Shown: piece by piece, positions 1-64,000 of the stretch
Layout: each line of letters begins with the position of its first letter
How positions within the stretch are numbered: position 1 is the first letter of the stretch
NCBI GenBank assembly: GCA_900618425.1
Contig: UZAN01040020.1
Span: 8,336 to 72,335, forward strand
Direction: 5' to 3'
DNA length: 64,000 nucleotides
Origin: Echinostoma caproni
Lineage: Eukaryota > Platyhelminthes > Trematoda > Plagiorchiida > Echinostomatidae
Made by a program: the position numbers and the translations under genes
Notes under the pieces: model-generated
What the model was told of the DNA's origin: nothing
The model's database searches: none
The model's input: only the letters and a program-made list of their open reading frames with translations

Positions 1-297
1 TGCTGATGTCTTGACATTTCTGTGTTTGTAGGGATATGTTTTTCGCTAAAGTTCTGGTTTATTTTGTATAGCAATGAGTTTCCTGTAGCGTAATAATCAG
101 CAGTTGGAATGTTTTACAATGTAAGGGCGACCACTATTACGGCCTTGAAAGAGTGAAAATATTTTCCGCACTTAAAGCAATATTGCAGGTGATAAGTATA
201 ATAGAACTCAAAATGACCAGAAAGAAAATAATTCAATGCATCCCTTTATGGCATATAAGTATATTCCGCATATAAATTGGTCTGAATACAACAAACA

Positions 298-412
298 GGA
301 TCAGTGCTATCAGTGTGACCTCAGCTGGTAGGGCATGCGCGTACGAAGCGTAGGCGGCGTCCATGCGTGGGTTCGAATCCCACCGAGGCTACTGAACTTT
401 TCACAATCGACA
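298..412 (+). repeat. tRNA-derived SINE-like repeat, family 1, copy 1
   Basis: Contains a B box (GGTTCGAATCC) with a perfect T stem. An anticodon-like stem-loop (TGCGC, loop GTACGAA, GCGTA) would give an ACG anticodon, as in tRNA-Arg. The 5' part lacks some bases present in the 45421 copy, and similarity runs past both tRNA ends, so it is a repeat rather than a tRNA gene. Confidence -1.
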
Positions 413-1058
413 TACTAACAAGGTTTTGTTCAGCACTTGATATTACTTGTTTTTCTGCACTGACCTAGCCAACTACAGCCACCGATTCGTAATACACGGC
501 AGACCACCACCGAAGTATGCGGCGGCAATGGCGCTGTCGAAATGACGCCGACAAAACCCCCATTTGGGGTGTTGAACCAACTGGTATACGCCCCCCTCCT
601 TAGGACAGAGGCTCAGAGTAGGACACAAGTCGTACACAGGTTCTCCGTGCAGGGGGTATTTGAGAACGCACTGCAAGATAGGGAAACTACAAACAAAAAG
701 GTAAAGTGGTGCCGACGTGATCAACCTGTTCGGCGTTACAATAGACCATAAATGCTCCATAAGTTCGCAGTGATGAAAATGCAACCCGAACACATGATTC
801 ACGAAAGCCGCTTATCATTCAACATGAAGTTCATCCACGGTGAAGTCTCCCATTGCGGAACCGAATGCTGTGTTCGAACAATGTGTTCATTTTGGTGGAC
901 CCTAATGCATATCAAGATGTAATTTCTGAAGCTGAACGCTGGCTTTCTGTGAAAGAAATTACCCGGAGGAACAGGTGCTGAGACTGATGCTTTTTGAAAA
1001 CGTTTACAATAATCACTGTATGTATTTATTTTGATTCATTTTTTCTTCATATGTAAAG

Positions 1059-1085
1059 GTGGATCTGCTCCATATCCCACGGGAG
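1059..1085 (+). CDS. Gene A micro-exon, 27 nt, GGSAPYPTG
   Basis: Symmetric phase-1 exon. The acceptor is an unusual AAAG and the donor is GTGAGT. With the preceding G it reads GGSAPYPTG. The flanking intron sequence resembles that around the 2328 exon, which suggests an exon-plus-intron tandem duplication. Confidence -1.
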
Positions 1086-4000
1086 GTGAGTTATTCCCTA
1101 TTCCTTTCCTTGATGCGAGATGAATACGTCCGTATCATTCATTGCTTATAACTACATCGACGTGGTACTATGAACCAAGGAGATACGATATGGTAGGTTT
1201 ATTGTAAACCTGACAATAATCCGTGTCTTTCGCGTTATCACGCAAATAATTCCAACTGTATACAAATGGCTTCTGTGCACGATCAAAACGAAATATTATC
1301 TAAGCTGTTTTACCTCACCCTTTTCTCACTCAATTTTCAACGTTTACTTCCATTTTCTAAGTAAGGTAATGCAGTTATTCGGACTGGGGTACCGGTATAT
1401 CAGAGTTTGCGTACAATACGGAAAATGAACAGCATTCCGACCAAGGTTTCATGATTCAATTAACCGTCTTTCAGGGTGGTTGTTGGTAACCTGTCGTGCT
1501 TATGACTTGTAGATAAAATCCACAGAGGAATGACCTAAAATAATCTTTAGTTAAACACAGTTCATTCATTTTCACAATATTTCCTATGATTACCCTATTA
1601 GTTGCTAATAATAATTTTCTAGGGGAATGCTATATGCAACATGTTTAGAAGTCGATTGAATGTTAGTGAATAATGTAACTATCTTGCTATATTTCATCAG
1701 TGACCAGAGTGTGACTTGTATTAGCCAAAATTGCTAAATACTTTTATGTACTCCTTTTGGTGAAGTCCGTGGATAAATGACGGCATAGAATGTTCAAAAA
1801 TATAGAGGGCTAAGTGGTGCAATAAGAAATTTGCAGTAAATTACCAGTATCATGCTTGTAATCTGATCTTACATCTAAATTCGAACTGTTTTTTTTTTCA
1901 CTGAGACCTTGTTATCTTGAAAATGATGCCCCAGTAACCGTAACCGAAGTCGAGAAATGATTTTAATGTTGCTTGATCAATAAAATCAGAACAATAAGCG
2001 AATTTGGGTACAGATATGTTTCGTCTGACGTCATATTCAATCCTCAGTGTATGAGGCTCGCAACACAAGGCGTAGGGAGAAACACATGTGATGAATGTCA
2101 GAGTGGTGCACCGGTTTGATCAATAGCTTTAAGCTGAAACGAAATTGAAGTAGCAATTCAACATCACCCTGTGGCTTTCGCATTACGGAAGTAAACGGCA
2201 CAAGGGTGTTATAAATATTAGAGGAAATGTTGTTGCATATATGTGATGGATTTTGGCTAGAATACAATCCAAATGGCACGATCGAATGCATTTGTTCATT
2301 CTGATTCATTTCATTTCATTTCTAAAGGTGGATACCCACCATATCCCACGGGTGGTAAGGTAATCTGTAGTAGTTCCTTTCACGTGAAATGAACACGTCT
2401 ACCTCTTAGATTGCTTAAGACTGCTTCGATTTGGTTCTGAGAAGCATTACGTTAGGATGGAGTAGGCTCATTTTAAATTCATCGATTCGGTGTTTCTTCC
2501 AACAGGTTGAATGTGTTATGATCAGCGAATTCCAACTACATTATCTTAAAGAAGAATTATCTTAGCCAGCTACCCTTTNTACCCTTTAACACACTTTCCG
2601 GAAGGAGGAACCGGTAAACCTGGGGGGCTTTTGTACAACAGACTAGAAAGGCAGAGTCCAATCGGAGATAGAAGATTGGAACACATCTCCTCGAGACCAA
2701 TAATAATTGGCCATTTTAGTCATTTGTGTATCATCTTAGAAAACAACAGAGCATTCTTTGATGCAGATGCCTCCAGTGAAACATCTCGATCTGCGAACTG
2801 ACATTCAATGACACATTGATGACCAAAGGAAGCACGTACATGTGCATCCGCTGTCTGAACACGGCCAANGAGATCATCAATGCGGATCGGTTTAATAGAG
2901 CGCATTCGGCGGTAGCGGATGTTTCTCTCAGCTACTGTAATCCATGCCCATGATAACATTCCGCGTTTGTCATCAAACAAAATGTTGCATCCAAATCAAT
3001 TCTCTTCCTGACCAGAATTATTTTATTCACATCAGTTTTATGTATGACAACCATTCTCGATCTCACAGCACTAAGCTTTGCTACCAGTGGTTGATGGATT
3101 TTCTGCCAGTGAAATACTAGATGAGGAGACTTCCACGATCGCCGAAGTCAAAACAAGCTCGATCGTTTCTGCGATTATGAAGTGTTCATTATTCCTGGTA
3201 ATATCGAACACATTCATTGATGGAAGTAATCTCTACCAGTTACTACATACGAAACCACCACTACGAATGCACTGATTGTCTCAACTGTGGTTCATACATC
3301 CAACTAACAGTTGCTTTTGGAATCCACCAGGTCACGTGAATCTCTGTTTATCTCCTCAAATCCACCAGATGAAATTTTAAGGTGGGCTTAGTAGTTTGAA
3401 TTTTTATGTTTATCCATCACATAAATATTGTGAGTAGGGTTTTTGGCGTAAAAAGTAAACAGATATTTAATAGATACATACGTTCTATTGAATTTGAAAT
3501 TATTTTGAATTCCTTAAAATTGTCTCTTCCAGTTTGTCTTATTTAATTTTGATGGTAGAAGGGAAAGTTGTAACGTGCGGTCGATTTCAATATTTCACCT
3601 AAGAACAACACAGACGTAGTAGGGAATTACACGCAATTACGGCTGCATTCGCAAGTCATTTGCGATTCCCGTTGTCGTCATACCATCAGAGACGATCTGT
3701 AACAATTCAGAGAACACATATAAAAGATTACAAACAAAATCCACCAATTAATTGCATTACCACGTTGTCTCCCCCGGTGTTTTCACACAACTCAATGACA
3801 ATAACCCTTGAGGTAAACCACGACTAAGTTCATTGTATTCGTCCGCGTCCAGATGCAAATGTGCTTATTTTCTTGTCTATTCCGCCACACACTTTCGCAT
3901 CTCAGGTTCATCATCAAACAAGGCGCCGTATCCAAGTAAGTTCAGCAATTTGCATGAAGCACATTATCGGTAACATCATTGAGCTACGCAAATCACCGTA

Positions 4001-7000
4001 TACTGCAGTTGAAACTGCAACCAGGAGAGATTTGTTTCCGGATGATTTTTTTGTTATCTTCACTTGGTAATTCCTAATGAAAATTGTGGTAATTCCGGTG
4101 TAATGCCAAACATCCTCATTCATCGCATTCCTCCAAATCGCACTACCTGCTCTATCGATGAAATACATATATTTGTGTCTCACGTAACATCAGCCAATCA
4201 GCAACATATACATCTGGACATTGTGCCTCCTACATTGTTAAATTGCTGAACTTTTGCAGTCAAACTGCTTGGGAAATATCATTCAAATTGTCATCCAGTG
4301 AACCTGGAATATGTTGCAATGGGACTAAATTATGCGGTCACATCAGTTGTGTGTTCTAAACACTGTAAGCATGATAACGCCAAAATTGGTCTTGTATTTT
4401 CGAGATATTGCCTTCGTCAAATATCCGGATCCCCGGAAAAGCATTGGAACTTCTAAAAACACCGGTCAACAAGCATGTTTAATGCATGAAATGATCAAAC
4501 AATTAATATCATCGCATTTGAATTATTATAAAAAACGATAAATTTTATGATCTATTTCAATTCTAAACGTTTCCAGCTATTAATAACACGAAATCGGGTA
4601 AATGTGGCATTCAAATTGTCTATCTCTTCTCATTTGTGATATCAGCGTTCTTTAGACGACAGTCACAAATTTTTTTGGGTTGTCTTTTTCTGAATGTACT
4701 CAAGAGCTGAGTTCCATTCTGTATTATTATTATTCAAGGTCAAATCCGCTAAATTTGTTCTGTTATCAATTTCCAACAACCAATTACCAAATATTCTGCT
4801 ACGCATTCCAACCCCAGCCATCTGCATAGATAAAGCTAAGGAAAGTATTCCATAATCCTCTTTGATTATAATTGGCAAACGGTACAAATTGTATCCTGTG
4901 TGCATTTCTACGCAGCATTGCACGAATCTGGTGGGGTAGCCGGATAAGCAATGCTGAGGTTAGGGGCAGAGTTTTGGGTAAATACGGTCGCCCACTGGAG
5001 CAATTGGTCGACCTCCATAGATTACGTTGGCTGGGACATGTGTTACGCATGTCACCAAGTAGGTTACCACGGCGAGCGATGTTCGCCGAAGCAGATACCG
5101 AGTGGAAAAAAGCCAAGGGTGGTCAAGTTAAGACCTGGCACGAGGGTATGAAAACCCTGACCAGGAAACTGGGTCACATAGGTCCTGTTAGGCTCCCTGG
5201 CTGGGGACCTGGGGATGATCGTAACCGATGGTTAGAGATACTGAGCGATATGGCTGGGTGTCGTAAGCAGTGGCGTTTGTGCATCTCCTCTCAATTTCTT
5301 TCCAACCTTAGTCCACTGAACCTCTCCGTTTTCTTTTCGAATCCACTTTCAACTTTCCTGTCTTCTCCTATTCTTCATCCCAATGGGCAGCCAAAATATA
5401 GCATCCAAAACCGGCGCACGAAAGTACATGGTTAATGGTTGTTCAAACTGAACTGAACTGATATGTGCATGCATTCACCTCATTCCGTTTTGCATTAATC
5501 AAGACGGATACGCACCATATCCAACAGGGGATAGCTTTCTCACCGAGTTAAGCTTTGAAGCAAACCATGGTGTGAACACAGATTGTTCCTGTGCTTTTAA
5601 GGGCTAGATTTGCATCATTGTTGATGTGTCAGTAATAAGACACTCAGGCGTTCAGCTAATTTTCTCTACCCAATTGCTTTTGGCGCAATCCGCGTGTCTC
5701 ATATCAATAAGACTGATTCAACTTCTGTATTTATCTTAATTTCCAGGTGGTTCCTCATCATATCCCACAGGCAGTAAGTTACTTCCAAACATTCCTTTGT
5801 TCTTCCGAATGCACATTCTTTGATTCATTATCAAGTTAGGATAGAAAGGTAGGGAAAGAAAGCTATTCAATTTCACCAAAGACCAGAGGCTTCATTTATC
5901 AGCTGAATCAGACGATGCGGTTTTCTACAACTAGTTCACTATCTCTGAACTGGGTTTACAGATACAATGATTGCAGTTTTATTCCATCTGATCTATCCTA
6001 TCGCACGACAATGCGTTTGATAGAGAACTGATAAAACTTGCTATGAAATATTGATTTTTTTGTTTCTGTCGACGTTCAATCGATCGTCTTTCCTTTGGTC
6101 CTTTGTTAGGTGTGCCATGGGGTTGAAAATTTTCCCGGTGTGTTGATTGCATGCGAAAAAAGTGTTCAAAATGCTGAAGGACAATCAGCAGCTGATCCAC
6201 AAAGCGGGGTTCGAAAGACAAGGTACAGGGATCAGAAGGAAAACACCAGTAATCGAAATCAAGTACTCAATTTTGAAACTGCATGATATAGAGACCAATC
6301 AAGTTTCCTGTTGATCCAGAGGTTTTTTGAAGGGCATTTTATCTGTGGAAATTTGAATAGTTGAGTTTCATTGATGCCACTGAACAACTGCGAAATTCTT
6401 GGGCTACGAGAAACTTAAATAATTGGCTGTTTACTGCGTGGGCAAATCAAATGTATGTTTTACAAGTATGCTTCAACATTGCATCTGATTTCAATGTTTT
6501 GCATCGTCGATGCATTCGTCACTAAAATTTAAGACAATGTTTTGCTGGGTATTCTCTAAAGATTAGAATAGAATGAAGAGCACTGAATCATTTATAAATC
6601 TGTCACCTGCCCTGAGTGTGTGATACGTAAGAGCAAAGGTTACGTAACGATTACAAGTGCGGCATAACAGTCAGTGGTCATTGAAACAGTAAGAAAATCA
6701 TCAATTTTGGTTCGTCATCATTCAGAAATAATCATCGGACACGACGGATTTCCGTAGAAAGACTAAATTGCAGTTTCGCTCTTATTAAGTCTGATCAGTG
6801 TAGTAACTTTACGGCCTCATCTACCTCGTGCATCTTGGATTCCAGAAATTTAGAGCATTTTTGTTGCTACTGCGTTAAGCAATCCCCATCGATAATGACT
6901 GAAATCATCAACCAATTGTTATTCAAAAGTGATATAAAATGACGGCTACTTGGTTCTAGGTCAAATAACTATTCACAGGAATGTTGCAAAAGCAGAAACC

Positions 7001-10000
7001 GTTTCCGCAAAATTTCCATGGCTCGAGAGTTTTTCCTATTTATTCAAATACTTCAACGCGTCACATAAATCCGGATGATTTAACTTCAACAATTGCATGC
7101 ATTTTTCAGAATTGTGATTCAATCCTTGGTGAAACAATTTTTTGGTTTTCCAGCTAAGAAGAAAGTAATACCCTGTGGGACCAAAATCTCTATGTGTTCT
7201 TTGTGTTTCACAGCAGGCCAATTTTCCCCTTGAAATGAGTTTATTCTGATATGAGATGTGATGATGGAAAGCATCATGCATCGGATGTGCAGATCTATCC
7301 TCAGCTAAAAACAACAAAATATTAAAAAATACGCAAATGAAGCATGAACATTGTTCGTTGGTCATTTGCCTGTGTAATTCAAGCCGAAAGAGAATTGTCA
7401 CAAATTGTAACAATACAGGTGCTAATCGAACGCATACAACATCACTCTGATTTCGCAAATATATTTCAGTCTCTAATATGATATTTGTATATTTTTGGCT
7501 ATTGGTGACGTTTACGTATTCCGAAATGTATGTTCTTAGTTCGTTGTATTTGCATGACCTTGAGAGTTGCGATAAAGTTTATGGCTCGAATTTGAAAAGT
7601 GCGAAGTGGAATGGAAATTTATTCTATCTAACAAATGACTCTTGTACCATGGTAGTGTTTATTAAGTTGGGCCTACGTATTCTAAATTGTTTATCTATGT
7701 TCATTCGGTGCACACTAAATAAATCAATAAATGTAAATATTCTAGCTTAATTAACTTGATAAATTATTTGGCTGCATAGGTTTTTGTATCTCAACCGAAT
7801 CTTGAACCGCAAGAAGAAAATCACGTTGCCAGTGAACAATCTGACTGCGGAATACACAGTACAGTACTGTCTGAAACGCCCAGTATACTACTCTGCAGAT
7901 CTTCAGCAGTACTGTAGCTATTTTAATCAGTTAAAAATATTGTTCTATTATTCATACGAAGCAATTATCGAGCAATAGAGCGAATATTCAAACGCATAAA
8001 ACCATTTTTTCATGACTATGGTTTTTGTTCCCACAAATCTTCGCAATTCAGGTGGATCCATAAAGTATCCTTCGTACACGGGTAAGCGATCGGTTCCCTT
8101 TCTGATTGCATCAAACATTCGCAATATCGCACAATTTAATGCGTTGTGTGAGGTATTATGAAGACAAGTTTCCATTACTTTGGATTAATAATCGTGACAC
8201 TAGAACTGTTTGCGAAAATTTATTGTTTGCCAATATCCTGTTTGCTATGACTATCTGTGATACGTGGATATTTTGTAACCAAATGCCCTCATTCAATCTC
8301 ATTAAATTCCCTCGTATAAATACGCTATTGCGTACTCTGTAAAAACCCCACAAAATCTTTGTTTACGTTGATCGTGGAAAACGTCCGTTAGCTTCATAAC
8401 TTTATTACAGCGAGTGATCCGATTTACTAACTAAAACCCGGGGGCACTTTTCCCAAGCCTTGTAGTAAGAATATCGTGGGATTGCATCACTAAATGGAGT
8501 TACCACTGAGTTGTCTATCTCAACAAAAGATGTCGTTCTATACACATATGGATAATGACGAAGAATAAGGCACGTCCAAACCGTTACGGTCATACTGCTG
8601 TGGAGCGCTGCTCAAGCGAGTCCTTCAGAGTGGATAATTCGTTTGCCCGCTTATGGCAAGTTCTTCACTGATTTCAGTCGGCCTCCTTGGTCGAAGCTGA
8701 TCGAATTGGAGGAACTCACGGGAAAGAGGCACCGAAATAATAAGTACATTCTGTCAGATATCCCAAACCGATCTACTCCATTGTCATTTTGACATCTTTT
8801 ATAATGATGGTGGAAGTAGCATATTTAAACAGACATCTGAGTACAGGCTGTGTGCCAAACAAATCACAATTGTATAATCTCTATGAAAATGAACCAAAGA
8901 TCCATGAGGGTGCTGGGTTACCTAGATCAAGTAAAATGGATATTCTTGGAAAATTCGCAACCACAGCTATCGGCTAGCCAAAGCCTGACCCGCAAGGCAG
9001 TGGTGCGGTGCACCAACACTGAAATCCATTGGGGGCCGGTATTCAGTTCATTGGATCTGTGCCGGTGGGACCTTTTACATTTCGCAAAAAAGATCCCAGG
9101 TGTAGGTGACCAATGATCATTAGTTTACAGTAAAAAAAAATTAATTGTGAGGGATACAAGCCACTGCCCTCTCTTTATATAGGTAGTGTTTTGAACACCA
9201 TGCATCATCAATTGAACAGAATCCTAAAATGATCAAACGTTCCTCATGAATGAATTACCCAATAAAAATGAAAGTTTTGAAGAAGGGTGGGTTAGCTCAG
9301 CACTTAACTGTTTTTCATTGTTGATCCAGTCCGATTTGTTTACTGATGGCAGGCATAATTGTGCTCCCCTTGACACTAGGTGATGCAACGACATTTCAAA
9401 AATCCTTATCACTTTCCATACCAAAGGTAATAGAAATCTAGCAGTTCAGTGAATGAGAATGAGGATAACAAAATTGAGCCATGGCTGACTGATTCGAAAA
9501 GCCATGATCATGATGAATTCGAAGCTGATGTTTTATTTGCATTTACCATAAACACACCATTGAAATCCGGATAAACGTCAATAGAAAAAGTGATTGACAG
9601 TAGTGATTAGCTTGAAAAAAAACAGCAGAAGGAATTCTACAGAAATGGTTCTGATTATTTAGCTCTTATATTTCTCCAATAATAGCATGATTAAAATGTT
9701 TTCCTAAGGAAAAACAGTTGTATCAAAACAATTAAAATAAACCGAGTAATGGATAATTTATTCACAGTAAGTTTTTTGGGGGCGGTACTGGTGAACACCT
9801 TGTTTTAGTTCCAGGCGAATTCACAGAGACAGGTTCTGTGTATTGTTCTTCTGGTTGAAATAGCCCACACTGGAGAGAAAACTATTCGTGAATACCAACA
9901 CAGAGCAGTTGAGCAATGTTGCTTCCTTGCTGGGGCTCGTTACCGGTGCAGACGGGAAATCCCGCGGTTCAAGAAGAACAAATAGTACCCACTTGAATCA

Positions 10001-13000
10001 TTGGGGTATAATTAGGTTGACAGTGGCATGTCTCGAACACACAAATCGAGAGCAAACGGTTTGCTGATCCGGACACCCCGAACCACTTGGTGCCTCTGAG
10101 GAGGGTTTGTGGTGCTTCAGCCAAAATCATATTTATTAGTTCAACCACAGAATCATTGTTCTACTTCCAGTCTAAAACAATCACAATTTGGTTAACTCAA
10201 GTGTTCGGTGATTGACTACAACCGCAAGTTCTCCAATTGTCTTTCGACAGTTTTGCACCGTCCGCTGGCAGCATAATCATTCATCCAACTGAAAGACAAG
10301 ATAAATGCAACTCTGTTTTCGGTCAAGCGATGTATGAGGATGGGTGAATGAAACACTTTCTTCGGTTGCGAATTTAACACACATCGAGTTGCTCGTATCA
10401 GATACTGTTGTCAGTGTCTAACATAACACAGGGACAGATCCTCGGTATAGAACGAAAAAAATGCATTTAAAGTCGATGAAAATGTTTGTGATAACAGACA
10501 AAGAGCACCGTACACCTGTTTCATCCTGTTTGAAACTAGTCGAACCGCGAAACTTCGGGCTGGGATACGGTCGACGGTTCCTACCTTGCTCAATCAATTT
10601 GGTTGGTGAATGTTTCCAGTGGCCTATTCAGTTTTTTCTCAAGTACCAGGCACTGTTGACTGTTTGGTGTGGGTTTCACTCCTTAGGAAATGGTTAATGC
10701 CCCATTAGTTGAATGCATTTGAATGTGTTGGAAATGAAAAATCGAATGGGTAATCCAAACATTTAACATCTTAGACGAATGCACTTTTTTAAACCGATTT
10801 GTTGTATTGACGTTCTTCACTCGTGTATCGCAATTGAAAACAGTTCAGAAAGTACAGAGAAATCGATGGAATCGTCATCCTAATGACTCAACTAGAAAGG
10901 ATTATCGTTTTAGCTGTTCCCAGTAAATTTTGGAAAAATACATAAACATGTCACCGCTTTGGACCGTGCGGTGACACGATGCTACAAACTAGGTGAACAT
11001 CGTAATCGGCTAGTTAACTGAACAAGTTACTGGTACAAGATGAGTAAAAACACGATAACTGGGGCGGGAAACGTTTGACGGAATCATAATCATTTGTAGG
11101 TTACGTAGTTGTATGAACTAAAATCATTAATCACTAAAATATCAGCCAAAAGTTTGTACATATACCACTCAGTCTTCCACGTCACACAGAGTGCTTTGAA
11201 AGCGTTCTGATATGTTCAATAAACTGTGTTCGTGTTCAGTGTGATGACTAAGTATTTCAACCTGAGTAAAATGCGGTTGTTCAGTTTTATGTTTCAGTCA
11301 TTTTTGCTGCAAATAAACCTAATAATTAGAGGCGTTTCTGTTCAGTTGCATTTCGGTCCTGGCTGAGTAAAAATAAATTGCATTGTCTGAGATAAAAAAG
11401 TAACGATTCCAGTGAAATGCCTAACAGATATATATATTCCTCTATACACATATACATATATCTATGCATTTTACCCCAATAATCTCAATTCTTACAGGTG
11501 ATTCAGATTACTTTCCGAGTTACTCAGGTAAGCTTATTCTATAGAAGTTTGTTTATTCTCATCGCCAATGTTTTACCTTTTCTTTTGAGCAGACAGGTGA
11601 CATACAGAAGTTATATGGTTTTGTGATGGATCTGTCAATAAGATTAGAAAAATATGAATTGCAGTTTTGCACCATTGATTCATCGACGGAACACGAATCA
11701 TGAGAAGAGCATGATGAGAAATAATTTGGATCAGTAAATTATTGAACACTGTGCGGAATTCACCATGCCATCAACAACTGGCATGTATCTATCTTCACCG
11801 GTGATGGTCTTCATGGATGCTTGCAGTCGCACAAATAGTGTAGACGGGTTTTAGTGACAAAGATGGTCGCTGATGTTCGTCAGAACCTGTTACTAATTTT
11901 TACTCATGTTCTTTCTGGGTATCCGTCCCGGAGGAAACAGAACCAAGAATTGGAATTATAGAAACGTTATATTCTGAAACTTCCGAAACGTTGGAAGTGA
12001 TTTTTTCTAGCAATGATAGAGGAAATCTGAAAGCAGATCTGATCATTAGAAAGGAAGCGAACGATAGACAGCTCACCTTAGGGAGTTGTACCAGAGCGGT
12101 CTTTTCGATCTCATTCGGAGCACGATAATAGTTAAAGCAAAACTTAATCGTGGAAATGTCCAAGTTGTTGTATCCAATGAACAGACCTTCTCTGGAAAAT
12201 CACTATTGCCAAATAATGGTGATAAATGGTAAATCTCGACGGCACACTTGATTGTGTTCCCGGCCGAGAACGGTCATCACGTTTGGAGGAAAAGCGTCAC
12301 TGTGACCTATCGTTTATATGAAATCCACCTGGTCAATGGGGCTGAATCGCTAACTGATATCCTAAGGTTGTTGGTTCTGGTAAGAATGCCATGGTAATGT
12401 AAACATGTCATGCTAGTCCTCAATTACACAGGATTGTCCTGCTGCTAGTCACACCAGAGTAGGATGGAGGTGCTTCTGATCCGTGATTCGATGATCACGT
12501 CCAGCTTGAATGGATCTATTAGGAAACAAGAAGCACGAAGCAAGAATAGAAAACTGCCGTTGAGAAACTGTCGGTTGAAGAACCGCTGCAGGGTGACTTA
12601 TAATTCCAAATGTTGGTAAACTCCCGCCAATAAAAATACAAACTATGGACCGCATAAATTCACACAGATGAAATCGCAATATTCGTTTGCTCTATTCAAT
12701 TTATTCAGATGCGATTCAGGTGTACAAGGAGTAGTTGAGCTCATTCCCTGATTTGATTGTAGAAGGACGGCAGGCAGATGATGATCTTAGTCTAGCGGAG
12801 TACCCGGTGTCCTCCAGATTCAGCCACTGCAGTATTACTACTCTCCGTAACAAAACTTGGTATACACATCCTCTTGTAAGTTACGTTACAGTGTGAGTTT
12901 GAAGAGGACCCTAAAAAGATTAACTAAACAAGTTGCTGAGGATACGACGTCTTTAAGTACGACACGCAAGGCATCGAGTCAGCAGGATAGGCCACGTTGT

Positions 13001-14072
13001 CCAGTGAGGTCAAATCTCAGCGCAGGCACTGATCACAATGGGACAATTTATTTTGAATTCACTTCCATTTGTGTGTAAACCATTATTGGTGCAAATAAAT
13101 AAATAAAAGTATACTATTGCTGCGAAACTGCATTACCTTAATAGCTGAACTAAAATGATTTGCATGGTTTGAAATCGAATAATGGTTCCAATGGAAGACT
13201 TTGGGTGAACAAGAATATTCTCACTCAGGCAATTAATCCCCTTTCACAGGAGATTCAGTCTTATTTCCGAGTTTTTCAGGTCAGTGTATGATATGAAGGC
13301 CTATTCATCTGCTTCCGTCTACTTTTATTCCCACTGGTGAACAAAAAGATGATGATAGGGCAAGTGTTAACAAATTGTGAAATCTCCCGAGAACTTGCAT
13401 AACGAATCCCAATTGAAAGAGCAGCGTATTTTTTCAATTATTCCTCAGCCTTTGAATTCCGTTGGTGATTTGATTTAATTGAAATTTGACTCTCCAAATG
13501 GTTTCCGGACTATTTTATCAACGTGATCAAGGCTGGCGTGATAGCATCAACAATTCATTTGCTGCGCTAACCCTGCCTTTGTTGAAGTGACTACTCCGAA
13601 GCCCCACGATAAAAACATCGTTACACTAGACATGTGATTTGTACACGATGAAATTCGAATAATCAATTCACCTTGGTTAGATGGATTCTCTGGGATTTTG
13701 AAGCCGACCCTTAATGACTTCTCAACACCAACCGAAGTGGTCCCAGTGATTAGATGCTCTAAATTTGGGTTACGGGCGATTTTTGCTAGTCCTTTATTAA
13801 CCAGGTAGTAAAATGCTTTTGGAATCCGTTCGGCAAACGGCAGACTGAAACGATCGACGAACCCGGCCCCATCGGGTAGCAGGGGTACAGATCCAAGCAT
13901 ATAAAATTTGTTGATACTGGCGTTGATTTCTCAGTCTCACACACGCAAAGAATAGACTCAATCTCCAGCACGCAATATGCAACTGAATATAAGCTGTTAA
14001 ACTTTGACAATACATTAACGACATAATTTTCACCGCACGGACGGCTATGATGTCATTATCGTCCAAACCCTT

Positions 14073-14130
<58 letters not shown>

Positions 14131-14133
14131 GCC

Positions 14134-14191
<58 letters not shown>

Positions 14192-14192
14192 G

Positions 14193-14250
<58 letters not shown>

Positions 14251-14252
14251 GA

Positions 14253-14309
<57 letters not shown>

Positions 14310-17300
14310 TACTATCGATACTCCGGTATAAACTCATCATAATTCGTAGTCGAGAGAAGAATCTATATTAGTGAATTTCCACTGTGCTCAACACGTGCTT
14401 TATAATGGACCTTTGTAATACGGAATCCGTAAATTTCTTTGAAACAAATACAAGGGTTCCGTGGAGCGCAGGGATTCGGTAATCATCTCCTCGTTGGACA
14501 TACTGGTTCACAAGTCACAACTTCTAAGTTCTAGTGGAGTTTTAACCCGTGAAAATGACACACGCATACTTCAGTTTTCAAGGCTGAGTGAACAATTCTG
14601 CTGTGCTCCTTCGATTTTGCGCTCCCTTTGATTTTGTCCGGGGATGTTATGGGTTGCAAACATTTTTCACACCCCATATTTGTTCACAGAAAGGAATAAA
14701 AATGTATCGAAGGGAATGAACGTTTTTTATATCGTTAACTTATGTGTTCACTAATTCGGATGCTTGAATAATCAAAAAACTTTTCGCTTTCCATAACTTT
14801 CCAAACTAAGGAATTATAAATGCTGGATTGTGACATTCCTCTAATGAACAAAAGGCCACAAGTTCAAGCCTTGGCACAACGCGTATAATAGTATAGTGTG
14901 CATCATCTGGTTTCCGTCATCGCACCGAAAGCACAAGTGAGATGAGCAGATAGCTATTGGACATTAATTGTGGGTAATGCAATGTGTTGCTGTCATTGTT
15001 GTTGCGTTGGCACCATGCTTNTTTTCAAGCCGGTGGTAAATATATATATATATATATATAGGTTGAGTGATACGAAAGACGGCAGAAAAGCAATCCACTA
15101 ATCGTTTCCATGAGCGTAGCGGAGGGAACAGATAGCCATATGAGGAGTTGGTGGGTCAGTGGCGAATCCAGATCGAAAAAGCATCCACAATGCACCTAGT
15201 AAAAACAACCTATCGCCCGAAGTGCTGTTAAGCGCATTTTGCCTGAACTCGGTCCAGGAGTTCCTCGTGACTTTAAATAAAAATTTCCCCTGATTTTTGA
15301 ACGGATATTTTCCTCTCACTGTTATCTTGCCGTTGCATGGAGCTTTCTAATTAGCACCATGAAGCCGGAGCTGTGCAAGTAACGTAATTTGGTTCAAGCG
15401 CTGCTGTTTCCATGGTCTTAAGAACCACTGCCCATATCTCTATATGACATTTTCTCTCTCTCCTCTACTTCTCATTGACTGTCTTTTTCCCCACCGGTTT
15501 TATTCATTCTTGACTAACACCTTTCAAATGGTGTCCCTTTCACACATTTGCATCGGCTTTTCTCTATCCAATTATCGTGAACCCATAGCTTGTTGTCAGC
15601 TAAACATTTTGCATACAGCCACTCACTAAACATCAGCCTAGGCCTTGTATTAATCTACTGACTAATCGAACTGAATATGTAGATACCTGAAGCAATACAT
15701 CGAAAAGAAATGTCTTCCTGTTTTATTTCGTTCTTATGCATCTATGAGGATACTTTACTCAGCTTTCTAATTCTTGGGTGGATGGAAAATCATTACGTAT
15801 TTATCTCATTTAGGATTAGTGTTTTATTGAACCAAATTGTAGAACAAATCTCTAGCAGCAAATTGAAGTGGTGATGATGCGGTTTGCACGGCAATTCTTT
15901 TAGACACGTTTATATTTGGAATAAGTTATAGAATCTAACAATCTCTATTTGCTTGTCTATAGTAATCGGGTTTTGACAATAAGCATTCTAGAACAGTGCG
16001 TTTATGCATACTTTCCACGTGCACATGTTTCATCTGTTTGATTCATTAAACCAATTGATTAAATTAGCCCCGCTCGGTTGATCGATTATTACGAATTCGG
16101 AAATCCAGTCACATCTCGTGGTTGACCATTTTGGGCCAAAATCCAAAAACTTTCCCGATCTGGTCTCATTGTATTTTCATGAGAGCGTGATAATCACGGG
16201 ACGTATTGAATTCAACTATAGTTCGTGGGAATCTCATCAACTGTGTTCATAAATTTGGATCACGTTTATTTAAAAGAGCGACAGGTTTAGGGACAGGCGA
16301 ATACACAAGGGGAAGAGAAATCAATCAATACGAAGGCCAAAGGTCACTAATGTGAGCCGGATTGGGCATAGGGTCAGGGAGCGGAATCACTGCAAGGTAG
16401 GGGAAGGAGAGAGGAAGGAGGACAGTGACACCTACCAGGGCAGCGCGAAGCTGGCCACGAATTCGGTCTGTTTACATAATTCGGGTTGGTAACGTCGAAT
16501 GGCAGCCGCTTCAGCGAACCGTAGGAGACGGCTACTTTTCTGGCGGGTCAAGACACGAAAGTTGTCCCGAGGTTTGTCACATTCTTTGCAATCCAGTATA
16601 TGTTGGATGATTAAACTGGACGGAAGCTTGCACCCGTTAGACGCCAAATGTTTGGTGTATGCTGTGCTATCCTTAGTGAACAATCATCTTTCAGTTCTTT
16701 CGAGTTACTTGCTACAGCGAGTACATTGAAAGAGGTAAATATAGGAGGAGGTAACTGACAAGTCGGGTTTGTCTAGATTGGATTCAATGAGCATTCGCTT
16801 CGTGCCTTGCAGTATTACGAGGGAGGCAGCATGATACGTTCTTTCGGTGGCTTGTTTCAACCTGTATCCGTCTATCATTTTGATGACCTTGAAAACGATA
16901 TGGTGACAAAAGCAGCCTTTTTTGAGGCGGTGTCACTTTGTTCCAGTTCATTCGACGGTGCTTCATGCCAAAAATGATCTAAATGTATGTACACACCTGA
17001 TGAAATGAAAACGAAGTAGTTGAATTCAACACATCCTGTGATCCTGTAATGCTTCTTCTTGCTCTTATTGTATTCATTATTGACACCGTTTGAACACATG
17101 TTTGCCACATCCTTATTTCCGGAACTATTTTGGTTTCAGGTGGATCAAGCTTTTTTCCCAGTAAGCAGTCTCGTGAACAAATGACATTTTGCTACCCAAG
17201 TGGAGAGTTTGTCCCATTTTGTTTATCCAATAAGATGTGGCAAATTGTTATCCTATTTGTTCCACCGAATCCAAGCTTCTATAATAACCCGTTGGGCCAC

Positions 17301-20300
17301 ATTTCCACACAGCTGTCAAACAGCAATTGATTCTCGCAAACAATGTCACAATATAAAACGGAAAATATCAACTATGACTAATTATCAGGCAGTTTGAACG
17401 CGGTCACTTTGCGCAGAGGCAGATGAGTATAATGATGCAAATAAATCACGCAAAGTCTATGCGTTGACTAGTGAGAGTACTATGTAACGTTGGCAAATCT
17501 CTCGTTACTGCGAATGACGTTTTCATTCGACCGTGATTTACTGCGAAAAGTTAATTGTATAACTTGTTCACTCAGCTGACCATTCAGTGCTTTAACTGTT
17601 TTACTTCCGAGATTATTATTATTACAGGCGGAACTGGATCATATACAAGTAAGCAACTATTTCAATTCATGCAATGAATACAGTTAGTATTGCATTTCTT
17701 ATAATATTCGTTCTCTTTATTTACTCAATCAACTCTTGTATGAATCATTTCGGTTCGCTTAAACGCTGTTTTATAACGTCGCATCTCTGTAAATTGTATA
17801 GAACTGATTGTTGTGCATTGCGTTCATGAACCATCAGTTTGTGATACAAAATTGACATTTTTCCATTCTACACTCCTCGCGTGAAACGCCAATTTTTACA
17901 ATGACGTAATATTGACCTTGTGGATAACTGACGTTTTATTTGAGAAAAACATACTGGACTAGGCGTGTACTTAGTGTGTCGAGTTCAGTCCTCCAGTAGA
18001 TCTGATTGACATCATTTCCCTCTCTTTCTTAGATGACATTACAGCAAAATGTTGTGAACAAATTAACGCTGAATACAATATAGAAAAACGTGATGTCACA
18101 TTTTGAAAACATTTTTTAAGTATTTTGGGAAAACCGATGATTTCGGAACCATAATTTTACCAACCTTAAATTAGGAATCACATTTTCTATCATTCTTTAT
18201 GGTTTCCAAAAATGTCTAGCTCATCTTTAGGAATAACGTATGAGCAATCGGATGGACAGCGTTGTAATTAAATGTATTGATCAAACTCCTGCCTAACCCT
18301 GATCTTCGTCAGATTGATTAAAACCAACGTTTAGCGTTCCAAATCTTCTTTACGGCATTGTGTATGAATTCGCCCTATTCGACGTAGATGTACCAACAGT
18401 AGTAGAGGTTTTTGATTCCATCAGTTGAATGTCATTCAGATGTACGGTTTTGTCAGTTGGACGGCGTGTGTTATTGTCTCGGTTGTAAAATACCAAAACG
18501 CCGGAAGGAAACCATAAGACTGTATGTCTAAAAATAATTATTGCGTGTGATACAGGTGTTGGACTTTATCTTGTCAATGATATACTTGGCCACTGATTTG
18601 GCATGGAGTCCACCAAGTTAACTGATACTTTTTCGCAATAATACAAATTGTGTCGCAACAATGAAGGTCGCATAACTTCTAACGACGATACGAGAGAACT
18701 ATAAACATTGCAGTGGAGATAAAGCTTGGAATAATTACTCTTCAGCCAGAGCATTTGATGTAGAAGAGTGATACGGGAAATTCAAATATAGTTCTGAAAC
18801 TCGGGTCATGTTGCACCAGGTTAATTGATATCTGTCGAACAAAGAAGGTATGAGCTGCAAAGCTCGTAATCCATGAGCACCGGTTTTTGATTCATTTTGA
18901 TCCCAGTAAGACAGACTATCTATTCACCAAAACGAAGATTGGGCTAGGTATGATGATGGTCTTATGAACAACAATTCAGGCTTACTACCCACTTTACCAA
19001 CGGGAAAGTGACCGAAGATCTACCTTTCCTCTTTTTTGTACTGCAAAATATTTGTTCACTAACCGGGTCCATTTTAGCACTGAACTGTACTTTACATCGC
19101 TCGGCGGGAAACGTCCTGACCTGGAATAGATGATTTACCAGATGAATGTAGTTTGCTAAAAGATACTTCGCGAAAATCATAGAATTTCTCCCGCACCCTT
19201 CAGGTTTTGAATAATTTTACTTTCAAAGAGCCCTCATCATTTTTGGTCACAAGTGAAAGAGCCATTCAGGCAATAATGATTTTGGAATAAAAATAACCGA
19301 AATCGATTAGAGCCCTAATGGGAAACTTGTTCTCCTCGTTACTTCATCATTCCATCCGGGATATTCTTTATGTGTTTTTTCTTTTCCTTGAATATCCCGC
19401 TAATTAAATCGATTCGCATCATGTTTTAAAAGTGATCTATCTGCTCTACCGTCTGGTTGATGGTTAGTTCGTATTTTTGTACAAAATTATGACATACTAA
19501 CACGAGAGAATAGCTTTTGAAAACACATGATTTTATGCTATTCAGTACTCTGTCATAATGGATTGGCTTACTACTTGGGAGGATAACACCACCGGCGAAC
19601 GGCAACCAAATCGTTCGGTGAAATGATTCTATAATACTCTTTTCTGTTTGCTTTATTCTCCAAGGTTCGACGACCGTGATGAGAAGTAAGATGCATTGTA
19701 ATATCATTTGCATGATTTGCACTAAGTTTATTTAATACATTTTTAAATAGTTGTAAATTTGACGTCCTTCTACCCATGTTTGATTTATGGCCGAATAAAC
19801 AAATTATCGTCTACGTTAATGGTCTAAAATTTACACAGACAAATGCTTGCTTATATATGTAACCGATCGCAGCTTGATCACCAAGTGTTCATATTTTTGT
19901 GATATTTTTCAATTCAATCGACTCCTCAGATAATGGTGTGCGTGTGTGCGAATTAGGATAAAATCTGATCAGTTAACTTAGTTTACTACAACGTGTATAG
20001 AGTGAGCACATATTATCTTGTTGTCGATCACAGGGTCAGACCAAACTTGCACCTATCACTTTTCAATTCATTTCAGTAATCACTGTCTCAGGACAGGTCT
20101 ATTTGAATGGGAAAAGCGTGAAGCCAACTTCCAGTATCTCCAGTTTATTAAAAACGCAACTCTGTTACAGCGTGAGTTTGTTAAAATGCACCCAAGAAAT
20201 GCGATTATTTTAAAGTGTGCTGACAGAGAATCTATACTCTCTATGTATGTGCAATAGTGACAATGTTGATAATAAGGCAGAGCACGTCCATAGTAGCCAA

Positions 20301-23171
20301 CTCAATAGGATTGGAGTAATACAGAGTTCAATTTAATTTCAATTCACAATGAGTGCAGCCTTTCTGATAATTTCTCCCTAAATTGAGAATGCTTCTACTT
20401 ATAACCTGTGCATGAAGCAAACATCTATTCCTTGCATCGTATCTAAACACTTTGTAAATACTTACATTTTTCAGTAATCAGTATTACAGAGAGATCTCTG
20501 TGTGGTNGTGGTTTCCTGATCATTTGAACATATAACCATAATTAATCCCACTTCCACGTTCAAACTGTTGTTACTTAACTGCAATGCAAAACTGTTGGGA
20601 AGAAGTTAGGCGCTGCTGATCAGAATACATAATCCCTTTCTGTACCACCAAAAGTTGTTGATCCAGTCAGTTCACTTATCGTGGAGTTGACGTGCTTTTT
20701 AAATCTAACAGCCCCTGTCTAAGTGTACATCTCCGTTCACTGGGATTTGTTTTAAGTCGGCGATGGAGAAGATTAAACGAAGTGTTCACATCGCGAGATA
20801 TATGCCTTAATTCCGTTTTGATACAATGGCTATGGGGGACCCAGTGTTTCAAACTTAAACAGTTACCTGTGTTTTGTAGTGTATTTAAGATACATACATA
20901 TCATATACCAAAACAAAACCCANCAAAACCCAGTGCATCAAGAAGTATCAAGCACTATCTTGACACAAGATATGCTCTGGGCTATCGCACTCTTTAAACA
21001 TTGGCACAATGCATTTATGTATATCATCCATTTGCTTCAATTTCAATCAATAATGTACACAAGTACACAAGTAGTTATCACCGACCTCATTCTCATCTCG
21101 TCCGGTTTCATGTCAGTCTGAGAGTAGTTTTTCCGGTTCTTCCATAGTATCAATTTCAGTATAAACTAGCAATTGATTACATTGGGTTTTTCGTGCATGC
21201 ACAATGAGCAGAATACAACTGGAACAGTGTCCCTCTCGGCACAATTATGCGAGACAAAATGGATCTGTGTGCTACTTTCTTCATTGGACCATGGATATCG
21301 AATTACTAAGTACTGTCGTATTATCTCGATATCCAAGGTAGTCTGGTGACCCATTTACGAAGCACAATACCGTTCCAAGCATATTAGTAATCATATGACG
21401 GATTAGTTTTAGAATAGACCTAGCAGATTCTGAAGCATGGAACTATTTGTTCTACTGAATTACACCCGATATCAACCTGAACTACTCATTAATTACTGAA
21501 TCAAATTAAATACAAGACTTTTCCATTTTACAAATTTTAATCAAAATACTGTCTCTTTTCAGGTGGAAAAAGCCCTGCAATCTGATTCGGCTTTATATAA
21601 AAGTTACATGGGTTGTGCTTTGAAGCGGATGTTACTGAATGAGGTGGAGACCAGAATTGGCATGAATGCACAAACACTGCGAACCTATCAGTTGAGTACC
21701 GGGTCTTACGCATTCCAGTTGCGTGTGAAGTCAGCACTCCTCAGTTACAAACCGAGTAACTATTATTATTACGGAACTATCACCCAGGTGTCCGGTAAGT
21801 CAGATCAATGCAATCTTCAGGAAGTGCTCTCGATATACTGTTTAAGTGCACTGGACGCAAACCATATTTTGGAAAGGAATCACAGGCTTTACCTTGAGCC
21901 AATCAGATTTATCGGTTTGCAAAACCAATGCCTCATACGGACCAGTCCCAAAAACGCAAAGGATTATAGGATAAACAAATGATCGATCCAAACAACACTT
22001 TCGTACACAACGCATAAAATAGATCTAACCCGATTGACCGTTTCCGTCTACCAGACTTGAATTGCTTAACAGTTTGTAGAATAAATGAATAACAGAGGTT
22101 GACCAAAATGGTCTTAGAGTGTAGCAAAATGGGTTTACACCAGTTATGATCAGTTATTTGAAAATCATTTCAGAAATTATTGTTGCACACAACGATTAAC
22201 GAATGCAGTGATTCGCATGGAAAAAAAATCATTACCACCCATAAAAGACCAGTATGATAGAGACCAGTTCTTCCAAAGAAGTAAACTTGGTTGGCTGTAT
22301 AGATTTTGAATGTTTCGATTAGTCACTCGGTTTCTCACAGGCAATAGACAATATTGATGATGTTCGAAGTGGGTGTCGCTCGTTGGTAGATCATTAACTC
22401 CCCACTATTTGAATGCATGTAAATGAGAAGGAAATGTTCACGATAACCGACAAAGAGCACTGGATAGCTGTTTCGGCCTGTGATTGGGACTCGTCAGCAG
22501 TGCGTACCTTTTGTGTCCCTGTTAGGACTCGAACCGCGAACATTTGGATTGGGACTTCAAAGCTTTAACCCTGAACTACCCGGTCGACCAGTATCACCTG
22601 GTGCGAATGGCTCAACCAATTAAGATGGTGCATGGTTAAAGTAGCCCATTCTGTTTTTCACATTCCAGTCCTAACAGGGACAAAAAATAATCGCACTGCC
22701 GACGAGTCCCAAAAAAGACGAAACAGCTGTTCAGTGCTCCCTGTCGGCTATCACGAAAATTTCCACAGAAGTGATTCACTGTGGTTTTTTTCGGGCAGTG
22801 CAGTCATTCGAAGTGAAACTTTGCAAATGATATTGTTTTTACAGATTAACAATAAGTTGCAGGCTGTTCTTTAGATTTTGGTGGGACTGGAATCTTGGTA
22901 AAAGCGCAGGCTCGAACATGTCTCAGAACAAATTTGATTTAGAGCCCTCTGCCTGAGGTCTTTTGTCTGAAGCATAATACCGAATCTGCTATATGAGATT
23001 TACAAAATGGAAAGTTGGAGTGATGGTATTTCTAAGCCAGCATCATCTCGTGCTCATGTTTCGTTTGCCCATGTGTGTGTGTCTGTTTCAGGAGCAACAA
23101 AGTCAATTTGGAATGGCTTTCTGGTACTGATTAACGTCATCTTGCTCAACAGCGCAGTAGAGCTGTATTAG
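1059..23171 (+). CDS. Gene A: micro-exon gene, 5' end outside the window
   Basis: Spliced gene read by eye; the first (signal-peptide) exon must lie left of the window. Twelve exons are supported: 1059-1085, 2328-2354, 3906-3935, 5747-5773, 8052-8081, 11498-11527, 13250-13279, 17140-17160, 17628-17648, 20077-20171, 21563-21794 and 23092-23171 (stop TAG). The nine micro-exons are 21-30 nt, all multiples of three, all phase 1 at both ends, so any one can be skipped without a frameshift. They encode Gly/Ser/Tyr/Pro blocks (GGSAPYPTG, GGYPPYPTG, GSSSNKAPYP and others). The next two exons encode a compact domain shared with gene B, and the last encodes a hydrophobic tail. The exons total 650 nt, which closes the frame with one base from the missing upstream exon. 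The structure resembles schistosome MEGs; a secreted or surface role is inferred. The family is not recognised. Coding DNA is under 3 percent of the span. Confidence -1.
2328..2354 (+). CDS. Gene A micro-exon, 27 nt, GGYPPYPTG
   Basis: Symmetric phase-1 exon with an AAAG acceptor and a GTAAGG donor. It encodes GGYPPYPTG and is a near copy of the 1059 exon and of the decayed 5504 exon. Confidence -1.
3906..3935 (+). CDS. Gene A micro-exon, 30 nt, GSSSNKAPYP
   Basis: Symmetric phase-1 exon with acceptor CTCAG after a pyrimidine-rich stretch and donor GTAAGT. It encodes GSSSNKAPYP. Its last base, A, joins the next GT to give Ser. Confidence -1.
4880..5460 (+). mobile_element. Non-LTR retrotransposon 3' end, 5'-truncated
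   Basis: The frame 4872-5435 carries the C-terminal tail common in flatworm non-LTR elements: CAFLRSIARIWWGSR, then LHRLRWLGHVLRM, then LPGWGPGDDRNRWLE. The catalytic reverse transcriptase core is absent, the usual 5' truncation. It ends near a short GAACT-type tandem tail. It lies in a gene A intron just before the decayed micro-exon at 5504. Assignment to an RTE-like clade is from memory of such tails. Confidence -1.
5504..5530 (+). pseudogene. Decayed gene A micro-exon (donor lost)
   Basis: These 27 nt still read DGYAPYPTG in the expected phase after a CAAG acceptor and match the 2328 exon closely. The donor position reads ATAGCT instead of GTAAGG, so U2-type splicing should fail. I take it as a dead copy, left out of the gene A model. 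Confidence -1.
5747..5773 (+). CDS. Gene A micro-exon, 27 nt, block GSSSYPTG
   Basis: Symmetric phase-1 exon with acceptor TTCCAG and donor GTAAGT. After the exon 3906-3935 it reads S-GSSSYPTG. It lies 216 bp after the decayed 5504 copy and belongs to the same YPTG sub-family. Confidence -1.
5774..8051 (+). other. Gene A intron without recognised content
   Basis: No transposon protein, RNA gene or further micro-exon with matching phase was found. The short ORFs, including one at 7478 with a signal-like start, do not join the gene A phase. Confidence -1.
8052..8081 (+). CDS. Gene A micro-exon, 30 nt, block GSIKYPSYT
   Basis: Symmetric phase-1 exon with acceptor TTCAG and donor GTAAGC. It encodes S-GSIKYPSYT in context. 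It is intermediate between the YPTG blocks upstream and the FPSYS blocks downstream. Confidence -1.
10430..10700 (-). repeat. tRNA-derived SINE-like repeat, family 2
   Basis: Shares the words ACCAGGCACTG, TGTTTGTGATAAC and TCGAACCGCGAA with copies at 22330, 55990, 58180 and 61170. The B-box-like head reads on the minus strand. Lies in a gene A intron. Confidence -1.
11498..11527 (+). CDS. Gene A micro-exon, 30 nt, GDSDYFPSYS
   Basis: Symmetric phase-1 exon with acceptor CTTACAG and donor GTAAGC. It encodes GDSDYFPSYS, plainly paralogous to the 13250 exon (GDSVLFPSFS). Confidence -1.
13250..13279 (+). CDS. Gene A micro-exon, 30 nt, GDSVLFPSFS
   Basis: Symmetric phase-1 exon with acceptor TTCACAG and a slightly weak donor, GTCAGT. 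It is a duplicate of the 11498 exon with Tyr-to-Phe and Leu changes. Confidence -1.
14072..14310 (+). repeat. ATC microsatellite with 60-bp higher-order period
   Basis: About 240 bp of ATC units, interrupted at 14131, 14191 and 14251 by small variants, exactly 60 bp apart. Lies in the intron between the 13250 and 17140 exons. Confidence -1.
15041..15060 (+). repeat. TA dinucleotide repeat
   Basis: About ten TA units in a gene A intron; one ambiguous base lies 20 bp upstream. Confidence -1.
15430..15720 (+). mobile_element. Penelope-like element 3' tail fragment
   Basis: Matches the 3' tail of the element at 49185-50440 over its length, including CTCTATCCAATTATCGTGA and GACTAATCGAACT. No coding part remains in this copy. 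Confidence -1.
16425..16690 (-). mobile_element. Penelope-like element GIY-YIG C-terminal fragment
   Basis: The minus frame reads IIQHILDCKECDKP, then LRFAEAAAIRRYQPELCKQ, the end of the GIY-YIG endonuclease region of Penelope-like elements. The reverse transcriptase is missing. Lies in a gene A intron. Confidence -1.
17140..17160 (+). CDS. Gene A micro-exon, 21 nt, GGSSFFP
   Basis: Symmetric phase-1 exon with acceptor GTTTCAG and donor GTAAGC. It encodes GGSSFFP. Its last base, A, joins GC of the next exon to give Ser. Confidence -1.
17628..17648 (+). CDS. Gene A micro-exon, 21 nt, block GTGSYT
   Basis: Symmetric phase-1 exon with acceptor ATTACAG and donor GTAAGC. It encodes S-GTGSYT in context. 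It is the last micro-exon before the conserved domain; gene B has a 21-nt exon coding NNSGSYY in the same place. Confidence -1.
20077..20171 (+). CDS. Gene A domain exon 1 (95 nt)
   Basis: Phase 1 in, phase 0 out; acceptor TTTCAG, donor GTGAGT. It encodes about 32 residues starting IITVSGQVYLNGKSV and ending QLCYS. Gene B's 116-nt exon at 53630 aligns at V-[ST]-G-x-x-Y-x-N-x-x-S-V and at the terminal LC, with a seven-codon length difference. The shared cysteine suggests a disulfide with the cysteine of the next exon. Confidence -1.
21563..21794 (+). CDS. Gene A domain exon 2 (232 nt)
   Basis: Phase 0 in, phase 1 out; acceptor TTTTCAG, donor GTAAGT. It encodes 77 residues plus one base. The length is identical to the gene B exon 54512-54743, and 36 of 77 residues match by hand count. 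Shared marks are SDSAL-x-KSY, a cysteine, VETR-x-G-x-N, LSY-x-PS and YYYG-x-IT. The predicted content is helix-rich then strand-like. No family was recognised; a SEA-like fold is a guess. Confidence -1.
22330..22680 (-). repeat. tRNA-derived SINE-like repeat, family 2
   Basis: On the minus strand it reads a tRNA-like head: A-box-like TAGTTCAGGGTT, then B-box GGTTCGAGTCC. It lies in the last intron of gene A. A partly inverted second fragment (22650-22770) follows. Confidence -1.
23092..23171 (+). CDS. Gene A terminal exon, hydrophobic C-terminus
   Basis: Acceptor GTTTCAG, phase 1. It encodes G-ATKSIWNG followed by FLVLINVILLNSAVELY and TAG. The short hydrophobic end suits a GPI-attachment signal or a tail anchor; which one is open. 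Gene B ends with an equivalent exon. Confidence -1.
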
Positions 23172-23922
23172 ACGCAGGTACGTTCACTGTTTCCTCATAA
23201 ACCACTGTCTGTACACACATTCTATTCCAAACCTGTGGATCAAATAGTGACGTTCGTTATATTTTCTTCTCCTTTTTTTCAGACGATATACTCGCTTGTC
23301 CTAGGTTTTATTTTTTCACTGGTGAAAAACTCTTCCTGGATTTCATCCTTTTGTATGAATATGAAAAAAAAGAGAATTCTGTATGCAATTGCTTGTTCAT
23401 TGTGCTCATCTTTTTTTACTCTCGGTCAAAGCTCATTGGGCAGACGTTTCTTAGCACAATTGAGTGGAAACTACTCCGAATGGTTTAAAGATAGAAATAG
23501 AGCTTAATGTAATTTTAGAGTGTACCAATGTGTGGCGGACTATCCAAATGGTTTTCACAAAATCAAATGTGATATATGTTGCAAGGTGGGAGCGAGCGTA
23601 TATTTTACACCTGGCACTTGCGTCCAAAACCCTTTTTCATTCCGCAGTCTCAACCGCTTGCAGTCGAATTAAAAAAGCATACAAACCAGTTCAGCGAAGT
23701 TGTGTAACGTCGTGAGGGGAAAGAAAATCAGTTTCAGATCGGGTTCTTTCATGAATATTATTATGTAAATAGTATGAGCTCAACGAAAGCACTGTTGAAA
23801 CCTGTCCGACTTATGCGACAATGCACTAAGGTTAATCGAAATTGTTAAAAAACCTGAGTAGACTACTTTGTTGACAAAATATTGAAAATCGGGTCTCGTA
23901 GCTCGGGTGAACTGAATTCCAT

Positions 23923-25002
23923 TTCGCCTGTTCGCCGAACTTGGCAATTTGTTTGCAAACGTTTCATCACCAGCCCAGGTGACATCATCAGTGTTTGTGA
24001 ATTGGCAGTGTTCTGCCTGTACCCGTTCGTTTACATATGCGTTCTTCTCCACCGACTATTTTCGTCCTCTGTTCTCACTGTGTTCCACTCGGTCTGCCGT
24101 TGAACTCTTGCGAGCGGGTGGAGTTGGGAGGGGAGGAAGTTTTCCTTTCGTCCCGATTGCGGTTTCCGTCCGTTCTCAGGCCACGGCATGAACTTTGTTG
24201 TGTCATTTGGTCCTTCAGTTGCATTGGCGTGNTGTGCCTGTTTATTGAGTTGATTGAAGAGTACCAGGCCTCGAGAAATTCTCTGGCGTGTTTTGACCGG
24301 GCTTGGTCGATAAATCGTATCGCATAGAATCCAAGTCGCCCACACACCGATCGTGTGTCTAAGGGGACTTCTGTCAAAACCCAAGGAGGCAACAATGGAG
24401 AAGGACAAGAGCAGGGTCATCTACAAAATAAACTGCAAGAACTGTTCAAAAAACTATATCGGACAAACTGGGAGAAAACTGTCAACAAGGATCCGTGAAC
24501 ACAAATCGGCAGTCAGGAGGCATGACTCACTATCGTTAATTTCCCTCCACGAAGATCAAGAAGGACATCAATTTGACTTCGAATCAGTGAGAGTTATCGA
24601 CCAAGCCCGGTCAAAACACGCCAGAGAATTTCTCGATGCCTGGTACTCTTCAGTCAACTCAATAAACAGGCACATCAAACTGGATCACGTGTTCACGCCA
24701 ATCCAACTGAAGTACCAAATGACGTAACAAAGGTCACGCCGTGACCTGAGAACAGAAGGAAACCGCAATCGGGACGAAAGGAAAACTTCCTCCCATCCCA
24801 CCCTCACCTGCTGGAAGCAGTTCAACGGTGGACCGAGTCGAACACAATGAGAACAGAGGACGAAAATAGTCGGTGGAGAAGAACGCATATATAAACGAAC
24901 GGGTATAGGTAGAACACTGCCAATTCACAAACACTGATGATGTCACCTGGGCTGGTGATGAAACGTTTGCAAACAAATTGCCAAGTTCGGCGAACAGGCG
25001 AA
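23923..25002 (+). mobile_element. Penelope-like element with inverted flanks
   Basis: A plus-strand frame (24353-24727) encodes a GIY-YIG endonuclease domain (NYIGQTGRKLSTRIREH, then DQARSKHAREFLDAWYSS). Flanking arms 23923-24312 and 24596-25002 are inverted copies; the left arm carries the same C-terminal frame on the minus strand. Inverted partial copies are a known Penelope arrangement. The reverse transcriptase is absent, so the copy is 5'-truncated. Confidence -1.
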
Positions 25003-25117
25003 GTGGAAGGCTACTTTGTTTTACAAGGCATTTAGCAGGACACGTCGGTTAAACACTACCAAATTTAAAATGTTCGTAATTTGGGTAAACCAAAGCAAGT
25101 CTTCCCCGAGATTAATT

Positions 25118-26520
25118 TCAGAACAGAATACCGTGATGCAATATTGCACGATTTATTTTCAGGACGACTTCACAGCACCTCAACATGCTGTGTATTGCAG
25201 TAAATACAATATCTATGCATTGGAAAAAAGCAAGGTGAAGTAGAATAAAACAGACGGAAGATAAAAGCAGGAGGAGTAAGAGAACTACGTCACCGTGGTG
25301 GGGACAGACGAACACAAAGTACTTTCTGTTGACACAAGAAGGCGTTCGTCCATTACTAACAATCGCCTCAGCAATCCTTAACAATCTTGCTACTCGTGAC
25401 TTGTAAAGAATTCGAAACATTGTGCTTTGGTTGATCTGATGTTGCTTCATCAGCGGATATCGAGCAATGGCTAAGGATGAGGTCTCGTAGTTTAGATCGG
25501 CACCTCTATGCAACGGACCTGACCTCGATTGAGCCATCTGATTTTGGACCCAATTGGAATATATTCCAACACTCGATTGCGTCATTATTGCTCTGTTCTG
25601 CCCCCGCAGGTCACTCTGCAACCAAATTGGAATCGGTAGATCAGGTTAGAGTTAGCGTACAGAGGCAGGTATTCGTTTTCCGGGGGTGTGGGTGTCCTGG
25701 TTGTCAGGGTAAGCTGCACAGTCGGTTCGATCGATCACTCACATTAGTCGTTTGTTGAGCAGGGGGCTTACATCATCACCTTTGAATTGGAGTTACATTG
25801 TGACCCGAAATTTGGGAACTGACGCAACAGTTTCTTTCACAACTCTCGGTTTGCTATACTTAATAACAAACGCTTCGGGTTCAGCGTTTTTTGCCAACAA
25901 TTCCCGAAGGTTTTGTAGTTCTTGCATATTTCTGTCTTCCCTGCATATTCACCTTGTTTTGTCAAACAAGGTCTGAGCAAGACCAAGTTTGTTCTCCAGG
26001 GGAATAAAGCTCTCGAAGTGTAAATATTGGTCTGTCCAAACTTTCTTTCGATAAACGGATCGAGCGATTTTTTCATCTTCTATTATGGTTACGCCAATGT
26101 CAAGGAAATGGAGTGTGTTGTTGAATGCATATTCTATTGTCATCTATATGTGTGGATAAGGTCTCTTGAGTTCATCTATAACTATCGTAGCTTCTTCCAA
26201 ACTTTCTGTTATAACCAGGTTGTCGTCGACGTATCTTTAGTACAGGATAGCACGCTCAATAATATTAGTTCTCTCCATGTGTCAACAAAAATAATTTTAT
26301 GTTAGTCTGTCTCTACCCCGGTGTCATGGTTCTTTTACCCCTTCCGCTTTTGTCTTTCGTCTGTTTCATTGTCCTACTTTGTTTCAATGCTAAAGCCTAA
26401 TACAGACATTGTATTTTCTGTGATATACAGCATTTTGAGATGCTGTGAAATCGTCCTGGACATAAATCGTGTAATATTGCAATATGGCCTTTTCTTTTGG
26501 AAAGTTCATAATGCCAAATA
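25118..26520 (-). mobile_element. Penelope-like element, minus strand, decayed
   Basis: Minus frames carry a reverse-transcriptase C-terminal piece around 25840-26143 (LHFLDIGVTIIEDEK, then ARSVYRKKVWTDQYLHFES), then a GIY-YIG end at 25118-25621 (RLLRIAEAIVSNGRTPSCV). Frameshifts separate them. The ends 25128-25215 and 26403-26485 are inverted copies of each other. Confidence -1.
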
Positions 26521-27212
26521 AATTTGAAAGGGGTGAGGCAGAATTTTCAAAGTTATTATACGAATAACATAACAGATCCTGAGGTGTTTTACCTGAAAAT
26601 CCGGCAACAGCCACCAACTAATTGCATCTGTTCTTATTGACGGCAAATGGCATTCCTAGCAGACCGCGTTGCTTCGTCAAGCCTACATTGTTTTACTTGG
26701 TAACCGCGTCTAAACTGAGCAGAAAATCACACACAATCTAAAGAAACCGGGTTCATTTCAGATCGGCTCCAAAAAGTACGCTCTTTGTTTTTGAAACTCC
26801 CTTGAAAGACAAGATTATGCAAAACAACAGTGGAGTTCTTTGAATTTGCTTCTAGCACCGTGGAGTAGAACTCATTGATCATCGGAAGCCACTGGATTTC
26901 ACAATATTCCAAACAACAACATTTCGGTACTGATCGATTTCACCGAACATCCTCAAAGTCATACGAATATTCCCAGCCATTCCGTCGTGAAAATCAATAA
27001 AAGCAAAACACCTTCCACTTGTAAATTTGGCGGTTTGAGAAGGGAACAAAAACGTTTCCACACGAGAGACAAGGTAATAAAAAACAAAAGACGGCAGCTG
27101 CATTTACAGTCAGATCAAACTGTTAATAAACGTTCGTTTTATACCTCGGTCCCACCGCGACAGGCATCAATAACTTCACAAGAACCACTGGGACGGTTAA
27201 ATGATGTTGAAT

Positions 27213-28866
27213 TATCAAAAGACCAACAATGAAGCGAACAAGCTGGTTTTCGTCACTTCGTCTTCACTCATTTACAGTTATGTGCGTGTCTGTTCATATC
27301 TAATGTAGAAATAAATGTGATTGGTCATTTGAGATTAAGTGTGAAAATACAACAAGGTCTGACAGGTTTACTCAGAGCGAGTGGAGAAAGTGGGGCAAAG
27401 GGCGAAGGTGGACTAAGGTCAATTGTGGAAATGTCTTCTCGATCTAGTGGAGGAAGAACTAAAATTCGTCAAATCTGCACTCCTGAATAACGGATACCCA
27501 GAGCTTTTCATCGAGAAGAACTTCATAGAAACAACGAGTGCGATTATATCCCACCTCACCGATGCTGGGCATCACCCAAACAAGGATGCATTTAAAGTCA
27601 TTTACAAAGTGCCCCAAAATAAGTCGAAGTACGTTCGGAAACGTCATTTGGCAACGGCAAAGGCTGTAGCAATCAGAATCATGAACCCACCACTTTGCAA
27701 ACAGAATAAAATATTTGCCGTANNNNNNNNNNNNNNNNNNNNNNNNNNNNNNNNNNNNNNNNNNNNNNNNNNNNNNNNNNNNNNNNNNNNNNNNNNNNNN
27801 NNNNNNNNNNNNNNNNNNNNNNNNNNNNNNNNNNNNNNNNNNNNNNNNNNNNNNNNNNNNNNNNNNNNNNNNNNNNNNNNNNNNNNNNNNNNNNNNNNNN
27901 NNNNNNNNNNNNNNNNNNNNNNNNNNNNNNNNNNNNNNNNNNNNNNNNNNNNNNNNNNNNNNNNNNNNNNNNNNNNNNNNNNNNNNNNNNNNNNNNNNNN
28001 NNNNNNNNNNNNNNNNNNNNNNNNNNNNNNNNNNNNNNNNNNNNNNNNNNNNNNNNNNNNNNNNNNNNNNNNNNNNNNNNNNNNNNNNNNNNNNNNNNNN
28101 NNNNNNNNNNNNNNNNNNNNNNNNNNNNNNNNNNNNNNNNNNNNNNNNNNNNNNNNNNNNNNNNNNNNNNNNNNNNNNNNNNNNNNNNNNNNNNNNNNNN
28201 NNNNNNNNNNNNNNNNNNNNNNNNNNTCGCACTCGTTGTTTTTTCTCTTCCAACCAGTGCTAAGCCAAGCCAGTTTATGCTTTCCGATCGTTCGTTCTAC
28301 ATTAACCGCCGAATATGTGAAATTGAAGGAATATGTAATCCTGTATGAGGAGAGGATGAACTGGTTGTCCATGGGGTTTCTGCAGAGCTCTGGTCGACCT
28401 GTAAATATTACACGTAGAACGGCGGCTGGATATGTGCGTGCAATTGCTTTTTCCAGATGTCTTCTTCGTAGATGGCCACTCGTATCGCCTTTAAACGGGA
28501 TCCGCAAGAATTTTTGGTCACGATTGGTTTAGGCGGTGTCGGTATTTCTATGAAGTTCTTCTCGATGAAAAGCTCTGGGTATCCGTTATTCAGGAGTGCA
28601 GATTTGACGAATTTTAGTTCTTCCTCCACTAGATCGAGAAGACATTTCCACAATTGACCTTAGTCCACCTTCGCCCTTTGCCCCACTTTCTCCACTCGCT
28701 CTGAGTAAACCTGTCAGACCTTGTTGTATTTTCACACTTAATCTCAAATGACCAATCACATTTATTTCTACATTAGATATGAACAGACACACACATAACT
28801 GTAAATGAGTGAAGACGAAGTGACGAAAACCAGCTTGTTCGCTTCATTGTTGGTCCTTTGATATTT
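27213..28866. mobile_element. Converging pair of Penelope-like fragments around a gap
   Basis: Arms 27213-27531 and 28545-28866 are near-identical inverted repeats coding the same thumb/linker segment (LVEEELKFVKSALLNNGYPELF). The left copy continues into HHPNKDAFKVIYKV and MNPPLCKQNK, the right one into FKGDTSGHLRRRHLEKAIAR on the minus strand. Both point at the gap. Confidence -1.
27723..28226. other. Assembly gap (504 N)
   Basis: Unknown bases inside the inverted Penelope pair. Any long reading frame across it is an artefact of translating N. Confidence -1.
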
Positions 28867-31539
28867 CTTTAGGTGTTGAAACAGTTTGTTCGTATTTCAA
28901 CTAGACTTTAAAGTGTTTTGCAAACGTCTCGCCTAAGAGCGAAAAGCCTACTCTTCCTCAGTAATGAAATATGATAGATTTTGATAGTGTTTACTGAATT
29001 CTAAAGAATTATAGTTTGTTAACCGAATAATTATCCACCTTCGAGTAGATAATCCTTTTTCATGAATTGAATTCGGAAAAACTTTTAGGCAGAGTTTTTA
29101 AATCGATGGATACGGCTAACTGGGAAGGAAAACTTTTTATGAATTGGATACCGAGTTCCGTTACATACAGAGTAATAAACAAATGCTTTCAATTAAACGT
29201 TAGCGGAAGTTGCATATCCTTGACGATGAATACTCTGAAAACACTGTTTTTCCGTCACAAATTGGAATTTAGACGTCAGTAACATGGGTTGGTACAATGT
29301 TTCCCTAGGGTCATTTTCCTGCATCTGTTCACGTGCATATTTCAGTCACAATGGTTTTTTTTAGTTCGTGAGATGAAAACACGATCGCTAATTACAACGG
29401 ACAACCTGACTTACTTTACTTCCTTTACTGTGGCTGGGTTCTTGGAAAGGATAACCCGGCTCCACAAGTGACAATGGCCATGAAGTTACCTGAAGTTTGG
29501 TACAAAAGACACCCCCAGCATCACACAGCTTTTTTATTTTGAGGGCACGCCTCAAGCCTTTGCACAACCTTGTGAGAACTGCAAGGCAGCAGGAAATGAT
29601 CCCTCGCCTCGGAAGTGTGGGGATCAATGACTGTAATTATAGAAGGCCAGTCACATCGATCTGTGTCACCGCACTGTCATTGGGCTTATGTGGTTTTAAA
29701 CAGAAGTCAGGTGACCAGCCTGAAGCACACCATACCCTTGTAGTGCCCCGCTGTTTGCTCGCTACTGCTTATTTGTTGCGGTATGCCACAACTTATTCAC
29801 AGTTAACCTTCAATGAAGGTGTCTCCCTATCCACAACCTGGGGACGCACCTGGTGGCATTCCGCTCTGCTTAACCCGAGGGTATCCAGTTCATTGACTTA
29901 CGTTCTTCCTAATCCGGAGAGTACAGTTATAATAGATGTCATGATCAGTAATGAAATATGAACGGATTATATCGGGTTGAACTGTGAAACCATTTTATAC
30001 ACACACACGCACCAGTTCATAGCTTGACGACAATGCCCATCAGACAGGGTAGAAAATAAACATTGTTAATATGTATACTGACTACCAGTTAATTAATGTG
30101 CGTGACTGGTTGACACTCACGAAGAAGAATGTCGGAAACAATGCACTGGCAGCTGCTGTTTATAGTTGGATTTTTTCATTCGATGCTAATGATACTTAAT
30201 GTAAGCATGCATGAACTAGAGAACCACCTGTGCAGAGGACAAATTTCATTTCGCTAATCAAATCGTAATCTGTTATTTCTACCGGCCAAGAATATCACCA
30301 GTAATTCCCTGTCAGTCATCATCCTACAGCAGAATACAGTGAACTAATCCTCACCGAGTACTGCACAACTCACAATACACATAGAAGGATAGTAAGAATA
30401 GGTAAACTGGTCGGATATGAGGCCTATTTTCAGGGAGAAGAAAAGAACGTTTATCGTCAACACGGAAAGTTGCAGTTCGGGTGCGCATACATACTTTTTC
30501 AAGCATTCTGGTCTGATCAAAAGTATTGACAAGCACGCCAGTGTTGCCGGTTTCAGTAGGCACGACTACAGAATAGCGAAATTCAGTAACCATATACCGT
30601 GTAAGTGGAGAGATTTCGGGTATATTCAGATAACAAAGCCGCTACAAGTTGGATACACAGTCCAACCCTAATGTCTGACTAAAACAGGCAAAAATGAAGA
30701 TTTGTTCGCCACTTATGCATTTCGCCTTATTAATTCTAAGGACACATGTATAAAAAGCCATATTTAGAGTGTTTAGGCTAAGACAACCCAAAATGGTGGT
30801 TCGTTACATTAGACGCACTTTGGTCAAGCCTCCGTTCGCTATCGTTTTTGCTTACTCCGGACATATGAGTGCTTGTTTATGTCACGTGAAATACGATCAA
30901 AATAATCGAATTTACCGCTCCGCGTCTCATACGAAACACGACAACGGCTCCTGCATTTGATTAATATGTCTCCAATTGTACTCATAACAATTTCGTATTA
31001 ATCTAAGAGCACTCGTTACTTAGTCTAATTTTAAAGATTTTCTGCCGAGGCTAGAATGGCAGACCTGAGAGATTTTAGTAACATCATCCTCATGATAAAT
31101 GTGAATAAAGCTTATTCAATCCCACCCACAGCATTATTTTGTAACAAGCAACATGCTTGTCGCTAGTCGAGACAAGCCCAAAGAAAACAGTTCACACCTC
31201 TCAAGTGTCCCCAAAGCAAACGAGAGACTTGCCCAGAGAACTTTGTCCAACAAACTGAAAAGGTATCGAGTAGGTGAGCTACGGACTATCTGATAATTTG
31301 AAAGAACCAAGCAACAAAAACGCTTTATGCCTGTGAATTTACGTTCACAGTACACAAAAGGGCATGTGTAGTGCTTTCACTTGACTTCGTGACAAAAATA
31401 GTCTCTTGCAACGCCTTCATGTATGTTTGAAAGTTCAGAATGCTCACAATGTATGTCAGAAAATCATTCAACAATGGACCAACCCAAAAATTCGTCGTGA
31501 AAACGAAGTGTGAGCTAGGAATCACTGTATAGCTGTTTC

Positions 31540-31640
31540 CACTTTGGTGGGTCTTACCAGTACCGTCGCCTTAACTGGAGATCGAACTCGGGACCTCACA
31601 CGAAGAATGCAACAATACCACCCACCATAATATAGGGAAA
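31540..31640 (-). repeat. Possible tRNA-derived repeat
   Basis: The minus strand carries CGAGTTCGATCTCC, a B-box-like word, in a GGTGG-rich context. The A box is unclear. Only one copy was noticed, so the call is tentative. Confidence -1.
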
Positions 31641-33493
31641 CCGATCGGAAGTTTCGTATTCCACCTTTCGACGAAATACAGTCAATCTCCTGATTTGTGG
31701 TGCTTGTAAGATGTCTCGTTTTCTAACAGGTTCCCACGTTTTAGCAAACGCAAACCAACCGTATGCACAACAATGTAGTACTGACCGTGCAATGTCGCCC
31801 CCGCAGTGTGTGGCACTTCCTGCTACTTACCTACTTGGTCGCTGACCGATATACAGCATGACCATTGACCAACCAACATGCGATATCGCATTCAGCTAAT
31901 GACTTCTAATCTAGTGTGACGCACACCCACGTATGTGTTCACTCATTGGATAGTTCTTGTGAGAAATGCGCATAGATGCCGGCCTTCCAAGACGTAACAG
32001 TACATAAGCGCCTGTTTGGCAGAGAGAAGTCGAATGTGTTGAAAATGTCCAGTGTGCCAGGTGCACCTCAGAGATAGGTAGCAAATTTACTTGGTATTTC
32101 AGTGAAAAGTTTTTATAGTGTTACATCCTATCGGACGATTATCGGTGAATTTGTCAACTCCAGTTCATCTCAGGAAAGATGCCGCCTGAAAACGAACAAA
32201 TTCGAAGCAGTTGATGATGCGAAACTCGGCATGGTTTACCGCTGTGGGGGAAATGCATGGCGAATTTCCACTGATGGAGGGCATTCTTTAGAATGTGACT
32301 GAATTGGCACAAAAATTCCACAGTGTAACTTCAAGTCGTCCCAGTTTGATTTCGCTCATGGTTAAATCCATGTGCCATCCAGCACTAGAAAATCAGAAGC
32401 TATCAAAGTCTGGCAACAATACACGATGCGATAAACTAATTTCGAGGGGTTGACCGCAGTTGATATGCCGATGGTGTGGTTTTCAACGATCATGGGACAG
32501 TTTCATATTACAAGCAGCTCCCTAAAGGATCAATAAATTTCGAATGACAAACAGCTTCTTTAGTCAAGGCAAGGAATAACTTTACTGCGTTGTTCAAACA
32601 TGACTGGAGAACCGTTATCGCAGATCTGTCGTTATTCGAAATTTGATTGTCCGATATCAACCGCAATAAGGTTTTCAAAGGACGCTCTATTTAGTTTTGT
32701 TATCGATAACGGCCCTGAACATAACAAAACCGTAACAATCTCGACCCTGAAATTACCACGATTCCTCCAAACTATCCATCATTGTTACCCCGAAATGGTT
32801 TTAAAGTGTTCATTCTCCACATAGTTACCGGAATGCATTTGTTTGCGGTAGAAGCTAAGCGATCTCCCTTAAAATCCGATATGGGCAAACAATCTTGGAT
32901 GCCCGTTCATCCTTAAGCATCGATGAATTGTTTTATTACATCTGGGTTCAAACCCAAATTGATTCAGCTGGGAATCTATGAGACGAATATTGCCATGCGA
33001 TGGAAGATTTGACGCATTGCGTATCTGCTTACGTGCGTCGTATTGAAATAGTAATCGCCTAATTAGAACTTTTTCGACGAACAATTGGGTTATTTAAAAA
33101 TGTCGTATCAAAGCTCAGCCTTGTTATTCAGCTGAAATCGCATTGAAATAAACAAAGCGTTGTAAAGAAGAACATGGATTAGTGAATCCGCCAGAAATTA
33201 TCTCAATAAGACAAGCACAACATTAGTCAGTCGTTTGTATTTGTTTGCTGTGGGAAATTTTGGGCGCATTACTGGTCCGTTTAAATAACGTAAACAGCAC
33301 ATTTGTTGACTTCCAGCGGAGACCCAAGCTAAACGAACCGACGATTCATGATTCCGCGACAAATAAATCTCCGCATTCTATATCGATTTCTTCTGAAATA
33401 CCATGAGAAAATTGGAATGTATTGAACAATTTTTGTTCGTGTAATCACTAGGGGCACGACTATGTTGGCGTCCATGCAATGATAGAGTTCGAG

Positions 33494-35241
33494 TGGTTCA
33501 ACGTTTCCCATCTTCTCGTTCTGCTCACCCGTGACCTTATGCAAGTAAATTCCCTCTGACCCCTAATGCGATCTGATTGGATCATATTCCGCGATATACA
33601 GCGCTTAAAATCTCTCATACCAACACGAGACTGTCTGATTACCGGCTTGTACGTTTGTATGCTCTCCGAGTGCTGATGGCACTCTTGCCACATAGTCGAA
33701 GTTCACTGAGCCTGCCTGAGACTCACAGCTGTAAAAATGGTGTGGTTTCTCGCTTGGGTTAGCTCGGCAAGCACCAGATCCCTTGTTGCGGCTGAACTAT
33801 TCGACCGATCGATAAATGAACCCGATCGATTGTGTGATTTTCGGGCCGGCACAGGAGGAGGATGTGTTCCGAATCCGATGCAGCCTGTGTTGGTAGAGAA
33901 TCACCCCAAGAGCATCAGTTGTGGAGAGGTGCACCGTGTGGGAAATTCCGAATGAAAAATGCTTGAACGATTATGACACTGGATCAAGGTTTAACTAGTC
34001 TAAGATACACGCACTACTTTTCGAAGCGGGTTCGGTAAACAGATAATCATATTAAAACTCTGAACTTGTCTTAATAACGGACAACTATATCCCCTAATGT
34101 AGGCCCACGCAAAACTCTTCTTGATTTTTTTGCAACTGGTTGCTTTTGCGTTGAACGATCTCGCTAACTACCTCGGAGACAGAATTTCGAAAGAAAGAAA
34201 GAACAAATATTACGGGAATAATTATGTTCATATCATAAAAGATGTTCCACATGTTTTCCATTCTGCTACTTGCATAGTAAAATCCGGTGAAGATAGTTTT
34301 CTTCCACCTTCAGAATGGTAGCAGTTGGAATACGTTCACACCTCGCCACAATGCTCTATTTAAGTTCCTCGATAGTTCTCGGCTTTCGAGAATAAACCGT
34401 TTGGTTCAGATATCCTTACAGAAAGAAATACAATGGGGACAGATCAGGTGACCTTGGAGGACGTAGAAATTGTTTGTGTTGCTGTGCATATGTAGGGGTA
34501 CTATGAGCAATACAGTAAGAGGTGTATGAGAGTTCAAATCATTCTGTAAATAACATTTGTACTGTGGAATGCATCAGATGCACAAACCGTTTGACACTTA
34601 GTTGATAACCGGCTTTATCTCGCCCTAGTGTCAGGGTAAATCCAGAGCTCTGACTGACTGGATACCATGAACATTACATTAAGAGGTGTATGAGAGTTCA
34701 AATCACTCTGTAATTCATTGTGCATTCGAGAACACGACCACAGTTGGCTTAGTCGCGGATTGACGAGAACCGGGGATAAGGCAATCACGGCTCATTTGAT
34801 CGAATCCGACCCGCATTGTGCGTGAATACAAGTCAATGATTTACAGGCTGCATCGGATTCGGAACACATCCTCCTCCTGTGCCGGCCCGAAAATCACACA
34901 ATCGATCGGGTTCATTTATCGATCGGTCGAATAGTTCAGCCGCAACAAGGGATCTGGTGCTTGCCGAGCTAACCCAAGCGAGAAACCACACCATTTTTAC
35001 AGCTGTGAGTCTCAGGCAGGCTCAGTGAACTTCGACTATGTGGCAAGAGTGCCATCAGCACTCGGAGAGCATACAAACGTACAAGCCGGTAATCAGACAG
35101 TCTCGTGTTGGTATGAGAGATTTTAAGCGCTGTATATCGCGGAATATGATCCAATCAGATCGCATTAGGGGTCAGAGGGAATTTACTTGCATAAGGTCAC
35201 GGGTGAGCAGAACGAGAAGATGGGAAACGATGAACCATTCG
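33494..35241. repeat. Long inverted repeat, about 0.4-kb arms
   Basis: Arms 33494-33893 and 34845-35241 are almost identical in inverted orientation; a 61-codon frame is the same in both. The 950-bp spacer contains a decayed transposase piece. Could be a foldback element, inverted LTRs of a retroelement, or long TIRs. Confidence -1.
34272..34470 (-). pseudogene. Mariner-like (IS630 superfamily) transposase remnant
   Basis: Minus strand reads FLRPPRSPDLSPLYFFL, stop, GYLNQTVYSRKPRTIEELK, stop, then SIVARCERIPTATIL. This is the segment around the third catalytic acidic residue of mariner-type transposases (PPRSPDLSPLDFFLWGYLK in relatives, from memory). Two stops show it is dead. The N-terminal parts were not found. 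Confidence -1.
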
Positions 35242-36699
35242 CCCTGTCGCACTATCGTAGCTGCGCAAGCAGGATAGTTGCGATTGACCTAACTGGTCCT
35301 GCATTGTTTGAATAGGATGCTAGGACTGCAATCGATCGATGACCGCCGTCGCACTGACACCCCTGTGTTAAACGCTAATTACTGACGAAGTTTGACAGCT
35401 CAAATAGATTAAGGTCATTTTAGCCCGAGTCTAACCCGCGGTGCCCTTCTATTTCGTGAATCACGTGTTGAGCCTAATCAGTGACTGTAATCGTTTTCAA
35501 TAATGGATGCACTGATGCAGACTGACCGTGGCCATAATCAATGTATCGATCGATTTCAGTAAGCTTCAGCAACAAGAAACCGGAAGGACGAACGAAAAGA
35601 TATTTATATACAACAAGGTACATATTTTGAACCAAGAAGGCATGGAAAAATCGCGTAGCGAACACTGGGAGCTTAGTACATGGATAAGAAATCAACTAAA
35701 GATAAAGCAAAATGGGTTTCACTTGTTTTTGATAACTTGGTTTCTCTGAAAAGTGTTTTTGCCAACAAATTCCACATCAAATTAAGTAGGTATGAACTAA
35801 TCTGAATCGTGATTTGTTCACCCGATGGTCACCCTTACATTACGACTCAATGGAACAAAATTTGGCATTGAAATTCGGGAACTGAGTTAGAAAAAGCTTC
35901 CAAAGAAAATTTAAGCAGTTTCAGGATAAATAGTAACTTGAAACTGAAAAACGGCTACATTTCGAGTTCACTGGTCAAGCCTTAGGTCGGGGTCTTCAGA
36001 GCACACTGAAATTTATGCGACACTCTGAGACTACGCTATACGGTCTATTGGATTTGCACGTTAAGCGAGAAACAAGCGATAATTAAAAGGGGGGAGGACA
36101 TTAGCGTATTTATCATCAATACTTTTTATTTTGTCACCAATAACCAAATTCACATTTCATACTACTTGAAATCGTATACTAGTGACCGACATGATACGTC
36201 ACTGGAATTTTTTCACTTCTTTAAAGTCTTCTTCAATGGTGATTGACTATAACACAGGTCGGAGTCGAAAAGTTGGTCTGAACGATTTTGTCACCGAGCT
36301 GTTTAAATGGCATCGGGATAACAAAATGTCCAGCAGGTAATTTGATGGGTCAAGTAATTGAGGTAAATTAATGGTAGCGCACGGGTTGGGAAGAATATAC
36401 GTTTCGCTCCGTAACTTTTCAACATCAGTTTGTGCTCCACTTGCGCTTCTACACTTCTAAACGTGGCAAGTTCTCCGGTCGTCACATGTTACCTAATCGT
36501 TCAGTTCCACCGAAATTCCATTCAAATGGAATGAAGTTCGCCCCACACGGACAAAATTTTGTGAGTGAACGAACACGAATGGGGATTGTGATGAGAATTT
36601 ACAACTGGTACCACCAAGGGACCACTATATCCTTGAACACTGTGATCAAGTAAGCTTCGTACGAGAGTGAATGAATAAATGAACCCGTAGGTAAATGGC

Positions 36700-36880
36700 T
36701 TCTGTCTTGGTGGTGGTGGTGGTGGTGGTGGTGGTGGCCCGGCTGTACCGTCACCAAATTCTCACCNCACCACCACCGCCTCACCTTCCCCCTTTGTGTA
36801 TTGAATGGCAGCCCTTTAATTGGTCATTTCCCTCTTCCTGAAAATTGTATCTCCACGTATTCAATAAAAGGAATGAAAAA
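36700..36880 (+). repeat. SINE-like repeat, family 3, with GGT microsatellite
   Basis: Starts with about ten GGT units, then GTCACCAAATTCTCACC. The tail (TGAAAATTGTATC, then ATAAAAGGAATGAAA) resembles that of the 40115 copy. Confidence -1.
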
Positions 36881-37237
36881 ATTAAAAAAGAAAAATATAA
36901 GAAAACAAATCGCATGAACCGACCAATAAGCTGTTTGACACACTGTTAACACACATACAACTTCCATGGGATGGGTCGGGGATTCAATGCCTGGACGGGA
37001 CAGCAGATATGCACTACTGACAAGATCTTATAAGGGCGAAACTCGAGTCCAGGGATTTCGGGTGTACGGTTGGTCATTCAAACTGAGGATTGCACGTGTA
37101 GGTAAAGTCTGAAAAATGATGAGTTTAAATCAATAAGGATATAACTTAGTTGCTCATATTACAAGTCAAACTCACTCCATCCACGCATTCACTTTGTTAC
37201 GACAAAACTGGATAGCACACGAAGTTTTTGATGGGTG

Positions 37238-37345
37238 ATTAATGCGGTGGGGATTGAGGCCGTCAAAATAATGACCGGAAGATTCTGAGTTCGAATCCCA
37301 ACGCCAATCTTCGTCATTGTTGTGTTTCCCCCGGGTATCCTCCGG
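37238..37345 (+). repeat. tRNA-like repeat with B box
   Basis: GAGTTCGAATCCC suits a tRNA B box, preceded by GCGGTGGGGATTGAGG as a weak A-box region. Probably a SINE head; low confidence. Confidence -1.
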
Positions 37346-37522
37346 ATGGTGATGGTCCCCCTCACGTTGGTCTATTCATTAATCCACAAAGGAAGTAGAA
37401 ATATATTTATTTTTTGTCAAACCATTAGATTCCTTGGAATGTATGAAGAGTTACAATATTGTTTCTTCTTCTTATTCAGACGATCGTTGAAAAACACTTT
37501 AAATTCCTAAAAAGCAATACCA

Positions 37523-38570
37523 TTGGATGACGATTATCTATGCAATAGAACCACCCCCAATGTAGGAGAACTTATCCGGGAGGCTAGCTTATATCTACTC
37601 ACCTCCAAGTTTTCGCTTATGGCGGAGCTTGATGATGACATAGTAGCTGGTGATTCATCTCACAACAACAACCCTTCAAATAATCCCCTTCAATCAGCCA
37701 TAATTTCCATTTCTGAATGGTCCGATGGTGTTAACCTTTCTTTTAACCCCAATAAATGCATTGAAGTTTTGTTTTCCATTGACCGTAGGCCCGATCAACT
37801 GTTCCCAATAGCTTGATCAATAAATTAAAAGTTGAAGGATCAAAACACTTCAAATATCTCGAATGTTTCCTGTCTGTTGACCTCAAATGATCCTATCACG
37901 TAGAACAAATACTTTTTAAAGCCAGAAAGTTGTCCGTTTATATTTCACGCCTTCGACATCTGAGTGTGTTATTGTACATCATCTTCAAATTTAATTTCTC
38001 ATGCGTTTTGTACCATTGGACCTATTGTTCTCCCGTTATCCTTCCCGGCCTACTGTCTAAGGATTTCATATTAATTAGGGGCTCTCTGAAAAGTATCTTT
38101 AAAAACGGAGCTACATCTTATGAGGAGCTGGTTGATTCCATTGTCAACTAACACCTGAATACTTGTGACCGTGTGTGACTCGATCTTGTCCCATCTTATC
38201 CCATTCCTCACACACAACTCTATCTAGCTCCATTTCAACTTGTGTCACTCGGAATAAATTTAAAACTTTATATGCACGCACGACTGCTTTGCACAACTCC
38301 GTTGTACTTTATCTTTCACGTGTGTTGGCTTCTAGAAAGCGAATATCAACCGAACTTATACACAGTCTAATGTATATTTCCACGTTGACTTTTTCCTTAT
38401 GTTTTACGCGTTCTCGGTGTCAGATTCATTACCATCTCAGTAACTATTTTTCATATCTTAAAGCTCATTTTTGATAGCGTGCAATACCAATGCAAAAGCA
38501 ATAACATTCTTTTCACTGAAAATTCTGTCCACACTGGATGAATAAAGGGTACTCCTGACTTGAATTGAAT
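37523..38570 (+). pseudogene. Non-LTR retrotransposon reverse transcriptase, decayed
   Basis: Frames 37523-37816, about 37817-38151 and 38175-38474 together read as the back half of a non-LTR reverse transcriptase: DDIVAG in place of the catalytic YADD-type motif, then LSFNPNKC, LSVYISRLRHLS, ISTCVTRNKFKTLYARTTA. Frameshifts and stops break it. CR1/jockey-type by general appearance. It ends in GAATT/GACTT short repeats. Confidence -1.
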
Positions 38571-40114
38571 TGACATGACTCGACTTACTTTATAACAACA
38601 AACCGATGGAGTGGCACCGGTTGGTCAAATTACACCCGTTGTAGCAAACGCTTTCAAGGATAAATTTGAAAACGGACGAGTAGGATTACATCAATACTAC
38701 AAGGTATGTGGTGGGGGTAAAAGCATGCATTGAGGAAGTAGAAGTTGGTGAACAACCTTAAATATTTCATAAGCCCTTCAATGGAAATGCAGTAAATAGT
38801 TAGAGAATCCTGAAGACGGAGTTGGGGGCAACTAATAGTATTTTTATTCTGATTACTCCCAAAATGTGAAGATGAAGATTACAACAGCGATCAATCTGAA
38901 CGAGAGCAAAACAGTTTGTTTCAAACAAAAGTTGACAAATAAAGAAACACGTAGATCAACAGGATAGTAAATCTGGGCACGCTTTGGCGGGACTTTCGAA
39001 TTGAAACTGTGTCATCTTGTCTAGATATGTTATCGACTCCATACATTCAGTTTTCAAGGTCAAATGCTGTGCGATCAATAGATGCATCGGAATGTGCGGC
39101 GGATCTACTATAAGTCACAACAGATTCAAATTAAGTTACAACGGTGTTGAAAAGAAAGGGTCATAAAATCTTTGACAGTGGATTCGATTATTTACTCCAC
39201 CAATGCGTGATATGGTCATCTTCCGGTCATTCAATTTTGATGGCCCAGACCAGTGCATTCAGGAAAACAATATTGCCCTCAGAAAGCAGACTATGATTGT
39301 CTCCGCGGTTTCCTCACATTTTACTGCATACAACCTTGATTGTATTTTATGAGACCGAATGGACCACACTAAATGTTCAATTATCATCTTTCAGGCTCCC
39401 ACTCTCTGTCAGATGTGAAACAATCGAAATTGAGATAACCGCGATCCCCGTTACATCTAAGCCACACAGGTTGATGTTCCATGGTGTGTTTAGACAATTA
39501 ACTCTAATCGGCAGATTAGCATTCACGAGGTCAACATGCGTAACAGGGGCCTGTTCTGACATCGGATGATGAGTGATGCCGAGAACACTTACCTCAGTTT
39601 GACAGCACTGAACGTTTCGTGAACTGTGGTACCCAGGACTGCGGCGATTCTTTCAACTCCTGGATGGCCGTGAAAGGGTCGTTTAGTGAATAAATATTTA
39701 CTTCTTATTCAGTTAAGGACAGATATCTGTTTAGATTAGTTGAGGGCAAACCTTTTTATTCAAGCTAGCCATTTATGAACGGCCTTTCATAAGACCCTTA
39801 ATTCCGTTTTCATTTTGTTCTTGTATCAGAAGTGTCTTCATATAAATATAATCTTGGCGGGTGATAAAATTATCTGCAAGAAATGGCCCTGTGAGTCATC
39901 CCATGGCGACCCCGTGACGAGCAATCTGGAGGTCCGCATCAAACTTCCTGAAAATTTAACCGTTGTTTATCCCATAAAGATATTTAGAAGAATGTAGGAT
40001 AAGTAGACGAAACAAATAAAACCGGGATGGTCATTTTTTATCGTAACTGACTATTGATTATTCGAGGACGTCAAATAAGATACCCGCGGTTATTTTCTCC
40101 CACGTGACGAATTC

Positions 40115-40285
40115 GCAGAAGGTGGGTGGGTGGTGAAGGTCACCAAATTATCACCCCGAAGAGTGTGCGTTCGAAATCCCACCAGCACCGACTGATCTTC
40201 CACATTAAGTGATCTAAATCAGCCTTTGACTGGCTGCCTTCTCCTTTCTGAAAATTACATCATTCTATATCAGATAAAAGGAGGT
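40115..40285 (+). repeat. SINE-like repeat, family 3
   Basis: GGTGGTGAAGGTCACCAAAT, then the B-box-like GTTCGAAATCCC, and a tail with TTTCTGAAAATTACATC and ATAAAAGGAG, matching the 36700 copy. Confidence -1.
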
Positions 40286-41119
40286 AAAGACTGAATTAGA
40301 TGAAGTCCATCATCCGGGGTCAAATTATACAGGTTACTATGGATACAACATCAAAGAAGATCAGTTTCCCGCTATCAGGTTCGCATAGCATTTATAAGTG
40401 TTAAGCGGCATCGTGGTGCATTTTACCAGTTTCTTGTGTTCTGGTTTGAGGAGGTCTACTAATAATTAGATGATCGTGTGATAGGCTGCCTTTATGCGTA
40501 CTAAGGAACACAGAGGTAGTCTGGGGTTGTGTAATGGTTATTCTGTCAGGTGATGTTGCTTTTCTGTGCTTGGATCCAGTGGCACTTTATGCTCCTCCAT
40601 GTTCTTGGGATCGGATGAAGCCAATTGAAGCGCGTAAACCAAGCAGGTTTTGGGTCCATCAAGCGAGTGACAATTGTTTCAGCCATCCGGACCCACACCG
40701 TCTTTATAGATCAAGTGTTATGCGATATGCAACGCTGAACGCTTTCCGCTTCCCTTTGTTATCGGTGTATATCAGATGGCCCGCGAATACGTTCGTAATA
40801 TATCGATATTGCTGTTCTTTCCCCCTAAGGATTGCGGGTTGCTCTAATCGGCGTAATAAAAGAAACCTCATGTCATTCGATCTATGTAACAGGCTACTCC
40901 AATAAATTTATATAGTCGGTTGTAGCAGTTTGTCTTTCACTAGCACTTGCATCACATGCGTTTTAGATTGAAATTAAACTATCTCAATTGCGCTTGGAAT
41001 TCAGTAACGCTGAGACCCGAGCTTCTCTAGGATTCCTTTGTGTCACACAGAGGAACAGGACCAATTGGTAATCCAGTGTCCCATGTTGCTCAAAGATATC
41101 GCTCGCTCACTGCGTGCTA

Positions 41120-41148
41120 TGTTCCTCCTCCTCCTCCTCTTCCTCCTC
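41120..41148 (+). repeat. CCT-type simple repeat
   Basis: TCC/CTC units over about 29 bp. Confidence -1.
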
Positions 41149-41451
41149 AGATTTTGTGTTTGATTGATTTGCATTGANGCATTGACTTTTATATTCCACA
41201 TATTTTCATCTGTTTTTAGTCATCTGATCCGTATGCATTTTGTTCAGATGAGCCTGCCTCCCAGTATACTATGATATTGAAAATCATATGAGTGCAATTT
41301 TATTCTAAACCACCAGTGTGCTCCCAATATCTAATATATCATCTATTTTTATCATCCTGAAACCGAAGAATAGTCTTGCGCAAATGATAGTATTTAAAGT
41401 TGAAAAAGTATTGAAAATCAGTTCCCGCAGCTCGGGTCAACTGAATTCTAT

Positions 41452-42145
41452 TTCGCCTGTTCACCGAGCTTGGCAATATCTGTGCAAACTTTTCATCACC
41501 AGTCGACGTGACGTTAGCAGTGCTTATGAAATGGCAGTGTTGTGCTTGACCCGGTCGTTGATATATGTGATCTTCGCCAAACGAGAGAACAATCAACAGG
41601 AACAAGATCAGCGTTATCTACAAAATAAACTGCAAGAACTGCCGGAAACACTATACCGTACAAAGTGGAAGAAAACTGTCTACAAGGATCCGTGAACACC
41701 AGCCGGCAGTCAGGAAAAGTGATCCACTATCGCTCATTTTCCTGCACGAAGATCAAGCGGGACATCAATTTGGCATCAAATTAACGAAAATTATCGACCA
41801 AGCCCGGTCAAAGCAGGGCGGAGACTCTCTCGGGGCTTGACACTCTTCAAACAACTCTGTAAACAGCCACATGGAACTGGATCACATGTACACGCCAATG
41901 CAACTCATGGATCAAACGAGCCAATAAAAAAGGTCACACCGGGACCTGGGGACAGACCGAAACTGCAATCAGAATAGAAGGACAATCAAGCAGAGAACAA
42001 GGGACAAAATCTGTCGATGGAGAAAAGCACATAAATAAACGAACGGGTCAAGCACAACACTGCCATTTGACAAGCACTGCTGACGTCACCTCGGCTAGTG
42101 ATGCAAAGTTTGCAAACAAACTGCCAAGCTCGGAGAACAGACGAG
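41452..42145 (+). mobile_element. Penelope-like element with inverted flanks, dead copy
   Basis: Same family as 23923-25002. The plus strand reads SVIYKINCKNCRKHYTVQSG, then RKLSTRIREH. The YIG of the GIY-YIG core is replaced by YTV, so the nuclease should be inactive, and a stop follows. Inverted ends are 41452-41575 and 42028-42145. It stands 750 bp before gene B. Confidence -1.
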
Positions 42146-42839
42146 AAAGATTTACAAGTTACACGTGGTGCTGCTTCATGTGGCGCAGCTTTGGGATACT
42201 TAGTCAAAGTGGGTTTGAATACGGTTGTCTGTAATAACAAAGATAATGTGTTAATAAAAGCATTCAATGGTAATTCATGATGCAGCAATTGGATGGGTTG
42301 ACTTAAAAGGACGATGACGAAGCACATTTGTTATTTTAGTAACCTATGCAACTGGGCTTTGGAAAAACACCATAGAAATCGCATCATGTATTGTTTTTCA
42401 TTGCTCCAATAGACGAACTGTATTCACATGTGCAAAACACCACCGTCGAGGATGATTTAGGACACCAGAACTTGATCATTACCTCAAAGTGCGCATGTAT
42501 GAACAAGGATGAAAACAGAGTGTCATTGGTAACTTGTCGCCCCTCCCCCCTCCCAAGCGTGTTGCTGATTACACACGCGAACACCCTTTGCAACTTCTTC
42601 TGTTGGACGTCAATTCACTGTGAATCCGTTTCAGTGAGAACAAANAAAGTCATTCATCATTACCTGTGGCATGACTGTTAAACAACTCGGGTTTTGGTTG
42701 ACTCAGGGTAGTGATTCATCGAATCCCATGCACAAGTCTATTCCTGCCAATCGTGCGAACTTAAAATCGACTAAAAGCATACGGCATTATGGGACAAGTT
42801 TGATCAGGGTGACATTGATTTCCTTTGTGTCAATGCAAA

Positions 42840-42847
42840 TATATAAG
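42840..42847 (+). promoter_or_regulatory. Candidate TATA box of gene B
   Basis: TATATAAG lies 50 bp before the ATG, which would leave a very short 5' leader. Gene C has a similar A/T element at a comparable distance. No transcript evidence is available. Confidence -1.
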
Positions 42848-42896
42848 TAGATATAGATGGCTAAACGGTTTGATAGTGAAGTGTTTTTTGAACACA

Positions 42897-42939
42897 ATGA
42901 TCTTCCAGCTGAGTGTATCTTTCATCCTATCTTTGGCAT
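42897..42939 (+). CDS. Gene B exon 1, signal peptide
   Basis: ATG start followed by MIFQLSVSFILSLA, a typical hydrophobic signal core; phase-1 donor GTAAGT. This ATG is chosen because it follows the TATA element and gives the correct phase for the first micro-exon. Confidence -1.
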
Positions 42940-45900
42940 GTAAGTCTTAAGCTCACATAATTATTTGTTTCAACGTAAGCACTATGAATTTGGTATACTA
43001 CTCAACTGCAAAAAATGGTGCCTAATGAAAGAGGTTCGTATATCTGGCACACATAAACCAATTCAAAGTCCACATCCTGCCAAAATAGACCATTTTGATT
43101 TTCAAGTAATGTTTCGAATTGCACAGATATGCTGATCCAAAATAGGCACTAATTTTCTGTCTATCGAGGTCATAGGTATTTGTTAACTAACTGAAAAAAA
43201 ACCGTGAGCGTTCAATCAATCACAAGTCAAGGTGAAAACATTAGTCCCGAATTAAAAGGATTTCGCGATACACAAAACTATTGCCCCGGGCATGTTATAG
43301 AGGTTTTGAAAAACCCGGACAAACAAAAATTAATTACTATTTAAACCTTTTGATTGCCAGGTCGTTATTCATTCCTATGACGTCACAGTTCACATGACAT
43401 TCTGAGAGTATACGAGCACGTGTTCACATCCAAATCACTGCTCAATTTTACGAACTGATTAGAAGCACGTAAAATCGGTTGTTTCTTCCATCCCATTTAT
43501 CCCCTTTTATCAGATGTTCAAGCACAATATGGTAATTCAACTAATTGAATGCTGCTTCCATCTCCTGTTTGTGATAATTCTAACCCCATTATCGTTCTGA
43601 CTGTGTCTCACGTAACGACAGCTGCGGTCATGAAACCACATCAATGTGTTTTTTCACTAAGAGTTATTTCTTTTTTACACTCCAGGCTATCCTAACTATT
43701 CAAGTGAGTTCACTTGCCGGTTAGTTTTGGTGTGGAGAAGTGCCATTGTGAAAAATAACTTATTGCAATGTATTTATTTAAGTAATTAATTTAATTAATA
43801 TGAGCAAGCCATACACTGTATTATAACCAATTCATTGATTGTGTTCACAGCATCTCTAATTCATTTAGAAACGTACTTTTGCGCAGCGTGCTCAACGGTC
43901 ACTTCAGTGTTTGGCACGACGTGTTTTGTCGTATTGCTCTCATTATATTACATTAGGCTTATAGTCAACTATGATAAAAAAGGAACAAATTGGCATACAC
44001 AATCTCTCTTCCTTTTCTTTATTTCTGTAAGATCCCCACGGGTCGTACAACCAGTATCCAGGTATGTCACTCAACGATATGTATTTTTGCTTTGCGTAAA
44101 TGACAATAGAATTTAAAAGCTAGAAATTCGTTTCGTTCAATCAAAATTGTATGGTAACCTCAACTTCAGTGTATTTGTGCTTAGTTGTATGAGATCATTA
44201 ATACTGCTTTTGATTTGACTATCATTTATTTAGGTCTTGCTTATTTCTGAGAACCGAAAGACTGCAGATTACTTGAGGCAGCCTCTTGACAATCTCCAGT
44301 AGGTTATTTTGATCAGTCACTTTTGGAGGTCGTACAAAAACACAAGCTTTCATTAGAAATTTCCTGTATCCCGATCCAAGAATAGTTCGTAAGTCTGAGT
44401 ACCGTGGACACGCCATGAGAAGTACGAACCGAGGAAGGCCAGCGCTTTTCGAATGAACGCTCTATGGGCTTACCTGAGAACTGGGGCCGTATTTTTACTG
44501 CAAATCAACTTCAATCATCCAACGATAGTCTTCCAGCAAAATAAAACCCGATTGCCAAAAATGTTTAGTATTGATCAGAATGCAGATTGCCATCATTCTA
44601 TTTATACCGATATTACCAACGGTTTTAAACATAACAGTAAAATAATTTATGCTTAATTCATGTGTTTTTCGATCTAAACCCATCGGAGCAAAAGCTTATA
44701 CTGTGGCTAGCTTTCACGCTCACTTTTATAAACATGATGGTACCGGCAGCGTGTTTGCTGAACTCCCGTTTGTTATGTGCACGTAAATATCCTTGTTCGT
44801 TTCACTTGAATCTGTGATGTTACGGTTATGGCGTATTTCCGATCACTTTTTGTTGAAACATTCTTATTGTCATAAACATTACTCCAACAAATTCCGAAAT
44901 TAATATGTTTTTCTGTATATTGATTTAGGCTATTACGGAAACGGAAGTGAGTATCTGAGATGAATTATTGTGTCATATAGTTCGGTCTAAATCTGAATCA
45001 TTTCACAGCTTATCAAGGTCAACTTAAACACAATGTAGCTTTTCACACATCGGGATGTGTGGTGAAACCAGCAGATTAATTCACGTGACCCGATTGAATA
45101 ACGCATTTCCTCCTGACTAGTAGCACGAAACCGCAAAGGCTATTTGTTGCTTAAACGGAGTTGAAGCACAGGGAGCTTAATGGAGTTCGATGAGAAAAGA
45201 ATGACGAGTAATGAAAAGATTTTCCCTTACAACCAAGCTGTCTTTATGTGGATAGTTGTTTGAAGATTTATCTTGGGATTTGCACATTTCACCTTGTCTC
45301 AAATGTTCATTCGATGAACCTTGGTGACATCTAGGAAAATCCTGTCGGGGCAGTCAGCTGACATGCTAACTAATGGATGCCACATGCCTCTGTAATTTGG
45401 ATGGGTAATTCGAATTTGAAAAGATCAGTGCTATCGGTGTGGCCTCGTAGCTCAGCTGGTAGAGCATGCGCGTAAGGAGTGTGGGCGGTGTCCATGCGTG
45501 GGTTCGAATCCCACCGAGGCTGCTGAATTTTTCACAATCCCAACCTAAATCTTCAATCTGCCAAACAACCATTTGCCCAATTTCTATTGTAAATCAACTT
45601 GGGGCATATGGAACCAATCAACTTTCAGGTGTTTGAGATGATTTAGATTAACCAAACAAATTTATTTTTTGTGGAATCAAACTAGGATTAATCAGGTTCA
45701 ATCCCAAAACACTATAGTCATATTGAATGAAGGATAGGAACAATCAATGTTTTCCCTCTCGAAATACCCGGAGTATGCGGTTCAGATGGATGCCATACTG
45801 TAGACATTTAGCTTTAGGGTTTAAAATGTCTGGACGACATTGTTTGTCTGAAATCTACCAAGAATTTTGAGGTTCATTTCGGAATTGACCATTTATTTGC

Positions 45901-48900
45901 CGTAAATCAACAATTAATTGAATGAGCTATGGAAAACAAAAATCAGTCATTGGAACTGGTATGGTTTTCTACGGGTGCGTGCATTGGTCTTTTTGGATAG
46001 CCATGATTGTCTTAATCTCTACCAGTGCACGTTTTACTTCTGGATAGCTGATTTGCCTGCTAAAACGATATTGCTAATTATCTAACTTATGTGATCAAAT
46101 AGGTTTCGCTTGAGTGTTTTCGGGCAATGAATAACATGCTTGCCATAGGAAATAGCAGTTCGGTGTTTGCTTGGAAATGCATCAACAAAGTCATTCATCT
46201 AAACACAACTGTCGTTGAAACAATGCATCAGTCAAAGTGTTATTTTACCCAAGTCCAGGGGAAAAACGTTCATCACAGTAGTACTAGTAGTCAAGGTCAC
46301 ATCTTGAGAGACATATTATACACACGGGGTGATGAGGGCAGTGGATTTCGCTGACCTAAAATCCGCATCAAATCTCGTAGATCTAATATGGAACAGGTAG
46401 ATATACACTGTCTTAGAAGAGGGAAAGGTTTTCCGATCCACATTAACACAAAAGAAGTGATGTTTGGCTACAACACCAGCGTATAGATAAACATTTTATG
46501 GAAAACTAAAAACGAAATATATTTGTGATGAAAATATCACATTTATTGAAATAACTTTGACCGAAATTTGATTGGCTCTTTTTTTGTGTGAATCAAGCGC
46601 GGAATGACTTTAGCAAGAGAGTGCTTTGACATCCCACCGCTGGTCGCCAGATCAGATTTGATGAATGATGAGCGGTGTATTTCTTGACACATTTTACCAT
46701 CCTTAGATTACCGCATATAGCCACAACGGTCATAAATTGTCTGATTCCTACATTTATACTTATTCACGAAATCTTTGTCAAGAAATACCGTAAAAACCGT
46801 CAATATTTGTTCTATTGCGTCACATGGCAATAATTAACTGAAGTTGCACTTTACAGGTTACGGAGGATACCCAAGTGAGTTTATTTGGACAGAATTAACG
46901 TTTTCAAAATGTTCTATGAATAACTGGTCGTTTCTGTAAATGGTACACACAAGAAAACCGCAACCGAAAATCACATACAGAACAGTTTCCGGTTTCCTGC
47001 ATAAGTTAAGAGATCTGTCACAAAAATCAAAATGTTTTGACTTGTACAATTTACATTTAGTCAATGTAACATTTTTGTTCTGTTCTATTCTGGTGAAAAA
47101 TTCTAAAATAATCGTGTGCTTCAAACCGTGGCATTTTCATGTCTGTCCAATTTGGAGTTAATCATGGACCATTAATCGGGAACAAGTCATTTATATTGCT
47201 GTATTTTGTAAGCAGCCAAACATATCATTGATTTAAGTGATTGAAAAAACCTGAACAACGAAACAAACGGTGCATTCATGTTCCCCTAGTGAGATGGAAA
47301 ACCATGGCTATGATGAATACGCATCACTTGATGATAGATGTGTTTCCAAAATATTATCAATATGCTTCTTGCTAAGATTAATTTTTTTTTTACACTCAGG
47401 CTATCCAGGCTATTCAAATGAGTTTGATGGCTGGTTAGTTTATTTTGTGCAGAAAAGCGGAGTTGTGCAAACCCTCTTGAATAAAAATATTCATCTTGTA
47501 TGAAACAAGTATACCCGATAATAAAACCAAGTCACCGAGTACTCCCTAGTCATTTCAGTGTCTACTATCGAAAGTTTTATAGTTCTGCTACCTCTGCTTT
47601 TACCAAGTGTTTAGTTATTTGGCAATTGGTTAATTAGGCTGACTCATTTGTAAGAAAAAGCAGCTGAAGTTGAACCTTGCAGTGGAATAAACGAATTTAA
47701 ATGCTCGACCCTCCATCCTCTTCTTTATTTCCCTAAGATCCTCCCGGGAATTACCCGCAGTATCCAAGTAAGTTCATTTTTAAAGAGAGAATGTATATTT
47801 TCAATAACGTCCATCATTGCAGAAAATGTGATTTTATTAGTGTGTATTAAAGTGTTGCTCACGATATGGAATTGTGGTTACGTGGAATAAACGAACCTTA
47901 TTTGGGTTATATCACTGTTTAAGTCATTACCAGGACATGGCAGACATTTAAACAGTTTTCCGTCAATTCTTCCAGTCAACCAGTGTGTGTGTGCGCGGTT
48001 TGGCGCTTGAGTACTGCAAGCTTTATATGCAAAGCTTCGAACCAATTAGGGAATGTTTACTATGGATCTGCTTCGAGCGACGCGGAACGCAAATTGAGTG
48101 CTTTTTGAGAGTACTATATATCTGAGAGGAACGAAACATTCTGTTTTAGGCATAAGTTTGCTTTATTCTCATCTCTAGTCAACCTCATTCAAGCGATGCA
48201 CATCATTTTAGATATCATATACATTGATTTTGAGCGATTATAAACAATTGCGTAAGACCCTTTCTACTTTGGAATATGTTCTCCAAATGTACCGTGTAGG
48301 TCAACCCAAGTAGTTGCCCCCTACCCCGCCAGAAACTGAGTGTTTCTGAACCGGAAAAATTAATAGAGACGGTCAATGAGTCCCAGTGAGAGCAGAACAC
48401 CTCTCGTTGGTCACGCATCGAATATTTTATTCCTCAAGTAACTGAATCGTTGAAGAAGCCCACCCAATTCCACTGCATCTAAAACCTTGTTCGGCCTATA
48501 GAACACAGTGAAAACGAAACCCGATATTCCCATTTCACCGAAACCATAGTGTACTGTCTGAAACAGTTCAAATGTTATGCTACGAAATTGAGTTAGTTAG
48601 TAATATCCGAATGGGATATTTATGAAAATCACAGTTGCGTTATTTGCGTTTGTGAATGAATGTAAAATTTAAGAACTTTGCAATATTATACCTTTATACT
48701 CTGTTTCAAATCAGGCTCAAACAAAAGTAAGTCCATATGTTGAGGTAATGAACTCGATCAATATTTTTAATGCCTAACTGATGTGGTTTTTAAGAGAAAT
48801 TTCACAATTCCATAGATACAACAACTTTGTGGTCACCTTATTCATTTTCATTTATTATTAAAATCTAACTAAATAATGTGATATTTAAATCTGATGGATT

Positions 48901-51900
48901 TCGTTTTCCAAGATGCCCCTATTTGTACTTGATTAGTATATGGTAACCAATATAGCAATGTAATATTTTATCAACTACTCATTAACAGGCCCACAAGATG
49001 AAATCGTTTTGAGACCCACACACACCGTGTTGTCATCTAAAAACCAATGACATCGTTGTGTTTCTCATTTTATTGATCACAGATAACAGTGGTTCATACT
49101 ATCGTAAGTTTTTTTTTCTCAAATCGTAAAATATTCCCATTGACGCATGAAAACAAAGTCAAAACGCGAAGAAATTTCTTTTCGATATCTCGCTTCAGGT
49201 ATTGACATATATAGTTTGATTAGTCAGTAGATTAATACAAGGCCTAGGCTGATGTTGAATCAATGTCTGTGTGCAAAGTTATCTGTTGACAACAAGCTGT
49301 GGGATCACGATAATTGACATTGGACATTGGTCTTCGTCGTATGGAGGATGGTCACATCGAACGAAGAATATGCCGTAAGTGCACGTGGATTGGACAGTAC
49401 ACAGATTTTCAAAGCTTTGTCCCACTGAGATACAAATGGCATTAAGGGAACTGTTTAGCATGCAGGGCAAAGAGAATTTGTAGTCCGGAGACTCTGACCG
49501 AAGAGTTGACCTATACAAAAGACATCCTCAAGAAGAACGGATACACAGAGGCGTCTATTCGATGACATATGGAATCGAAACCAACTGATGCAAAAGTACA
49601 ATTGGCAAGAAAGGTGTTTGCCAACGTTCCCTTCAAAGGAGACAAGGAATTAGAAATCCTGGAATATCGGTTATCCAAAGCCATTTCCAAATGTTTTCCC
49701 GCGGCGTATTTAAGACTCCCATCCAGGACTAAGCCATTCATTGTTCAACAACTTAAAGATAAATTGCCCCATCAGTCCCAATCCTTTGTTCTATATCAGT
49801 TCACGAGCACTTGTAGTGCTCGTTATATCGGACACACAACGAGACGTTTGTCTAAGAGAATATCTGAACACTGTCCGACCGCCCTTCGAAAAGGAACAGT
49901 GAGAAGCCTAAACAGCTCAATTCTGCAACATTTAGGCGACAGTGGACACAGGATTGACCCAGAAACATCATTTACAAATTTCTTCACTGCACCTAAGAAT
50001 CACGCCAAAGGATTACGTAGAAAGATCCTGACAACTGTGAAAGCCATAACAATTACGATCATGAAACCGGATTTGAGTAAGCAACGTTATCTGGTTCAGG
50101 CCCTGATGTTACCATGTTACCCGTATCCCTATGTGACACCTATCCTCTCTCTTCCATTTCCCCCAATCCCCATTCGCTATCATTTTCTAAAACGTTCACA
50201 CCTGTTTTATTCACTCTGGACTAACACATTTCATATCATCACCAGTTCACAAATTTTTCATTCCACTTTTCTCTATCCAATTATCGTGATCCCATTGCTT
50301 GTTGTCAACAGATAACTTTGCACACATACATCCAATCAACATCTGCCTAGGCTTTGTATTATTCAACCGACTAATCGAACTATATATGTAAATGTCTGAA
50401 GCGAGATATCGAAAATAAATTTTTTTCGCGTTTCCACTTTGTTCGTATCGTAAGTTTATACAACCAATGTGTTGATGTAAATTCTCTACTGAAATGATAT
50501 CATTGTCGGATAAACTTTATCAAATCTTGAGTTTTTGGTTTTATGAACCTTGACATTTTCTGGCACTATTAATCTTATAAATCAATCATGAAAGAAGAAG
50601 GGCAGGTCTTGACAAGCCAGTGCGTAGGAACGTTACAAGGTCAATCGAATACAGCGTCATGGTGCAAAAAACAACCTGGCAATGTTTCACCGAATATTTT
50701 GTGACTTCATGAGTTATGCCCAAACAAACTGCAAGCCATCCACGAAAGCTCCGTGGTTGCTCCAGTCATGTTGTTGTCACGTCTATTTACTGGAGTAGGG
50801 AGGTCACTAAGATTTATTTTCTGGGAACGCGAGTAGTGATCTGCGTGCGTATTGGAAATTTCTGATAGTACCCTGATTGGAATGTCTATTCGGTCAAGCT
50901 AACCGATCGATATTAAGCAACAGGGAAACTCACAAGTTAGCAGGTCACGATTCGGATAAATAGTGGACGATGAAAATTGGCCTGACATGCAAGGCTTTCA
51001 GAATGAAGTTATCTGTGGCCGCTGATAATTTTGTTCTCCTGCAGGAACGTGAGCATTATGTAGTTGTTTTCTGATAAACTTCTTGATTACTGAGATTCGG
51101 TTCCCTGGGTTCGAGTTACACAGGCAAGCTCTAGCAGAGTGAATGCAGCTGGTCAGAGATAGACCCAACAGTGCAGCACTTAAGAGGGCGCTTTTGTTTA
51201 ATCATTGAATACTGGGATATAACAGAGTCTGCGACTAAGACAGATCACCTAGTATGACTTATATTGCAACAATAGGTGAGGTGTTTGGCATATCAAGATA
51301 AAGCCTTGCTTTTGAGGCAAAGACTGATTGTTGAGAAAATTTTATTTATTCAGTCTTGCCGAAATGTCATATGTTTAAGTGGATTGTAACATAGTAGGTT
51401 ACCATAAAATCCAAACGTTGCTTTTCTTCCGGCCTTCGCAAAATACATCACAGTGTCTACCCTTACATTTCGATACCATTATCTTTATTTGGCTTTTGCT
51501 GCAGCGAAACATTGATGTTCAGTTCAAATCAAACCGGAAAAGTAGTTTTGATTCATGACGTAAAAAGAAGTAATCGATACAACAATTAATTTAAAACAAC
51601 CACTTATTCCTCCTGTTACATCATGGAAAATATGCAAAATAACGTTTCGATGCATTCAATTTGTCATTTGATATTTCGCTATTCTTTCCTTTATTGTTGA
51701 ATCTTCCTAAAACAATCGATCAATCATATGGCAATATGATATCGAGATATCAATCGGCTCCCAAACACACACTGTTCTTATGCATCGGCCAGGAAATTCC
51801 ACTTTGTAATCTATTGCATGTGGCAATTCGCCAACTGGTAAACTGGGGGTGAATCAGATTTCGTTGACTGCACCCAGTTGGAGTGCATAATGTTTCAGGC

Positions 51901-54900
51901 ACCGTTTTCCATCGGAACAATATGTGGATACATTGATGAATGTGGCGAATGTGATTGGAAAATCGACAAAATATCAGGTCTTCGGGGAAAAACGTCCATT
52001 CCATAAAAGAAAACGTTGTTTTTTGTTCATTTGAAGTTTGTGACAACTAGTAGATACGATGTTCAATATACATGCAATATGCTATATGGTTCAATCAGTT
52101 AATAAAGACCTACTACCTTGAACAAAAAAGAAAGCAGTGACCTTTTGCAGACGTTATGCACAAGATTTATAACGCATCTTTTTCTCACTCGTTTCTTCAT
52201 TCCATGGAAACCGCGCCTTCGTAGCTAACACAGTCCTATGTGAGTTTTGACATTTTAACCTTTTTTGTGGATTTCTTGTGTTTTTCATCCCCAATCAAAT
52301 AATGCCCACTGAAAGATAAAATGCATTGTTCATAGTGGAGCCGTCTGTTATCAGTCGTCATACCATGGTTTAAAAATATGAGTCCAAGTAATCGAAACAC
52401 GAACGTCTCCACAGACTGGAACATCTGCGGTTTTATTAATTGTTGAGAATTCGTGATGTGAATCACAAATGCGTCTTTTCCATCAAACTGAATGAACCAC
52501 TGTGGTGCGACTGGAAACGACACCGGCATTGTGATAATCTGATTCCTTTTAANTAGTCTACTTGTTTGAAGCGCGGCTCCAGAAATGCGGTTAAAAATAC
52601 CCTATCCCCGAAAGATTCGAAGGATATAATCTTGAGTCTCAGTTTCCATGCTTTGTTTGATGTGCTAATTATATTAAACTAGTTATTTCTGAACAAAAGA
52701 TAGGTTTGTTTCTTCGAATTTCTCCCAATTAGGAATTAAACTGAACAAAATGCACTATTTTATTCATCCACCAAGTGCGCAGAACCAGCATACAAATAAA
52801 TTTAAACCAGCACTTTTTATTGGAATATGTTTTAGCTGTATGAACAGGTACACAAAGCCCAATTCAAACAAAACATGAACTGGTGAAAATATTCGTTCTT
52901 AGTTGTTTAAAATCATACCATCACATCGCAATCATTTGTTCATTCGTCATCCGATGAGGAGAAAAAGCGATCTTGGGAAAGAGAGCATTCCACATCTAAG
53001 AAAAGTAGGATTGGTTTTATAATGATGTCGGGGATAAAACCCACGCAGCTGATTATTTTGGTCTCAAGATGAAAACAAACCTATTCATAATAATGTCTCC
53101 GTAATTATATATATATGTATATATATATAGTGCTTTGCTTGCTAGCGTTGGTGGTCCGGTGGCAAAGATCATCAAATTATCAACCCCGAATGACGGAGGT
53201 TCGAAACACGTTTAATCAACATTGTATCACGGTCTATGCGTTAAAAAAAAGAAAACGAAGAAAAAATTTGATTACAAAACACTGAAAAAGAAGCTGAATT
53301 ACCGATCTGAAACGTTTTATGATTTCCAAATATGATCTACTGATCCCAGTTTACTTCGTCACAACACTACTGATGTTGGCTTTATTCAATATTTAAAAGC
53401 ATCTTACCGTCATTCCGTTTCACTTAGTCTCTTGGTATTCTCAAATAACCACTAAGCCAATCACTTCTAACGATTTGGCTGCATGCGGTAGCAAACCGTC
53501 TGCCCTACCGATTGTGTTTTTGTCATGTTCGTGCTTATTGAAGACAATTTTGCTCTAACAGAACGCACGTTATCAATCCTTTATACTGTACTTTGATAAG
53601 CGTTTTATAATTAACATTGCATCTTTCAGTGGTTTATGTTACCGGAAAACCATATTTCAACAAACATTCCGTGTCAATCACTAGTGAAATGAAAAGAGTG
53701 GGTTCAACCGCATATGTGAAACTACAAACCGAATTATGTCAGACCGTAAGTACAACATATTGCATTGTGAAACAAATGGGAGTTTGTTTGGATGTTTACA
53801 AATATGTATAACAAAAGGGAGTATTTTCTACTGACTATAGAAAATTCATTAGTTCAGAACTAACTCGTACATAATGAAAATATGTTAATCAAGATATACG
53901 TTTTCTGAACGGTTTTGATAAGATCCTTCTGGGATAAATCTACCTTCTTTGCGCCAAACAATGATTACTTCACTACACCCTAGTGATTTGCATATACATG
54001 TCGGTTCATTACTACCCCTCTATAACTTCGTAATCATACTGCCCCGTGTCGTTCGTGTTTCAAAACACCAGTAGTTTGTGCAGAAATAACCTACTGGTAT
54101 TTGGTAACAGAAGTAACACTTGTACAGACTGGCCCTGAGCTTTCTCGGGGAGCCATATCACTTTGTTTCCATAGAAAAACAGAAGTTCTTCAATGACGGT
54201 ACGGTTTCGAAATGTTGCATAAACACATTCGCTTAGTTTCCCCATAAGTCCAAAAGACTACTGAAGAGATTTTTATCACCAGTCATCTTAAATCCTACAC
54301 ATAGTTCTCAGTAACAGGTTTCATTGAATGAAACTATTCCTGTGAGACAGAAAGCACGATGTTCGGCAAGTAGGTCAGCGGGGGGTTGTTGATTTTGACG
54401 AGAAATAACTCCAAAACGTGGTTTAATTTAGTTAACAAACATTGAGCTGACCGTAAACTGATGGAACTAATCTTGCCACAACTTATTCCCATGCTTTTTT
54501 CCTTTTTGTAGGTGGCCTATGGGGTTTCATCGGACTCGGCTCTGTCGAAGAGTTATTCGTCTTGCCAAATCTCTCGAGTTTTATCGGAGAATGTTGAAAC
54601 ACGCCTCGGGTTCAATGGATACGCTTTGAAACAACAGAAATTGGATATCAGATCATCGACATTCTCCAGTCGGCTGAAAAAGGCTATTCTCAGTTATGCA
54701 CCTTCCAGTTTCTACTACTATGGTGTTATAACAAAAATCAATGGTAAGGGTCTGTTGAAAGAAGGCTTATTGCGAGCAGTACGATGTTTTACGAAGAGCA
54801 TTATGATAGACGAACGTTTTCAGCTTTATAAACAACTTGAGTCCTTTTTCATTTATCCTTGATTTATAACAGGTGTAGATCGTAATTGTTTCAACTCCAT

Positions 54901-54955
54901 TTTGAGCAGTGGTCTAATTCTCGTGCTGACAGTTTTCGGAAGGACTACGTTCTAA
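42897..54955 (+). CDS. Gene B: complete micro-exon gene (212 aa)
   Basis: The model has twelve exons: 42897-42939, 43514-43531, 43686-43703, 44032-44061, 44929-44946, 46857-46874, 47738-47767, 48715-48726, 49083-49103, 53630-53745, 54512-54743 and 54873-54955. The coding sum is 639 nt, 212 codons plus stop, with no frame break. The protein has a signal peptide (MIFQLSVSFILSLA, cleavage probably after VQA). A Gly/Tyr/Pro/Asn tract of about 55 residues made only from micro-exons follows (GYPNYS, NPHGSYNQYP, GYYGNG, SYGGYP, NPPGNYPQYP, SSNK, NNSGSYY), then the domain shared with gene A (two conserved cysteines) and a hydrophobic C-terminus. A ninth micro-exon at 47400-47417 has lost its GT donor and is left out. 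Tyr/Gly-rich trematode proteins can be eggshell components, but the hydrophobic tail favours a surface or anchored secreted protein. The match to schistosome MEG architecture is strong; the family name is unknown. Confidence -1.
43514..43531 (+). CDS. Gene B micro-exon, 18 nt, YVQAQY
   Basis: Acceptor TATCAG, donor GTAATT. In context it reads Y-VQAQY. The likely signal-peptidase site (VQA before QY) is carried by this micro-exon rather than by exon 1. Confidence -1.
43686..43703 (+). CDS. Gene B micro-exon, 18 nt, GYPNYS
   Basis: Acceptor CTCCAG, donor GTGAGT; encodes GYPNYS. The exon and its flanking intron sequence are duplicated at 47400, where the donor is mutated. Confidence -1.
44032..44061 (+). 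CDS. Gene B micro-exon, 30 nt, NPHGSYNQYP
   Basis: Unusual TAAG acceptor after a C/T-rich tract, donor GTATGT. It encodes NPHGSYNQYP. The paralogous exon at 47738 uses the same TAAG acceptor. Confidence -1.
44929..44946 (+). CDS. Gene B micro-exon, 18 nt, GYYGNG
   Basis: Acceptor ATTTAG, donor GTGAGT; encodes GYYGNG, symmetric phase 1. Confidence -1.
45421..45540 (+). repeat. tRNA-derived SINE-like repeat, family 1, copy 2
   Basis: Intact A box (TAGCTCAGCTGG) and B box (GGTTCGAATCC). Acceptor-like stem GCCTCG at 45442 pairs with CGAGGC at 45515. The variable region is long and flanks match the 298 copy, so a SINE head is more likely than a working tRNA. It sits in a gene B intron. Confidence -1.
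46857..46874 (+). CDS. Gene B micro-exon, 18 nt, block YGGYP
   Basis: Acceptor TTACAG, donor GTGAGT. In context it reads S-YGGYP; symmetric phase 1. Confidence -1.
47400..47417 (+). pseudogene. Gene B micro-exon with lost donor (GYPGYS)
   Basis: A good acceptor (CACTCAG) and 18 nt in phase encode GYPGYS (first residue Ser after the preceding exon). The donor reads ATGAGT where the paralogous exon at 43686 has GTGAGT. The next downstream GT (GTTAGT) would add 16 nt and break the frame. It is probably skipped in mature RNA. Confidence -1.
47738..47767 (+). CDS. Gene B micro-exon, 30 nt, NPPGNYPQYP
   Basis: TAAG acceptor, donor GTAAGT. It encodes NPPGNYPQYP, the duplicate of the 44032 exon. 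Confidence -1.
48715..48726 (+). CDS. Gene B micro-exon, 12 nt, block SNK
   Basis: Acceptor ATCAG, donor GTAAGT. Only 12 nt, coding four residues (S-SNK in context). It is the smallest exon accepted, supported by both splice sites and phase 1 at each side. Confidence -1.
49083..49103 (+). CDS. Gene B micro-exon, 21 nt, NNSGSYY
   Basis: Acceptor ATCACAG, donor GTAAGT; encodes NNSGSYY. It occupies the same position as the 21-nt gene A exon at 17628. A Penelope-like element begins about 80 bp downstream, in the next intron. Confidence -1.
49185..50440 (+). mobile_element. Penelope-like element in gene B intron
   Basis: The frame 49569-50315 carries the linker (LEYRLSKAISKCFPAAYLRL), a GIY-YIG domain (SARYIGHTTRRLSKRISEH) and the C-terminal IMKPDLSKQ. 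Upstream (49500-49560) the thumb piece ILKKNGYTEASI remains before a stop. The left end 49185-49312 is an inverted copy of the right tail (50260-50430). The reverse transcriptase core is missing. Confidence -1.
50441..53629 (+). other. Gene B intron remainder
   Basis: Apart from the family 3 SINE-like fragment at 53136, no coding or RNA feature was recognised. A TA repeat lies near 53106-53130. Confidence -1.
53136..53215 (+). repeat. SINE-like repeat, family 3, fragment
   Basis: GGTGGTCCGGTGGC, then CATCAAATTATCAACCCCGA and GGTTCGAAACAC. Related to 40115; the tail is lost. Confidence -1.
53630..53745 (+). CDS. Gene B domain exon 1 (116 nt)
   Basis: Phase 1 in, phase 0 out; acceptor CTTTCAG, donor GTAAGT. 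It starts LVYVTGKPYFNKHSV and ends ELCQT, paralogous to gene A exon 20077-20171 but seven codons longer in the middle. Confidence -1.
54512..54743 (+). CDS. Gene B domain exon 2 (232 nt)
   Basis: Phase 0 in, phase 1 out; acceptor TTTGTAG, donor GTAAGG. 77 codons, the same length as the gene A exon. Conserved marks are SDSAL-x-KSY, one cysteine, NVETR-x-G-x-N, LSY-x-PS and YYYG-x-IT. The 129-bp intron that follows is unusually short for this gene. Confidence -1.
54873..54955 (+). CDS. Gene B terminal exon, hydrophobic C-terminus
   Basis: Acceptor ATAACAG, phase 1. It encodes GVDRNCFNSI then LSSGLILVLTVFGRTTF and TAA. The Ser/Gly/Asn-rich stretch before a short hydrophobic end suits a GPI signal; a tail anchor is the alternative. 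Confidence -1.
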
Positions 54956-55989
54956 ATCCAAGTGGTAAGCCGACGGATGTGTATGCGTTCTAAATATCGT
55001 CTGGACTTATAAATTATATCATTCAAGAATTTACATATGGTTGTGGAGTTCATTATCTTCAACATTTTCTTGTCGTTTTTCAGAAACCAAGCACAACAGG
55101 ATAATACGAAATGCGGAATAGGTTTTCTACTTCAAATGAAATATATTGTCAAAAAAATATATATGTTCCATTCGAATCTTTGTTTTTCTTCTTTCAGTCA
55201 AAGTCACCATGTAAACAAATATTCACTTATTTACCTGTCGGATAAAATTTTATTTATCAGCATGTCTTGAAATTTTCAACGTTTGCACTAGTTAACCTGC
55301 AACTTGAAAATTTAGGGTATCGAATTCTGAAGACGTTGTAATGAAATCATTGCTTGGAAAGCATCAAGAGCCATAAATCTTGTCTAAATTCATATCGGGT
55401 GACAAAAGTCACATTATTAAAATAGAAAACCTCATAAAATACCTAAATATATTTGAATAGGTTAGTTCACACGTATACAAAATAAACCAATAGTAGCACC
55501 AGTATTGTGCGTTACTACTCACCTTAGTGGGTAATATGTAAAATAATGCAGCTGGCGGTTTCTTTCAACGATCAAAAATGAACAAGACCGCTTGGACCGA
55601 TTTACTGTGTTCAAAATAGTAACCACGTTTTGTCCCATTCACTCATACTGTGTACTTCCGAGAATTGTGAAGACGTGTTTTAAATGAGATGTCATTTTAT
55701 ACGTATGTCAAATTATCGATATCGTAATTGTAATCTGCAATAATCAACTCTCCTCGACCAAGCACCCTCTTTATTTTACTGGACTATTTGCGTCAACGCA
55801 CAATGAAGCCAAACTGGCGTATCTCCAAGTGATCATAACACCTAGGCATTGAAGACTACAACGACGTGCCTTTTATCATTTGAAACCTAGCATTATTTCC
55901 TTTGAATCCAATAACATCACTTTCTGGATGACAACAAGTTTATGCATACCAGTAGTATAATATCACACACTGGGAGCAAAAATGTGTAG

Positions 55990-56165
55990 GGAAACACGTT
56001 CCGTTTTCCCTACGTACATGCGGACCAGAGGTTTGCACATCACCGTAAAATAAAGACCAGACCTGACAGGAACACAAAAAGTACGCACTGCTGACGAGTT
56101 CCAAACAGGACAAAACAGCTGTCCAGTGCTCTTTGTCGGTCATCACAGACATTTCCATTCCATTA
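55990..56165 (+). repeat. SINE-like repeat, family 2, opposite orientation
   Basis: Reads GACCTGACAGGAACACAAAA, GTACGCACTGCTGACGAGT and CAGTGCTCTTTGTCGGT, the reverse complement of the family 2 copies at 22330 and 58180. Confidence -1.
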
Positions 56166-58179
56166 AATAAATCATTTCTTCCGATTATTCCGGTTTCAAT
56201 AAAGCAAAGCAGATTAAATGAACGACAGACATTTCTTTGATTCCCTTTTTACGTGAAACAGTTACTCTCAAATATAATAATGAGATCAATACTAGTGTAA
56301 TCCATCGTGTCCTCTTCGATCAGTCTGAAGTGGAAAGGGCAGAAACTCAAAGGAAACCAACTCATAAATAGGATCAATATTCCTGCATAATTCATTTTTA
56401 AGCAAACAATTCAGTCACCCAAGCTATCGGGATTTGCGAGTGTGATGCGGAAAGTTGAATTCTACAGAGGATGATAAATCAACTCACTATCAGCTTTCAG
56501 CTATCACTACTCATAAGTAAACGTGAGACAAATATTAGTTGTATTGATGCCAGCTTAGTAGCTTTGTTGCCAGCCCGCCAGCCAGCCCAAACCTGCATGG
56601 AATATCTGTTATAAGTATTTGGAAGCTCTAGCTTTAAATCCATCTTCAGTCAAAGACCTGCTTTCGCTGCTATCAGGATAAAACTGAACCAACTGACTAC
56701 CACTGACGAGGATGCCGGTACAAACTTGAAACTGGGAACTTTTGTCAGAACTGGTATGAGCTGGTAGGTACGGGGAGAGAATACACACCTATTTTGCAAT
56801 AGGTTTGGAGTTCAGAGGGTGAACCGGAGCCCAGTGTTTCCCGACCGTAGAGTTAACTGAAAACTCACAGACTTTTGCGTGAAAATGAAGTCCGATGGAC
56901 ACTCACGCGGAAGTATCAGTCATGACCTTGTTAATCCTTTTGTGAGCACTAGTCACGTGAGTTTCATATTACGACTGCCCCGTTGTTTCCTACAAACCAA
57001 TGAATTTTGCAAGTTGTTTGATTCAAACCTAACTCTGGAAGGAACTTCATTAATTGCAATAGGTTTGCAGCTTCCTTTGTGAATGAAGTTTTCTATCAAC
57101 ATTCAAAGCGTCTTGATTTGATGTCTAGCATTTCAGCATTCGGCTTAAGTGAGGTTCCTGGCATAAATTCACGATAGTGAGCAAGAGGTGACTGATGCTC
57201 AGCGGGTTACTCTTATCGGTTCTTGCAACTACCTAGACAGATTATACTCAAGTTGTGCAATAGTTTTCATTTGAGAACTCGGTTACCACAACGCTGCGAT
57301 CAAGCTGTGATGCGTCATTCGTGCAATTGATTTTCGGCCACGGCCAATCTCGTTTGTGCACATAGATTGGATTTGAACAAACAAATACCGATCGCTTCCG
57401 CAGTGGATAAGATGTACAGACGTAGCGACTAGGATGGGGGAAGGCTGATTCAGGTTTCACTTGGTGATCCGAGTTTGGTAGGTGAGCGAGAATAGCGCTT
57501 CCTGTGACACCTTTTCCACCGCGTTGAAGACAGTGGGGACAATACTCTTCAATCCGTTGAGAGAGTTACCTCGTCGTTCGGTCATTGTAGGATGTGTTAC
57601 AAATGCAGCTGAAGGAATATATAATGATAGATGAGGCCAGTGTAGGTGAACTGTCTTATCGAATGTTCTTATTATTGGTGAACCTGTGAAAACGCATGAC
57701 AACCTGGCTGCATTGAACGTTCCTCTCATACCATTTTGCACAGTAGTTCCGCAAAAGTCATGATAGAACTGGATCCCCGAAGCTCTTCCTTGCAAGTGAA
57801 CTACAGTGTCATGGCAGAAAGAACCAGACAACAATTGTCTAACATAAAATTCATATTTAACTCGCTGAAATTCGCGCAAATAGCTGCGCTGGCTTAGAAC
57901 AAGCGCTCGGATTTCTTTTTTCATAAAGTTAAACATAAAACTAGTCAAAGTGGAGGTTCAGTTGATTGTTTTGAATTCAAAGAAATAACGGGTTGATAGA
58001 ATACAATTCCCTTTGAGTCAGTTTTCGTTCTGTTTCTGGCACTAAACAAACACTGAATCACATTATCTGAAACCAGTTCAACTGCCATAAAATCAGTCGT
58101 AATCAGGTTTCGCGATTGATTTTAACCATACTAATTGACTCCTAATAATAATTTAGAGTATCAAGATTGGGTTACCTCA

Positions 58180-58560
58180 TTCAATTTTTTGGAGGTACCA
58201 GGCACTCTTGATGGTCTTGGGTGTGAATTTCACTCTTTGGCAGATCGTTCATTCCCCAAAAGTTCACGTATTTACATGCGATAAAAATGTTTGTGATAAC
58301 CGACTAATAACATAGGATAGTTGTTCCGTCCTGTTTGGGGGACTTGGTTGCAGTGGAGGTACTGTTTTTGTGTCCCTGTCAGGATTCGAACCGCGAACTT
58401 TCGGGTTAGGACTTCAGACCCTTATCCGTGAGCTACACACGGTTGCGTATAGACGCATTCAACTAGTGAGGACACATCGACTATATAAGGAATGAAATCC
58501 TCAACCAAGACCATCAACCGTACCTGGTGCCCGTAAAAAATTGAATGGATCAATTCAAAT
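58180..58560 (-). repeat. SINE-like repeat, family 2, longest copy
   Basis: Contains all family 2 words: ACCAGGCACTC, TGTTTGTGATAACCGAC, GTGTCCCTGTCAGGATTCGA and ACCGCGAACTTTCGGGTT. It is partly self-inverted: GACCATCAACCGTACCTGGT near 58530 mirrors its start. Confidence -1.
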
Positions 58561-61169
58561 TTACTGCTTCAAAACTTTGGAATAATGATGAAATAATGAG
58601 AATGTTTGACTTGATTTATTTGGGCATTTGATTGTGTACAAAACGAGCTAAGCAAAGCTATCGCGTGAAACAGCAAAGTATGAGCTTAGGCTGATACTTA
58701 AACGTAACCGAAAATTCTCGGGGACAATGTTGGCCAATACCCGTCAATCAATTGTATGTGTTGAGTTAATTTGCTGTACATCTGGAAGACTGATTTAAAA
58801 GCTGAACAGATGAGGTAATTCTTCATGGCAGAAATCGCTTCCCAGTTAAGTTATTGAAAAGGGTTACAGCTCACAGGACCCAATTTCGACACCATGAATC
58901 AAATTGCTTACAATGTGTTTTAGTGTGTCGCAAGTGTGTAAACCTGGGACAGTAATAACCAAATTAATCTCCAGGCAGGCGTTATTGGCCCTAACGCGAA
59001 CTCCAACAGCTTTACGTTGCCTGAGCGTCAAACACATTTCACCACAAGACAAAATTCATATGAAGCAAAGGTAGTGCATACAATCTTGTAGGTCAGCAAA
59101 TCAAGTAATCGATCCGAAATTCACTAAAGATCCAAATCCCAAGTTAAGTGGATGAGCAGTAGTTGAACGAGAGAAGCAAAGGCACGGAAACGTTTTCAGC
59201 AACTTAACTTGCTCTTAGTTGTTTTCGAATTGCCTCTTTATGCTAACCGAGCAACGCACTATGTATAATCTGTTGTTAAAACGGAACAATGAAGCAACGC
59301 ATTAGCTGGTTAACAACATACACAGACTACATGTACGGACTTGTTCGGAAGTCGACCAGTCGATTGCCAAATGAGAAACTATGGACAAAACAAGTGGTAT
59401 GAGCTTGTGTGTGTGATTTGTTTGACGAGAGAGCAACAGCAACAAAACAATGGGTAGGCAAACGTGATGATACTCACAACATCATACAAGAGCGAGAGAG
59501 AAAACATTCGTGATCCTAGACACGTTTGATGACACGGTGACCATAGTCTTCTCCAACGAGGATGCACTTTGAAATGATAGACGTAAATGAGTCTCGCTAA
59601 CGTCACAGTTGGCTATCTGAGTCACCGTGAAACTGATATGCAGCTGCACGAGATGGAAATAGACTGATTCAACTGCACCTCACCCTACCCTGCTCACTTT
59701 CACTTTCCGGTTCAACACAGCTCTCTCTCTATACGTAGCACAAGTTGACGCCTTGGTCGACTGGAACAAAACATCTGCTGAAAATATGGCAGACATATCA
59801 ATAGGTGTCATTCGTTGGTCATCCCGATGAGGACAGATGGAAAAGAGAAAAGCATTGAATCGCTTGATTTTGTTCACCAGAGGAGATCAGGAACTTGATG
59901 AAATGCAATAGGTTGCAAGATAACCGTCATGATAGGTTACAGAGAATAGCAAACCAAGAGCAATCACTTATCAGTGCAGCAAACGAATGTTGCTGATGGT
60001 CCTAAAATCTCAGCCGCCTTAAACCTTCAGCAGACGTTCTTCTCAACACCTCGCGGATCTTGTAAAAGGCAACAGCAAGCTTGCTTAACACATGAACTGT
60101 GATTTAAGTTTTTTCTCATCACCATCTTTGCATTAGTTATAATACATTAATGACGTGAGAAGGTCAAGGTATCAAAAACCTTTGGGGTTCTCAGTGAAAT
60201 GCATTTGATTGTATCGATGTTGGGGAATGAATTAACTGTCAAAAATATTTATGTCTACCAAAGTAAAACAATAACAACACCTTGCTCGTAATTTAATGGG
60301 ACAAAATAGAGCGCATCTCATGAAGGGGATAACATTTTCCAGTTTTAATAATTACTTAGGCGAAGCTGTCTAGCCATTCGTAAAGGAGATGACAAATGTG
60401 GATGGCACTACTTCCAGACTTGGTTCACTAACAGGAATAGTTCTGATGAACCTATAGCTTCGCGGACATTTGGTCCGTGTCAAAGTCTGCTGTATGAGAA
60501 AGGCTAAGATGACTCATTTTGTCGATGAAGACAAGCCCAAATGGCAGTATTTCTTGAAAGTGTCATTTACTTTGTTCAGGAATGTGTCACTTGGGATGAA
60601 GGGTGTACAGAAACGCCGACAAAAGTGTTTCTGTAGGTGAACATAAGCAGAATTGATGAATAAAAAGGGATCCAATTGCAGACGATCTTGTTAGGGTAAT
60701 TGCCTTTAAATGTGAATTTTAATTTTGGTCTATCACGCTAGTTTGAGTCTGACAGGGCCTAGAAAAGAGCAAGTACATGTCTATCACAGGGTTCTACATT
60801 TTCTGGTGTCCCTTTATCAAACGTGTATTCTACAAATAATGTTTGATTTCAACTGTTTTACTTCAAACTCATATTTACACATAACTTCTGTTTTGGGGTC
60901 AGATTATTGATGAAAAGCCGGCTGAGAAACGTACCATCAATTTCGAGTTCGCTCCGCATAGTGTTCAAATGAGAATGAACAGTGTACAATCGATAAAAGG
61001 CTTCAGAATGTCAAAATTCAAGAATTTTGTTCGCCAACCAGGGGGTCGAGCACGCTCGATTGTAAATAACATGCGGTCCTCTGAATAGTATCGATTTGTA
61101 AGTCATAATTATCAAATGTGTTTTCAATGAAAACCTTCTAAGATGGCAAATGTTTCCACCAGCCTATTC

Positions 61170-61260
61170 GATTTTTCATAGGCACCAGGCACTGCTGACG
61201 ATCTTCGATGTGCGTTTCACCTCCTTGGGAGATCGTTCAGCCCTCAGTTCTTCGCTTGAT
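61170..61260 (-). repeat. SINE-like repeat, family 2, fragment
   Basis: Only the distal part remains: CACCAGGCACTGCTGACGAT and the following GGGAGATCGTTCAG. Confidence -1.
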
Positions 61261-61757
61261 TTTTTGGAGATATTTTTGTAACGGGCTTTTCATGCTTTGA
61301 CACATTTCTATAACACATGGATGCTATAACGTCAAAAAAGGCTGCAAATCAGTCCTGCCGCTCAACCTCGATGCGATTGAACAGCGAAACCTTTCCAGAG
61401 GGAACAATACGCATGAAAATTTTCATATTTCTACGCAATTCACGTCCCCTAATCTGGCGGTTGAAATGTAAAAATCCGGACTGCTGACATTTTTATGCCT
61501 CTCGGCAAAATACAGGCAAGAATAATTGAACCATTCACGTCTGGACTTGACGGACGGAAAACACTCGACAGTTTTCCAGCTGTTAGATTCATCAAATCTG
61601 TCTATGTTTAGAGGTTAGGATATCGCTGGCACAGCAAGGTATCACACAAACAGTATATTTGAATAATGCATACAGTTCACTTAGCCCATAATTGTCAATT
61701 AACTTAAAAATCCCGTTCATACTTGCTTTTATCACCACAGGTATTTTAATTATCAGT

Positions 61758-61768
61758 GTAAATAAATA
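61758..61768 (+). promoter_or_regulatory. Candidate TATA-like element of gene C
   Basis: TAAATAAATAG lies 50-60 bp before the gene C ATG, comparable in position and form to TATATAAGTAG before gene B. Weak evidence. Confidence -1.
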
Positions 61769-61817
61769 GCATGACGGTCAGAACTCAGTTTTAGTTGGCG
61801 AAACAACGTGTAACATA

Positions 61818-61875
61818 ATGGTCAACATGCTTCACCTACTTCCGCTTGTCCTGTTAGCTACCTCGGAAACGGCAG
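61818..61875 (+). CDS. Gene C exon 1, signal peptide
   Basis: Encodes MVNMLHLLPLVLLATSETA plus one base; donor GTAATT in phase 1, the same phase as gene B exon 1. The hydrophobic core LLPLVLLA supports secretion. Confidence -1.
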
Positions 61876-64000
61876 GTAATTCCGATATTTACGAACGTGG
61901 TTCAAATTTCCAGTGCATAGTTTTGGGGAGCAATCTTTGCAGATATACTGGTTTTTATACTAACAAAACGTTATTTTACTTGGAATGTTTTTATTCAAGT
62001 TAATGACAACGTTTTATACATTGTTCATGTACACAACTTTGTGGCTAACTGTGGAAGTTGTGTTCACTCCAGTACGAATGTGGGGTTTGCATTTCATATT
62101 ACTGACAAAAAAATTAAAATATGAGAAAATATATAAATATGTCTACACATCCGATAAGTCTGCTTTGATTGGTACTCACAATTTCAAAACTATTTGATTT
62201 CAAATTGTTGGAAACCTAATAATTGTGATTTGTTTGTAATACGAATACCCGAGTGCGAATAGTGAATTCATAGACTTTATCTTCACATACCCATCCACAC
62301 AGGAGGCTTGCTGTAGACTGGGATTATCCTTCTTCTGCCATTCAAGTCCATGGTGTAATGGAATGACGCTGGATTGTGGAAGGTTGAGGCTGAAGGGGAA
62401 TTATTGGCAATCCCTTACACGTATCTAGCCATAATTTCTAACAGTAGACGACACTAATATATCCTAACATTATCAGGTGACTTTCAGTGAGTAATGGAGC
62501 CGAGAGATTACCGTAGAGACTCTCAAATCAGAGAAAAATCGGCGAAAATTTCCACGCAAGCTTTATGAGTTAGTGATTGATGCCCGATTTGACGGCTAAA
62601 GAATACTTTTAAATAGAGATCTTTTCGTGGAAGGAAACACGAAAGTTACTGGTACCAATGTTATTGCTCTGAGGCATTCTTTGCCCTGCTCATTGACCTA
62701 AGCCAGATTAAATGGGCGAGAAATGAAGCAGCTCGTCTTATGTCTCTTTTTCAGTAATTCATCTATCCAATTGTTAATTGGACGAGTAACTGTGGATTAT
62801 ACTGGAGCTGGATATCCAATAGCTTTAGATGTGACTCTTAAATGAGCCAGTGGAAATTAAGTTCGTACGAACTCTCCAGCTGTGTGGCAATAGATATAAG
62901 GATTGCGCGTACGCGATAGCATAATGAACAATATTTCAACCCTAGAAGTGAATAATCACTTATCCTAATACCATGAAAAAGGTAATACAGGGAGGTTCAC
63001 CAAAGTAAATGTCCTCAAACTTATTCTACAATGCACCCAAATTCTGGAGTGCTGCTGCTTCTAGTCAATGTTTAACAAAGTCCATTCACAATTCCGTTAA
63101 TTTTAAGATATGAGAAATAACATATTTGAGTTTATGTACCAAATTGATTGATGGAACTTATCTGTTCTACTTTTCTCTCTCAAACAGCTTACGGTTATTA
63201 TTCGAGTGAGTTCGTAGTTTCCGTGTGCTAAAGTGTTTATCATTCGTCGGTTGCTCTTTCAGCTTACATCAATAGGCTACCGTTAAATTTTCCCTCAGCA
63301 ATTTCTCCGTTCCCGCCATTTGCCTCCTACAAATTTGATTACGTGGTAATTGACACAATCCTGGCTGTTTTTTACAACCTTTATACCTTTGCTTGGCAGC
63401 TGATTGTAAATTGTAATACACAAGGCAGCCAGAACTACAGACCATCATTGCTCAATGTCGCGCCAACGTTCCCCGGGCAAAATTCAAGTTTTCATTTTAT
63501 TTATCCACATTCTGTAAGGCTCAAGCTATTTATCTCAGAGGACTTGGACGCTGCTATATGTTGGCATAGCAACTTGGATATGGATTATATAACAAACCAA
63601 ATGAAATCTATCCGATGGAGTTATGATCTGAAACCTCGATATCTTCGAAAATGAAATTTTCATTACAAGCATCATGCTGGATAGAAAACACAATAAATAA
63701 ATATAGAGAGTTTCATTTTTATTCTCAAACATCACTACTCCTTTGGAAGAACGAATACTGCTGTGCATCAGGCCACTTTAAATGTCATTTCCCAAGTGAA
63801 ACTAAGATCCAATTTCCCCACTCGTTATGCAGCTTCCTTGGGTTTGTAATTCCGCCAGATGCACAGACCGGGCTCCCTAAGCTCAAAGTTCTAACAACTG
63901 ATAGTTCAGAATTCCGAAAATTATTGACCTTTTGTAATAAATCTAATTTCAGACTCTTCCACATCTACCGGTGGTTTACCTGCAACATCGAGTAAGTTTT
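61818..64000 (+). CDS. Gene C: micro-exon gene, 3' end outside the window
   Basis: Third gene of the tandem set. The signal exon is 61818-61875 (MVNMLHLLPLVLLATSETA, phase-1 donor GTAATT). Micro-exon 63188-63205 encodes AYGYYS and micro-exon 63953-63991 encodes NSSTSTGGLPATS, both symmetric phase 1 with consensus splice sites. A possible further exon, 63263-63511, opens after an acceptor with a long reading frame but ends in phase 0, so it does not fit the micro-exon rule and is left out. The rest of the gene, including any conserved domain, lies beyond the window. By architecture it belongs with genes A and B; sequence homology cannot be tested here. Confidence -1.
63188..63205 (+). CDS. Gene C micro-exon, 18 nt, AYGYYS
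   Basis: Acceptor AAACAG, donor GTGAGT; encodes AYGYYS. Same size and place as gene B micro-exon 43514-43531. Confidence -1.
63953..63991 (+). CDS. Gene C micro-exon, 39 nt, NSSTSTGGLPATS
   Basis: Acceptor ATTTCAG, donor GTAAGT; symmetric phase 1. The block is Ser/Thr-rich, unlike the Tyr-rich blocks of gene B, and could carry O-glycans. It ends nine bases before the window edge. Confidence -1.

Follow-up and report, generated by a model that had tools for sequence, protein, structure and literature searches.

The tandem genes and their exons

The window, that is, the whole 64-kb stretch of Echinostoma caproni DNA analysed (64,000 nucleotides), carries on its + strand 20 intact model micro-exons in three runs of 10, 8 and 2, each run belonging to one of three genes that lie head to tail and form a family. 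The start of gene 1 falls inside an unreadable stretch, and its exon counts are those of the visible coding exons:

1059..1085, +, micro-exon, 27 nt, phase 1-1, GSAPYPTG
2328..2354, +, micro-exon, 27 nt, GYPPYPTG
3906..3935, +, micro-exon, 30 nt, SSSNKAPYP
5504..5530, +, decayed micro-exon look-alike without GT donor, read by eye, absent from the exon lists and excluded from the model
5747..5773, +, micro-exon, 27 nt, GSSSYPTG
8052..8081, +, micro-exon, 30 nt, GSIKYPSYT
11498..11527, +, micro-exon, 30 nt, DSDYFPSYS
13250..13279, +, micro-exon, 30 nt, DSVLFPSFS
17140..17160, +, micro-exon, 21 nt, GSSFFP
17628..17648, +, micro-exon, 21 nt, GTGSYT
19665..19685, +, micro-exon, 21 nt, STTVMR
20077..20171, +, SEA-like domain exon 1, phase 1-0
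21563..21794, +, SEA-like domain exon 2, phase 0-1
23092..23171, +, last coding exon, hydrophobic C-terminal tail and stop

Gene 2, with its predicted splicing, is open from ATG through stop over 212 residues:

42897..42939, +, signal-peptide exon from ATG, phase 1 at its end
43514..43531, +, micro-exon, 18 nt, VQAQY
43686..43703, +, micro-exon, 18 nt, YPNYS
44032..44061, +, micro-exon, 30 nt, PHGSYNQYP
44929..44946, +, micro-exon, 18 nt, YYGNG
46857..46874, +, micro-exon, 18 nt, YGGYP
47400..47417, +, decayed duplicate of exon 43686 without GT donor, read by eye and from the duplicate-pair search, excluded from the model
47738..47767, +, micro-exon, 30 nt, PPGNYPQYP, copy of the 44032 exon
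48715..48726, +, micro-exon, 12 nt, SNK
49083..49103, +, micro-exon, 21 nt, NSGSYY
53630..53745, +, SEA-like domain exon 1, phase 1-0
54512..54743, +, SEA-like domain exon 2, phase 0-1
54873..54955, +, last coding exon, hydrophobic C-terminal tail and stop

In gene 3 there are only two micro-exons between the signal exon and the SEA-like exons:

61818..61875, +, signal-peptide exon from ATG, phase 1 at its end
63188..63205, +, micro-exon, 18 nt, YGYYS
63953..63991, +, micro-exon, 39 nt, SSTSTGGLPATS
64485-64600 and 66005-66239 (extended coordinates), +, SEA-like exons past the window end

The preliminary description had proposed three genes with a C-terminal domain in common, two of the groups opening with a signal-peptide exon. 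Both points are borne out: copies of the domain stand in genes 1 and 2, and the cluster extends past the window, where the gene 3 copy lies just outside, as the three-gene model predicts; the ATG exons of genes 2 and 3 (14 and 19 codons) are hydrophobic, with a mean hydropathy of 2.0 over the best 14 residues. Duplication is visible within the runs, both around the first two listed micro-exons of gene 1, where 1017-1208 and 2287-2477 are 69% alike, and in gene 2, where a pair of exons has been copied (43640-43739 to 47356-47454 and 44010-44067 to 47716-47773, 78%).

The two look-alike exons that lack a GT donor, and the few micro-exons visible in gene 3, which the 701-N gap does not explain because it sits after the gene 3 domain, could be taken to mean that the cluster is decaying and that these former micro-exon genes are now pseudogenes. 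This is very improbable, given that twenty splice-bounded micro-exons are intact, that gene 2 is open from ATG to stop, and that the three gene pairs all show constraint by codon position, the differences being most numerous at position 3 and fewest at position 2 (positions 1, 2 and 3: 56/34/74, 61/43/74 and 68/47/77).

Micro-exons against chance

Every model micro-exon (20/20) is 12-39 nt long, divisible by 3, in phase 1-1 and flanked by AG and GT, in keeping with the near-consensus splice sites reported earlier. A scan with general metazoan splice matrices, whose thresholds and composition class were chosen once the first exon list was known, gave 39 micro-exon-like intervals on the + strand, 25 of them divisible by 3; 24 of these 25 are open in phase 1, and 17 of the 24 are at least 60% Y/P/G/S/T/N. 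The - strand gave 17 intervals, with 4 divisible by 3, 2 open in phase 1 and none rich in these residues. In 60 dinucleotide shuffles, made from the window sequence minus its 514 N, the open count was 6.5 ± 3.0 (maximum 16, against 24 observed on +) and the rich count 0.67 ± 0.83 (maximum 4, against 17). The 24 open candidates comprise 19 model exons and 5 outside the models; the 20th model exon (63953-63991), too close to the window end for the scan, was present in the earlier exon list.

Could these intervals be splice-like sites arising by chance within intron or intergenic sequence? The 5 of 24 that fall outside the models are about what chance would supply, but as an origin of the micro-exons chance has a negligible probability and was rejected on the shuffle counts and the strand bias. 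The initial claim of at least nineteen intact, symmetric phase-1 exons of 12-39 nt, on one strand and in three groups, is thus matched by a count of twenty, well above the shuffles. When the micro-exon runs are read in the two other offsets, 3 and 1 stops appear in gene 1, and 0 and 2 in gene 2; the frame of gene 2 is fixed from both sides, phase 1 being set by the end of its ATG exon as well as by the beginning of its first domain exon. A 20-base pattern of our own making, taken from a block of the preliminary description, had 0 matches and is uninformative.

The C-terminal domain and its relatives

The shared domain had been given as 77 residues, a length that corresponds to gene 1 domain exon 2, and as unrecognised; the sharing stands, but the domain spans two exons and about 110-116 residues, and it looks like a divergent SEA domain by way of relatives that match PF01390. 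The genome holds at least ten copies, three in the cluster and seven further ones on five other contigs (C1706a, C1706b, C4759a, C4759b, C8487, C9584 and C11908). C8487 was found from gene 2 at a weak E of 0.15 and C1706b from gene 1 at E 0.34, and C8108:2839-2949 (E 0.54) was left out of the count. Exon phases of 1-0 and 0-1 are common to genes 1-3 and, as read from the sequence, to C1706a, C8487, C9584 and C11908.

Six of the ten copies match PF01390 at E up to 10: the four complete copies with a G-S-V motif (C11908, 3e-5; C8487, 3.5e-5; C9584, 2.4e-4; C4759a, 4.3e-3) and, along the same stretch of the profile, C1706b (0.016) and gene 2 (0.032); the Pfam SEA model does not match genes 1 and 3, C1706a or the single-exon C4759b. 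We use the label SEA-like because none of the ten reaches the Pfam gathering cut-off of 26.4 bits (C11908, 24.5, and C8487, 24.3, come closest; gene 2, 14.8). Profile against profile, the three cluster domains match C8487, C9584, C11908 and C4759a along their whole length, over 114 columns, with a probability of 98.4 and an E of 4e-15 that holds for this single comparison. G-S-V occurs in five of five copies on one side of a split in the tree and in none of five on the other (support 97/97), being absent from the three cluster copies and the two C1706 copies and kept in the five other relatives. Some accepted SEA domains also lack G-S-V. Two cysteine columns are conserved, in 8/9 and 9/10 copies, C11908 being without both.

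In the PDB, the three-copy cluster profile found no match, the five-copy profile found YfbU at chance level, and the relatives' profile ranked a SEA chain first, at a non-significant E of 0.13. AlphaFold2, given the 77-residue second exon alone with a two-sequence alignment, returned an unusable model (pLDDT 44). In a general protein database, all of the candidates returned (49 and 427) had an E above 0.1; this negative is weak, because a control with a GIY-YIG ORF of the window yielded 4 unnamed relatives and the flatworm coverage of the database looks thin. A search of the assembly for COX1 found nothing. Against Pfam, the unrelated YaiO model (E 0.004) outscores SEA (E 0.03) for gene 2; the YaiO and polyhedrin matches (E 0.004-0.1) were set aside, as a judgement, because only one of the three cluster copies shows them.

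Comparison with known families

The closest known systems are the micro-exon genes (MEGs) of flatworms and, by description only, a SEA-domain family of Schistosoma japonicum. Under a published rule, a MEG has 7 or more exons, of which at least 50% are shorter than 70 nt and divisible by 3, and a run of at least 4 such exons (PMC7653826). Among the predicted exons, gene 1 has 10 such micro-exons in 13 visible coding exons, in a run of 10, and gene 2 has 8 in 12, in a run of 8, so that the schistosome MEG-type architecture first suggested holds for both; it does not hold for gene 3 as visible, which with 2 micro-exons is not by itself classed as a MEG. A signal peptide in the 5′ exon, a further MEG criterion, is found by hydropathy in genes 2 and 3. 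The cluster resembles schistosome and tapeworm MEGs in its symmetric micro-exon runs after a signal-peptide exon, long introns, clustering and small products, and differs in the SEA-like domain of about 110 residues that follows the run and in its Tyr/Pro/Gly/Ser-rich blocks (PMC10526429, PMC7653826, PMC4671649). According to the same sources, schistosome MEGs 14, 29, 32.1 and 32.2 are transmembrane-anchored, and are compared by their authors with cell-associated mucins, while MEG-8 members have a conserved C-terminus in common. The hydrophobic-aromatic motif that follows the signal peptide in S. mansoni MEGs and ends in W-p-(K/H/R) (PMC10526429) has no match in the gene 2 product, which contains no Trp. 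Among the papers searched, none paired "micro-exon gene" with "SEA domain", and one, listed for vertebrate Gpr126, paired "microexon" with it.

Might the cluster, then, be simply a new MEG family of schistosome type, secreted and largely disordered, with a lineage-specific C-terminal domain whose likeness to SEA is accidental? Genes 1 and 2 do satisfy the rule, MEG-8 offers a precedent for a conserved C-terminus, no PDB match is significant, gene 2 scores higher with YaiO, and three of the five copies lacking G-S-V, namely genes 1 and 3 and C1706a, are not matched by Pfam SEA. We nevertheless consider this unlikely, as the cluster domains match over their whole length a profile of relatives that do match SEA, with the same exon split and phases where these were read, and with G-S-V at the expected site in five relatives.

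The S. japonicum family comprises SjCP1084, SjCP3842 and SjCP1531, for which 2e7v is the best template, and SjCP1531 carries five tandem copies of a unit, two of which are its exons 5 and 6 (PMC3886910, PMC3434034, in their accessible parts). By description only, this multigene family is alike in its signal sequence, its extracellular SEA-type domain of about 120 residues, its two conserved cysteines (there are two Cys columns here too), its G-S site, kept here in five relatives, and a C-terminal transmembrane region in some members. It is unlike in that its copies are reported as dispersed, whereas three stand in tandem here, in that the cluster copies lack G-S-V, and in that the accessible text does not describe micro-exon genes, "micro-exon" and "microexon" being absent from that of PMC3434034 and "exon" from that of PMC3886910. 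The fluke SEA-domain family is also reported as binding glycosaminoglycans and heme. With membrane mucins and TMPRSS-type proteases (PF01390) the family shares a domain predicted to have a probably glycosylated stalk on one side and, on the other, a hydrophobic tail at the C-terminus, as well as the G-S-V of five members; it differs in that all ten copies lie below the Pfam curated score, in that the cluster copies lack the cleavage motif and two cysteines are conserved, and in that the stalk is encoded by micro-exons.

The proposed protein

The predicted product would begin with a signal peptide, continue as a flexible, Tyr/Gly/Pro/Ser/Asn-rich stalk encoded by the micro-exons and a single SEA-like domain, and end in a short hydrophobic tail, which as a transmembrane or GPI signal may hold this small secreted protein at the cell surface. 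Such tails are seen in the predicted last exons of genes 1 and 2, for which the test gives a background of about 0.85 equally good tails per 4 kb; the relatives tested gave 0, 0, 1, 1, 1 and 2, no better than background.

The stalk of gene 2 is 25% Tyr (14/56 residues), with GY, YP and QYP repeats and three N-glycosylation sequons, which invites comparison with eggshell proteins. It could accordingly be asked whether these are structural or adhesive proteins, of eggshell or cement type, whose repeat tyrosines become cross-linked and whose SEA-like domain aids secretion or assembly only. This we hold to be quite improbable, since the stalk of gene 1 is Ser/Thr/Pro-rich (Ser or Thr 31/88 residues, Tyr 10/88), and the hydrophobic tails of genes 1 and 2 favour, if weakly, membrane anchoring.

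We find it reasonably probable, then, that the three head-to-tail paralogues encode secreted, membrane-anchored SEA-like proteins with a stalk of skippable micro-exons, forming a variable surface coat. As the length of each micro-exon is a multiple of three and both its ends are in phase 1, skipping any one would leave the frame intact, and one gene could therefore yield many stalks upon one constant domain. Local exon duplication has lengthened the stalks and decay of donors shortens them; as the SEA-like domain of the cluster is without G-S-V, they should remain attached rather than being released by autoproteolysis. The anatomy of the exons, their duplication, the domain in common, the gene family and the lack of G-S-V are shown by the sequence. 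Splicing, isoforms, the SEA fold, surface anchoring and glycosylation are parts that we infer, as is the likely role, which would be to cover the surface facing the host with variable, glycosylated protein.

The products of MEGs are reported to contain very few conserved motifs (PMC10526429), and MEG orthogroups are reported to resist confident assignment (PMC7653826). We put forward tentatively, at somewhat less than an even chance, that some fluke MEGs are mucin-type surface genes, in which a branch of the SEA family lost its self-cleavage and, inside that branch, the stalk of the cluster became runs of duplicated phase-1 micro-exons that can be skipped freely, giving a combinatorially variable coat that is not shed. 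If this were true, at least one MEG group would gain a domain-based origin. Because its domain is identifiable and some of its paralogues still bear G-S-V, a MEG cluster such as this offers a traceable evolutionary path and concrete tests, and may connect the MEGs with the fluke SEA-domain family, two groups that the accessible literature has so far described apart.

Micro-Exon Genes on One Strand

The window and all genome searches come from an assembly of 426.5 Mb in 12,689 contigs, within which the window is G000:C1077:8336-72335 on a contig of 96,674 bases. The preliminary description had placed a cluster of micro-exons on one strand, and this cluster is real, as follows from the contrast between strands, from the excess over shuffled sequence and from the 20 micro-exons (counting 63953-63991) that enter the gene models. 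In a splice-matrix scan, intervals of 12–39 nt numbered 39 on the + strand vs. 17 on the − strand, those divisible by three 25 vs. 4, those of the latter open in phase 1, 24 vs. 2, and the open ones rich in Y/P/G/S/T/N, 17 vs. 0. Across sixty dinucleotide shuffles, open intervals averaged 6.5 ± 3.0 (maximum 16) and rich ones 0.67 ± 0.83 (maximum 4); the exact size of the observed excess is not a formal test, because the matrices were generic and the thresholds and composition class were picked after the first candidate list; the contrast between strands does not depend on the shuffles. Nineteen of the 24 open + candidates fall in the gene models, and the other five (4577, 16705, 23283, 36227, 54175) are about what chance would provide. 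The first, 4577-4597 (+), is an extra symmetric open candidate (INNTKS) amid the micro-exons of gene 1, indistinguishable from chance. In the 23,631 readable bases of the contig downstream of the window, the same scan gave no open candidates on the + strand and two on the − strand.

Predicted gene models
1059-19685, +, gene 1, ten micro-exons
20077-20171 and 21563-21794, +, gene 1, domain exons
stop at 23171, +, gene 1, tail exon (frame, stop, hydropathy)
42897-42939, +, gene 2, signal exon
43514-49103, +, gene 2, eight micro-exons
53630-53745 and 54512-54743, +, gene 2, domain exons
end at 54955, +, gene 2, tail exon (frame, stop, hydropathy)
61818-61875, +, gene 3, signal exon
63188-63205 and 63953-63991, +, gene 3, micro-exons
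contig 72820-72935 and 74340-74574, +, gene 3, domain exons past the window end

The start of gene 1 is out of view, because the 8,335 bases preceding the window are N, and the two groups said to open with a signal-peptide exon are indeed genes 2 and 3 (predicted exons 42897-42939 and 61818-61875). The predicted product of gene 2 has 212 residues. Under the published rule for micro-exon genes (MEGs), namely at least seven exons, half or more of them shorter than 70 nt and divisible by 3, in a run of at least four (PMC7653826), the predicted exons make MEGs of genes 1 and 2 and not of gene 3 as read.

For genes 1 and 2 a hydrophobic tail is predicted from frame, stop, and hydropathy. The candidate tail of gene 3, at contig 76872, is weak: by the same test, randomly chosen locations yield about 0.85 tails per 4 kb, and the range of gene 1 yields two. 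Among the domain copies on other contigs, the same test gives one tail each for C8487, C11908 and C4759b, two for C9584, and none for C4759a and C1706a.

In genes 1 and 2 the lengths of all 18 micro-exons divide by three, and skipping any one would therefore keep the frame. The stalks that the micro-exons would encode grew by exon duplication: gene 2 holds one exon pair twice, about 3.7 kb apart and 78% alike (101 and 58 nt compared), and in gene 1 the segments around the first two micro-exons in view are 69% alike. The GT donor is missing from 47400-47417, the second copy of a duplicated gene 2 exon, and from 5504-5530, a gene 1 look-alike.

Several other elements lie in the window. Two type I hammerhead ribozyme matches, 22693-22737 and 56085-56129 (+), score above the Rfam gathering score, in segments 79% alike. 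The tRNA-like repeats 299-408 and 45423-45539, 85% alike, are perhaps a tRNA-derived short repeat; ARAGORN calls a tRNA in both and Rfam in the second only. Two GIY-YIG-like ORF fragments (+), 24314-24724, just below the Pfam cut-off, and 49566-50312, below it and with protein-database relatives of up to 66% identity, probably belong to Penelope-type elements. Together with the MEG-like, SEA-like gene family, the hammerheads and these fragments suggest a trematode as the source; a COX1 search of the assembly had no hit. There are also two long inverted repeats, 33490-33888 with 34843-35241 (99.5% identical) and 27209-27537 with 28539-28867 (98.5% identical, flanking a 504-base N gap), and a long run of Asp codons at 13797-14333 (−), probably a simple-repeat tract.

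A Divergent SEA-Like Domain

The C-terminal domain thought to be common to the cluster genes is so, with identities to gene 2 of 45% (gene 1) and 32% (gene 3); differences at codon positions 1/2/3 for the three gene pairs are 56/34/74, 61/43/74, and 68/47/77, as coding constraint would predict, and dS is saturated. Genome searches with the domains of gene 2, C8487, and gene 1 added seven copies, for a family of at least ten: C9584, C11908, and the two C4759 copies (E 3e-36 to 1e-6), C1706a (8e-4), C8487 (0.15), and C1706b (0.34), the last counted because a first-exon frame is rightly placed upstream and there is a weak SEA match. Both domain exons were located in six of the seven, never as one continuous exon. 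The splice sites of the two exons, with phases 1-0 and 0-1, are legible in C1706a, C8487, C9584, and C11908, and those of the second exon in C4759a/b; in C1706b only the donor of the second exon is plain.

None of the seven carries a micro-exon run in the stretches read, a scope restricted by runs of N, which take up 11,122 of the 23,295 bases of C8487, 4,804 of 31,343 in C4759, and 3,566 of 19,916 in C9584. One micro-exon candidate each lies directly upstream of the domain in C1706a (21 nt), C8487 (30 nt), and C9584 (39 nt), and at a greater distance in C1706b (33 nt); comparable single candidates turn up on either strand of these contigs. Three single candidates upstream of the domains, C1706:48133-48101 (−), C8487:14354-14383, and C9584:10559-10597, share an I/V-G-G-Q/K block and perhaps go back to one ancestral micro-exon, but they are not distinguishable from chance.

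Pfam SEA (PF01390) matches C11908 (E 3e-5), C8487 (3.5e-5), C9584 (2.4e-4), C4759a (4.3e-3), C1706b (0.016), and gene 2 (0.032, outscored by YaiO at 0.0038), and not genes 1 and 3, C1706a, or the single-exon C4759b; none of the ten reaches the curated cut-off. The profile of the cluster domains (A3), compared with that of four relatives (A5) carrying G-S-V, the SEA self-cleavage motif, aligned over 114 columns at a probability of 98.4, with an E-value for one comparison. With the relatives' profile, a PDB search placed first 2e7v, listed as a transmembrane protease, at a non-significant E of 0.13; PMC3886910 names 2e7v as a SEA domain and as its best template. The five-copy profile A4 placed YfbU first (E 1.1). 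G-S-V is present in C8487, C9584, C11908, and C4759a/b and absent from genes 1–3 and C1706a/b, a split that the ten-row tree recovers with support 97/97. This tree is rooted at the midpoint, leaves five of its seven inner branches open, and has four long end branches; the two long branches of C1706 meet. Of the two conserved cysteine positions, one is filled in 8 of 9 copies and the other in 9 of 10, and the absence of both cysteines from C11908 fits what a disulphide would predict.

What stays constant in these micro-exon genes is a divergent SEA-like domain, which belongs to a family of ten or more copies; in the open-access library searched, no publication joins MEGs with SEA domains.

The Predicted Proteins

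The micro-exon-encoded stalks differ in their predicted composition: gene 1 has 31 Ser/Thr in 88 residues and no N-glycosylation sequons, gene 2 has 14 Tyr and 7 Ser/Thr in 56 and three sequons, and the visible part of gene 3 has 8 Ser/Thr in 19 and one sequon. The lack of G-S-V in the cluster copies suggests that the proteins would not be released by autoproteolysis. The net charges of the three domains (+8, +9, and +5) would be in keeping with the glycosaminoglycan binding that PMC3886910 reports for a SEA-domain family of Schistosoma japonicum. The products would be surface proteins ordered as signal peptide, stalk, SEA-like domain, and hydrophobic tail, of which the outer part would be the variable one.
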